Shown piece after piece: positions 1-64,000 of a DNA stretch of 64,000 nucleotides. Position 1 is the first letter of the stretch, and every line of letters starts with the position of its first letter. Position numbers and translations under genes: made by a program. Below the pieces are notes generated by a model. It ran no database searches. It was not told where the DNA came from and was given only the letters and a program-made list of their open reading frames with translations. Origin of the DNA: Cavenderia fasciculata (taxonomy: Eukaryota > Evosea > Eumycetozoa > Acytosteliales > Cavenderiaceae); the NCBI RefSeq assembly GCF_000203815.1, contig NW_004457737.1, positions 1,798,001-1,862,000 of the forward strand, read 5' to 3'.

Positions 1-507
1 TCATTTTCTCAAATCATAATAATAATATCGTTAATATATAATGATCATTGGTGAATAGAGAAGGATGGCAACAGCAATTTATGTTGTATATCATAATCAA
101 AGAATGGATATGTCGTAGATGATGAAGATCATACCCACACCGACAATCGTTTACGAAAAACTAACCACCCTTCAAAACTAAACACCCAATCTACTAACCT
201 GCCAACAGATAATCTATGTTGGTCGTTGGGTGGTGAGGGGGTGTAGACTACTACAAATATTGGGAGTATACTCAACTTGTCCCTCTTGTATTACTATTAT
301 ATTGAATTGTTTCCGTTCAAACAAGTTATTCATTTAATTTTATGGTGGCGGTAAATATTAAATTAAATTATTATTATTATTTATTATTAGTATTATTATT
401 ATTATTATGTAGTCAATACTAATATTAATATTTATTTATTTTAGTTCACTATATAAATTATAATTATATAGTTAATTATAATTAACTATTTATATTGAAT
501 AGAAAAA
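1..507. other. Intergenic, upstream of the ankyrin-like gene
   Basis: AT-rich DNA with no convincing reading frame. The stretch from about 340 to 507 is almost pure A/T with TTA/TTATTA tracts and lies directly before the ATG at 508, as expected for a dictyostelid promoter and 5' leader. A less AT-rich patch with CCAACC-type repeats lies around 130-250. No specific regulatory site could be identified. Confidence 0.6.
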
Positions 508-2238
508 ATGGAGACATTATTATTTTTTAATGTTTTCAAGAATCAATTTCTAAGATTTAAATTATTTAAATCAGTTCACGATATTTCAATAATTGAATAC
601 AACTCTTTTGATTATACAGAGAGTAATCGAATCCAACTCAACCCATTCTCATTCAACAACAACTATTACTTTGCCAATGAAAAGCACCAAGAAGTCAGGA
701 GACTGGATTTTATCAAGGGTAGAGACTTGATCAAGCAGCACAGTAGTAATAATAATAATGATCAACGATCATTGGAATTGATTGGAAAATATGCAATGCC
801 ATGGTCATTTATCAAACATTATCTACCATCAAAGGACCGTTTCGACAGCACTACAAGGGAGAAGGCAATCAAGCGATACTGCACCCATCCCAATGCAACA
901 CTTGGTTGTTTGAGACGGTTGTTGGACTGGTCGCCAGACATTAACGCCGACGCAGAGTTGTTGGCTGATGTTGCCAAGGCTGGACACTTGGATATCCTCA
1001 TGTTTTTACAGGGTCGGTTCCAAGGAATCGAAGTGTCACCCAAAGCAATGGATATTACTGCTTTTCACGGCCATTTGCATATACTAGAGTATTTGCATTC
1101 GAGTGACAATGATTGCACGAAAAATGCAATGGATTGGGCTGCTTTTAATGGTCATTTGGATTGCGTTGCTTTTTTGCATTTCAATCGAACCGAGGGCTGC
1201 AGTCAGCTGGCTCTAGAGTACGCAGCGATCAACGGACACTTGTCCGTAGTGGAATTCCTCGACAAGAACCGTACTGAAGGATGCAACTACGTAAACTCAA
1301 TGGACTATGCAGCAAGCAACGGTCATTTGCCAATCGTCGACTACCTCAACCACAACCGCAGTGAAGGGTGCACTGTGCAAGCCATGGATGGGGCCAGCAA
1401 AAATAACCATATGGATGTAGTCGAATACCTCCATTTCAATCGTACAGAGGGGTGCTCAATAAACGCCTTGGATTCGGCTGCGGAAGGAGGCCATATTGAA
1501 ATAGTATCATTCCTAAATGACCATCGCACAGAAGGGTGTAGTATCCGAGCCATTGATTATACTGCAAGGGTCGGACACCTTTTAATCATCCAATTCCTAT
1601 CTCAACATCGTACAGAAGGATGTACAACCTATGCCATGGATTGGGTAAGTAGTAAAGTAATCCAAAAGTATACAACACAATATGTGAGAAGTCAAAACAA
1701 CTGTGCTGGGTTTTTCGCAACGAGTTTTGATTTTTAACATATGTAACATTACAATCAATCAACCATTCTAACAATCAGAATTCTCTATCTTTATCTATTT
1801 ATTTAGGCATCTGAAGGAGGATATTTACCAATTGTAGAATACTTACATTTCAATAGAAATGAAGGATGTACTCACAATGCTCTAGATAATGCGTCTAAAT
1901 ATGGATTCCTTCCAATTGTCATTTTCTTGAATGAGCATCGAACAGAGGGAGCTACGGTACAGGCTATGGACGAGGCCAGTGCAAACGGCCACATCGAGGT
2001 GGTTCAATACCTTAAAAGATACCGTCATGAGGGGTGTACAGAGAAAGCTATGACCATGGCCGCTCAAAACGGACATCTTCCAGTCGTCAAATTCCTGAGA
2101 GAGGAACTAGTCCAAGAAATATTTGACCTTGAAGCTGCTATCCGTGCAGCAAATCAAAATGGTCACCAATCAATCGTTCATTATCTCCAACATGACATTG
2201 AACAAGATCTTGATGAAGAACAACCCAATATCTGGTAG
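508..2238 (+). CDS. Ankyrin-like repeat protein ('RTEGC' repeats)
   Basis: Two exons, 508-1644 and 1807-2238, joined in phase 0 by a GTAAGT...TTTAG intron, give 522 aa. From about residue 165 onward the protein is a tandem array of roughly eleven 33-34 aa units with the core RTEGCTxxAMDxAAxNGHL followed by IVxFL, a divergent ankyrin-type helix-turn-helix repeat that is greatly expanded in some dictyostelids. The first ~150 residues are not repetitive and resemble the F-box-like N-terminus of relatives, but no motif is clear. The intron falls inside a repeat, and both exons continue the array without a break. A protein-binding scaffold role is inferred; the partner is unknown. The intron carries a short inverted-repeat element (1681-1741), annotated separately. 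Confidence 0.85.
1681..1741 (+). mobile_element. Short terminal-inverted-repeat element, intronic copy 1
   Basis: A 61-bp element inside the intron of the ankyrin-like gene. It begins TATGTGAGAAGTCAAAAC and ends with the complement of TATGTTAAAAATCAAAAC, so the ends are imperfect inverted repeats (about 15 of 18 positions) with TA at each boundary, as expected for a TA target-site duplication of a Tc1/mariner-type MITE. The same sequence recurs at 58668-58772 with an extra ~45 bp in the middle. This copy therefore looks internally deleted. Confidence 0.6.
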
Positions 2239-2495
2239 CTAGTAACTTAACCTATACCTATCTACCCTCCACGTGCCTAACCAACATCCAATAACATATA
2301 ATAATAATTTAATACTAATACCAATCAACCAACCAACCAGCCACTTTTACTTCACTCTTGAAAATATATTTTAATCAAATCAAATAAATAATAGTACTAA
2401 CTAGTTTAACCTATGTTTGATGAATAATGGGATATGCTGAAATAAAGTTTAATAAAATTAATTGTTCTTGATCCTTGATATCTATTATTGTTAAT

Positions 2496-5400
2496 TTATT
2501 GTTTCTCTGCAGCATCTTCAAGTTTTGCAATGAGCTGAATCATGGTAGGTCTCTTTTTGGGATTATGGCTTAGACACTCTTTGATGAGTGATGTAATAAA
2601 GTGATTGGTGCCACTTGGAAGCTTGGGCTTTAGTTTCTTTTCATAGACAGTCTTTACTAGATCGACGATTGTTTGAATTTCGGGGTAAGGTTCGCTGGCT
2701 GTGACCATTTCATAGAGCATCATACCAAAGCTGTACACATCGGCGGCCGAAGTATAGAGATCACCTGCCAAACATTCGGGTGCCTCCCATTTGGGTGTAC
2801 CAGCGACTGCAGTCATATTGAGCTGAGTGACACGACTGAGACCAAAGTCACCGACCTTGGCATTGTCATACTTGTCAATGAGAATGTTGGCTGCCTTGAT
2901 ATCACGATGAATAATATCGATCGAATGAAGATAGGCCAAGCCCTTGGCAACCGAAACAGCGTATTTAATGACCAATTGGAGTGACAATGGGTGGTTCTTT
3001 TTAACGACGTCCCACAGTGTACCCTTGTGCATGATTTCAGTGACAATCATAAAGATAGAGTCTACTGATCTTGGAATAATACAAGCACCCTCTAATTTTA
3101 GCAGATTGGGGTGTTGGATGAGACCCATGATGGCAACCTCTTTTAAAAAGTCTTCCAATCTAAAGGTAAATGACACCTCACTAAATATCTTGATGGCAAC
3201 CTCTTTTCCATTCCACAATCCCCTATTCACACGAGCCAATGCACCAGCTCCCAAAAATTCTCCAATCACCAAATCAGATTCTTCAATCTTTATATGTGAA
3301 AATACTGCTCCATGTTTACAAATCTCTAAAATGTGTGATAATGATCCCTTATTTTTTAATTCTACAAGATTTTCATCTAAATTTAAAAAATAAATGGAAA
3401 TGGTAAATAAATAAATAAAGTTTCTTTTGTTTTTTTTCTTTTACATACAAGAATACTTTGCCAAATAAATTAAAATTTGAGCAGATTGAATTCTTAAACT
3501 TTCAGCACTTGGTCTATTTGCTTTTGTACAATTATTACTCTTGTCCAACATTTCAATAAAGTTTTGTAGTGGAAACAAATCTGAAAATTCCCTTTTTGAT
3601 TGAGTCGATAGACTTGGATAAATATTTGTCAAAAACAAACAAAAGTTTGGTGAAAATGTATAAGCATCATCCTTTAAAGATATATCCATAAATATTTTAA
3701 GATTATCTTTATATTGTTGGAATAATTCATCTTTTTCTTTGTCTAAAAAAAAATAAATTAAAATTAGTAAAAATAAATATTTATGAATATTTTTTTTCTT
3801 TTGATTTGTTTTTGATACAATACAAATTTTTGATAATTGAGCAATTGATTTAAATACTTCGGTTCTATAAGATTTAAATTGACAACAAACAGCACTTTTA
3901 AGTAAAATATTAACCAAATGTTGAGTTGATTCATCTGACTTGTCCTTTAAATTTGATCTAGTCTCTGCTAGAATGCTACCAAGAAAAGTTACCAACAACT
4001 CATCTCCACAAGATGATAATAGTATAATATGTTGATAGTTTCCATGAATGATTTCCTTTGAAATCTTGTGTAATGGTGATAATATAATAACACTATCCTC
4101 TTGACTTGTTGTTGTTGTTGTATTTCCTGATTGATTAGCACCATTTGGTTCAGTAGTAGAAGTAGAAGAAGAGGAAGAAGAAGAAGATGATAAAGAAGTG
4201 GGCGTAGGTGTGACAGAAGAAGAAGAAGAAGAGGTAGAAGGTTCAGATGTATAATTTCTTTTACCAAGAACCATACCCATAAACCCATTAAGGAATGATG
4301 TTGAAGTGGGTTGTTGTTGAACCAATTGTTGTAAACTTTGTTGTTGTTGTTGTGATAATTGTTGTGGTGATGAACTAATCGATAATTGATTAACTGATTT
4401 TAATAATGAAAATATATTATTATTTTGTTCTAAAAATGATTTTATAGAATCTGATATATCTAAAATAATTAAATCAAAAAGGTTAATAAATTATATTCCT
4501 TTTCTTTATCTTTTTCTTTTTTCTATTTTTTTACCTTTATCAATTTGAATAGTAATATTTGTTGTAATTGATTGAATTTTCATAACAATATTATGAACAT
4601 GTTTAATAAAACGAACGATATAATCTTTTGGTAAAAGATTAAAGTTTTCCGATTGTTTGATTCGATTGATAAATTGAACGGCAAGAGTGAGACGTCCAAT
4701 GGTGATTCTAACAAGATGACGATATAAAAGAATAAATAGTTTGTCAAAGGTTCGCATGGTTTGATCAAATAGTTCCACTTCTTTTTCCTGAGAGACGATA
4801 AAGTTTTCAATCTCTTGATCCTTTGTCTTTAGATAATCGCTATAGGATGACTTTGATCGTGTTGCTCCAATTTTGATTGGTTCCACCTCTTGGTTACTGA
4901 TACCCTTACTTTCTTTGAATAGATTGATCTTGGTGAGCATGATTTGTTTGATAACACCAATATTCTTTGACACCTTTTTCAATAGATCGACCGACGACTC
5001 AAGGGCATTTGGAATAAAGTCAAATGTCTCTTTAAATAGGTAGAATATGTACTCTAGTACAATTGGATCGAGTAGTGCAAGTGATAGATCAACAAAATTG
5101 GATTGCTTATTGTTTGATTGAATGTCATAGTATTTGTTGATATTATCAATTGTCGATTGCTTTTGGAATTGATTCTTTAGATTATTGGCAATTGGTTGTT
5201 GTTGTTTTAATTGATTTTGAATAGAATTGACATTATTTGAATTGGTTTTTGATAATGATGGTTGTTGTTGTTGTTGTTGTTGCAATTGTTGTTTTAATTG
5301 TTGTTGTTGTTGTTGATTGGTTCTAACTCCAGTGGTTGTTGATGATAAACTACTTGGTTGTTTTTGTAGGATTGGTGGTGTACCTCCTCCACTTGCAGCA

Positions 5401-7337
5401 GCAGATCTTGGTGTTGTAGCTGTAGATGATAAATTACTGGAAGATGTAGATGAAATTCCATTACTACCATTTAAAGCTGTTCTAGGTGACATTTGTCGAT
5501 TTAGATTGATTTTGGAGAGTAATAGGATAAACTGCTCCTGGATTTGTTTGAAGCGTTTGGTGAGGTTGTAAGTCTCGAATGGTTTTTCTTTTTAAATACA
5601 GATACTATGTCACAGATATGATGTACAAGGAATACAGGAATGTTGTCGAAATTGTCGATTGCCTTTGTGAAATGTTTGAGTGTGGCGATGATTGGCTCGA
5701 CAACGTGCTTGGAATTGGCTGCATCCTCAATGTCGAGCTCGAGTGAGAAGGGTAGTAGCTTGTACAACTCGTTCTCTTCTGGTGTCGGGATGATCGAATG
5801 AGCTTGACCTTGACCCTGACCCTGATGAGCTGCCGCTGCTTCTGGTTCGAGCATAACATTATTCTTGGTGAGTGGATCGGTCAACAACTTGAACACCATC
5901 TTTTCAACAATGGTAGATTGCATTACGAGTGTTGAGAGTGTGACAAACGAACCAGACTCTAAATCAGGTACGACAATCATAAAATTAGATGGAGTGTATC
6001 CATTATCACTACCGCTGCCTGGTAAATCCGATGCTCTACTAATCAATGGCAACTCCCAAATCGAAATGAATCGAAGCAGTGTAACGAAAAACTTGTCCTC
6101 TTGTTCCAACCGATTCTTTAAATATCTCGAAGTGACCACTCCAAAAGCTTGCTTCAAACTTCCGTTTCCATTGGCGTTTGATTGGATCGATGAAGAAACA
6201 CTTGGTGACGAAATAGATGACGACAGACCCGACGACACTGACGAAGCAGTCGATGAAGATGATGTCAAAAACTCGCCAACCTTGTTTGGTGATCGAATCA
6301 TTGGACGTCTCAAATCGTTGTTATCGTCCTCATTGGGATGAAGGTTCTGAGCTGTCGTACCGTTGGTGAATGTAGTAGTACTCGCACTTCCCAAGTATGG
6401 CTTGGCAATTGGGAAATCATCAAACGTCCCTACAACCACTTTCCAATCATCCAACATTCTCTTTAACTCATCATTTTGTGGTAATGTACCTGTTGCCAAA
6501 CTACTTGACATTGATTGTGGTGATTGTGGTGGTAGAGGTTGTGATTGTGATTGTTGTTGTTGTTGTCTTGGTGATTTTTGTGGTGGTGATGAAGGTAATT
6601 GTTGTGTTTGCAGTTGATTAGATTTATCGATACTTGAATCTATCAATTTCAATAGTTGATTTTCATTGTTATAGTATCGAATGGCTACACCATTTCTCCA
6701 AAACTCTTCTTGAACTGTTTTGTTTTTTGCAAAGTGAAATGATCCGATACCATTTGCTCGACTACTCGCCCATTTACCTTGGTAATAGTCACGTGTCGAC
6801 AAATACTCTGGCGTCTGTACCTTGACAATGACAGAATCAACCAATGTAAACGATTGGTTGGTCTTGCTCTTTGTCTGATAGTTTTGGTTTCCAGGACCAT
6901 TAATAATGACTTGATTCTCGAGTGACCCTGTTGTCTTGAACCCTACGTCTTTGTTGGCCGATATAACGGCGGTGGGAGGGATGATACTCGATAGTTCTTG
7001 GAATGTCTTGTATCCATCATTGACTATCAATATGCCATCACCACACTTTTGGTCATTCTTCCACTCTCCGACATAGGTACAGGTTGGATGCAAGAATACA
7101 CCTTCACCTTCCTTGTACATTGAATCATCTATTTTACCTTGATAGAATCCATAATTTGAATGAATCTAAAATGTAGATATTTAATGAACAAAAGCAGCAA
7201 CAGCTGATTATTAATAAATAGTATGGTGTGTGTTGTCGACATGAAAGAGGATGAATACATACACTAGCCTTTTCATTATTTGATTTAATGATAACATCAT
7301 ATGAATACGATGGTGGTCTAATAACATCAAAATCCAT
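2496..7337 (-). CDS. MORN-repeat protein with C-terminal TKL-type kinase domain
   Basis: Five exons (7337-7263, 7165-4535, 4459-3824, 3742-3449, 3376-2496) join in frame with GT..AG introns to about 1505 aa, provided one base is added in the A5 run (plus-strand T5 at 5589-5593). Without it the frame stops at about 5501, although excellent coding sequence resumes immediately in the next frame. Domains: MORN-like units at about residues 30-70 (YxGEWKND) and again around 135-170 (YYQGKW); a Gln/Ser-rich middle; a helical segment (~900-1210); then a protein kinase domain from about 1248 to the end. The kinase has the Gly loop GAGALARV, VAIK lysine, HRDIKAAN, DFG and an APE motif, so it should be active. 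Closest in type to tyrosine-kinase-like Ser/Thr kinases. MORN repeats often bind phospholipid, so membrane-linked signalling is inferred. Confidence 0.8.
5586..5595 (-). other. Frame break in an A-run of the MORN-kinase gene
   Basis: On the coding strand the run of five A (plus-strand T 5589-5593) separates two strongly coding frames: ...HICDIVSVFK upstream and KEKPFETYNLTKRF... downstream. Adding one A restores a continuous frame. No GT..AG pair of usable size spans the break, so an intron is unlikely. Most likely a sequencing or assembly indel; a true mutation cannot be excluded. Confidence 0.65.
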
Positions 7338-8638
7338 CTTGACCTATAGTTTAAACTTACTATCTATCTTTTTATAGATAGGGTATAGTTGTTGTTACCA
7401 ATAATTATTGTTGTGTAAAGATTGTTTTGTGTCAACTAAATCAAAAGGTTTATAATATCTTGAATTAATAAACTAGTATATATATATAGTCGTTGTACAA
7501 TGATTGAGATTGATTGATTGATCTTTTGCAGCTATAATAATAATTGATTGGTTTGCTTGTGACTTCTTCTGATATCTGATGATAATAATATGTTTTGGTG
7601 AAGAGATGTTATATAATAATAAATAATATAATAATACAATGAAGATGAATATACTACAGTAGATTGATAGATAGGATAGAGATACTTGTTTACACAGTTA
7701 TCAAAAGAAATATCAAAGGTAGGATTTTTCAACAAGCTTGTTGTTTATTCTTTTGATGATGAATTCTTTTAAAATTTTTGATTAATCCAAACTCCGCACA
7801 TAATATATTATATGTGTGGGTGGGGATGTCCTAGCTAGGAATAGCGAAACGTCACCCCATACTACAATGTACTATACTACTACTCATCAATCATTGAATA
7901 TTCCCAAATAGCTGCTATTATTTAAATATAGCAATTTAATTGATTGATTGATATATCTTACCTTTTTGTAATTAAGTTCTTTTTGTTTTTTTTCTCTCTA
8001 TAGATCTATCTATCTATCTTGATAATAATTATATAGGTTTGAAATAAAGTGATGAATATTATTTGTTTTGATTGAAAAGAAAAGAGAACTGGACTGACTG
8101 ATTGAAACAAAAAGGGGTGGGTTCAAGATAGAGACATACAGACAGACAGACAGACAGATAGACACGCCAACACATTTAAAATGTGATCAATCGTAACAGC
8201 AAAAATGGTAACCATCATCCTATATTGGTGGTTCTGGTATATCCATTTAACAACAACAACCATCATACACATCATAGGGAGCAAAGGAAAAATGGAGGGA
8301 AAACGTGTTGATGATGATTGATTGATTGTAGTTGTGGTGTTGGAGAGAGGTAGTGTGTGTGGTTGGTTGTAAAATAAACCATCATCATCATCATCAACAA
8401 TGGTGGTGTAGGTGATCGATTGTCGTGTAGCAGACAACTTCACTATAGGTGTGAAGGTGGAATTTATTCATTGTTTAGGTTGGTTGATCCTCCTGCAGAA
8501 AGCAAACCCACCAACACCACCAAGTTTAGGGTTGAGGTGTCAGAGTTTTCTTGTTCATTGCTGCACTAAACTAACTCTTACTTGTTGGTTGGTATTAAAA
8601 TACAATACAATATATTATATTATATTATACTTTTAGTT
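7338..8638. other. Intergenic, between two minus-strand genes
   Basis: About 1.3 kb with no credible protein gene; short frames at 7532-7735 and 8123-8443 (-) are low-complexity and lack homology. It holds the promoter of the MORN-kinase gene, a TA run near 7470-7490, a (GACA)n tract at about 8137-8160 and ATC/CAT triplet repeats near 8380-8400. Around 7805-7855 there is a G/C-richer patch with the 12-bp palindrome TCCTAGCTAGGA; a small structured RNA is possible but unsupported. Confidence 0.5.
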
Positions 8639-9734
8639 TTAATAATGATCTTTATAACGTCTATCATAATTCATATTTGGATTAAATAATAATCTTCCAA
8701 AATCTTGAAGTGGAGAACAAGCAGCTACGAGGAGATCATAGTTTAAGCTAAACCCTCCATTGTAGGGATTTCCATAGGACAGTTGATTGAGGATTGATGG
8801 ATCCAAGGGTACCTGTTCTCTATTGATCCTACTTTTCAATCTTTTTTCAATTTCGATTGGGTCGTTTAATCTTTGTGATCCACTTGCAACTAGCCATCCA
8901 TTTAAAAGCACCCAAAAGAGTTGAGCTTCTCCAGTGACGGGATCGATCATAGCCAAACTATCAGATGTTGGGATACCTTGATCAGATTGGATGATCTCGT
9001 TTTGAATGACGACCATATTGACACCAAATCTCTCTCTCACTGCCGACGAGATTTGATTAGGACTTGCAAACATTTTCATCACATCATCTTCTTGCAACAA
9101 TTTTGCTATTTGATGTGGATTCAATGTTAAAATAGTGCCATCCTTTAATAGACACCCATTTCCACTAAAGGGTGCGTAGTCTGTTGATCCTCCAAAGTTG
9201 ATGCACGCCTTTTCAGCCCAAAACGGTGATTTCTCGATATGGTTTAGACACTCTATCACCAATCTTTTACAACTATCTAGAATCTCTGACATGTCGTTGT
9301 ACAGAGTACTCGTTGAAACGAATATTTTGGTAGAGTTGCATAGTTTTCTTGAAACTCCCCATGTAGTGGTGATGGTCGATTGCTGCACCACCTCGAATAC
9401 CTTGTCAAAGATACCAACCAACATGATATGGTATACCGACGGATCAATTGAATACGCAAGATTGTATCCAGCATCTGCCGTGTAATGTTCGGTTGGATGA
9501 CCAGGATAATGGGTGTAACAGGCAACCGTTGTCAATGTAGGTGAATGAACCTCCATAAACGAGTCTTTTACGAGGTACTGGTAGACAAACGATTCCAACG
9601 ATGCTTTTAATCTAACCGTTGCCTGATGTAATGGTAATCGATTACAAAATGTTTCTGCCACTGGATACAAAGATGAAGCTGGTACCATTGGATACCAAAA
9701 TACATTCTTGTCTTTTTGATTTTTTTGGTCTGTA

Positions 9735-9774
<40 letters not shown>

Positions 9775-10536
9775 CTTTTACTACTACAACTGCTCCTCCA
9801 CTATTATCATATAGTTTCTCGTCTCGATGAAGAATATGTCTATATCCATTGTCATGGTCAAGGGGAGGATAGGAAATAGCGATTGAATTGTGATTTCGGT
9901 AAACACTCGGGTTGGTTGGTTGAGAAACCACTTTGAATGCAATGACTTTAAGCTCCAACGATCGGTTTGTTAGAGGATTGATACGAAGATGACCACCTGG
10001 TGGACTAGCCTCTACCATAGCTTGTATCTCTACCAATGACTCTGGTAGTAATTTTGACCAAATCTTTAATGTCTGTTGATCAATATAACAATTTGATGAT
10101 TTAGCAATACAATCTAATATCTCTTTAAGTAAATACCGATTCTTGAATACAAAAGTAAATAACTTTGTTGAATATTCATTGTGTATTGGTGTTGGTCCCA
10201 ATGGAAGATATAATTCGTTTGTTGTTGTTTCAATAGGACCACTACCACTAGCAGCAATATGATCTTTATATATATTGAATGCTTTTGTTTGATTGAGTAG
10301 TTGAGATTGAATGGTTGAATAGATTGGTGATGATGGATCTCTAAGTATACTGAGTGTCAATTTACCCAATGATCTTGTTGATTGTATTCTAGCACGTGTA
10401 ACTATAACTCTACCAAGATGCAATGATTCATCTAATCGATGAATTGGTACAAATGAATCCCATTTTGGTGTGATTGATGATCTTTCACTTGGGTATTTCT
10501 TGGTTGTATAATTTTTAAATGGTGATAATACTATAA

Positions 10537-10606
<70 letters not shown>

Positions 10607-10612
10607 TGACAT
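8639..10612 (-). CDS. Class IIb aminoacyl-tRNA synthetase-like protein, catalytic motifs degenerate
   Basis: One uninterrupted frame of 657 aa starting after a 22-codon poly-Asn run. Residues ~55-110 look like the OB-fold anticodon-binding domain of Asp/Asn/Lys-tRNA synthetases (LGRVIVTRARI). The C-terminal half follows the AspRS/AsnRS catalytic core: a motif 1-like segment (DSFMEVHSPTLT), a motif 2 region where the usual FRxE is replaced by FEVVQQSTITTT, and a motif 3-like end GGFSLNYDLLVAA where the ATP-binding arginine of GxGxxR is Leu. It ends in FNPN instead of FPR. The fold looks preserved while the residues that activate the amino acid are lost, so this is probably not a working synthetase. 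A regulatory role or an amidation-type activity, as in AsnA-like paralogues, is possible. A second poly-Asn run splits the linker. Confidence 0.7.
10536..10607. repeat. (TTA/AAT)n tract encoding poly-Asn
   Basis: About 23 tandem triplets coding for the Asn run at the start of the synthetase-like protein (minus strand). A second, shorter tract at about 9737-9772 encodes another Asn run in the same gene. Similar tracts occur at 42361-42410 in FIG4 and elsewhere; they are typical of dictyostelid coding sequence and prone to length change. Confidence 0.85.
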
Positions 10613-10864
10613 ATTTACTATTACAATGTTTATGTTATGACTCTCTTGTATGTCTATTCATATTCTAACACTCCACTCCTTTCTTTACATCATGTGACGA
10701 ACGACTTGACTTGACCTACTCCAAAAGATATCCAAAACGTGCATGAACCCATGGGTTTACAAAAAATCAGTAAAAAACAAGAAATAATAACTTTAGGTTA
10801 ATATTTATTTATTTTCTTTTCTTTTTAATATATATAATAAATATATATATATATTATATTTATA

Positions 10865-12036
10865 TTAAAATGAATAAAGGAACCAAGAATTATAAGGGAA
10901 ATTATTATTGGATTGAATTGATTTGTATTGTAGGTTGGAAAGATTAATAGTTGTTAGAGTTGTAGTGACGTTGTTGGTCGAGGTAAATAATGTTAGATAA
11001 TTGGAATCACTCGATGATAATACATATGGAATACTTTGTGGTGGGTATGGGTTATTGATTTGTAATAATGATTTGAATTGGCCACTATTGTTACTATCGT
11101 CTAATTCAATTTGTAGTAGTGTTAATTGTTGTCCAACTTGTGTGATACCATATAATTGTGGTGCTTCTCCTCCTTGTTGTTGTGTTGGTGATATTAAAAA
11201 TACTGTTGATGATATTGTTGAACTTGGTATCCAAGTACTCAAGATATAATCTACATATTGATTGGTTGTAGTGTTGTAGGTGAGAATACGGTGTAGTTGA
11301 GTGTCTTGATCGACAAAATGTGTGTAATAGGTAGAGGAGTGAAGATTGTATGCTCCAGTTGGAAAGGAACTATTGTCAAAGGCGTACTGGTCGTTAAATG
11401 AAATAGGGATCTCTTGTTTCTCTGGGAACTTCCATTCCATCAATGTGACTGTATTGTTTTCCAAATTGGTCACTGCCGTTATAATCATTTCCTTACTTTC
11501 ATCATATCCCATTGGTATAGTATCGATAAAACAATTTGATTGTAATGGTAATGCTTTGATTTTAGTTAATTGTTTTTTCTACCCAAAAAGACATAATAAA
11601 ATGATTAGTAATTTGTTGATCATAATATATATATTATGATCACCATCATCATGATGATGTTTACATACATTAATATCAAATGAACCAATTGTATTGGCAA
11701 CATTCTTATCATTTAAATACAATACAAGGAATTGTTGAGAGGTGGCATTGAAATCCAAGATACCAATTAAACTTTGGTATTTAAAAGGGACGACAAATTG
11801 ATTGACAGGTTCCAATTGGTTGTAATCATAAACAGTCACATTCCAATTGGATGATTGATCTATCAATATTGAATATAAATATTGTGGTGCTTGTGATTCT
11901 ACCTAAAATATTATCAATCTAGATTAGCATTGGATTAAGGATGATGAACGAATGAATGAATGAATGAATGAATACATACATAATAAAATGTAGATATCAT
12001 CAAGACTATGAAGTATAGGACAAGTGACTTTATCAT
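10865..12036 (-). CDS. Secreted protein of unknown function
   Basis: Three exons (12036-11980, 11902-11669, 11578-10865) joined in phase 0 give 334 aa. Exon 1 encodes 19 residues that form most of a signal peptide (MIKSLVLYFIVLMISTFYY) and is cut off by a GTATGT intron containing (GAAT)n repeats. The mature part is rich in Thr, Asn and Gln with many NxT/NxS sequons and regularly spaced beta-like stretches (LTLLQIEL, YLTLFTST), as in dictyostelid extracellular beta-propeller-type proteins. There is no transmembrane segment or GPI-type tail. I do not recognise the family. The ATG at 12036 is preferred because it supplies the signal peptide in frame. Confidence 0.7.
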
Positions 12037-13312
12037 TTCTATCTTATCTGTACTACACCTGAATGTATGTGCAATGAAACTAAAACATGGGATGGATGAC
12101 AAATTAATAATAATAAACTGGGGCTGCAGACAGATGATTCGTTTGAAACGAGTAGACCAAGCAAAGCAAAGAACCAGAACCTTTATTATTGCTTTATTTT
12201 CTAAATATCTTCAAGATATTTGTATTGATCTTTCTCTCTTGCAAAAGAATAAACAGAGCGCTACAGCTGAAGTGATGGTAAACCAAGAAAGAGATTAAAC
12301 AAATATTAAATATTTAATATTTTAACAGAGAGAAGGGTTGGTTGGTTGGTTACTCACCATCACGACGATCAAGTTCACCCGTTGCTGTGGGTTAAAATCA
12401 TACAACACCGCTTCCATCACAGAGACGGAAGTTCACAGCCCTAAAAAATATGCAAGAGCTCTTGCAATGAATTGAAGTAATTTGATTATGTGTAACAAAC
12501 AATATTGTCTGTCTCGTTCAACGTTATTTATATAATCAGATTTAATACCCTTTTCCGAAATGACAGACAGAAGATATAAAACGGCGCACCTAGGCGTCTC
12601 CCAACATTTTAGATTCACCGAATTTCGATGATTCGACGTACAGTAATAATTTACGATAATGGATCGGTCCAGCAAGGCATGCACGTACAATGTCCTTGAA
12701 GTCCCATTACAAGATACTTTTTTCAACAACAACAACAATAATAATCAATACATAAAAGATCGATGAATCTGCTACGGAGAAAAGGAAAGAAAGGTGTTTG
12801 AAATTCAATTCAAGTATTATTATTATTATTTAGAACAAGCAAACACAATATTGTATTTGTTTAATACATCAATCAATCACTCAATCAAAGCAGAATCCAT
12901 TCAAAACTTGAAAAGTCCTTTCACTTTAAATTGGCTTTCTCTCTCTTGTTTGGTACAATCACGTGTATAATCAATCAATAACAAAACAATACTACTTCTT
13001 TAATTTACGAATATACATTTAAAGAAGAACAAAGATTTGTGTAAGTATTCAGTGTTTTGTACAAACAAATAATAGATATGTACGCGTGCGCGTACGATGC
13101 TATACCTCTTCAGGAAAAAGCGATACGAACCAACCCAACTTTTTGTTGAAATATGGTTTAGCAATCAATTCAATATGTTTGTTCGCTTTTTTTTTTCAAT
13201 CATTATTATTTACGGATACCAATTCCAATTAGATATAAATATTAATCTTCTTTTATTATAATTATTACTATTATTATTATTACTATTATTCTTTAAAGAA
13301 ATACAACAAACT
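12037..13312. other. Intergenic, divergent promoter region
   Basis: About 1.28 kb between a minus-strand and a plus-strand gene, so it holds both promoters. No supported protein gene; the 101-codon minus frame at 12433-12738 has no recognisable composition. A less AT-rich block lies at about 12340-12720 and contains the 16-bp perfect palindrome TGCAAGAGCTCTTGCA (12451-12466). At 13080-13095 there is an alternating purine-pyrimidine near-palindrome GTACGCGTGCGCGTAC, unusual in such AT-rich DNA. T-rich and ATT-repeat tracts directly precede the start at 13313. Confidence 0.5.
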
Positions 13313-15142
13313 ATGAAATCATTGAAAAGTCTTTATTTTTCACTTACAACTTCAAACAAAAAATTAAATGAAAATACGGTATCTAATTTAGATCAAGATG
13401 ACCACCAAGATCAAGAGGACGGTAGTGGTGGAGATGGTAGTGAACATACAAATACCTCCAAAAATTATTCAAAATCCTCAAGGAGTAGATACAAAAAAGG
13501 CCATGAAAGAACATTATCGGGAAATGAAATCAATGTTGAAGAGTTGGTATACCGAGAAGAGGAAAGGAAAAGACTGGAAATATTAAACCAAGAAGAAGAG
13601 GAAAATAGATTGTCGGTATTACCATGGATCATTCAATGTTATATCATTGAATTGTTTATGCATGCACCTTCAGAGGTGAGGACCGACCGTCTTGGAAAGA
13701 TTACATTCAACAAACTAAACACTCGTAATCCATTGATATATGTCTGTCGTAAATGGTTTGGTCAATGTTCAAAGATATTCCAACGAGACGGTGCTATACC
13801 CTTTAGACCGACAATGAGTGTCACCGAGTTTTCGACACACTTTGCCTCGGTCAATTGTCTAGCCAACCATATCAACACCTTGGTCCTAACCAACGAGTAT
13901 GAACCACCCGTCCAACCCCGAGCCAAGTTTTTCAATCCACAACGAAGAACCAGTCGCACAGACTATCTCTCGAGGACAGGTCCCAAGGACGGCGACTTTT
14001 ACGCCAAGGTCAGACACCTAGTCATCGAAGAGAACGAGTCTGTTATTAGTGATATGATGTGTAATACTTTGGTAGTTCTTTTTGGCACTAAAGATATATG
14101 GATACAGTCGATCACTTTGTACAGCTCATTATACGTGCCAATGGTCGCACCGTACCTTGGTAGTGTCCAGTCGCTCACTATTACCCTCACCACTCTTTCA
14201 TGCCAACACACATTACTCGAAGCACTCCAAATCGCCGAGTCATTGACCCATCTCACCGTCATTGTTGACATGGGTGGACAACTGTCATCCGACTTTTTCC
14301 TCCAACTTCCCACCACTCTGCGCTCACTGCAAGTCCAGACCACCTCGAGACATCGTACCAACTATCTGATGAACTCTCTTGACCTATGTAACTTTGTCCA
14401 ATTCTCAAGATACCCAAATCTCAACCGTCTCTCCTTGTCTCCCAAAGTCGTATTTGACCCTTCCAATCTAATCACCCATCTCAACAAAGACACAACCCAA
14501 ATCACAGATTTATCTGAGTTTATGCTAGAGTTTACACCAGAGGTTCACTCACTCTTGAAAACTCAACCCAAGATTACACACTTTAATATCTTTGTATCGA
14601 CCAACAGCATAGCAGATAGTAGTGTCGACATTTTAAACAACAACTCTACAAACCATCATTTTACCATTAGTTCAATGCCAACCGTTTCTTGTTTTGAACC
14701 TATAACAATACATGACAAGATTCAAACTCTTAAAATCGTTTCATTTGGTCTGTCTGACGAATCAAAGCTTATAGTCTCAAATATTCTAGATAGTTTACAC
14801 AATCATAGAGATTTGTATTCGTTGTATTTGGAAGTAGGACAAATCAATGAATCTATACTCAATTCATTGGTTAGACTATTAGACAAGAATCGGTCTATTA
14901 CACGTCTATATTTGTTGCCCAAAGGTGCATCGGATGATATTCCACTAACTGGATTTTTCAACCAACTTCCAAGAGACCATCTATTGAATCTTCTCCAAAT
15001 CATTGCAACCACCAAAACAATCAATACCGTCATTATGCCATCCAACCTAATTTCACACAAAGATCCAATCAACAATGAATTACCAAAACAATTTGATTTT
15101 GTAAATAGTTTTTGGTTTACAGTTTTAATTAGATATAAATAA
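13313..15142 (+). CDS. F-box-like protein with leucine-rich C-terminal region
   Basis: Single-exon frame of 609 aa. Residues 1-95 are charged and low-complexity, with an Arg/Glu-rich helix at 75-97 (EEERKRLEILNQEEEENR). Residues ~98-160 resemble an F-box: a short helix (LPWIIQCYIIELFM), then the VCRKWF signature common in dictyostelid F-box proteins. The rest is a series of irregular leucine-rich segments (SLTITLTTL, SLTHLTVIV, LRSLQV, NLNRLSLSP), as in LRR-bearing substrate receptors of SCF ubiquitin ligases. That role is inferred; no clear F-box consensus can be proven by eye. It converges on the kinase-like gene at 15200 with only 57 bp between them. Confidence 0.7.
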   Translation: MKSLKSLYFSLTTSNKKLNENTVSNLDQDDHQDQEDGSGGDGSEHTNTSKNYSKSSRSRYKKGHERTLSGNEINVEELVYREEERKRLEILNQEEEENRLSVLPWIIQCYIIELFMHAPSEVRTDRLGKITFNKLNTRNPLIYVCRKWFGQCSKIFQRDGAIPFRPTMSVTEFSTHFASVNCLANHINTLVLTNEYEPPVQPRAKFFNPQRRTSRTDYLSRTGPKDGDFYAKVRHLVIEENESVISDMMCNTLVVLFGTKDIWIQSITLYSSLYVPMVAPYLGSVQSLTITLTTLSCQHTLLEALQIAESLTHLTVIVDMGGQLSSDFFLQLPTTLRSLQVQTTSRHRTNYLMNSLDLCNFVQFSRYPNLNRLSLSPKVVFDPSNLITHLNKDTTQITDLSEFMLEFTPEVHSLLKTQPKITHFNIFVSTNSIADSSVDILNNNSTNHHFTISSMPTVSCFEPITIHDKIQTLKIVSFGLSDESKLIVSNILDSLHNHRDLYSLYLEVGQINESILNSLVRLLDKNRSITRLYLLPKGASDDIPLTGFFNQLPRDHLLNLLQIIATTKTINTVIMPSNLISHKDPINNELPKQFDFVNSFWFTVLIRYK

Positions 15143-15199
15143 TTTAATAAATAATTTAATGTTTGTAATTGTAATTGTAATTAACTATCTTTTCTTTAT

Positions 15200-16563
15200 T
15201 TATAAAATTTTACAACATTTATAACATGTTGGTTTTTTAACAATCTTCTTCTTCTTCATATTTAACTTCTTTGTCATCTTCTTTTGTTTCTTCTCTTCAT
15301 TTTTTTCCTCATCTAAAGAAAATTCTAGTCTAAGAGATTTAATGTCTGTTCTAGAATATTTTATGAGGTCTCTAAAGAATTGAGGCAATTCTATTTCCCT
15401 CCAAGATTTTAAAACAAGGTCTGGTCGATCAGACTCGATTGAAAGTATAGTTGATCGGATTGCTGGACAAGACATTAAGATGAAGGTCTTTACAAATGAC
15501 TCATTGTCATCAAATTTGGTGGCAAATATTAATTTCCCGTGATCCATTAGATCTAGAATCCTGTCTGAAGCAGTATAGTATGTTCCAGTGTAAACCTCCT
15601 GATCCTGTTTATCCTCAAAAACAGCTGAACCCCAATCAATGAGAATTGGCATTCCAAAAGGATCAATGATAATGTTTGATGCTCTGACATCTCGATGAAT
15701 GATACCTTTTTTATGAATTCTTCCTAGAGTGTCTAAAATCTAAGTTGAAGTTGGATATTGCAACCATGGGATTATTGGTTAGTACCTAAAGATATGCTCA
15801 AACCTTTTTAAAATCTTACAGTTGAGAAATGAAAAAAGGAATAGTTTTCAATAGTGAAAGGTTCTCCAACAGGTTGAGTAGCTATCCAATTGTAACCATG
15901 ATCAATGAGTTTTGGAACATATATAATATTATTATTGTCAATAATCGCCTCCATTATTGAAAGTTCATGATCTTTGGCCGTAGTGGTCTGGAAAATTTTG
16001 AGTATATACTTCTTTGTCTTTTTTGTTGGTGATTGACAAGACCAGACCTGAAATGCCAGATCCAAGGAGATGGATGTTTTCATGCATCAATGGCCCTGGA
16101 TATTCTTTTTTAAGACTCTTTTTCAATCTTCTGGACTTTTGGGTTGTTGGTGTTGTAGATTCTAGATCTATTAAAATAGAAATAGAAATAACATAATTTA
16201 GTTTAAATTATAATTAAATCTGTTTAAATAAGATGATAATTTTAATTTCTACATACAATGTATTATTGCCAACATGGGGTAATCAATTCTTTGACGTTGA
16301 TTGGTTTCTTTTTCATTTAAAACTTTAACTTCAATTTCTTTTAAACTCTTGTCTATTTTACTTTCCAGTTCTAACAAGACCATGTCTTCACCTTGTTTTA
16401 AACGATTGTATAAAAGAATACGATTGTTGGCAGGGACTTGTAGTAGAATGCTTTTTCTAATTGGTCTGATTAGGTCATAGTTGTGTTTAACATCAACAAA
16501 TTCTATTTTGGCGAAATGATTTCTACAATACACATAACCTATGAATGTTATTGGTTCATCCAT
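15200..16563 (-). CDS. Divergent protein kinase-like protein
   Basis: Exons 16563-16257, 16167-15820 and 15739-15200 give about 397 aa if one base is removed from the A6 run (plus-strand T 16019-16024). With that correction every splice phase fits. Kinase features: Gly loop LLGSGISGLVLSI, a candidate ATP lysine in KYILKIF, catalytic loop HRDVRASN, and DWG in place of DFG. The usual APE motif is not recognisable; YTGTYYTASDRIL occupies the activation-segment position. The C-terminus is Lys-rich. The Trp in DWG and the missing APE place it outside ordinary Ser/Thr kinases; it resembles the atypical FunK1-like group in pattern only. Catalytic Asp and Mg-binding Asp are both present, so activity is possible. 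The N-terminal ~100 residues are unassigned. Confidence 0.65.
16019..16024 (-). other. Frame break in an A-run of the kinase-like gene
   Basis: Upstream the frame reads GSGISGLVLSITNK; downstream the kinase continues as KKYILKIF in the next frame. Deleting one A from the six-A run joins them, and exon 2 then has the length required by both flanking splice phases. An assembly indel is most likely. Confidence 0.65.
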
Positions 16564-16916
16564 GACAATAGTAATATATAATAACTACAATTACTATATG
16601 TAGCATTTTGAGTGTTTCTCTTTTGTTCAAAAATGTATTAATTATTATTGTATACCTCCTCCTTTTTTTTTTTGATTACAATAATAAATCGTCAGTCCCT
16701 TTTTTTAAAAAAAAATCAAGACCAAAAGATTAGATTCCACAAATCAACATGATACTAAATATTTTTTAATTTTTTTCTATTTTTTTTATTTTTAAATAAT
16801 TATTATTAAAATACCTTTTTTAATTTACCAATATATATGTTCAAAATATTTGTGTTTTGTTCTTTACTATTATTATTATTTCTATTCTTATTATTATTAA
16901 TATTTTTTTTTTAAAA
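16564..16916. other. Intergenic, about 350 bp
   Basis: Almost pure A/T with long T and A runs. It contains the promoter of the kinase-like gene and the 3' flank of eIF3c. I see nothing else in it. Confidence 0.6.
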
Positions 16917-19668
16917 TTATTTCTTTCTATTTTGTTGTTTACGTTGGTGATGATTGTTATTGTGGTGGTGATTGTTATTGTGGTGGTGTGAAGTAGCGCC
17001 AGATGGACCAGAAGAGGTTTGGGCAGCACCGGCATTTGTATTGATTTCATCAAACTTTTTGTTACGGAAACTGCCAAACTTGATATCGTAGATTCTTTCG
17101 TTTTGTTCGACAAAGTTGATGAGCGACTCTGAGTAGTTGAGGGCGAGGTGTTGTAACTTGGTTTGTTCGGAACGATGGAAGGTGATGGTTTCGGTCGAGT
17201 GTTCCCAAGAGGCAGAGATGTCGTGGTTGGCCATCATCTTGGAGACGACAGAGTGGACATGGTTCTTTGGTAGACTGAAACGCTCGGCCAATTCGTCGAG
17301 ACGCATAGTGTCATAGTAGACCGAGTAGGTGTAGAGGAAAGTCTTGAGACTGACTTCTTGAACGATACGCTTGAGACGCTCGAGTACCTTTTCTCCGTCT
17401 TGGATGACGGTCCACAACTTGAGGGTCGAGAGCAACTTGATGGTGGTTTGGTAGTCGCCAGTGGCGAGGGCCTTGGACGAGGCATAGATGATGTCCTTGA
17501 AGGTGTCGGGTGGTGGGATAAAGACTTGCTTGTCGAGGTGATCCATGTGACGTTGGTAGAATTTACAGATCTTGAGCTTCGAGTCAAATGGACGCGAGGC
17601 ACTTTGTGGCACGGCAATCAACATACCAGAGATGAGGTTGACAGTCTCGATAACGTCGAATGGGATGTGCATGTGTCCTGGCAACACTCTTTGCTTCTCT
17701 TCAATCTCACGGAGTGGCTCCTTTTCGTGGAACTTGGTGTAGGCAGAGAGACCTTGAGCGAGCAACTCCTTACGCAAACCGGAAAACTCGGCCAAACAGT
17801 TTTGAGCTTCGGCAATGTAGCCGTTTCTAAAGGCACAGAGACCGACTTGGACCATAGCACGATTGAAGAGGATTTGGGCTTGGATGTCCATCAAGGTGGG
17901 GTTGTCTTGGAGATGGGACATGAGCATCATATCACGGGCTTCATGGAAACGGTTGTGGATGGCGTTAAAGTAGATGTTGAGCAAGATGGTACGGGCGTTG
18001 AGACGCATGTCACCATGTTGGTAGATAAAGGCACTCAACTTTTTGATGGTCGATTCTTGGTCGATACCGAGATGGTAGATGTGTTCGAGACGACGGATGG
18101 CAGCACGTGCAGCCTTGTCGTTTTGGTTACCTTGTTCGAGGTAGGTTTGAACGGCGGCACCAATCTCGAGGAGGATTGACTCGTCGGCAAGACGCTCAGT
18201 GTACTCGGCCGATGGGAAGGTCAAGTGTTGGAGCGACTTGTTGAGCTCTTCATCGAGACGCTCAAAGAGCGAGAGAAGGTTGCCACGGATGTAGACGTTG
18301 CCTGGGACACGGTTTGGCTCGTCTTGTTCGCTGATGAGTACAAATTGTTTGTTCTTTTCCAACAAGCTGATGATGAGTTTGATGTTGGAGGCGGCACGCT
18401 TCCAGGCTGGACTGGCCATCGACACTTGGATGGTTGGGGCAAGATCAAACAAGGCGTTGACGACGTTGTACAAGATGCTAAAGGTGTCTTCGTCTTCCTT
18501 GACGTGCACCAAGAGACCCTCCAAAAGGTCGATTTGGATGTTGGCATTGGTACCCTTCTTACCACGTTGGTTGAGGATGTCCTTGAGCTTTTGGTGGACT
18601 TCAGCACGTGACAATTGCTTTTGACCGGCGGTTTCGGCTGGGGCGGCGGCGGCGGGCGACGAGGCAGCCTTTTCTTGCTTGAGCTTGGCCTTTTGGTCAT
18701 CATTCTTACGTTTGGTGGTGGTGGCGACCTTCTTGTCGGTCTTGGTGTCGGTCTTTTTCATCCAACGCTTAGACTTGTCAACCTCTTCGCCAACGTCAGA
18801 GTCGTCGCTCGAATCACTGTCGTCACTGTCGTCGCTGTAGTCGTCAGAGTCGTCTTCAGAGTCGTCTTCAGAAGAAGAGTCTGATGCGGCGGCACCACCC
18901 GACTTGAACCAGCCATTCTTGGCAGCGGCCTTTTTGGCGGCGCCAGCAGCTGGCTTCTTTGGAGCAGCCTTCTTTGGGCCGTCGCTGTCGTCGTCAGACT
19001 CACTCTCGCTCAAGTCAGAGTCGTCGCTCAAATCACTCTCTGAGTCGTCGCTGTCCTTGTTGGCACTCTTTAACAAGTCGGGGTTGTCTCTGTAGACCTT
19101 GACTTGAGCCTCGTAGGCTGGTAATGTCTTTTTCAACTTTTGCTTCAAGGTTTGATGTGCCTTGACGTTCTTGCTGTTCATCTTCTTCTTGCTCGATTCA
19201 TCCAAATTCAAAGATGTTTCAATTAAATATAATGCCTTGACTAATCCTGGTGGTACACCTTCCTTTTTGATAACATTGGTTGATTTTTCAATAAACTTGA
19301 TCATATTTTCAAAATCTACAAAATAATAATAAAAAGAAGATGGTTAATCATCATTAGCGTCCTAAAGATCCCGAATCTGTGTACACAGTCCCAATTTGTT
19401 CTGTATAGAGGTATATTTTACCATTCAAGATTGCGCTCCAATCGTTCATGTTGATATGATTCTTAATGTCGTTGAAACTCTTGTCTAATTGTTCCCATGT
19501 CTTGTCCTTGGCAGACTTTACAACTCTCTTGACTTCAACCTCATCTTCAGAAGAAGAGGCAGCGAAACGATTTACTCTCTTTTGTTGTTGGGCTGCGCCT
19601 GAATCTGATGATGATGACTCTGAATCACTATCTGATTCTGAATCTGATCTTTGAAAGAAACGTGACAT
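16917..19668 (-). CDS. eif3C: Translation initiation factor eIF3 subunit C
   Basis: Two exons (19668-19422 and 19315-16917; donor GTAAAA, phase 1) give 881 aa, close to the ~913 aa of animal eIF3c. The N-terminus matches the family: MSRFF followed by Ser/Asp-rich acidic segments, then SFNDIKNHINMNDW. A long acidic stretch lies at about residues 170-250. The eIF3c N-terminal domain follows, with the PCI domain near the C-terminus (about 660-800; RLDELAERFSLP is the winged-helix part), ending in a His/Asn-rich tail. eIF3c is a core scaffold of the 43S preinitiation complex in the cytosol, binding eIF1 and eIF5 through its N-terminus. Codon use is strongly biased (GGT, GTC, AAG), as expected for a highly expressed gene. 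Confidence 0.97.
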
Positions 19669-20438
19669 CTTTTCTAGAAAGTAAATTTATCTATATAAAT
19701 AAAAATAACAATAGTATAAGAATAGAATAGAATTGGAGTTAATAACAATTGGATAGATCTAAACAATCCATCAATCCATCCATCCATCAATCCATCAACC
19801 AAATCACCATATTATTGCTACTACCACACAATAAAAGACGACACTGACGACAACCTGTTTATGAAAAGTTTGTTCACAAGTAGTCGTGTACAAATAGTAT
19901 AATGTTATCTTGTTTGTCATCTGCTATACTATCTGTCCTGTTGTCTGTCTATCTGTTGTTTGTGTTTGAATATATGTCTTTGGAATGGTTGATGGAAGGA
20001 GGTGCACAATTGATTGTGTGATTGATTCTTTCTTCCTATAGTCAACGATTTGTATGACATACATAATAATATTAATCGGATCGGGTATACTGATTAAAAC
20101 TAAACTTGAATTGATTGGATAAGAGAGATATATAGAGGATGACTGTCTTCTTTTCTCTTTCTTTAATACTTCTCAACAACTACAAGCCTGTTATTATTAC
20201 TACTATATAAAATTACCTGTCTTCATGATCGTTTTTGATGCTCACTACAAAAAAAAAAAAAAAAAAAACAATTTTTTTCAATTTTCTTCTGAAGGGCGAA
20301 CAAGACGACACAGAGAGGATCCACACAAAATGACAGACGATCGGAGTAAGATTGAGAAAACGATAGGATCTATTGGTTGTATTTGTTTGTTTCTATTTAT
20401 AATATTATTATTATTTATTTTGTTCCATTTCTATTTAT
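19669..20438. other. Intergenic, eIF3c promoter
   Basis: About 770 bp between the eIF3c start and the 3' end of the next minus-strand gene. It holds (CCAT)n repeats at 19768-19795 and an 18-base A-run at about 20250-20268. A short plus-strand frame across the A-run (20225-20449) is not credible. No other site is recognisable. Confidence 0.5.
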
Positions 20439-23400
20439 TTATTTATTAAAAATATCTTGTAATTTTTTAATTAATAATTCAATCATTAGAGTTTTGTTTG
20501 GCATATTGTGAAGACAGTCGAAAAGTCTCTTGTGGAAAGCTGGAACCTCAGTGTCAAAACTAGTCCAGAGTTTGGTTAAAAAGTCTTTGGCTTCAACTGG
20601 TGATAACTCTCCTTCTTGTTGTTGTTGAATCATTGATTTGATAAAACTGGAATTATTAAATGATGATTGATTAAGTGCGGCCGCATTATTATATGGAACT
20701 ACTTGAGAGTTATTATTATTATTATTATTAGTATTGTTGTTGTTGTTATTATTGTTATTTGTAACTCCCTTTAAATATGAAAATACTGATGACATGAATT
20801 TACCAGTTGATGATTGTTGTTGATCATTATTATTATTTAAAAATATATCTTGTTGTTTTTTGTTGTTGTTGTTGTTGTTGTTTGATAATTCATTTAAGTT
20901 GAGGATTGGTTGTTGTTGGCTTACAAAAGATGATGAGAATGTAGATGATGATAATAATGGTGAAGTAGTATTATTATTATTATTGGACAATGATGATGCA
21001 TTAGTCATTAGACCATGAATAAATAGACCTTGTACCGAGACTGTAAAGTGGTAGGCATGGGTAACAATGACTAATAACAAAGTCTCAATAACCTCTTTTA
21101 ACAAATCACTATTGTGGTGTCTAAATGCCAAACGTTCTGTGAGCTTCTTGATGACCATTTGGTTGCGCTGCGACACTTCAAGGTCTTGGTAGGACTGGTC
21201 GTCATGCAAGATTTGCTTTAATTGGTAGTTGGACAGATTGTCTACATTTTCAATCGAGTGTTTCAAAAACTCTACAATTTCCAATGACTTGGAATACGAC
21301 ACCAAACACTCCTTCATATATTTGATTGGTACATCTAAACTTGGTAAAACAGAGTTTTGTAATGTTCCATTTCCTGATAATAATGTAGATTTAATAGTTG
21401 AACCAAAACATGCTGATCCGAATTTTGAGTCTAGACAAATAATAAATTAATTAATTAATAAATAAATATTTTCATTTTTTGATTTGTTTTCTTTTCTTTT
21501 CTTTTCTTACTTTGAATAATTGAAACTCTTCTACAATATAAAATAATGTCACGACAGATAAGAGTAATGAGATGGTTCATTTCAACGTCAAAGATGGTTG
21601 GTTGTTCCTTTTGGTTTGTGAAATCGACACTTTGGTAAGAGGCTATTTCATCTTCGTCGAGGTTACTATCGTCTCTGTCCTCTTTGATCTTTGATTTCAA
21701 ATGTCTGCTGTACTTGCCAAAGAGAGAGAGGATGGCTGAGTGGAAACGGGTAAAGTGGGCCTGTGTCTTTTCAGACTGGTAGTTTTGGGCAATCAACTTG
21801 CTGTTTTGTGACAAGAGGTGGACAGAGAGCTGGAGGATGGTCAACGAGGTGTTGGATGGAGGATGGGCATCTTGGAGAATAAACTTAAAGAGGTCGGAAT
21901 GCTCGGCCATGAGTGATTGGACTTGTGCATAGATATCGACACGTTCATGTGGGAAGTTGAACAGAGAGACGAGTAGACGGAACAAAGGGATGATGAGTGA
22001 GGCGTATGGCGACATGGAAAGATCCGATGGGACGTGTGACAGGAATGAACAGGCTGAAAACGAGGCAACAATGTTGGAAGCCATCAATAATCGGATACCG
22101 TCAATGTTTTGGGCCACTCGGATCAATAGAGACATTTGACTGTCATAGACACGAAGGTCGCGGGCATCCAATTGCTCCCATCTCTGAAGGGTGTTTGTGC
22201 ATTGACCAATAATCGAAACAATGGCATTGCGATCATCCAATGCTCTGAGTGTCTTGTTTGATCTAATACCATCCAAAGCTACCAAAAGCTCCATACAACT
22301 GGTAGCAGCAATCTTCCAACCACCAGAGAATGAACTGCAATCAGAGATTAACAATCTAACAAATCTATCATCAACCTTGTTCAACAATAATATATTATGT
22401 TTTTCAATTGATTTTATATTATGAATGGTTGTATTATTACCATTTAAATCATTTGTTTTGTTTTGATCAAATGAATGAGTTAAACTAGAAAAAAAAAATT
22501 AAATTAATTAATTATATTATTAATAATTTTCTTTTTGTTTACTTACGTCAAATATTTAATGATACAAGTATAAGCAATACCTCTAATTGGTTGATAAGAA
22601 GATCTAAGGATAGTTTGAATTAAACCTTCGAAAATTCCTTTAACCTTTGATTCCAAGATATCATTGAAATTGTTTGATAGTTGGAAAGTATCCTTTTTCA
22701 TCTTGAGAACATAAAACAATGTCAAAATGGTATAACCCAAAGAGATTCCACATGTAATTGGATATTTTTCATTTGAAAATTCCATTACCAATCTTTGTAA
22801 TAATGTTAATGGTATCATTTCATTCATTGATCTAAAAATAAATAGGATAGAATATTAATATTTTAACAATCATTAATCATTTTTCTTTTTTTCTTTTTTT
22901 CTTTTTCTTCTTTTTCTTCTTTTTTTTTAACATACATTAAAGTATCAACTTGTAATAAAGCTTCATTTACAAATAATTTCCAACCTTCGAGAGCACGAGT
23001 TTTAGAATCTACCAAAGTGATGGTTGCATTGAGACGAGCACAAATTTCCAATTCTCTGTCAATGTCTTGAACGTTGGTGAAACGTGGATCAGACTCTAGA
23101 TGCTTGCGGACGAGTGGAAGATTGACGATTTGACAATCACGGTAATTGACCAAGCAAGAGGCTTCGAGGACAGGGATGAGTTCGAAAATACGTGGTTTCT
23201 GGAGCTCGGCAAACTCAAACTCAATGGCATTGAATACTTGGAGAATCTCGAGTGCGTTGCTGTTGTAGGTGTTGCCGTTGCCACCACGACCGTCTCCGCC
23301 GACCAACAAACTCATAAAGTAGTTTTTGATAAGTGGGTCGGATCCGCAGTGCATGGTGGTGGCCATGGTCTTGAGCAACCACGACAACGCCGAGATGTGT

Positions 23401-26400
23401 GCGTCCTTTAGCTTCTCATTGCGACATTGTTGCAAGCATGATTTGAGTAGGGCAATGTTTTCCTTAAAATAAGAGACTGGCAAAAAGTTTATAATGGGTT
23501 TGGTGGTGGCCGGAGTCGACACCATGCAGTTGATGATTTGGTGGTAGCAGTCGTTGAGGTGAGGGAAACGTGTGACAAAGTCGACGTCAGATACCTTGCG
23601 CAGCAGAACGGTTAGGCAAGTACGCGAGTGCTTTTCAAAGTCGATCGACAGGTCATAGACGGAGGGACACCCGAGCAAAAAGTGTCCGAGTGTGTAGCGG
23701 TTGGCGTTGCCCGAGCCGACGACACCGCCAAAGCTCGTCTTGGATGCTGCGGCACCGCTGCTCGCGCTGCGGTCGATACAGTAGAGGATGAGCTGTGCGA
23801 TGGTCCATTGAATCGATCCCTTGGCGTAGCGAGAGAACTGCTCCTCTTGATCGAGGTACAGTGTGGCGGCATGCATGCGGTGGGCGCCGCTTGAGGTCAT
23901 CTCGCTCTCTTGCTCGACACATTCCATGACACGCACAAATCGCTCGAGCAGTGCGTCGGGTGCAGCGGACGCCAAAAACAGCGAGCTAATGCGTTGTGTG
24001 TACACTTCGAAAGAGTAGATTAGACGCAGCGCCTTGAGACCAATATCGCGGTTCTCATGGTCGACGAGCTTGGCAATCGCGATGATGGGTGACGATGTGG
24101 CGGGTGCAGCCGACAACTGAGTGACGATCGACTTGGCATCGTCGACCCCAAACACGTTGCTGTCCGACACGAGCAGAACAATCTCGAGACATCTCTCCAA
24201 AGTATTTTGAAAGAGGTCGTTTTGGACGCCGAGCAACTCCTGGTCGTCGGCGCTGTCTGATGCAGCGGCGGCGGTCACGATAATGCCAACGATGGTCTGG
24301 AGTGTGTGGTGGTGTGCCATCTTGGTGACTTCAGCATACAATGGATACACTGGATGACGACGGTCAATCACGCGGTTCGACACACCGCCCGTCTTGAACT
24401 GGTTGAGACAGTACATAAAGATATTGAGGATAGTTAGCGTGAAACGCCACTTGTCGAGGATATGGTTGAATGCCTTGTTGTTGAACGACTGGAACAACTC
24501 CATGATATGGTCCAAGTACTGACGCAACGTGTTGTCGTTGCTGCGGTCAAACAAGAACGGCGACACTTGTAACAACTGGTAAAACAACTCCAAAAATTGT
24601 TGTGTGAATGGGAACTCTCCGTGCTCTGAGCTCTGTGACTCCATTCTCAAACCAGCCGGGAAGATCTTGGAATCAATCAACAACTTCCAGATATCTGGTA
24701 CATAGATGGGGTAACGGGCACAGGCAGCGATCGCACGCAGTGTAGTTGACTTTAGCGACACGGATACTGGCGACGTGATGAATCTAAAGAATAAAAAGAC
24801 GAGCTGCACATTTCGGGCTAGCATCTGAGCCAACTGTGGTGCATAGCTGATCGTCTCTGTGATGAGACATAGGATGGCGTTGAGTGCCTCTGTGTCGGCC
24901 GGACTAATCTCACTATTTGGTTGGTTGAGTGCGTCGACATAGATTTGCAAGTGTTGAATAATCTTGTTCCATGTAAAGTGACTACTGTCCTTTGTAAAGA
25001 AATTGTACACCTCTATACCATTGCTAATCGACAATGATGCCATCATGTGGAACGAACTAACAATCAATCCATTGGGAATTTGCATCCACAATGATTTCAA
25101 GAATCCACTCGTTTCACAACACTCCCAAAATCTCTTTGAACTTGTACTACCATCTTTATAAATTGATACCAAAAAATTATTAAAATTATTTAAAAATGAT
25201 ATTTCTAAACAAATAAAAATAGAAAGGAAAGGTAAGTAAAATAATCAAATTATACTTATTTGTTATATTGTTGTTTCTTACGATTATTTTTTTCAGTTGA
25301 AATTGGAAATAATTCAACAATTGAACAAGCATAATCATCAAGAATGAATTGATATAGATTCTTTAAAGATGAATTTTTAAATTCCTTGGATTCAACAATC
25401 TTTACCAAAAATTCCATTCCATTTCTATCCTTTGGGAATGCTTTACTCTTGTAATTATTCTCAACTCCACTACCACCTTCAACTTTTAATTTAAATATAT
25501 AAAATAATGTTAACAAACTTGATTGAATTGATATATCTAGAAATTAAAATAGAAAAGATTAATTAATTTGTCTGTCTACTACTACTTATTATTATTTATG
25601 TGCACATACTATGTTCCCATTCATTTTCGATATCAGACAATACTGATGATAAAAAGGTTTGATTTGATAGACAATTGTTGGTGGTTGGTTTCTTTTCGGT
25701 TGGGTTCATTAATACCACCTTTGGTTCTTCAAACAATACAAAGATTGTCAATAAAAGAGTATAGGTGATTTGGAATAATTGATGATAGAGCGTAGTATCG
25801 ATTTGTTGATTTGAGAATAATTTTGAACATTCTTTTAATTTTAATAATATAGCTTTAATTGATTCCTCTTTAACTATAAACTAAAAGAAAATAAAAGTAA
25901 AAGTAAGTACTTGGTGGAAATTGATTGATCGATCAATAAGATATTCAATTTTCCCAATTTAACAACATACTTGGAAACAAATTAAATATAAACATTCAAC
26001 TATTCTTTGACACTCTATAATTCTATATTTGAATTCTTTTTGGTTGGTTGGAACGGTAATGTTTTGAATCTTTTCTTCAAACAACTTTAATAGAATGGAT
26101 ACTAAATTGTTGGTGCCTCCAGACAACAATTCACATATAAACATTTGAAGTACATCTCTTTTACTTTTATCAATCTCTGAATTTAAATACTATCAAAAAT
26201 GAACACATTAATATTTATATCCAATATTAATATAATAATATCAATTTGAGAAGACTTACACTTAGGATTTCCTTTAAAGTATTAAGATAACATGATCTAG
26301 TTTGATAAACAAAATCTTCACATAATATTAATAATTGTGAATTATCTCTTATTGATGTCTATATATAAATAATAATAAATGAAATGTGGATGTAAGTAAA

Positions 26401-26844
26401 AGACTAATTAATATATCTATCTCGATTGATATATACCAAATTTAATACATGAGCCAATACTTGACATGCAAGGTATTCATCAATATTTAACTTGTCTGAT
26501 AGTTGAAAGGCTATTTGAATAAAGTCGTCGACGACTTCGATAATATCACCTTTCATGATGAACTGCTTTCTCGCTTTGATCTCGTTTCTTCGTGTCTCTG
26601 ATTCAGTAGCAGACTTTGGTCTGAGACGACAAAGACGTTCGGAGAAGTTGTGTTTCTGTGACCACAAGAATTGTGCCAAGTCTTGAGTCACTGCTGGTAA
26701 TGATAATGCATACTTGTTGCCATTGCTACCTCCTCTATCGGCTGCACCACCACCAGCACCACCACTCGAAGCCAACGAATCATCAAATGATCGAACATGT
26801 GATACCAACTTATTGTATGGATCACTAAATAAGTCTTCCTCCAT
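20439..26844 (-). CDS. nup205: Nucleoporin Nup205 (Nup192 family)
   Basis: Nine exons (26844-26437, 26358-26260, 26189-25971, 25880-25610, 25536-25282, 25204-22936, 22831-22547, 22484-21511, 21430-20439) splice in frame to 1923 aa, against ~2012 aa for human NUP205. The N-terminal IIEVVDDFIQIAFQLSDKLNIDEY corresponds to the conserved LIKEAFILSDLFDI region, and the segment around TTLRAIAACARYPIYVPDIW aligns with the LLKTLAAFGKSPEIAASLW region. The rest is alpha-solenoid throughout, as expected for this large inner-ring scaffold of the nuclear pore. Low-complexity Asn/Ser loops near the C-terminus are typical dictyostelid insertions. The largest exon (25204-22936) has distinctly higher GC, with Asn-poor, Ala-rich sequence. 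The ATG at 26844 is the first in frame after the AT-rich leader. Confidence 0.92.
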
Positions 26845-27490
26845 TTCTATCTATCTATCTTCTTTGTCTAATCTATCTAATCGAATCTAATCTATATCTA
26901 TATATATATATATCTAAATGTATTATGTATCGTATATTTCTTCAACTACTAGTAGACGATGAACAATTCCAAATTGATCAATGTTATTCTACTAACTAGA
27001 TGTGTGATGTTGTTGTGTATGTAATATATAGTATAGATATAGAAATAGACTCAATTCCTATTGCGGAAGATAATGCATGAATGATCATACCTCATCACAG
27101 AAATGATGATCAGCAGCAGTCGTTAATTTTTTTTGAATATTTTCAAATTTTCTCAATGGGCCACCAAAGGGAGGGAACATATCTTAGATATAAGTAAACT
27201 ATAGTCTATTAATACCTTGAATACAAATGATGATTTCATTTGTTATTAATAATCAGTCAATTTAAAACTATAGTTTACTATAGGACATTTATGGCTTTCA
27301 TACAAGTTTGATGAATGGAACCGAAAAATGTAAAGTTTTTTGTTTTTTTTTTGGGATCACAAAAGAGATAAATACTTTTTTTTGAACAAATAAATAAAGA
27401 TTTGATTTAGATGTGTAATTACTTTATACAAATTATGATAATGTTATTTATTATAATCGGCTTTTAAAACTATAGTTTACTATAGGACAT
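26845..27490. other. Intergenic, with a duplicated NDP-kinase 3' fragment
   Basis: Between the Nup205 start and the NDP kinase stop. Contains TA-rich promoter-like sequence near 26890-26930, then a diverged copy of the NDP kinase 3' end (27261-27317), annotated separately. No protein gene is visible. Confidence 0.55.
27261..27317 (-). repeat. Relic duplicate of the NDP kinase 3' end
   Basis: This block repeats 27462-27518 almost exactly (about 57 of 58 positions shared apart from one deleted T and one C-to-T change). The parent block contains the last codons, the TAA and the start of the 3' flank of the NDP kinase gene. The flanking ~45 bp (27216-27260 versus 27425-27461) is also similar but more diverged, which suggests a longer, older tandem duplication. 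The single-base deletion disrupts the copied coding frame, so it is a relic. Confidence 0.8.
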
Positions 27491-28097
27491 TTATGGCTTT
27501 TCATACAAGTTTGATGAACGGACTACTTCGGTCAAAAGTTCGCAGGATTTGAACCAAAGGGCGATCTCTCTCTTGGCAGAATCGGCGGAATCAGAACCGT
27601 GGATGATGTTACGACCAACATCAACACCAAAGTCACCACGGATGGTGCCTGGAGCAGAGGCGAGTGGGTTGGTAGCACCGATCATAGCACGAGCCATGGC
27701 GATGGAACCCTTACCTTCCCAGACCATAGCGACGACTGGACCAGAGGTAATGAAAGAGACGAGACCACTAAAGAATGGACGTTCCTTGTGTTCTTCATAG
27801 TGGGATTCAGCGAGGTCCTTGCTTGGGACAACTTGCTTGAGACCAACGAGGGTGTATCCCTTTCTTTGGAAACGGGAGATGATTTCACCAACTAATAAAT
27901 TGATCAAATAAAAAAGAGAGAAGAAGAAAGCAGAACAAGTAGAGTCGGAGAGAGAGAGAGTATTAGAATTTGAATTATAATTATTAAATGTTGGTTGATC
28001 ATATTTGTTGATCAACATCTGATGATGATAACATACCGAGACCACGGGCAACACCGTCTGGCTTGATAGCAATGAAAGTTCTTTCGTCGTTTGACAT
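27491..28097 (-). CDS. ndk: Nucleoside diphosphate kinase
   Basis: Two exons (28097-28037 and 27891-27491) give 153 aa, the normal NDPK length. It transfers the gamma-phosphate from ATP to nucleoside diphosphates through a phosphohistidine. All expected residues fall at the standard positions: Lys12 (FIAIKPDGV), Arg105 (TIRGDFG), Asn115 and the phosphorylated His118 (NIIHGSDS). No targeting peptide precedes [12 protein letters not shown], so this is the cytosolic form. Only the last residues ([13 protein letters not shown]) differ from the usual ...NLYE end. Strong codon bias (GGT, CGT, ATC, CTC) indicates high expression. The 3' end is partly duplicated ~200 bp downstream. Confidence 0.97.
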
Positions 28098-28389
28098 CTT
28101 AATATTCTCTGGTTATAGATAAACTGTAAAGAGTTTGAAAGACAACTTTTTTTTTGTGAACAGGTCAGCAGAGGTGTTCACTGTTCGTCAAAAAAAATAC
28201 GAAAAAAATTCAAAAAAATGAAAAAGAAATGAAATTTTTTGTTGTTCATCCGTGATGGAGATGGTGTTTCCTTATTTAATACGCGTTGCAGTTCCGATTT
28301 ACAACCCCTAAAACTAAATCACAATAATTAAATTAAATTAAAAAAATATTGAATAATTATGGATGGTATCGATAGATGTTGTTGGTTTA

Positions 28390-31300
28390 TTAAACTTTTG
28401 GATGATGAAAATCACTCGTTTGTGCTGCTATAGTACTATTACTACTACTACTGCTACTATTATTATTATTGTTGTTATTGTCAACCTTATTATTATTATC
28501 GTTGTTATTGCCAATTCTATTTCTTTCCTTGTTGGCATGTGAAATTTGTTTTTTGATACAATAAAAAATGGCAAATAATATGGAGAGTAAAAGTATTGAT
28601 CCTGCTACAATGGCAGAGATGACACCTGCAGACATTGATTTACTACCAAAGCTAGATATTGCAGAATCTTTAGAGACAACAGACACCATACATTGTTTAA
28701 AAGAGACAGTGACAGAGTCTAAACTACTTTGAACTCTTATATTACAAGATATTGGAACTGAAACATCTTGTTTTTGATTTCGGTAGTTGTACACCATGAT
28801 ATCAGTACTGAAATTGACCATATTTGACATAAAACTATTTAAATTGATTATTTCGAAATTTCCATCACCAAATAATAAATCTGAATTAATCTTTATCATT
28901 AACTTTGAATTTGGTAGTGAAACATTTGATTTAAAATTCACTAATAAATAAATAAAAATGATAAATAAAGATACTTGGTTTTTACTTTCTTTTTTTAGTT
29001 CTCTTACAATTTGTAAAATTTGAAATAGAATCAATATAAATAAGAATAGTTGAATGATTTCCAAATTCTACAGGTTTAATAAATTGGAGTTTAGTTTTAG
29101 ATTGTGGTATACCAATTGTCGAGGATTGACCAATGTACATTTCAGCGTCAATAGTGCCTTCTCCACCAATCGATCCATTTGCTATATTTACAAGATACTT
29201 TGATCTAATCGTACTATTATAATTTAATTTAACAGCACTATATTTGTTTTGTGATTGTTCGATACGAATTGAAGATAAATCTCCATTAATATGTAAATAA
29301 CCATTATTTTCAATTATTGGCTAAATAAACAAAAAAAAAAAATTAGTTAAAAGGATAAATACAATTATTTAAATTATAATTATTTTTTTTTCTTACAGTT
29401 ATAAAATCATCTATTGAATTTTTTGGTTTTTGAAAAGTAATATTATTAATCCCCATTACAACATTATTAATGATTCTACTTGTTGTATTTGCACTTTTAG
29501 AATCATAGATAATGATTGGAATTTCATAAAGTTGGAGAATATTATTATTGATAATGATCGAGTCGTTTAAATAGATACAGTTTGTTGTTTGTGAAGAACC
29601 ACTTTGTTGTTGTTGTTGTTGTTGTTGTTGTGAAAAGGTTCTTGGTTGTTCGATTTGAAGTGTAGACTCTTTTAAGAAAATGGAAATATCATCAAGTTGA
29701 TTTCTTTCACTATGATCCAAAAAGAAAGAATGCCTTGAAAGTTTTAATAATCCACCCTAAACAAATAAAAAAATAAATAAATAAATAATATAAATTCCTT
29801 TTTTTCTCTTAATGTTTTGTTTTTCGTTTACCTTTAAAGATTTAAAACTACCACTAAATTCATTAATAGTAATTCCAAATAGATATAATTCTTTAAATGA
29901 TATAGTTCCATTTGATTTAATATCACTTCGATAGAATGATAGAGAATAGGATGAATCAATCGTAGAGTCATTGTCCATTCTAATTTTTGCATCATTAAAA
30001 GTTAAACTTTCAAACGAACCACTACTTTTAAAAGTTGAATTGTACAGAGTGATCCTAGATCGATTAATATCATGTAGTTGATTATATTCTCCTCCATTTT
30101 TACTACCAATTGAAAAGGTTTCAAATATTGAGTTTCTAAATAAAAATGTTGAATTGTATGTATCTATTGTTGTTGAATTCTTTAAAAAGTAAAAAAATAA
30201 AAAAAATAAAAAAATAAGTATACATATATATTTTAATCTTCTTGCTAATAGTTACAGCAAAAAAAGTAGCAGAATTTAAATTAAAAGTACTATTTTCAAT
30301 ATTCATCCAAGTATTTAATAATTCCATTCTACCATTATATTTTCTCTTTTTTAGCTCATCAAATGAATTGATATAAGTATCTGACCATTCAAATTGTTGA
30401 AATGGATGTTTATCTTTACCATCATTTGGATATTCTTTTTGAATATAATATTTTGAATTTATAATATCAATTCCTCCATCCTAAATAAAATAAAATAAAT
30501 TGAATTAATAAATGACTCTTTCTATTTCTTTTTCTTTCTTCTTTTTTTAGACATACAGTTACAATTAAATGATTAAATTGAATTCTATTTGCATTTTTAA
30601 AATATAGTTTTGATTTTGTTGTATTCATGATGGTTGAATATAGCTCGGAACCACTTGTTATTCTTAGAATGGAATATTGTTGCATGATCATATCGGATAT
30701 GGTAATGATTTTAGAGTGACTAGATGCTACCAATTCAGAACCAGACCTTATTTCAATTGGACCATAATCACTTGATAGAAACTTGGCAGACGAATTATTT
30801 ATAATAAAAGTTGCCTGATTATCTAAAATAAAAGATGGTGATACAAATATTGATGAATCTATAGTGTACAAAAAGGAATATGTAAGAAAATGGTAGTAGA
30901 GAGAGAGACTATAGTAATATTTAATAATAATTACATAATTCAAAAGTTGATGATAAACCAGAAACTAAAAGCCTAGAATTGGCAGGTGATAAGAATAATC
31001 TTGACTTTTGGCTGATAAATGATCCCATTATGATCATTTCTTTGGAAAAATAATAAGTTGTTGCGTTGTAATCGTTGTTGATGATCATGATGGATGGACT
31101 ATAGACAATGGTGGATTCGGTGTTAAAGATGGTTATATTTCGGATGACTAGTTTAGAGACAATGGTGGAGTCGTTTCGACTTCCGATTTCGAGGTCATTG
31201 AGATAGTATGGAAATTGGTAGGATGGAAGGATGGTCTGAACCGTCACATTGGTGTTGATGTATACATAATTGTTAAAGGGATAGAATCCAGTCGGTGTGC

Positions 31301-31481
31301 ATGACCATGGTGTGGTGTCATTCTCGTTTGGTTCAAACATTCCTCCATCGGGTGCTGCATATGTACAATTATTATTAATCTCTTGTGGAAGTACAAATGC
31401 CAAAGTACAACAACAAGACCAACAACTCAAATAAATCATCAATACCAATATTGATTTTATCATTCGACAATCAACAATCAT
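28390..31481 (-). CDS. Single-pass membrane protein with large extracellular domain
   Basis: Seven exons (31481-30935, 30858-30557, 30480-30256, 30179-29832, 29756-29397, 29320-29008, 28940-28390) join in frame to 881 aa. An N-terminal signal peptide (around MIKSILVLMIYLSCWSCC) is followed by a long ectodomain with many NxS/NxT sites and regularly spaced short hydrophobic strands, such as SELVASSHSKIITISDM and SILRITSGSELYS, which look like right-handed beta-helix repeats. A transmembrane helix (GVISAIVAGSILLLSILFAIF) precedes a basic stop-transfer (KKQISHANKER) and an Asn/Ser-rich cytoplasmic tail. The topology fits a type I adhesion or receptor protein, but I do not recognise the family. 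A second in-frame ATG at 31463 gives a more typical signal peptide and may be the real start. Confidence 0.75.
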
Positions 31482-31917
31482 ATCTAATCCTGATCAACCA
31501 AAACAATTATAATTTAACCTTTCCATCCACAAACAAATTAAATAATATTTAGTTAGTTTAAATGAGTGAACTTGGCTTGGAGATATAAATAAATAGATAG
31601 ATAGATAGATAGATTTAGTTACCTTTTATTATAGTTCCTATAGTTGATCTTGATTGTGAAGATGTTGATGTTGTTGTGCTGCGCAAGATGATCGTTGTTG
31701 TTCTTTCATGAGCGTTGTTGTTTAAACCAAAATAACTCTCTTTATTTTATAAAATAACTACTAGTTCTTCTTAACCTCAATAAATAATATTAATATAGTA
31801 TTATTAAATAAAGAGAGAGAGAGAGAGAAAGAAAGAAAGAGAGAAAGTTATTCAAACAAAAACAACTGGTTATAACAACTGCTGATATTAATATTCATCA
31901 TGACCTCTTTCTGATTA

Positions 31918-31950
<33 letters not shown>

Positions 31951-32712
31951 GGTGGGTGTTATCATTATTATGTACATGACAGCAGTAGTATTGTAGTAGG
32001 TACTACTGCTCCTTCTTCTTTTGTTGTTGCTGTTTTACTACTAACATTATTTCCTTCTTTTATGCAACTACTTATTATTAATTATCGTCAGTCAGCATAT
32101 ATATATACTCCATGTCGTACATCTTATCTTATCTTTTCAATCATAACACCTCCTCCTTATCCTCTCCTCTCCCACCCTCCCTCCTTCCATCAGATAGATA
32201 CAACAACAACATTATTATTATTATTATGATTATTATTATGTCGATTATTTAAATAATAATCATAATAATGTGTTTAATTGTGGTTGTTTTGTGTACACCA
32301 AACCACAAAAATTCAAATCTGTTAATTTATTTGATGATTCTATAATTCAATCGACATTTACAACCAAAGGAGAGAGGGAGAGAGATATACACCACTGATC
32401 CATAAAAGTTAGTGATGATGGATTCTTTAAATAACAAAAAGTCAACCAGTCGAGAGAGTTAGATCGATACTTTCTGATTGACTTTCATTTCCATATCCAT
32501 CAACACTAATAATAATAAATTAATGGGTTGGACCCGACTGGATTGGCAGATCTGTCAATTGATTGATTGATCATTTACTCTTGTTATTAATCAATCACAG
32601 ATTGGATAAATATTAAATAATTTAATCTTTTTAATTATAATTAATCATTTAATCATTTAATTATCTTTTTGATTTAAAATATATTATATATGCGGATTAT
32701 TTAATAAATTAT
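31482..32712. other. Intergenic with simple repeats
   Basis: About 1.2 kb. Contains (GATA)n at 31590-31612, a GAGA/GAAA tract at 31813-31845 and (TTGA)n at 31916-31948. The 96-codon plus frame at 31939-32229 runs through simple repeats and has no gene-like features. It includes the promoter of the membrane-protein gene and the 3' flank of the zinc-cluster gene. Confidence 0.5.
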
Positions 32713-34065
32713 TTATTTATCGTTTTTGCTTACATAATAAGGATATTGTGTAGTTGAATTGGATGTGGTGGTGGATGGTGTAAATGGAACCGACGACGCA
32801 GACAATTGTTTTGTTGGGATATATTTGAAAATGGCTGGTGACTGTGGAGGTGGAGGTGGTGGAGATGAGGTAAAGTGCGGAAAATGATGTTCCTTGGAAT
32901 GACTACAATACCTAACACCACATGCTTTTCTATAAGTTACTCTATGAAAATCTGGGCATGTACATCCTTTAAAATGACACGGTGATATTAATGGTGATTC
33001 ATGAATTTGATTTTGGTTATTATTATTTTGATTATTAAATTCCCATTTAGTACCACTACTACTACTACTTCCAATATTTGATGTTGAAGTAGTAGTAGTT
33101 GTACTAGTCGTCGTTGTACTGGTCGGATTATTTTTAATGATCGGATTATTATTATTATTATTATTTTTAGTATTATTTCTACTACTAGATCTATAATAAT
33201 AAAATTTAATTGAAATTTAATTAATTAATAAATAGGTTTCCAGAATTCATAATTTCTTTGTTATTACCAAAATAAATTCATTCAACTTACTTTGCCAACA
33301 AAGTATTATTATTTTGTTGTTGTTGTATTTGAGGTGGCGGTGGATGTAATTGTAATGGTTCATTATTAATATTATGATTATTTTGATTATTTTGATTATT
33401 TTGATTATTTTGATTATTTTGATTATTATTAAAATTAATATTATTAATTGTTAATTTTAAATGTGCATTTTCATCTTCAAGTCGTTTTAATTTCTTAAAT
33501 ACATCTACTTCATCCAATGATGAATGATCATTTAGTCCAACATCTCCATGTTCCAATTCTCTTTTAATTACTAAAACAATCAATCAATCAATCAATTATT
33601 TTTGGTTAGTTAGTTATTATTATCCATATTATTGATTATCCATTTTTACCTACATAAAGAATCATGGTATTGAGATGATAATTCAACATAAATATTATCA
33701 CCATTATTTAGTGTGATGGCAGACAATGGGTCCAAGGGGACACGATGGACATTGTTATTGTCAGAGGGTGGATCGACATAGAGTCGCAGTGCAAATGGAG
33801 GTACGCGAAGAAAAAAGTCGTCCCTGATGTGTCGTAACAGGTCATCGCAATCGTGCACATTGCCAAAGGTGATTTTGGTCAAGTCATCTTGGTAGTGCAC
33901 AACCAATACTATCGTTCTACCATGGTCGTGTTCAGGTGCCACTGTTTCAGTGTTGCTCGTCGTCGTCGTTGTTTGTACATTGAGTGACAATGATGATGAT
34001 GTCGATGTCGATGTAGATGTCGATGTTGATGTTGATGGCGTTGTATCGGTGAATGATGAAGACAT
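32713..34065 (-). CDS. Beta-grasp (PB1-like) plus zinc-cluster protein
   Basis: Exons 34065-33654, 33570-33291 and 33190-32713 give 389 aa. Residues 1-45 are Ser/Thr-rich. Residues ~49-131 form a ubiquitin-like or PB1-like fold: RTIVLVVHYQDDLTKITF, a helix, then a final strand NIYVEL. A short coiled coil (FKKLKRLEDENAHLKL) and a run of NNQ repeats encoded by a 9-bp minisatellite follow. Near residues ~295-330 is a Cys/His cluster, CHFKGCTCPDFH plus CGVRYCSHSKEHH, with spacing suited to binding one or two zinc ions. The domain order suggests an adaptor or regulator; the family is not recognised. Its N-terminal domain is paralogous to the protein at 58359. The stop at 32715-32713 directly follows a possible splice donor (GTAAGC), so a further exon cannot be excluded. 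Confidence 0.7.
33370..33427. repeat. 9-bp minisatellite encoding Asn-Asn-Gln repeats
   Basis: Five to six tandem copies of the 9-bp unit TTTTGATTA within exon 2 of the zinc-cluster gene. On the minus strand they encode repeated NNQ. Copy number in such tracts is usually variable between strains. Confidence 0.8.
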
Positions 34066-34539
34066 CGTACGTAGTCTTCGACGTAGGTTAATAGTTAATC
34101 TCTCTCTCTCTTTCTCTTTAATCTCTCTCTCTATCTAGTTACTAGCTAGTAGTCTAATAACCAACAACTATACGTCTGCTGCTATATCATCAGTCTACTT
34201 CTCATCAATCAACAACCAATCACCTACAATGTTTACTCTCTTCTCGTGCGTGTGTGTATGTGTTGAGGAAGAGGAGGAGGAGGAGGAGGAAGAGGAAGAT
34301 GATTCTGATCCTCAACAACTATACCCTGCTGCTGCTGCTGTTGCTGCTGCTACTCTATACTATAGTGAATTGGTGGGTAGAGAGAGATATATAATAATAA
34401 TATCTGAAATTGTGATGAGAGGGGAGGGAGGGATGTGATTTAAATGAGAGAGTGTAAAAGAAGAAGGGATGACTCTAGGGTGAGAGGATATATGCCAGGG
34501 GAGGAGCCTATTATGGGTTGGCAATTGTCAACCTCAACC

Positions 34540-34586
34540 AGCCGACTATAAAAGTTCCCATACGATTTCCTTTTTGGTTTTCGCAG

Positions 34587-34621
<35 letters not shown>

Positions 34622-34690
34622 ATGGTTGACCGGTATATCAGTTTGAAGAACAAAGAAACAAACAATTAACACCTACATCTACAGGTTAGT
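34540..34690 (+). promoter_or_regulatory. Possible promoter and (CAA)n leader
   Basis: A TATA-like GACTATAAAAG at about 34544 is followed 50-80 bp later by a (CAA)n leader and an ATG at 34622 that opens only a 15-codon frame (MVDRYISLKNKETNN). A GT-type donor (CAGGTTAGTGC) comes soon after at about 34683. This looks like the first exon of a spliced transcript, but no downstream exon can be recognised. Confidence 0.25.
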
Positions 34691-35221
34691 GCTACTATTA
34701 TGTGTTTTGATATTATCATAATTATAAATACTCTTCTTCTTATTTTTAGTTGATCTGGTCACTCTAGTTGAGTGTGTGGTAGGTAGCAAGTATACTTGGT
34801 GGGTGTTAATCTGCTAGGGTATATATAAATCCAACCACCATCTATTGCTGCTACACAAACGACGATGACGATCATACCAATCTAATCTATCCCTTCTTCT
34901 ATCATTGATTACTCATGTTTTCTCACACCCCCTCCCCCATAACAGTTATAATTAATTAATTAAATTGTTGTACCTTTTATAATTCCTTCTCTCTTCTCTC
35001 TCTCTCTCTCTTATCTTATCCCAACATTGTATTATCTCAATATTGGAGAAACTATTAGTGGAGCTTATTTCCAAAAGCCACTTTTCAAAGATTCCGCCCA
35101 ATTTAATTTACAGTTTGTCACTTTCGGCCTGCATCCAAAATATCTATTTTTTTGTGAACTTCATTGATTCATTTAATTTAAAATTATTAGTTGATACCAA
35201 ATATAGAGTGCGACGGTTTTT

Positions 35222-35307
35222 CTATCTGGATGAACAGACATAGGTGACTTTATTGGTGATACCACAGAGATTGGAACCAGCTTGAATATAGATATAACCA
35301 AGCAGGA
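35222..35307 (-). pseudogene. Relic of a cysteine-protease C-terminal segment
   Basis: This 86-bp stretch matches 35533-35619 inside the cathepsin-like gene just upstream (in the minus-strand sense), with only a few substitutions and a 2-bp deletion. The parent region encodes the segment WGLLGYIYIQAGSNLCG and onward to HPDSS. The copy has no start, no catalytic residues and a broken frame, so it is a non-functional fragment left by a local duplication. Confidence 0.8.
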
Positions 35308-35498
35308 CAGTGACTTTGAAAAAAAAAAAAAATCATTTTATGAAAAACAAAATGTTAAAAGTTCCAAAGAAATAGACTTGAATAAAGAGATGTGTACCAA
35401 GACTCGATTTATTTAATTATAAATACAACATTGTATAGATTGATTATATTGTACTTTGTAGTTTTAGTTTCAAGTGGATTTAAATTACTAAAGTTGAT

Positions 35499-36524
35499 TT
35501 AGTGCATTTTATGGTAGTTGACAGTGTTGCTGCTATCTGGATGAACGGATACATAGGTAACTTCATTGGTGATACCACAGAGATTGGAACCAGCTTGAAT
35601 ATAGATATAACCAAGCAGGCCCCAGTCAGTTCCCCAAGAGTTACGTACAATAAAGTAAGGGGTCTTGGAAGTGGCATCGGTATCATATCCAACGATTTGG
35701 ACACAATGGTCGAGGTCATCGGAACAGGTGGAACTAAAGATACCGGATTGGTAACTCATCCATGGCTCGGCATTGACGCAGATAGAGAGTGGGCCGCGAG
35801 CAGCCATGGCCTCTCTGAGTTGGGTTTCATTTCCTTGGCTGGAAGCATAACCAAAAGCGGTGACTTGGACGGCAGGAGCGGTAGAGTTGGCATAACAGGC
35901 ACCGTTGGCAGCAGTGTATGGATAGGTGACGTTGAGGGTGAGACCACCGTTGTTTTGGACATACTGGTAGGCGGTATATGGATCACCTCCACCACAACCT
36001 CCATCGTATGGATCACAATCGACGATTTGTTGTTCAGAGAGATACTCGACTTGACCACCAGCCATAATGTTGGCAGTTTCAATTTGCTCGGTTGCAGAGA
36101 ATGCCCAACATGATCCACACATCAATTGGTTCTTGACGGGGGTGACGTAACCCTTGGTTCTCCAGTCGAGAGTGGCTGGGATGTTGGATGGATAGTTGAA
36201 GGTCTCCTTGGTGACACGTGCCTTTGGCTTGTAGTTGGGCATCAAGTAGTGCTTCTTGAATTCATCGAGCGAGAGATCAGAGAATTTGTTGAGACCAAAG
36301 GTGGCGGTTCTTCCATACTGTCTGTTCATCTTTTCAATGGAATGGATGTTTCTGATAAAGTTGGAGAGACGAAGATAGAATTCCTCCTCCTCATGGTACA
36401 TCTTGTTGTGTTCGACCATCCAAGTCTTGAATCTAGTTGTATAGTCATCGGCAGTAGAAAGACGAACATTGTATGCTGATACGACAGCAAGCATGATTGC
36501 TATCAATGCTAAATATCTCCACAT
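35499..36524 (-). CDS. Papain-family cysteine protease (cathepsin L-like)
   Basis: Single exon, 341 aa. A signal peptide (MWRYLALIAIMLAVVSA) is followed by an I29-type propeptide (FNRNIHS-like FIRNIHSIEKMN, then FGLNKFSDLS) and the mature C1A protease. Catalytic residues are all present: Gln133 (KNQ), Cys139 in CGSCWAF, His273 in DHCVQIVGY and Asn295 in NSWGTDW. The residue before MCGSC is Leu where Gly is usual. Synthesised as a secretory proenzyme, it should be sorted to lysosomes or secreted and activated at acidic pH. There is no Ser/Gly-rich insertion of the kind found in some Dictyostelium lysosomal proteases. Strong codon bias suggests high expression. A fragment is duplicated downstream. 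Confidence 0.96.
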   Translation of the reverse strand: MWRYLALIAIMLAVVSAYNVRLSTADDYTTRFKTWMVEHNKMYHEEEEFYLRLSNFIRNIHSIEKMNRQYGRTATFGLNKFSDLSLDEFKKHYLMPNYKPKARVTKETFNYPSNIPATLDWRTKGYVTPVKNQLMCGSCWAFSATEQIETANIMAGGQVEYLSEQQIVDCDPYDGGCGGGDPYTAYQYVQNNGGLTLNVTYPYTAANGACYANSTAPAVQVTAFGYASSQGNETQLREAMAARGPLSICVNAEPWMSYQSGIFSSTCSDDLDHCVQIVGYDTDATSKTPYFIVRNSWGTDWGLLGYIYIQAGSNLCGITNEVTYVSVHPDSSNTVNYHKMH

Positions 36525-37952
36525 TTTTTTTAATTATTAAAGTTTGTTATAAATAAAATACTGGAAAAAAAGAAAAAAAGAAATAATTAATTAATATTTT
36601 TATAAAAGTACAACAAATAAAAGATAGATAAATAGATAGAGAAAAAGATTGGGATGATTGTTTAAATAAAAAGAGAGAGATGGATTTGGAGTAGGATGGT
36701 TATGATCAGTTGGGTTGGGTGGTTGATTGGATGGATTAGGGATGATCAACAAACTTTTTTTAAAAAGGAATAAAAAAGAATAGATAGATAGATTCCGTTA
36801 ACTTCCAAACAAAGTACTAAATTCATCTACTAGCTAGCCAATAGATGCTCTTGTAATATTGTGTATTGCCATGTTGAATTATTTAAAAAATTATTATTAT
36901 TATTATTTAAATAATTATAACGACGGGATGAGATGTTGGTGCCAATGTTGTGTTGACTGTTCAAAAGGGGTGGGTGGTGAGAGTAAAAGTAGTAGTTGGT
37001 ATGTGGTTATTTCCCTCGTTTTGTTTGATGATTGGTTTAAACCGTAGTATGATCACTCACACCACAATTGGTTTTTTTAGAGTGTGTTTGTGGGAGTGTT
37101 TTGTTTTTTTTTTTTGATTGGTGGGGGGATCAAAACAATTACAATTATTTTTTTAAGGAGATTTAAAAAAAAAGATAGATAGATAAAGAAAATAAATTAT
37201 ACATTTTAAATTACTTACAAAATATGTTTTAGATTAAGATGGCGATCGTGCGATGTTGATAATGATGGTGATGATGATGATGGTGATTGTTCCAAATAAA
37301 TGAATAAATATTTAAATAGAGATAAATAAAGGAGGTGATGGTTTAATTGATAGAGTTAAAGTCAGCCTAATTTATAGAGCTCAAGAATAAAATAAACCTT
37401 TAATAAAAATCAATTGCACCTCTATTTTAAATACCATTGCACCAATAATAAGCCAGTTGATTGCATGTCAATCATTCGATTGGTCAATCACATCCAACTT
37501 TTTGATTTTTCACCACAGATTGTTCATTGTGTTCCACTAAGAATCCACAGATTGGGTGAGAGTCCAATATGGACTACACATTTATACCACCACATGTGCT
37601 GCTGCAAATGATCACACCATCTGCCTCTATCGATATGTGACTTATCCATCCAATCCAATCTATATTGAAAATATTCCTTTGAATATTCTTCCTTTCTATT
37701 CCCCCCAGGTCTGTATGAGTGTATGTTATGTAGCCACCTGTGGATATTTATTTAAATGTTGTCCAACATTCTAATTTTAGGGGTAGTGATATGTTGTTGA
37801 TTGGATGTAGTGATTCGATAGGTTGAACAATATAATATCTATCTTTTATATCTCTCATCGGTTTTATTTGTTTGATATTATTTGATTTAGAGTCCAACCA
37901 AAAAAAAAACGATCGACCAACATCTCTATGAATATATGTGATTCAGTTGTGA
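36525..37952. other. Intergenic, 1.4 kb
   Basis: Protease promoter at the left end (T-rich and GATA-repeat DNA) and the 3' flank of the NTP phosphatase gene at the right. Small frames at 36859, 37414, 37556 and 37953 (overlapping the coding end) do not look like genes. A TTATTA repeat lies at about 36890-36905 and a GATGAT repeat at about 37260-37280. Nothing further is recognisable. Confidence 0.5.
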
Positions 37953-38594
37953 TCAATTATCTAAACTCCAATAAGAAGGACTAGTAACAAATTTAGAGAA
38001 TGAAAAGATGACGGCATGAGAATAAACATGATCACGATGCAATAGACCATTGGTAAAAATACCCATAGCACCTTCATTTGATCTAACATCAGTCTTTGAT
38101 GTTATTTGGTCCATGACCTCTGCCAATTCCTTGCCATTGTCGATGATCTCATTCATGACTAACTTTGGCATTTCGAATCTTGATGTACTTGAAATACCCG
38201 TTCTACCATTACGATCAACCGTTACAATCCATCCACATTCAAACCATTTATCACCTATTTTATGTACTCCTCCTAATAATTATATTATTATATTAATTAA
38301 TTAATTAATTGGTTTTATAATAATAACTAAATAGTTGTATTTCATTTCAATTCATTGCTTACCCTCCAAACCAACACCATAAAGGGCAGTTGGTTCCTTT
38401 TCAAGAGCCACCTTTGCACGATGCTCAGCACCTTTTATAGCTTCGTCATCGTCCATTGGTTGAGCAGACACACTCGATTCAACAGAAACTGCTAACACTT
38501 GATGTGTCTGTTCTAATGGGAACACCTGTTCCAATGCAATTTGTACAGCACGGATTTTAGACTTGTTTGTAGATCCAACTGCGACAATCACCAT
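37953..38594 (-). CDS. Inosine/xanthosine triphosphatase (YjjX/DUF84 family)
   Basis: Two exons (38594-38363 and 38272-37953, donor GTAAGC, phase 1) give 183 aa, the normal length of the family. It starts with the VAVGSTNKSKIRAV nucleotide-binding loop and continues with the conserved GLEGGV, GWIVTVDRNGRTG, a FEMPKLV helix, GKELAEVMD, EGAMGIFTNGLLHRDHVY and a final hydrophobic helix. YjjX-type enzymes hydrolyse non-canonical ITP and XTP to the diphosphates, protecting nucleic acids from damaged purines. No targeting peptide is present, so a cytosolic location is inferred. Confidence 0.9.
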
Positions 38595-38829
38595 TCTCTT
38601 CTCTCTTTTGATTAACTAACTAATGAAACCTTTTTGTCTGAAAATGCCTTTAAAGGATCGATATCTGTTATCTTGATCTATGAATCGTTGATTGATTGAT
38701 TGTTGATTCAATATCAATAATTAAATAACGTCAAAGCATGCTAGCAGAGGAGCGGTGTTTGTCTCCTCTACTTTTCAATTAAACAATCAAGCGCTACAAA
38801 CGAATAAAAATAATTAATTAATTGAAATG

Positions 38830-39040
38830 AATCACCCTTGATGCGAGGATGGAGCCAAGCCATCAGAATCGTTCTTCTTGTTATTCCCAGATCTGCATTA
38901 CCCCCGCTAAATGCGGGAAGTCAATACCACCCGGTTTGATCGTTGATCTATTCAACAAACAACACCTGGGTGCCCACATACTTTATGCCACCCCTACTTA
39001 TTCGAATTTCGAACAAACCAATAATGCATTGCCCCATTAA
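38830..39040. other. G/C-rich island, candidate ncRNA or 63-codon ORF
   Basis: About 210 bp of near-balanced base composition inside extremely AT-rich flanks. It contains a CCCGC-TAAAT-GCGGG hairpin (38904-38918) and a possible enclosing AGATC/GATCT pairing (about 38890 and 38944). One plus-strand frame (38849-39040, starting MEPSHQNRSS) stays open for 63 codons, but there is no homology I can recognise and the minus strand is also open. It could be an RNA gene, a small protein or a decayed insertion. Confidence 0.35.
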
Positions 39041-39667
39041 AGTGTTCATAATCACTACATGTGATTGTGATGGTGATTCTAATGACAGAGAGTGAGTGAG
39101 TGAGTAATGAATGAGGATGTCTGGTAACACTTTCTCTCTTGTTCTTGTTCTTCTTCTTCTTTTATTCTATTCCTTTAATTTTATTAGCAATTTATTTATT
39201 TAATTTATTAGTAAACCAGCTAAGCTTTACTATCCCATTGTCAACCCAATCCAACCCAACCCAACTATACAGAATATTGTATTGTAGTAGTTATAACTAC
39301 TTTCATCATTTCTATCTGCCTGTTGTCCACAGATATAATATATATTCTCCCACACACACACACACACACATTTCATTCATCTATTTAATCATCTACCTGT
39401 AAATATTTACTTAGTGTACATACATACATATAATCATTTCATTCAGTCAGTGCTCTATTCATCTATCTGACTCTTCATTATAAACCAAAATAATCACCCT
39501 TAACCCTCAACCTCACACCACACAATAACAATAATAACTATTAAACCTCGCACCCACCACCATCATCATCATCAGCATAATAAGTTTATTTTAAAATAAA
39601 CTTTGGAAAGAAGCAGTAATAATAATAATAACAGCGCTGACACTTGTGTAATACTAATTTAATTTAC

Positions 39668-39693
39668 TTGGAATTATAATATTATAATTCCAA
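39668..39693. repeat. 26-bp perfect palindrome
   Basis: The half-site TTGGAATTATAAT is followed directly by its exact reverse complement. Length and lack of mismatches are unusual even in AT-rich DNA. It lies about 720 bp upstream of the PB1 gene start and could be a cruciform or a dimeric protein-binding site. Confidence 0.7.
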
Positions 39694-40412
39694 CCGCCTC
39701 TGACATATTACCATATACACGTAAATTGTAAGTTTTCTTTCTTTGATAGTAGCAAAGCAACCAAACCACAAACAAACAAACAAGAGTTTGTTGTTTTAAA
39801 ATAACAGACAGAGAGACACCGACACGAATGATGATTAAAATTATATAGTATTACTCATAATCAACCCATCCACTAATCTAATTTATTATTTTCAATCCAT
39901 CAAACAAACACCAACCAATATTTAATTTTTAAAATCATTTTCCATTCATTCCATCTATCTATCTTTTCTTCTCCTCACACTCTTTCTCTTTATTATTATA
40001 TATTTATTTATATATTTCACGCCTCCTTCCTTCTTACTACTCCACTCTACTCAATATTATTATATTTACATAGCATCAATCAAAATTTTGATTGAAACAC
40101 AACTCGGGATTAGATTGAATCATTTAAAAGAATTTAAAAAGAGAAAAGAGAATCAATATTACAATTACAATTATAATTATTGGATGAATAATCATTATCA
40201 ATCAATCAATCAACAATCAATCCATAATCCATAATCAATCTTTTAAAACTATAGAGGTAGTTTGTTGGTTGATCCTTTTTTTTCTGTTTTTTTTTAATTC
40301 CATTCTTTATTTCTACTCAACATTCATTTCAATTGTATATATTTATTTAAATAAGAAGTTGTAAATATATTTTTATAAATAATCATAATAATACAAATAT
40401 CAACAACAAAAA

Positions 40413-42072
40413 ATGTTATTCAAATCACAATTTGGAGAAGATAAAAGAAGATTTAGGATAAAGGAACCTAGCTTTCCTTGTCTTTGCTATACCATTTCAT
40501 CATTGTATTGCTTTGACAACAATGATTTCATATATACCATTTTCTATTTGGACGATGAAAATGAATGGATCACTCTATCTTCAACAGAAGATTTAAAAGA
40601 AGCTTTCACAATTTCTCCAAAAATAGTTAGATTACTTGGTAATTATTAAATAGAGAATCATAAATCTAATTTAAAACTAAACCTCTCTCTCTCTCTATTT
40701 AATAGTAAATAAATTAGATTCACCAAATAAATTAAAATATAATAATAATAATAACCAAAATCAAAATACTAATCAACAATCACAACAACAACAACAAAAT
40801 AATGGATCAACATCATCATTTACAATTGAAAATATTGCAATGAATATATTATCAAATCAAAAATTAATGTTTGGAATCAATTCTTTGATTAGTCAATCAT
40901 TGACTGACAATCTACCACAAATAATCAATTCAACCGTTCCATATGCCATTCCATTATTGGTATCCTCAATATCTACTTTGAAAAATGAACAACAAAATGA
41001 AAATGATGATAATATCGACAACAAATCTTTGGATACTAAACAAGTTTTGGAAAATAATAATAATAATAATGATAATAATATCAACAAAACAACAACACTT
41101 GCAAGTAATGTTTCTTTTGTACCATTTACTTGTACAGAGGAGAAATGGTTGAATATCGATTTACCAACTTCTTCCATTGTCACATCGGCATCATCCACCT
41201 CGATATCATCAGCGTGTTCTTCAGCGTGTTCGTCTGCTTCCAATAGCGCTATTCTACCACCACTCACAAGCAATAGTACTATGGTCAAACCAATCGCTAC
41301 ACCATCCACCACTACCACCACCATACCTGGTAATAATATGGGAATGTCACTCCACATGACCATGCCATCCAATTTATCGGCATTATCACAATCATTGCCA
41401 TCGTTTGCCTACTCACTTCCACCACCTCCGTCTGCTACACCAGACATTTTCTATGTTCCCAATTCACCAACTTTGAAGGACTCTAAAGATGATATTCCTC
41501 AACAACCTCAACCTCAACCTCAGCAACCACAACCTCAACAATCTGCCGCTGCAAGAAAAACATCTTCACCTTTACCATTTTTATTTGGAAGTGGCAGCAG
41601 CAGTAATAGTAGTAATAGTGGAAACAATAGTAACAACAACACACCAACCAAAGCAACTGCAGTGAGTGAATTGTCAGAGTCAAATGGGTTCCGACCAATC
41701 TCACCAGTTACAACTGAATTGAGTGAATCTGGTGCAATTAAAAAGAGAACCTTAAAAGGTTTCTTTTCATCCATTTTAAATAGTAATAATAATAATAACA
41801 ATAATAATAATAATAATAATAATAATAGTAATGAATTAACATCATCAAAGATGATTTTCCCGCCATCATCTTCACCAATTACAATTAATCCATTATCATC
41901 TTCAACTAGTTTAAATAATAATAGTAGTAGTAGTAATAGTTCCACTTCACCAACCAAACAACAAGGATCATCTGATAGTAGTAGTGGTATATCACCAACT
42001 CAAATGACCAATATTACTACTACCAATCCATATATCACTGCCACAGCCGACACTATCGAACAATTATCGTAG
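40413..42072 (+). CDS. PB1-domain protein with long low-complexity tail
   Basis: Exons 40413-40638 and 40706-42072 (donor GTAATT, phase 1) give 530 aa. The first ~75 residues form a PB1-type beta-grasp domain: a basic KRRFRI strand, then YLDDENEWITLSSTEDLKEAF, matching the acidic OPCA-like motif of PB1 domains such as those of NBR1 and p62. The rest is mostly Ser/Asn/Gln/Pro-rich, with one more ordered segment at about 120-165 (QKLMFGINSLISQSLTDNLP) and an SP/TP-rich region that could be phosphorylated. PB1 domains pair with other PB1 domains, so an adaptor role is inferred. No zinc finger or UBA domain is present to make it a true NBR1. It converges on FIG4 with a 65-bp gap. Confidence 0.75.
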
Positions 42073-42137
42073 ATTTAAATAAATAATAAAACAATGAATC
42101 AATTAGATTATCTATCTATTTTTAAACATTTATTTAT

Positions 42138-42358
42138 TTACAAAAGGGATGGATGAATAGAGTTTTTATAAAACTCTTCATTCTCACTAGTTACACTGTA
42201 TAAATTGGAATGTGAATGATTATTAACATATGATTGGAAAATTAATGATTGTATATCTCTTCTCGTAAACTCTTGGAAACTTTTTTCTTTTTGTTGTTGA
42301 TGGTGTTGGTCATGATGATGATTATTATGATGATGATGATGATGATGATTAGTATGAC

Positions 42359-42409
<51 letters not shown>

Positions 42410-45400
42410 GATTATTAATCTTTTGATTTAATGGATTTAATTTGTTATAGAAATTAAAATCATCTTCTTGATTTCTAATATTAATATTTCCAGCTAGATT
42501 TTTAGTGTCTTGTTCAACTTGATAGGAAGTTTTTAAATAGGTTCGATAATATTTGTTGTTGTAGATTTCTTGAGAGCCATATTGAGATTGATAGATACAT
42601 AGACTCTGTTGTAAAGGTTTGGTATAGTCGACGAAAACATCCTTTTCGACCTTGTCAGTTCCGAGTTCCAATCCAAATTGTTTGAATGGTTGATAGTCAT
42701 AGATGGCAGATACGTTGGTGGCTGTCTGCTTGGTGCTCTCCCCCTTTTTGCCACTCTCGTCTTTGTTGTCTTGCCCAGACTTGGTTACACTCTGAGGCGT
42801 GTTTTTACGCGATAGAGAGAGTACCCATTTTTTAATGTCGTATCGGTTGGCCTCGCTGGTGGAGCTAGATACCGTCTGTGAGCTGGCCGGGCTCTTGGGC
42901 TTGTTCTTGGCGGCGTCGCTACCGACAATGATGAGGGGTGACGGCGTTCTAAAGCGGACAGGGTCGTTAAAGCGATATTGAAAGTGTTTGTCGAGCAATG
43001 AGATGGTGTCAGCTTTGAAAAACTCGTCTTCAAATTCATAGGCTCGTGCACGTGCCTTTTTCATGTCGATGAGGGAACGTCGGGCAGGCAGAGAAAAAGT
43101 AAGAGATGTGCGGGCAAAGTCAGAAAGTGGGTTGGACCACCAGTCGGTGTGTGCGAGCAGCTTGTGTTGGGGACGGTAGCTCTTGTTGTGCATGTAATAG
43201 TCAGTCTCGAGGTCCCAAAGGGGGACGGGCTCGATGGCACGGCTCGGCACATAGTAGCCGAGGAACAAGTTGATCGAGTGCTGCTTGTCAACATCGATAA
43301 ACGAGTTGGAAATGTACCGCTTGATCGTGGTCATGAGATCACGCGACTGTGAAGACAACGAGTTTTTAGTGTAGGTCTTGATCGTGTTGGCGAGCTCTGA
43401 CCCACCATACTGCAGCGCAATCTGGTTACCGCACGCTTCATACATCTCGATGAGTAGGTCAACCAACCCACTCCCAAACTCTAGTGTCGTGCTATCCATT
43501 ATACCCATCGCGTACAACTGGTGTCCCAACGCACACTTTCCAATACAAAACTGTGCAGAGTTGGTTCTATCCAACGAATCGATACAATTGGTTCGAGCCA
43601 CTCCAATCTGTTCACACCCATTATCAATGTATCCATTACTCAAATTCCTCTTTATAAATGGGTGTGGTCTGTTTCTTTGTTTGTATTCTTCATCCTCTTC
43701 ACCTTCCTGTTGTTGCTGTTGTTGCTGTTGTTGATTTTCACGCAATGTAGTACAATATAGTTTCTTGGACGAGTGGAATATACCAGTTTTGAGAATAGTT
43801 TGTTGCGCAAACTGATCCAACCAACCCATATGATCATCGTCTTTAGACTTGGCAGCCTGATGGAAATCCCATGCACAATAGTCTATCTGATACTGTGGTG
43901 GCAGCATTTCATTGAGTGCATTCATACAAGTAGTAAACTCGTTTCTCAAAATCGACTCTCTCGGTTTCTTTTCATTGGATTTGACAAGATTAAGAATGAT
44001 GATGGGTGCACCATATTTCCTAAACAAGTGTTGAAAGTGAAGGATGGTGGCTCCATAGAATGGATCATGTCGTTGCATTTGAATGGGTGGTTTGGGTGTA
44101 ATAATATTATTGTCCTGTTCCCAAAACAATGGGATCGACCCACGAATCTGCACAAACGACGAGAACTGAGCCTGTCTTGAGTTTCCAGACAATGGTTCCT
44201 GAACAATCTGCTCAGTCTCTACATCATTGGCAACATGTCCGTCTTGATTAATACCACGTTTAAGAAATCTTGCACCTGCATAATATCTACTTCTTCTTGC
44301 TATTAATATTAAATCAATTGCTTTACCAAATATATCAATTTCTAAAAACAAATAAACAAAAAGTAAGTATAAGTATCATTCAATCTCTTTTTCATTCTCT
44401 TTGTATGTTTTTCTTTCGTTCTTACTCTCTTGAATATAGAAACCATGAATGATTGGTAATGTCCAATTCCAAGTTTGAGATTGTTCAACGAGTGGAGTTA
44501 GGAGGAATTGATTCCAAGCAAATTGTTCGTTATAACATAGTTTGGCAGCATTTGTTTTAGGGTCACGTTGTATGACAGTGTGAGTTGGATTGTGGAAATA
44601 ACGTGTCATGTTATATTGGAGTGTTCGTGTGATATCATAGGTATAGGAGAAATAAAAGTCTTTGGTGAGATCGAGTCCGAGAAACAGACCCTTGTACCTT
44701 GTCTCATCGGCAAAGTCGGGTGCATTGGTTCGTGGTACAGTGGTTGGTATGTAGACATAGGTAGTGTCATCGATACCATAGATAGTGTGTGTTCCAATAA
44801 TACCAACCTTTCTTCGACGTGTAATCAAAATGATATAGTATCCATGCAAGAATTGGATGAATCCCAATATACCATAGGCCGAGCATACACGTGACAAACC
44901 TTCCTTGTTGGCATTACCAATCATTGTCAACAAGTCTTGTAACTGTGTCTTGTTGTATTCCGTTGGATCCTCTGCAATGACAACCTCATCTTCATAAGTT
45001 CTATCAATCTTTAATAATCTAAATCTATTCTTTGTTCTATTTGATCCTACTATATAGAATCTCTAGAGATATCAATTTGTTAGTATCTGTATATCACATA
45101 TCTATACATATCCATATCTATTATATCTATATTTATATTTATATTTACATACAGTTTTAGTTTCGTATAATACAAATTTCTGCATAGAGAATGAAGTGAT
45201 TGGCATTACAAAGTCACCTTCAATGGTAGATGATTTGTTCTTTGGTACATTGCTATTGCTACTATTGCTGCTACTCGAGTCACCAGAGTTGAGATCCTTC
45301 CAAAACGACTTGATCTCTATCTTTTCGACGCTGTCTCTTGACGACGTAGATAGAGGTGATGAAGGTACAGATGATAAAGTTGGTGAACTCACCAAAGGTG

Positions 45401-45431
45401 GTGTCGAATAACTATTATTGTTATAACTCAT
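42138..45431 (-). CDS. fig4: FIG4-type SAC phosphoinositide phosphatase
   Basis: Three exons (45431-45153, 45062-44426, 44341-42138) give 1039 aa. FIG4 (Sac3) removes the 5-phosphate of PI(3,5)P2 and, with Vac14 and PIKfyve, sets its level on endosomes and vacuoles. The SAC domain runs from about residue 85 to 640: FVLYETKT, RFYIVGSNRTKNRFRLLKID, the conserved SYTYDITRTLQ and IRGSIPLFWEQD, then the catalytic CX5R loop RTNCIDSLDRTN near residue 555. The downstream helical FIG4-specific region is present (LFLGYYVP, PLWDLETDYYMHN). The C-terminus has poly-Asn and His-rich runs. The first ~60 residues are Ser-rich and unstructured. All key catalytic residues (Cys, Arg) are intact. Confidence 0.95.
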
Positions 45432-45799
45432 CCCTTCCTCCTTCTCTTTCTCCTTCTGATCTAACCAATCTAATAATAATTATACATATGAATGATATAT
45501 AAATAGATATAGATAGATAGATAGAAGATAGATAGATATATTAAACAACGTTCTAATTAAAGTAAACAAATCAAACTATCTATCTTGTCTAACCTTGCAC
45601 CAAACCAGACTCTGCACAAGAAAATTCCTTTTTTTTAAATGATGGTGACACCAAAATAGAAGTAGCCTTTTTGAAATTGTAAATTGCTTAACGAAGCATA
45701 CTACGTCATACAGATAGAGATAGATAGAGATAATATAATAGAGAGAGAGAGAGATAGAGAGACAGAGGTTGTGATAGATGAACATATAAATATAAATAG
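45432..45799. other. Divergent promoter region
   Basis: About 370 bp shared by the FIG4 gene (-) and the PQ-loop gene (+). It is AT-rich with GATA/TAGA repeats at about 45500-45540 and 45715-45760. The 69-codon minus frame inside it is not gene-like. Confidence 0.55.
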
Positions 45800-46749
45800 A
45801 TGGGAGTAGACAACATTGTCAGCAGCACATCTGTTGCTGCGCCACCATCATCACTGACATCGACGTCGACATCAACCTATTACTTGTTTGGAATGTTGGC
45901 AACAGGATGCTTTGTATTACAATATATACCTCAAATGTATCTAAATTACTCGAGAAAGTCTGTCCAAGGATTCTCATTGCACAGCGTTGTCATCAAACTG
46001 ATAGGTGCTGCTTTTTTATTTGTTAATAGTTCTCTAACTGGAGGTATGTTAAATAGAAATAGAATATAACAGTCTGATACTAACATTATTTAATTCTTTA
46101 TTTAGAAACGATCCCAGTTATATTATATGGTCTTTTTAATGTATTACAACATACAATCTTTATTTTTCAGTAAGTAGAGAGATGTATATTCACACATCTT
46201 GGAAATATATATATATATGAATATTAATGGATCTATTTTCTATTCTATTCTATTCTATAGATTCTCTATATATTCAAAAGAATCATCGAATTCAAGTCTA
46301 CCATTTATAGGTTTTCCAGCCATACCGTATTTAATAGGATATTTATATCCACAATCATTGTGTATGTTGAGGTGTTTGGAAACATCTATCCATTAATTTA
46401 TATGGAAAGTTGATTGGATTGATTTACTTATTTAATTTAATTTTAATTTTTAGATATAACAAATAGTATTAAACCATTAACTCAATTATTTAGTCATATT
46501 CCCCAAGCCGTTTTATGTGTGAGGGACAAGACAACAACAGGAGTTTCTCTTTCATCTCAATACCTTAATTTTTTCGGTGGCATTGCCGGAGCCATAATGT
46601 GTTATGGCATACCTCCAGTATCCTTTTTAACATACCTCATCTATTATAACAGTGTATTACAGGCAGCATCGATTTTTATACTTTACTTTTATTACGACTA
46701 CAATAAACTAATACACACTGGCGTCAAAGATGATAAATCTTTTGTCTAA
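45800..46749 (+). CDS. PQ-loop repeat membrane protein (SLC66-like)
   Basis: Four exons (45800-46043, 46106-46169, 46261-46361, 46454-46749) splice in frame to 234 aa. Two PQ-loop motifs are present: YIPQMYLNYSRKSVQGFS near residue 43 and HIPQAVLCVRDKTTTGVS further on, each the start of a three-helix bundle. About six to seven hydrophobic helices can be placed. The family includes lysosomal cystine and cationic amino-acid exporters and other organelle transporters; the substrate cannot be read from sequence. The first ~25 residues are Ser/Thr-rich and cytosolic or luminal. The small exons 2 and 3 are supported by phase and by continuous helices. Confidence 0.85.
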
Positions 46750-46932
46750 ATATAATATAATATCAAAAAAAAGAAATGAGTATACACATCAATTTGGATT
46801 GAATCTTTAATTGGGATTTCTTTCTTTTTGTTTGTTTGGTTATTATTAATGTACATCATTGAAATACATAAATTATTAATTTGAATTTATTTGGGGGATA
46901 CATAGTTTTTTTTAAAGATACTATTTCTTTTG

Positions 46933-46974
<42 letters not shown>

Positions 46975-47086
46975 GTTGGCAATTGATTGATTCGATTGAA
47001 TGGGGATGGTTGAAATAAATAAATGGTGATATTGATATTATTATTATTTAATATTAAATATTATTAATTTGTTAATATATTATGAT
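46750..47086. other. Intergenic between convergent genes
   Basis: About 340 bp of AT-rich 3' flank, with a (TTA)n tract at about 46938-46974. Nothing else is visible. Confidence 0.6.
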
Positions 47087-50000
47087 TTAACCTCTATGTG
47101 AAGAAATCATTGATCTTCTATCAAATAGATCATTCTTTTTAAAGACGAATCTATCGATTTTATCTTCTGCTTCAAGAAGAATTTCATCATCATCGAGGAC
47201 ACGTTCCAAACCGTCTCTGACAATATGTAGCGAGTATTCTGCTTCTTCTTCACCTGTCACCTTCATCTTTTTAACTACCATCTGTCTAACCTTTCCACAA
47301 AGAGTATCATATCCAATAGCAAATGAACAGAATAATACATCTCCAAATCCTTCAAGACAAATTCTAACTACCACCTTGCCACGATTTTCTTCTGGTTGAG
47401 GTGTTTGTTCTGATTGTTGTTGTGATTGTTGTAAATTATTATTATTATTATTATTATTATTATTTTGACTACGAGGTGAACCTGGAGGTGAAGGCATTAA
47501 TTCACTCAATTCTTTCAAATTGGATGTTGATTTGGTCGATGATTTGGTTTCTTTTTCATTTTCTCTTGATATATTAGCTCCATCCATTTCATCATCTTGT
47601 TGTTCATATTTTTCATCATCTACATATTCCAATTCTTGTTGTTTTTTCTCTGATTCATCTGATGATTCATTTTCATCCGATTCATCTGATTTATCCTTTT
47701 GATTTTGATTTTCATTTGGTTTAAATGATAAAGATGACATTGGATTTGATAATTCTTCATCCAATTTATCAAATATATTCATAATGGAAGCTCTTTCATT
47801 GATTAATTTGTTGTTGTTTGAGCCAAGAGATCTTGCATCACGTCTTTGACGTTCTTGTTCCTCTTCTTGTCTGAGTTGTTCCAATTCCTCTTCCTCTTCT
47901 TCCAATAAACGTCGTCTGTCATCTTCTTCTCTTTGTTCTTGTTGGAGTTCTCGGAGACGTATTTGATTGTCAATGTCTTCTTGGGCCTGTCTGAGCTCTT
48001 CGTCTTGGTGCTCCTGTTGGGATTCTCATTTGCTCCCATTCGTCTTGTTCTGCTTGAGCACGGCGCATCTCGTCCAACTCCCATTGCACATCGTCGTCTT
48101 GTTGTTCTCTCTGCTCGCGCTCTCTCAGTTCTCTTAAGCGCTCCTCTTGCTCGAGACGCTCCAATTCCTGGCGTTCTTCTTGTTCCTTCTTTTCGCGCTC
48201 GATCTTTTCTCGCTTGTCTCGCTCTTCTTGGTCCTTTTGTTCACGTTGCTTGCGGAGTCGCTCGCGTTGGTCCTCTTCGGCCTTGGTCTTGTCCTTTTGC
48301 ACCTGAGCGACGCGGTTCTGGCGCTCGCGCTCTGCGTCGGCACGTTTCTTGTCGTCGTCGGCCTTTCGGGCCTCGGCGTCACGCATGACACGCACGCGGT
48401 CTGCTTCCTCGCGCTTCTTTCTCTCTTCGTCGTCGCGACGTGTCTTTTCGACAAGTTCGCGTTTCTTGCGTGCCTCTTCCTCGATTTGCTCGCGCTTGAG
48501 TTTGTCCTCTTCGTCCTTTTCGCGCATAGCCTTGAGTTGCTTGTCACGTGCGCTCATCATATTCTCTGGTTGGATCGGTTGTTTGGCAGAGACACATCCG
48601 CGATAGATCGCTGCCTTGTCGCCGTCCTGTCCCGACAACAAGTAATAAAAGCACGACAAGTAGATCATGTAAGAGCGCTCGTCCATCGAGTCCTCGTCCC
48701 ACGCCGACGCCTTGAGAATCTTGGGGATCTGCTTGGCATTAAACGCAGCGTCTAGCACAGTCTGTGCCTGCTGGGTCTTGCTCTTTTGGCCGGCCACTGA
48801 CTGATAGTCGATCGCGCCAGGACTGCATTTACTCAACAACGCAGCAAACACCAATGGATTCGACAGGCCCGACGGACCATCGACCACCAACGCCTTACTA
48901 ACCTCTCCAACTCTTGCATTACACCAACCAATTAATTTATCTTTTACAACATATTCTTTTTCTAAAAATTAAATTAAACCAAATAAATCAAAATAACATT
49001 AATATTAAAAAATCCATCTATTTTCTTTTCCCCTTTTTTTTCCTTTCCCTTTTTACAACATACCACCATTTGAAATAAAAGCAATAAATATTGACCAAAT
49101 AACACGATGAATTATCTTTGCTACTTTACATTCTACGATATCTTGGGATAGTAGTTTACCAAAATCAGCTCCAACTTGTTGTAGAGCTTCGAGGACTGCA
49201 TCGATATTGTATTGCATTTCATAGACTGATTTTCCTTTTCTATATTTCAAGGTACGACCAAACAACTCTTCAATGAGATTGATGAGGACGAGACCGTCGC
49301 TGTAGACACTGAGAATGTCACCGCCATTGGACGACAAACCACGACCAGAGACAAGGTAGTCGGTCCAAGCCACATAAGCAGCGCTTTGAGTCTCGGAACA
49401 CTCCAACTTGGCATTGAGTTTTCTTGCATTGAGGTCACGACTAGTTGGCACAAATGCCATGGCTGGAGTGGCAGTACGTGTGGTTTGAACGGCCGTGTAG
49501 GCAGTAGTTGCTTGTAATTCAGTAGCCCATGCTTGCAAATCACCTTCCTTTTCAGCGGCCAATGTGTGACGCTCGCTATTAGACGTTGTCACAACAATAA
49601 ACGAACCCAATTGGCTAACCTTTAGTTCAATGACTGCATTCTCCAACGACAACTCTATGATGGGTGTATCCTCTTGTTCGTTGTGATAGAAACTAATATA
49701 TTTGTCTTTGGAGATGGCCCATACCTTGTCAAACTTGTTTGCCTTTTTTCTTAGTAGAAATCCACTCATTCCCTTGGTTGGTTTGATGGTATTGATATTT
49801 GGTTGGGGTGGTTCTCTAACTGGAGCAGATGTTGATTGTTTTCCTGGTTGAGGTGGTTCACGTGCAGGAGCACCAGTTCCAGCACGTCCACCAGTTGCAG
49901 CACTTGTCAATTGACTTGCCATCTTGTCTTGGAAACTCATAAATTCACCCTTTGAATTTAGGAAATAAAACTTGTAATCCTTCTTTTCATTTTTAATTAT

Positions 50001-50110
50001 ATAATCAAATGGGAAATCTGTCATTTTTAATGATTGTTTTACTAAAAGTAAAACAAAATAAAATATAAAATAAAAGAAAATGAATTAATTAATATTAATC
50101 AAATATTAAA

Positions 50111-50145
<35 letters not shown>

Positions 50146-50333
50146 TTTCTTTACATACCTCCACCTTCAAAAAAGAATAAACCAAATTGTTCCATATCAC
50201 CTTCCTTCATGAAATACTTTTTACCAAGTTTCTCACATACCTCTCCGGCAGGTGTACGTGATTCAACTGCCATGGATTTATACAATCCATCCTTATCATA
50301 TACTTTTAATACTTTTTTAATGATTGGTTCCAT
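47087..50333 (-). CDS. RA-PH-CH-CH-coiled coil-RA protein
   Basis: Exons 50333-50159, 50041-49064 and 48961-47087 give about 1008 aa if one base is dropped from a C3 run (plus-strand G 48019-48021). Domains in order: a Ras-association (RA) beta-grasp at ~5-100 (IIKKVLKVYDKDGLYKSM), a PH domain at ~149-242 (GFLLRKKANKFDKVWAISK ... QAWATEL), two calponin-homology domains at ~281-387 and ~388-500 forming an actinin/filamin-type actin-binding pair, a long charged coiled coil (~520-740), an acidic low-complexity stretch, and a second RA-like domain at the end (VVVRICLEGFGDVLFCSF to RFVFKKND). The RA-PH pair resembles that of RIAM/Grb7-type Ras or Rap effectors. A role in connecting Ras/Rap GTPases and phosphoinositides to actin is inferred. 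Confidence 0.8.
48019..48021 (-). other. Frame break in the RA-PH-CH gene
   Basis: The coiled-coil frame reads ...EQDEWEQMRI and then runs to a stop as PTGAPRRRAQTG. Removing one C from the CCC run gives ...MRIQQEHQDEELRQAQEDI, a seamless coiled coil that continues to the acidic tail and second RA domain. Exon 3 then has the exact length needed by its splice phase. An assembly indel is most likely. Confidence 0.7.
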
Positions 50334-51493
50334 TCTTTCTTTTTTTTTGTTAAATATCTATAGAACTATCTTTGTGTCTAAATAGATCAAAGATATATGA
50401 TTGATATATAATATATGTGTGGGTTGTGTATAGGTGTGTAACAATGATTCACAGCACAAAGTGTGTGTGCTTATTCTAAATATACAACTGTCTCTATCTA
50501 TATTATTATTGTCTATCAATTCTATTATTATTATTGTTATTGTATAAAGGTGCAATTGTTATCTATATATCTATCTATCTATCTATCTGTATCTATTAGC
50601 TCTACTATCTATCTATTATCTGTTTAGAGAGAGAAACGAAATTGAACCGAAAAGAAAAGTCGTAATTAGTAAACAGGAAGCAATGGTTGGATGTGTTGTG
50701 TTTGGTGAATTCCCTTCTTTTCGGAGGGTGTGATCGCACAATCGTCGTCGGATGTTGGGGGTGGTTGATTGATGGTTTTCGCCCCTCCTCTCCTAATCGA
50801 CGATTCCATTCCCACGCACACCTCCCCAATACATTGATGATCTTTTTCAAACTTTAAAACCTACGTGTTATGTGTGTATCTGTCTCTCTCCCTCTTGTCT
50901 GTTGCTCTTTCTATCTATCTCTTTTTTTTTAATCCTAATTTCTGTTTACTGGTAGTAGTTAGTATCTTGATTGTTTGTGTTATTAATGATGAATCTAAAC
51001 AAGAGCCTAGATTTGCTGGCAAAAAAACCCAAATTAACAACAATAAAAATCTTTCCCCAACTGCTGCAAAAGGTGTTTCTTTTTCTCTTTATGCTACATA
51101 CTGCTACACTTTATTCTGAGCTCGAAATTGTTTTCACGTCGTTCAATGTCGTAAGCAAAGGTCGTACGTGCGCGATCTTATCGATAAGATAGTTGATACA
51201 AAATTAAGGTGCAAAGTTATATACTTTAGTTCTTTTTGCAAATATATTGACTGTTGATATAAATAAATAAAAAGACAAATGACAAAGAAATCAGAGGGGG
51301 GCTAAACGGCTTATCACTTCTATTATTGTTATTCAACTCCAAAGGCGATTGTTGTAAAAACCTCCCCACAAAATTGCCATCGGAGAAAAAGGTTAAAATA
51401 TCTATTTTTTTTTTTGTCATTCAATTAATTGTTTTATTTACAAGCGGGATGGTTTAGGGTGATCCTTTATTACCCTTACTACTACTATTGCTA
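50334..51493. other. Intergenic, 1.16 kb
   Basis: Promoter of the RA-PH-CH gene and 3' flank of CAP-G. Includes (TTTC)n repeats just inside the first intron (50113-50147), (TATC)n at about 50570-50590 and a mixed-composition patch at about 51115-51195 with the palindrome TCTTATCGATAAGA. Frames at 50605, 50865, 50971 and 51226 are short and not gene-like. Confidence 0.5.
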
Positions 51494-54400
51494 CTAATAG
51501 AAATGAACTGGAGGTGGAGTGTAACCCGAGGAATGGAATCTGACTCTCTTTGTTGGTTGTTTAATTGCCGTTGTGGCGTTGGTAGTGGCAGTTTCCAACA
51601 TGTCATGTTGATCACGTTTCTTGAGGATGGATCTAACAGTCTTTTTTGATGGTTTGTCAATAGATTGTTGGAATTCGGATGCTCCTCTAAATTTAAATGG
51701 TCCCCAATTTTTGAATTCTTCATCGTCCGATTCTTGTGAACTCACGGTCTTTTGTTGTTGTTGTTGTTGTTGTGATGGTATATTATTGAGGCGTTGGTGT
51801 TTGGGACTATTATTATTATTATTATTTACATTTAATTTTGAAGATAGTATTTGACGAACACTTATTTGTTCATCATCACCACCAAATCCACCATTATTAT
51901 GGTCATTGATAGATTGACTAATACCATTACCATTTTTGTTGTTGTTGTTGTTTGATTGTTGTGATTTAATTGGAGTAAATGTTGTTTCAACAATTGGTTT
52001 TTCATTTTGTTGATGTTCATAGGTCTTGTTGATGGTTTCTACAGTATCAAATAACTTCTTTTGATTTTGAAAGAATGCTTTCAAACTACTTGGATCGTAC
52101 TTTGCCTTTTTGTTAATGTCATAATTGACACGACCCTTTTTATCAACTACCACATCTCCATCGCCTTGACTACCGCAAGTGTCGGTCGAACCACCAAACA
52201 TATCCTTTTTAGGTTTCTTTGCAGAGGAGGATGGAGTTGAGGGAGACTTTGTTGTCTTGGTTGGTGTTTTCAATCCCCCCTTGACTGGAGTTTTCTTTGT
52301 TGGAGTTGTTGTTGTTGTTGATTTGTTATTTTGAGGAAACCCAACAATATTCTCATACTGTGTGCCATATTCTTCCTTTACATGTACGTGTTTCGAAGTG
52401 TTTGTAGCACTTGTTGGTTCTGAATCATTGATTCCACTGAAATCGAGTGTGTCTGGGTCTCTGTTGGTACCACTCTTGATCAATGCACGCACCGACTCTT
52501 GGAACTGGGTGATGTGGGGGTCGACAAAGAGGACGGTCAGCTTGTCGAGCATTTGGTAGATCTTGGCCAAATGGGTTTGATGTTGGAACTTGTCAAAACG
52601 GAGAAGGGGGAGTACCTTGGTGAGCTCTTTGGTCTCACCTCTAAAACATGATATCAGTTCCTGACAGATTTGGATGGCTATCTGTGGATGGATGTCCTCC
52701 ACCTTGAATGTTTCGACTTGCGACACTGTCATTTGTGACGATTGCACAATGAGATCAGAGGTACGTCGCGACAAGCTGCTGATGGTGGTCTTGACCTGAG
52801 CGGCGTTTTTGCATGGCTTGTCAAACAAGTACAAAAGGAATTTGGTGAGGTCAATCAAATTGATCAGCGCATAATTCGATCCCTTGACCGACTGTACGAC
52901 CGATTTTAAAATAGGCAACGTACTATTAAACAATAGAATCTTGTTTTCCAATGAATCGGCAACATATGCTTGGAAAAATAAATATAAACATTTTCTCAAC
53001 TCTAATAAATCTTTTGTTGCTGGTGACATTAATTCTAAAAATAAAAATATTAATATCTAAAATAAATAGAAATAGAGTTAATAAATAGTTTGATTTAGTT
53101 TTTCTTATTATTATTATTTTTTTTTTTTACCTTTTGATCTTGAACAATACCAGAATATAATAATTTAACAAAACCTTCAATACAAATAATTTTTGTTTCA
53201 TCATTGGTTGAAACTTGTGAATATTTTCGAATCATTTTGTAAAGTGGTACAGTTTCTTTTGGAATGGTTTTGGGTGATCCAAATACCAATATAATATCAA
53301 ATACAACCCTTAAACAAGCTAGTTGAATTTCAGGTGTATCAGTTTCTAAAATCTTTTCAAATAAATTTAAATAATTTAATGCTGCATTCTATAAAAATAA
53401 ATAATTAATTGTTAATATATGATTTCTAGTTTCTTTTTGTTTCTTTTTACTTACACGTCTATGTAAACAAAAAATACCAAGATTTTGAACACCTAATTTA
53501 CGTAGATTTGGTAGTGGATGTTGAATACTTGGTAGAATGACCAATTGCAAGAGACCATCGATTTCTGGTGAATTTGAGAATTTCTTTGCATTGAGCAATA
53601 GGTAATGAGTAATGATGGAGCATTTTAAAATGGCTTGTGTTTTACTACTTTGAATGATTTGTTTGAGTTGATTGATTTGAGTTTGAATGGTTTGCCATTC
53701 CTTTTTGTTTTTGATACTTTTCTTGTCAATCGCTTCCAACTCTTCCAATTTGGTAATGTTTGGATCGACTTCTAATGGGTCAAGTAGATCAGATAGCAAC
53801 TCTACCATTTGCAATATAAAAGTTCTTTCTATTCCAATAACCAATGAAAGACAAGATAGAGTTTGTTTGATGAGTTGAAATTCTTTTTCAGCCGATGATT
53901 CGTCCACACCTTGGCATTTAACAACTCGTAATATTTGTAGTAGAAATACTTCCATATTTGTACGACCGACTTCGTCACCAAAGTCCAAGCTTTGCAAAGC
54001 TTCTAGTAGTTGTCCAAGCACATAAAACTCTCCTAAATGTGCAAGCAATATATCACGATATTCGGTGAGTGTTGGTAGTAGCTCGTCCAATCGCTCCATC
54101 AATAAGTATTTTGAGGCATTTGGTACGGACACCGAGGTCAAATGGTGTACTGTCAACTTGTGGTGGAATGCCTGTTCGTTGGTAATGTCTTTTCGGCAGA
54201 GTCGTAGGGCGAAATCATCCAAACCAGCCTTTTCATAGACTGCCAATAACGATCGTTCGAGGAATGGCCCATTCTCGACGACATCGATCTTTTCGAGATA
54301 GATGTATAGGTAGTGATTGGGATTCTCTGATTTGAGTTTGTTGAGCCAACTAGTGAGAAGATCGAGTGAAGCTTCTTTGACCTTTGGTTCAGGGTCGTTT

Positions 54401-55459
54401 AATCCTTGACTGATCACTTCAATAATTTGTTCGCTTGTAAAGTCATCCATCTTGTACCATTTGCTTAGGATGTTGTAGGCTGTCGATCTGACCTCTAGTT
54501 TAATGTCTTTGGTACGACGAATAACATGTTGAATCAAATCCAATGTATCAAATTTAACAGCCACTGCAAAGGGAACAATCTGCTTGAGCAACGTGTTTCT
54601 AATATTCCAAACTGAATCACTGTCCATCATTTCGAGCACTTCTTCAAAGTAGGACTGATCCTTTTTGTTCATATAGTATTTAACCGTTACATTGACTGCA
54701 GACAACCGAATATTCACATTTTTATCTATACATCTTGTATCCAATATTGATTTTATATCCATATAATTTGATTTTTTATCAATATCAAATAATCTAAAAA
54801 AGAAAAACAAAAGTAAACAAGTTAGAGAGAGTGAGGGAGAAGGAGAGAGATAGAGATTATATAATCTTTACATACTCTGTTTTAGTATCAGGATCTGATA
54901 ATATATTATTTAATAATTGAAGTGATCTATGTCTAACTACAGTTTCTTTGGAATCCAATACAGTATATAGAAATGATAAAACTGCATCCTTAGATTGTCT
55001 CTTTTTTTGTTTAATCAATTCAATGTTTTTGTTATTATTATTATTATTATTATTAGCAGTATTATTATTTGTTGTTGTTGATTGTGAAGATGTTGATATA
55101 GAAGAAGATGATGAATTATAAAGATAAACTAAATATTTTGATATAAATCTGCAAGTTGCAGTTGTTTTTGAATCTTTTGAACTTGGACAACAGAGATATA
55201 GTTTGATTGGATAGATAAATGATTCTGCAAATTCATTTGCATCTCTTGATCGCATCAAAGCTTTATCCAATTGAATAAACGATGATGTAAACGTTGATTT
55301 CAATCCCAGTTCTGATGCTTCTCCAACTGTCTCTTTGAATATTTCACATATCGTTTTTAATGTTTGATTCTGATTATTACTATTACTATTGTTATTGTTA
55401 TTACTTGTTGTTTGTTGTGATGTTAGTGATTTTCTTGCCATTTCTTTATGTATGTACAA
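51494..55459 (-). CDS. ncapg: Condensin subunit CAP-G (Cnd3)
   Basis: Four exons (55459-54876, 54793-53455, 53388-53131, 53056-51494) give 1247 aa. CAP-G is a HEAT-repeat subunit of condensin I, which compacts mitotic chromosomes. The N-terminal pattern matches NCAPG (TICEIFKETVGEA..., FIYPIKLYLCC), the HEAT repeats run through about residue 700 (VNIRLSAVNVTVKYYM, EVRSTAYNILSKWY, PEPKVKEASLDLLTSWL), and GFVKLLYSGIVQDQKIL followed by PATKDLLELRKCLYLFF aligns with human GLAKLMFSGRL...RLRHCLGVFF. The tail is disordered and Lys/Ser/Gln-rich with an SQESDDEEF acidic motif that may be phosphorylated. The human match fixes the acceptor of exon 4 at 53057, not the later AG. A second in-frame ATG at 55441 (MARKSLTS) could be the true start. 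Confidence 0.9.
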
Positions 55460-55864
55460 AGCAAGAGAGATAGATATCTATATATTTCGATAATATTAAA
55501 ATGTTCATAATGAACACCCCTCCTCAATGAGCAATACCAAAACCTTCGAAGTTCTTAGAATTCACACTTTTTTCAAATTTTTGAACTCCGAGTTTGGAGT
55601 TTATTTTTTTTATATTCGACTCGAAAAAATCTAACTTGATGAACATGTTGATGGTCTTTGAAATCGGTCAGTCACCCTTAGATACGAGTTAGGTTGAGTG
55701 AGAGATAGTAAAGAGAGGGATGTAGAATCGGTCAGTCACCCTAGGTGACACAAGCTATATAACAGAGCTGCTCTCACCATGTGAATTCATTCAACCAAGC
55801 ACACCTCCTCTACCTCTACCTACCTCCTACCTATCTTCACAACAAAGTTATTATTATCTCTTTC
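55460..55864. other. Divergent promoter region with a direct repeat
   Basis: About 405 bp between CAP-G (-) and the F-box-like gene (+). The 17-bp sequence AATCGGTCAGTCACCCT occurs twice in direct orientation, at 55662-55678 and 55726-55742, 64 bp apart and 120-200 bp upstream of the plus-strand start. A TATA-like GCTATATAAC lies at about 55752. These are good candidates for promoter elements of the F-box-like gene. Confidence 0.5.
55662..55742 (+). promoter_or_regulatory. Pair of 17-bp direct repeats, likely regulatory
   Basis: Two identical copies of AATCGGTCAGTCACCCT (55662-55678 and 55726-55742) upstream of the F-box-like gene, in the same orientation. The sequence is far less AT-rich than its surroundings. 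Paired binding sites for a transcription factor are the natural reading; the factor is unknown. Confidence 0.45.
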
Positions 55865-57436
55865 ATGTCAACTACTACTACTTCAATTGCACTACCACCT
55901 TCATGCTTACTACCACTGGTCTTTAGTACTACTGACTCATTATTTGGCTATTTGTCTGTTGCTGTCTCTGCTGCCTCTGCCTCTGCCTCTGCCTCCCAGT
56001 CTCTGTCTGTCTGTTTTGATCCGTCTTCGTTGAGTTATTATCCTTATAGCTATCCCGACTGTGCTGGCCGCCAAGACCTACTCGTCTCTCCTACTACTGT
56101 TACTAGAGTAGTGGAAGAAGAGGAAGAGTATGATCACGAAGTAATGGGTGCTGATAATGATAATGACGGTTCCATCGGCATGGCTATCGACACCAATATC
56201 TATTTAGTGCCTAGTATCTATGAATCTGAATCAGGAGCAGGGCCATCGTCACCATTGTCACCAATGTCCCCAGGCTTGGTTAGATGTAGTTCCTTTTGTA
56301 ATGGAAATCGTCGGTTGGAGTGTGTCCACTGTGCCCATTTAGAGTTGGGTTGTTCTCTGCTGACTCCTTGTGTCTCTCTGTCCAAGCAAGAGTCATTACC
56401 ATTGCCATTCTCTGATCTAGATGATGTGTTGGATAATGATATTGTTGTAGTCGTCAAACAACCAAACAACCCGGCCAAGTCAGGGTTCGAGTCAGAGTCA
56501 GAGTCAAAGGTGACACTACCAAAGTTTTGTTTGAGTATTATTCTCAAACATCTCTGGGATTCAATGTCTGACGAACCTCTCTACACCAAGTTATCAGTGC
56601 TGCCATACGTGAGCCATTACTTTTTCGCATGTGTCAAGTCTCTTAACTGTAACCTCAAGCTGACACTGACCAACCAATGTTGCCAAAGATTGATGCGTTG
56701 TTTCACTGGCCGTCCACAATACACCCGTTCTCAACTCACTATTCTAAAGGACAGAGTAATGACCAACAACAATAATAATAGTAGTACCGAGCAAGACAAC
56801 AGTAACAACTCAACAACGGTTGGAAGATGGAATTTAATCAATTCTATTTCATCAATTACATTGGTACAAGATGGTAGTACTAGTTGTATTGGTAGTGTTG
56901 AAAGTTTGTTTGTGTGTCCACCGTTCCGTAGGATGATTGATATGTCGCTCGAGGATATCAATACCACCGATCAGAGTGTCCACAATCTGGTTAGTGCCAT
57001 TCCCACCATCAAGTCATGCACAGTTACCTGTTATCTCGACCAGATCCCACGATTCTCTACACATTTTGATCGAGTATCTGCACACCTGGTAGTACAAGTC
57101 GCCCAAAAGAGAAGGAGAGTGTCATCGGTCGTACCACAATCGTTGATTGACAGTTTCAATCATGTTGCTCGTATTCATATACGATTCTCTTATTCACCCG
57201 ACCACTCGAGCAACCATTCACACGAAGCAGCCTATGAGTTTGTATTGCAACTCATCAAAGCCAATCATGCCTCCACCGAAATTCACCTGGAATTGGATAT
57301 CGTCCAAGGAAACACCGACGATGAACAATCATCATCATTGTACAACGATAAAAAAGATAAAAAGATACAAACATTACGTAGAACATTATCTAATCGTAAA
57401 CATCTTTTAAATCATACCATTTCAATAAATAATTAA
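55865..57436 (+). CDS. F-box-like protein with low-complexity N-terminus
   Basis: Single exon, 523 aa from the ATG at 55865; an upstream GTG-opened extension has no ATG and is unlikely. Residues 1-200 are Ser-, Ala- and acid-rich, with a Cys-containing stretch (CSSFCNGNRRLECVHCAHLELGC) that might bind metal. Residues ~215-265 resemble an F-box (LPKFCLSIILKHLW ... VSHYFFACVKSL). After an Asn/Ser insert, the C-terminal half has scattered leucine/valine strands (SVESLFVCPPF, KSCTVTCYL, EIHLELDIV) like degenerate LRR-type F-box proteins. It has the same overall plan as the protein at 13313. Substrate recruitment to an SCF ubiquitin ligase is inferred. Confidence 0.65.
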   Translation: MSTTTTSIALPPSCLLPLVFSTTDSLFGYLSVAVSAASASASASQSLSVCFDPSSLSYYPYSYPDCAGRQDLLVSPTTVTRVVEEEEEYDHEVMGADNDNDGSIGMAIDTNIYLVPSIYESESGAGPSSPLSPMSPGLVRCSSFCNGNRRLECVHCAHLELGCSLLTPCVSLSKQESLPLPFSDLDDVLDNDIVVVVKQPNNPAKSGFESESESKVTLPKFCLSIILKHLWDSMSDEPLYTKLSVLPYVSHYFFACVKSLNCNLKLTLTNQCCQRLMRCFTGRPQYTRSQLTILKDRVMTNNNNNSSTEQDNSNNSTTVGRWNLINSISSITLVQDGSTSCIGSVESLFVCPPFRRMIDMSLEDINTTDQSVHNLVSAIPTIKSCTVTCYLDQIPRFSTHFDRVSAHLVVQVAQKRRRVSSVVPQSLIDSFNHVARIHIRFSYSPDHSSNHSHEAAYEFVLQLIKANHASTEIHLELDIVQGNTDDEQSSSLYNDKKDKKIQTLRRTLSNRKHLLNHTISINN

Positions 57437-57580
57437 AATTAAATAATTAAATAAATAAAATGTATTAATAAAATCGGATGAATCATCAAAAAATCAATAT
57501 TATTAATATTACTTTTGAACTCATAATTTTAGAGTACTTACTATTTTTGTATATATATATATATATTTATTTTGATTATC

Positions 57581-57968
57581 ATGGTAAGTTATATATATAT
57601 AAGAAGAGAAGAGAAGAAAAGATAGATGAGTTTGAATCTAACAATCAATCATGTTGTTCATCTATTTATTTATAGTCAGCAATCTTTAATTTTCAAAGTT
57701 TACTAGTGGTAATATTACTCTTTATCTGTACATGTACTTATATTAGAGCTTCATATCCAAAGCTATTAGAAGTTAGAAATAAACATAGGTATGTTGATTG
57801 ATTGATTGTTTGTTTGTTACCAATAACACAATACAATACTAATCAATGAATGATTTCATATATAGTATATCAGGGTTACCTTGGAAAGCAGCAAGAATAG
57901 GTGAAAGATTAAGTCCTTGGGTTTCAGCATCATGTATAATAATGGGAGCAGTTCTTTTATTTTGGTAG
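57581..57968 (+). CDS. kish: Kish (TMEM167) small secretory-pathway membrane protein
   Basis: Three exons (57581-57583, 57676-57788, 57866-57968) give 72 aa, the same length as human TMEM167A. The protein reads [21 protein letters not shown], then [17 protein letters not shown], then [20 protein letters not shown] and a second hydrophobic helix ending in FW. This matches the family along its whole length: [10 protein letters not shown], CTCxYIR, the WKxARIGER motif and two transmembrane helices. Kish proteins act in the early secretory pathway at the Golgi. The first coding exon is the ATG alone, ended by GTAAGT, so the gene is invisible to a plain reading-frame scan. Family identity is very secure. 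Confidence 0.95.
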
Positions 57969-58358
57969 ATTTCTTTGTACTTTGAATAGAAAGAAATATT
58001 GGTATCAATCGATCTATAGATCACTAGTGTAGTGATACAAAAAGAAAGTTTAATAAAAAAAATTTAATAATATATCAAAGGGAAGAGTTCGAAGACACAT
58101 TATAATTCTAATATATTAATACATCAACATTTCTCTCATCACAAATTTTAGTAAACGTAAAGTGATTAACATCTATCAGTGATTCATTTCAAGACATCAC
58201 CTCCATCAAGAACCTCGCTTTAATTTATTATAATATTTGTTGTATACATTTTAATTATAAATCACACTCATTCTATAGTCTTTAATCCCATCTAGTCTAT
58301 TTTCATTGTCATTTATACATTCATTCATTTATTCATTAATTACTATCAATTTTTTGGA
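57969..58358. other. Intergenic, about 390 bp
   Basis: AT-rich 3' flank of Kish and promoter of the beta-grasp gene at 58359. A minus-strand frame at 57839-58024 lies over Kish and is spurious. No other feature is visible. Confidence 0.55.
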
Positions 58359-59185
58359 ATGGCTGATCATGTTGCAGCTGTTCGTCGAAATATGACTCTT
58401 TTAGTTCACTATGGTTCTGATGTCACCGAGATTGAATTTATAAATGTTGGTACATATGACCACCTCCGTCAGGTCATTGCAAGAGATCCAGTGCTCAACA
58501 TTCCCTCTGGCAGGATACTACTCTTTTTGGCACCCCAATCCATTGACACCAGTTATGTTCGAGTCCTTCCGTTGTCTCCAATCCCTCTCCCCAACCCTAC
58601 GGACATTTATGTACAAGTTGAAGAACAAAGTATGTATTAAGTTAATGCTCCAATATAATACCAAGTATATGTGAGAAGTCAAAACAACTGCGCTGGGTTT
58701 TTCGCAAAACTCATATAAATTTGTGAGAGACTGCAAAATTCTCTCACACAGAGTGTTTTGATTTTTAACATATTAATAACTATTTTTTTCTATAGCACCT
58801 GAGATTAGAATATATTCAACAGATTTGTCTGTCCTTAATCGTGAATTTATGATAGAAATAGGAGTGAAAGAAAGACTTAAAAGCTTTGGGGAGCCCACAA
58901 ATCAAGAGAGGGTCCGGATGCGTCTGGACTCGGAAAGTGATCTTGACCATCATCCAAACACCCACTGTTCCTGGAGACTATGTCGTGGTCGTCGGACCAA
59001 AAACAAAGTTTACAGTCAATTATTCATTGACCACTTTTCCATTTAACATTTGGACAACATCTGCAGAATTTGAAATTCCAGTTTTAGGGGATGAAGCAAA
59101 TTGGAAAAAGTATATTATTATTATAATGATATCGTTATCATGTAGAGAAGGTTCTTTAGTGTGTCCAATATATCCTAGAGAATAA
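58359..59185 (+). CDS. Beta-grasp (PB1-like) protein, paralogue of the zinc-cluster protein
   Basis: Exon 1 (58359-58629) encodes 90 residues of a ubiquitin-like or PB1-like domain (RNMTLLVHYGSDVTEIEF, then TDIYVQVEEQ). It is clearly related to residues ~49-131 of the protein at 32713-34065: shared VHY, D-T-I-F-NV, PL and DIYV positions. Exon 2 begins at 58796. In the spliced frame it continues PEIRIYSTDLSVLNREFM and stops at 59046. However, from about 58886 the next frame carries a better-looking protein (KVILTIIQTPTVPGDYVVVV ... FPFNIWTTSAEFEIPVL) to 59185. A one-base indel between about 58868 and 58945 is probable, so the C-terminus is uncertain. The second part looks like a beta-sandwich, but I do not recognise it. 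The intron holds an inverted-repeat element. Confidence 0.55.
58668..58772 (+). mobile_element. Short terminal-inverted-repeat element, intronic copy 2
   Basis: A 105-bp element in the first intron of the beta-grasp gene, starting 38 nt after the splice donor. Ends are TATGTGAGAAGTCAAAAC and the complement of TATGTTAAAAATCAAAAC, again with TA at both boundaries. Inside it the 8-bp arms TGTGAGAG and CTCTCACA can pair, so the whole element folds into a long hairpin. Compared with the copy at 1681-1741 the outer ~40 bp on the left and ~20 bp on the right are nearly identical; this copy keeps the centre. No coding capacity: a MITE-like non-autonomous element. Confidence 0.6.
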
Positions 59186-59570
59186 TTAATTAAAAAATTC
59201 AACGATCCAACCTAAAAGATCAGTTAGTGTGAAATAAAGTATTGGATTTTGAACAATATTACTCACCCAAGGTAAATATAGAGAGTATACACCACCATCA
59301 ACGATGGACTCTCTGTTGATTAGGACCTGTTTGTTGTTAGCATCCATCAGAATCGAGTGTGCGCCAGGAGTTTGACCAAACTTGTTGTGAACAATTCTAC
59401 AAGAGTAGGAAAAAAGACATTGATTAATTAACACACGTCATCAGAAATCATTCGACCTATTGGATGTATATTCGTTCCTCCTCACCAGTAGCTGACCAAC
59501 CTTCACAATTGGAAGTCACCAGGCAAGCATCAAACAGAAAAGCACGTCGAATAACAAAATATGGTCATAC
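59186..59570 (-). pseudogene. Unassigned reading-frame fragments, possible relic gene
   Basis: A minus-strand frame at 59434-59186 encodes VHNKFGQTPGAHSILMDANN and a hydrophobic end (LPWVSNIVQNPILYFTL). It looks protein-like in composition, and a possible acceptor (CTTGTAG) sits at about 59401. Just upstream another frame reads RAFLFDACLVTSNCEGWSATG up to a possible donor near 59463. The phases of the two pieces do not match, so either a frameshift separates them or this is decayed coding DNA. I cannot name the family. Confidence 0.3.
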
Positions 59571-59740
59571 TAATTGATTTATTATTAAAAGATAAATACA
59601 ACTCGGCGAACATTATTGAAGATGATCCATTTATTTTCATCAGTGACTAATCACATAATATTAAAGTATTATAAGATGGGTGGATGCATTGCATTGCATT
59701 GTATGGTAAAAGCTATCTGTACAAAAGTTGTTTATTATTA
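59571..59740. other. 3' flank of LSM11
   Basis: AT-rich DNA downstream of the LSM11 stop with a short GCATT direct repeat (59686-59700). Nothing else is visible. Confidence 0.5.
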
Positions 59741-60517
59741 TCATTGCGATATTGTTGTCAATGGTGGTGGATCGATTTGTTGTTGTTGTTTGGTCATTGT
59801 CGCCGTCGTCGTAGTCATCGTCAATGTACCAATAGAAACAATAGAATCACCTTTTATAAACAATTGACCATAATGTCGTTTCACACGAACCTTATTTCTT
59901 TGGTTATTATTATTATTATTATTATTGGAACTATAATGATCAATGATCGAGTACTCTTCATCAACATCTTTGAGGATGACATTAAAATGTTTATCGAATC
60001 CAATAATGTAGCCAGTGCAATGACCTCTTATAGTCTTTGCACCTCTAATCACTATTTTTACTTTGGTTCTTGTCTCTAGACACCTTCGTAAAAGGCTCAA
60101 TGGGCCCTCTACAAACCTTGATGCCATATTCTTTAGCACCCTATGTTTATCTTTTTCTTCTTTTTTATCTTGTTCCTTCTTTTTTAATTGTTCTTCATTA
60201 GGGTCAACCAAAGAACTACTACTACTCGATGGTTGTTGTTGTTGTTGGTTTGGTTGCGATGGAGCAGAGGAAGGAGCAGACTTTCTAGCAACCATGTAAT
60301 TTGGATCATTGGGTGGTAGTAACTGTCTGCATTTATGTATATTATCCAATGGCTGTATCTTTGGGTACAACAATTTCACTTGCGATGAGTTGTATAGTGC
60401 GTACAGAGGATCAAATGACTCTGACAACAAGTTTAATCGAGGATCATCACTACTACTACTATTCTTATTATTATTGTTATTATTATTATTACTCTTTAGG
60501 TGATTATTATTTGACAT
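59741..60517 (-). CDS. lsm11: LSm11-like U7 snRNP protein
   Basis: Single exon, 258 aa. Two family signatures separated by a low-complexity insert are visible: the N-terminal SESFDPLYALYNS (residues 32-44), matching the SPAFDPLRALY motif of LSM11, and a split Sm domain. Sm motif 1 is GYIIGFDKHFNVILKDVDEE (169-188), preceded by PLSLLRRCL and VKIVIRGAKTIRG; Sm motif 2 is HYGQLFIKGDSIVSI (215-229), with an Asn-rich loop between. LSm11 replaces SmD2 in the U7 snRNP that cuts replication-dependent histone pre-mRNAs. Nuclear location is expected. The match to FDPLxALY makes LSm11 more likely than SmD2 or another LSm. The divergent VIT gene starts 288 bp away. Confidence 0.85.
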   Translation of the reverse strand: MSNNNHLKSNNNNNNNNKNSSSSDDPRLNLLSESFDPLYALYNSSQVKLLYPKIQPLDNIHKCRQLLPPNDPNYMVARKSAPSSAPSQPNQQQQQPSSSSSSLVDPNEEQLKKKEQDKKEEKDKHRVLKNMASRFVEGPLSLLRRCLETRTKVKIVIRGAKTIRGHCTGYIIGFDKHFNVILKDVDEEYSIIDHYSSNNNNNNNNQRNKVRVKRHYGQLFIKGDSIVSIGTLTMTTTTATMTKQQQQIDPPPLTTISQ

Positions 60518-60805
60518 CAGATCTGATGATAGATAGACTGACTCCTCCTACCAAGTTGTAAATGATAGGTTAGATATCTCGGGTTAAAGCCTGTTGCATG
60601 AATGATGAAGTGGAAGAGGAAAATTCAAAGTCCCGATGCGAGCAATCTGTTGATTAAATGTTTTAAGCAATCATTCGCTGGGTGGTTAAACAGCTGTTTA
60701 ATGAAAAATCTTGAGCTCTAAAAGATCGAGAGATTATTAATACTATTATTTATATTAGTAGTACAAGTACAAGTACTAATAAATAATAATAATAATAATA
60801 ATACA
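60518..60805. promoter_or_regulatory. Bidirectional promoter of LSM11 and the VIT transporter
   Basis: 288 bp separate two divergently transcribed starts. The left half has mixed composition (about 60590-60690); the right half is AT-rich, with a duplicated AGTACAAGTAC motif near 60760 and an (AAT)n leader directly before the ATG at 60806. No named element is recognisable. Confidence 0.4.
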
Positions 60806-61911
60806 ATGTCTCATTCAATTAATAATACATATGAAGATATAAATCAACGACAAGAGGAAGAGGAGGAAGAGGAAGAGGAAGTAGATAGCAATGTCATGGG
60901 AGTAATCATAGCAACACCAGAATCTAGTCATGGAGGTACCTCACCTCTTATTCCACAAAATGAAAGAGATGGTTCAGATGCAGAGTATGAAGCTGCCAAT
61001 AATGATAATGATAACAATGACGATGACAATAATACAAATAAGAGAAAGAATAATAATATTAGACAAGGTTTCAAAGATGGTCTATCTAAAGTAAAATCTA
61101 TAAATAGAGATGATTTAAAGTTAGAGTATGTTGTTAATAACTATTAATAAAAGATTGATATATTAATACTTTCTATCTATGTAGTACATCAAAATATTTA
61201 AAGAGTATAATTTATGGAGGTATGGATGGATTAGTTAGTATATTTGTATCTGTGGCAGTTGTAGCAAGTGGAGATGCACCAATATCAGTTTTACTAGTGA
61301 TTGCAGTGGCCAAGTTGATAGCAGGTGCCATTTCAATGGGAATGGGTGATTATTTGGGTACACAAGCAGACGTTGATTTTGCCAAAGGAGAACGTCAAAG
61401 AGAGACATGGGAGGTGGAATACTACATAGAGGGAGAAAAGAAAGAGATGGTAGAGATTTACTGTGAAAAGGGTATTCCAGAGGAGATCGCCACCGAAGTG
61501 GTCAATATTCTTGCCACTAACACAAAGGGATTCGTCGATGTTATGATGGTCGAAGAATTGGGTATCACACCAGACGCTGAAGGCGAAGTCGCATGGAAGA
61601 ATGGTATGGTCAATTTTGTATCTTTTCTCATCTTTGGTATTATCCCCCTACTCCCCTATCTCGTCTATTTGGCAGTAGCCTCTGTTCGTCATAGTGGATA
61701 TCGTGACAATCTACCAACCTTTATCAGTGTCATTGGTGTTGCCATTGTCACACTCTTTGGAATGGGTATCTTTAAGGCCAAGAGTACACAAACCAGTCTC
61801 TGGAAAAACGGTCTCTCCACCGTATTCTTTGGTTGCATTGGTGCTGGTGCTGGTATTGCCACCGTTGAAATTATTAAAGCTATTAATCCTGATATTGATA
61901 TCAATGGTTAA
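60806..61911 (+). CDS. VIT1/CCC1-family iron/manganese transporter
   Basis: Exons 60806-61125 and 61185-61911 (donor GTATGT, phase 2) give 348 aa. The first ~105 residues are acidic and Asn-rich, cytosolic. The VIT1/CCC1 domain follows: IIYGGMDGLVSIFVSVAVVA (helix 1), then AKLIAGAISMGMGDYLGTQA (helix 2 with the conserved Met/Gly/Asp metal-path residues), a cytoplasmic charged segment with Glu-rich helices (EVEYYIEGEKKEMVEIY, the metal-binding MBD region), and three further helices at the end. Members move Fe2+ or Mn2+ from the cytosol into vacuoles in exchange for protons; substrate preference is not determinable here. Iron storage in acidic vacuoles or contractile-vacuole membranes is inferred. 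Confidence 0.93.
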
Positions 61912-62258
61912 ATTTAAATTAGATAACATAACAACAACAATAAAATTATATTATTTTAAAACAAAAAGGGTAGCAAAGTTGCCCATAAATAATCTAAGTC
62001 ATTCCATTGTTTTTCTTTTTAATTTATATTCAACAAAGAATTCTTTGCTTGTTCAACAAATATTATGTATGATCAAGAAAGTCAGACTCAGATAATAACA
62101 TAGCATCGATAAATTCAACACACTACTAGTATTAGTACTATACGAGAAATATAAATATTATTTTATTATTATTTGTATTTGTATTTGTTATTGTTTCATT
62201 GTATATATAGTCTTTTTTAATTAATATTAATATTTTAACCAACCTCTCATTTCAAGAA
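61912..62258. other. Intergenic, about 350 bp
   Basis: 3' flank of the transporter gene and promoter of the RNF10-like gene. AT-rich with a short ATTTGTATTTGTATTTG repeat at about 62170. No other feature seen. Confidence 0.55.
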
Positions 62259-64000
62259 ATGAGCAACTCTACTTCTTCATCTTCCTCATCTTCTTCTTCA
62301 TCATCATCTTCTTCATCATCATCTTTGCCTATACCTATTATAACTACATCAACAACAACATCAACTGCACCACCAAACAAAGCACATCATCCTAAAAGTA
62401 ATAATAATCATAATAATCATAACAACAACAAGAATAAAATAGAGAATGAAGGAAAAGTAGGAGGAGGAGGATCAAGAGGAGGGAGATCAGAAAGAGGTAG
62501 AGGAAGAGGTGGAGGTGGAAGAGGAAGAGGAAGAGAAGATTCTGGACCACGTGGTATTCGTACCTCAGATGATAAAGACTTTCAAGCTGAATTGGAACTT
62601 GCTATTGCTCTTAGTCAATCAGAGCATGATGCATCATCATCATCATCATCAACACCAACAGCATCTACCGCTACATCCAAGAATAACAACAAACAAAAGA
62701 AAGCAAATAACAAGGTTGATATGACTCACTTGATTCAATTTCAATATAAACCTTCAAGTGATCCTGTTAGAGGTTTTCTTACAAACTCTGGAGGTGGCAC
62801 AAGATCTCATCATCATAATAATAATCATCATAATAATCATCATAATAGAAATAGTGGTCGTGGAAGAGGAGGTGGAGGTGGAACTTCTACTTCTTCTACA
62901 ACTACCAACAGTAAGCCAAGATATAATAATCATAGTACTCCAAGACCAAGTAATTTCCTTCAAGCAAAGTATGAATCTTAAATTTAAGAAACAAACAAAT
63001 GATTATGGTTTATTAAACTCTTTTTCTCCTCCTCCTCCTCTTAATCTAGTTATTTATTCCAAATTAATTCATATGGAAATTATACAACAAGTTTAACCAA
63101 TTCTGATTCAATTGTTTCATGGACCAAAATTGAACAAGTAGTTTATTTACACGATTCTGATGAAGATTATCTTTGCCCTATTTGTTTTGAACCACCTTTT
63201 GCTGCGTAACTATCTATCAAACAAACGAAATATTTAATATATTATCAGATTGTTAATTTAATTTATTTTATAGCAAGGTAACAAAATGTGGACATATTAC
63301 ATGTTATGGTTGTATATTAAGAAGTTTATCACATTCACCTAAATGTCCACTTTGTCTAAGAGTGACTGATAAAGAAGAGCTAAAAAGTGTGATCATTTCC
63401 AAATCAATTAATTTCAGAGAAGGAGATGATATTACTCTTCAACTTGTCAAATACCGTGAAGGAACAACGGTTCCATTTCTAGATTCTCAACCAATCGACG
63501 AAGTCATTTCATTCCCAGATAAAGGCAAACCCAATTCTGTTTTTTCAAGATTTTCCATCATCAGAGATATCACATCCATCTTGGAGCGTGAAAGATCTGA
63601 ACTATTGATTGCCAAAGAGGCTGCAATGAGCGAAGGTGAATGGGAGGGTTCTAGTTATTTGGCAAGTGGCGAAAAAGAGGTGGCCACTCGAGAAATAGAA
63701 TTTAACAAATTAAAAGAATCTAGAAAGGTAGAGTACAGCTCTGTGACAGTTTCCTCTATTCCAAAGAAAAATTCTCCTTCTCCCAACAACAATGGCAATA
63801 TCAATCTACCTCAATTCTCACCCTATCAATACAGTAACAACACTGATATTAAAGCAGCTTTGGCAGATTACTATAATGATGAAGATGATTATGATATTTC
63901 ATCTCCTGATCTTTCAACTACTTTGGCAAACAAATTAAATTTAATTAAAGAAATTGATAATAATAATGATATTAATACGACAACTACCACAACTACTTCA
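62259..64000 (+). CDS. rnf10: RNF10-like RING E3 ubiquitin ligase, incomplete at window end
   Basis: Exons 62259-62968, 63050-63205 and 63274 to beyond 64000 are in frame. The N-terminus has a Ser run and an RGG-type basic region (~68-98), then a ubiquitin-interacting motif (DFQAELELAIALSQSEHD, ~107-124). The RNF10-specific FLQANYLFQI corresponds to FLQANCQFVV in animal RNF10 and spans the first intron. The C3HC4 RING lies at about residues 273-310 (CPICFEPPFAAKVTKCGH, then CYGCIL and CPLCLR) and is split by the second intron. The downstream LKSVIISKSINFREGDDITLQLVKY matches the RNF10 region after the RING. RNF10 ubiquitinates 40S ribosomal proteins in stalled-ribosome quality control; this function is inferred from homology. 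The C-terminus lies outside the window. Confidence 0.92.

Follow-up and report, generated by a model that had tools for sequence, protein, structure and literature searches.

MITEs are short, non-coding sequences that have inverted ends and target-site duplications, share their ends with a larger element and are often abundant. Three Sola2 elements of D. fasciculatum (DFa-1, -2 and -3) are described as having 4-bp AWWT duplications, ends of 12-13 bp and an 888-aa transposase, and as carrying Fanzor1 (PMC3627910). Introners are described as bringing their own splice sites or as using ones in the duplication or the adjoining exon (PMC9860276), and the tRNA-gene targeting that we found published for dictyostelids concerns retrotransposons (PMC5006619, PMC5911963). 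Here we examine a window (the whole stretch of DNA analysed, 64,000 nt from Cavenderia fasciculata, with 34.9 % G+C and part of a 31.0-Mb genome in 21 contigs) containing two copies of a short repeat. These copies are very probably short non-autonomous MITEs cut out and inserted by a Sola2-type transposase, the introns around them not having been made by the MITEs.

The original prediction had placed one MITE-like element in introns of two genes, and both sequences are found there, with 98 % identity over their left 40 bp and the same right end. Their bounds, with those of the duplications and of the predicted host introns, are as follows.

1645..1806, + strand: intron of an ankyrin-repeat gene with the short copy, predicted from GTAAGT...TTTAG borders and the joined frame
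1680..1683, no strand: left target-site duplication ATAT of the short copy, from flank comparison
1684..1738, + strand: family-A Sola2-type MITE, internally deleted, 55 bp, from sequence and genome matches
1739..1742, no strand: right target-site duplication ATAT of the short copy, from flank comparison
58630..58795, + strand: intron of a small multigene-family gene with the full copy, predicted from GTATGT...TATAG borders and the joined frame, with element-free introns nearby in paralogues
58667..58670, no strand: left target-site duplication ATAT of the full copy, from flank comparison
58671..58769, + strand: family-A Sola2-type MITE, full-length, 99 bp, from sequence and genome matches
58770..58773, no strand: right target-site duplication ATAT of the full copy, from flank comparison

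Both elements are read as lying inside canonical GT...AG introns, predicted from their borders and the joining of frames. The first intron would be 162 nt long, or 103 nt minus the element and one duplication, and the second 166 nt, or 63 nt by the same subtraction. Ankyrin Pfam matches occur on both exons around the first intron; this gene family is very large: one 110-aa query found at least 192 matches, and C4 and C12 contain many of those listed. The 58-kb gene gave 10 matched stretches genome-wide, two of them its own exons. As had been proposed, the copy at 1684-1738 is internally deleted with respect to the 58-kb copy (55 bp vs 99 bp) and the ends are imperfect inverted repeats, but the TA thought to flank them is the inner part of the 4-bp duplication ATAT.

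A genome search with the window repeat yielded matches much stronger than chance would give (best non-self E = 4e-45). In total, 21 loci in two families, designated A and B, were found, and the element is not confined to two introns. Family A comprises 14 matched stretches, read as 12 loci including both window copies, with two stretches each at C13:623k and C15:350k. The former has an internal deletion leaving 68 bp, different from the deletion in the short window copy; the latter consists of two halves in opposite orientation and is read as a copy split by an inversion, with the break near element position 55. Family B comprises nine loci, from six matched stretches and three fragments taken from end-pattern lists and scored against a real family B copy (C13:252k, 23 bp; C2:283k, 38 + 21 bp; and C8:411k, 17 bp, weak). 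The total becomes 20 without C15:384k, which has 17 bp of right flank in common with C15:350k and was counted as derived from the same copy. The length is 99 bp in family A (58-kb copy) and 93-101 bp in the two-ended copies of family B. The two families are related in their interiors as well as their ends: the best local score between interiors is 21.0, whereas shuffles average 7.5 and none of 500 is as good.

The 18-base left-end pattern, with up to three mismatches, gave 56 hits vs 59 in the reversed control, and the right-end pattern 370 vs 296, a slight excess; since the end patterns were not enriched, or only slightly so, we counted only sites with further likeness. A gapped end pattern returned 20 rows, and none in the control: 14 were known A or B copies (those of B on both strands) and six, from four places, were AT-rich, had no further likeness and were discarded. 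Also discarded were the TATGTTGGAACTCAAAAC sites on C13 and C18, situated in apparent coding sequence common to the loci, and an end-like site on C10 with no further likeness. We found no description of either family in the open-licence literature.

With the ends of the elements set at GTG...AAC or GTG...CAC, exact 4-bp duplications (ATAT, AATT, ATTT, AAAT or TTAT) border 10 of the 12 two-ended sites, the exceptions being C14:716k (ATAT/ATAC) and the rearranged C15:384k; additionally, ATTT is present at both halves of the split copy C15:350k. The duplications are mostly AWWT, with departures in TTAT at C3:1845k and in ATAC on one side of C14:716k. A reading with 2-bp duplications was dropped once the ends of a longer element appeared, and 4 bp is favoured over 2 bp with fixed T...A ends because C3:1845k (TTAT/TTAT) has another outer base on both sides. 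The repeats are short and non-coding, with terminal inverted repeats and a target duplication of fixed length, as in MITEs.

End-like sites reading GTGAAAAGTCAAAAA on C7, C9 and C18 open the same sequence, a longer element of 4,489 bp that on C18 (462822-467310) is flanked by ATTT/ATTT and on C19 (160856-156368) by AAAT/AAAT. The C7 copy has AAAT and AGAT flanks, and the C9 copy, with AGAT on its left, runs off the contig end; AGAT on these two contigs is a further departure from AWWT. The copies from C7, C18 and C19 diverge exactly after ...GTTCGCAC, where equal length predicts; the interior was seen whole on C18, whereas for C7 and C19 the part examined comprised the ends plus a 187-aa match. 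The terminal repeats, GTGAAAAGTCAAAAA / GTGCGAACTCAATCT, are short and imperfect, agreeing by eye at 9 of 15 positions. Comparison of C7:1-1479, C9:1-1213 and C19:160856 also showed that the left flank of the C7 copy is common with that of the C19 copy, that its right duplication, AGAT, is the left one of the C9 copy, and that both contigs, C7 and C9, begin near the element; seemingly, from these AGAT duplications, flanks were exchanged by recombination or the assembly is misjoined.

The minus strand of the longer element contains ORFs of 408, 242 and 237 aa. Canonical splice sites allow these and a short initial exon to be joined into a model of 929 residues with no stops, although its start codon is uncertain. 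This gene model is read as a transposase, and a 187-aa part of the protein occurs three times with 99 % identity. The model contains the stretches DFKQN, SDNGPTFKN and SHGKSDCD, which we tentatively take to be motifs of Sola2-type DDE transposases. The four ORFs matched no Pfam family at E≤1, and a scan of viral contigs with the 242-aa part found no relative; given the Pfam result, the name Sola2 rests on the published description and on these motifs. We call the elements Sola2-type because AWWT duplications are those described for Sola2 of D. fasciculatum (PMC3627910), and we infer that the protein of the longer element belongs to this family and that the element is autonomous.

Of the 15 terminal positions of the MITEs, the two ends of family A agree with the left end of the longer element at 13 and 12, and those of family B at 13 and 14, a likeness that none of 20,000 shuffles equalled for three of the ends and that 0.03 % (at most 6 of 20,000) equalled for the fourth. 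The likeness to its right end is weaker (8-10 of 15), and beyond the termini the comparison of the MITEs with the end regions of the longer element gave, one borderline score excepted, nothing above the best of 300 shuffles. The MITE-like nature originally proposed is supported by the inverted ends and target duplications, by copies that are dispersed and in part internally deleted, and by a longer element with similar ends. Plausibly, a Sola2-type transposase from the longer element, or from an unseen relative, would recognise the common ends, excise the MITE and reinsert it at a staggered 4-bp cut, and intronic copies would be tolerated, since they are lost along with the intron on splicing.

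The parent initially suggested was a Tc1/mariner-like element with the same ends, which would make the repeats Tc1/mariner-type MITEs with TA duplications, as the presence of TA on both sides at some sites and of one DDE_3 locus in the genome might suggest. However, this sole DDE_3 locus found, at C15:268201, has unlike 25-bp inverted ends, TCCCAAAATAAATATTTGGACACCC, and the duplications at other sites are AATT, AAAT and ATTT; as the TA at the borders belongs to a 4-bp duplication, Tc1/mariner is the wrong family, and we consider such an origin scarcely conceivable. Alternatively, the repeats could be a gene family for structured non-coding RNAs, with some members in introns as for snoRNAs, that was spread by retroposition. 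The sense strand of the 58-kb copy certainly folds well (z -5.1), with mismatches of the end stem closed by G-U pairs, but inverted-repeat DNA is expected to fold and the other strand has a z of -4.1. Rfam gave no match at an element (six loci at E≤1 and eleven loci at the gathering cut-off), and the fixed 4-bp duplications, the broken copies and inverted ends like those of the longer element make an RNA-gene family extremely unlikely, leaving Sola2-type MITEs as our preferred reading.

Several other structures were noted during these searches. The DDE_3 locus (L072:786-2325, C15:268k) is a lone Tc1/mariner-type element; its 25-bp inverted ends are perfect, and its transposase lies in two overlapping frames. 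A 3.7-kb inverted pair of end-like sites (C21:2644967/2648686) was considered as a parent and rejected, being an inverted duplication of gene fragments; this duplication (L071:349-4304, C21:2644848-2648803) spans nearly 4 kb, with arms up to 99 % complementary, and one of its ORFs is, judging by eye, presumably a piece of a cytochrome P450. On C3, around 1 kb from a family-B copy, there is a match to the U4 spliceosomal RNA (L037:424-552, minus strand) of 42.9 bits, the Rfam cut-off being 46.

From their splice sites and frames, both window copies, C14:368k and C7:1675k are read as intronic, four in all; for the last of these, the upstream ORFs of the host gene match Vps52. A codon-usage profile was uninformative for placing copies in genes. 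In the window, 35 and 37 nt separate the donor from the duplication, nearly as originally noted (36-38 nt), but this spacing is not a rule, since it is 13 nt at C7:1675k and 69 or 65 nt at C14:368k, where 65 corresponds to a donor better suited to the frame. In all four copies the splice sites lie outside the duplications. The reported loose likeness between the starts of the two window introns is weak: past the 6-nt donor they align with a score of 6.0, which 1 % of composition shuffles equal, but when other intron starts of the same genome were compared in 10 pairs, three of the pairs scored higher (7.0-9.5).

These introns had also been suggested to arise as introners do, with the element, or a larger unit including the surrounding intron, entering exons and making both introns. 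The similar donor distances in the window and the loosely alike intron starts fit this suggestion, as do the many ankyrin matches, among those listed of the 192, that run through without an intron, although ankyrin repeats can align in any register. Against intron creation, donor and duplication are 13, 35, 37 and 65 or 69 nt apart in the four copies, so that the donors are not contained in the duplication, and neither element nor duplication supplies them. Additionally, seven other loci paralogous to the 58-kb gene were read by eye, and five of them (L081, L082, L084, L085 and L086) have an intron lacking the element at this position or close to it; in L083 the intron is further on and in L087 none was seen, whereas the match to L088 stops short and was left outside the count. 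Finally, some copies are exonic and bring in-frame stops. The family-B copy C12:813k cuts a coding exon, and 136 of 148 matched stretches, one of them its own half, cross the junction in one piece, in favour of a true insertion there. The copy C3:1845k lies inside a poly-asparagine tract and adds 105 nt with in-frame stops, the frame continuing in the same phase beyond. No splice pair both canonical and frame-restoring was seen by eye in these two copies, although a weak GTGAAA donor and a downstream TTAG would keep the frame at C3:1845k. Stop-bearing copies in exons speak against an element that makes introns, even if the donor at the edge of the C3 copy is usable in principle, and we regard the introner origin of the two introns as very unlikely. 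Insertion of a MITE into an existing intron is supported by the paralogues for the 58-kb gene, and for the ankyrin gene is suggested by splice sites outside the element. The story of intron creation gives way to a more ordinary one, of small transposons surviving in introns, hidden by splicing. Regarding orientation, the four intronic copies have that of their genes and the two exonic ones the opposite, numbers too small to mean much; the opposite strand of family B carries an acceptor-like stretch, TTTTTCAG.

A tRNA gene was identified with ARAGORN within ca. 210 bp of 4 of the 20 MITE sites: the MITEs at C14:716k, C14:646k and C15:350k are 67, 81 and 207 bp upstream of the tRNA gene, and that at C12:1033k is 174 bp downstream, with distances taken from the duplication or the truncated end and with C19:166k scanned over 451 bp only. 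At C15:350k, where the neighbour is a tRNA-Val gene, a duplicate of its 5′ part also adjoins the element, at ca. 35-40 bp. The duplicated piece (L015:1264-1329 and 1437-1503) is of ca. 66 bp, with 96 % identity, contains the first part of the gene plus its upstream flank, and ends exactly at the MITE duplication. A control scan covered 39 loci including three element sites (L017, L025 and L034), and the other 36 hold one tRNA gene; genome-wide there were 1670 candidates, of which 63 were scored. For D. fasciculatum, 198 tRNA genes are reported in 31 Mb with 66.2 % A+T (PMC4334915). With 198 genes, the binomial probability of at least 4 of 20 sites within 250 bp is 8e-7 for the whole genome and 4e-4 if one fifth of it is insertable, and with 400 genes 1e-5 and 0.006, respectively, figures that are only guides because both the idea and the 250-bp limit were set after seeing the data. 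The proximity was unexpected and is post hoc, yet a chance origin is unlikely; it would be explained equally well if the MITEs favoured DNA that is open or AT-rich. No tRNA gene appeared in the short flanks seen of the three 4.5-kb copies. That Sola2-type MITEs, from a cut-and-paste lineage, prefer the flanks of tRNA genes as dictyostelid retrotransposons do is a tentative idea that we hold possible but rather improbable. If true, a DNA transposon, too, would have a safe harbour in the neighbourhoods of tRNA genes, and confirmation would extend to DNA transposons a well-known dictyostelid pattern.

Families A and B are best read as two low-copy MITE families of Sola2 type. Neither was found described in the open-licence literature, and both are tied in a compact protist genome to a longer, 4.5-kb partner with an open gene, a pairing that is testable. 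Unlike MITEs that are often abundant, they are low in copy number (21 loci found). They resemble the DFa Sola2 elements, which presumably belong to the same species, by their published description (PMC3627910) in the 4-bp AWWT duplications and the short imperfect terminal inverted repeats, and the 929 aa of the longer-element model are similar in size to the described 888-aa transposase; as differences, the MITEs have no coding capacity and, whereas DFa elements are described as carrying Fanzor1, no ORF of Fanzor size was seen beside the transposase exons in the listed part of the 4,489-bp element. Introners are described as short, often DNA-transposon-like and present in introns (PMC9860276); both families here are short, DNA-transposon-like and have intronic copies, but the donors are a property of the host intron, 13-69 nt away. 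Lastly, 4 of 20 sites near tRNA genes recall the tRNA-gene-associated TRE5, TRE3, Skipper-2 and DGLT-A, although these are, in the published account, retrotransposons at characteristic distances (PMC5006619), and the possible association of the MITEs is partial.
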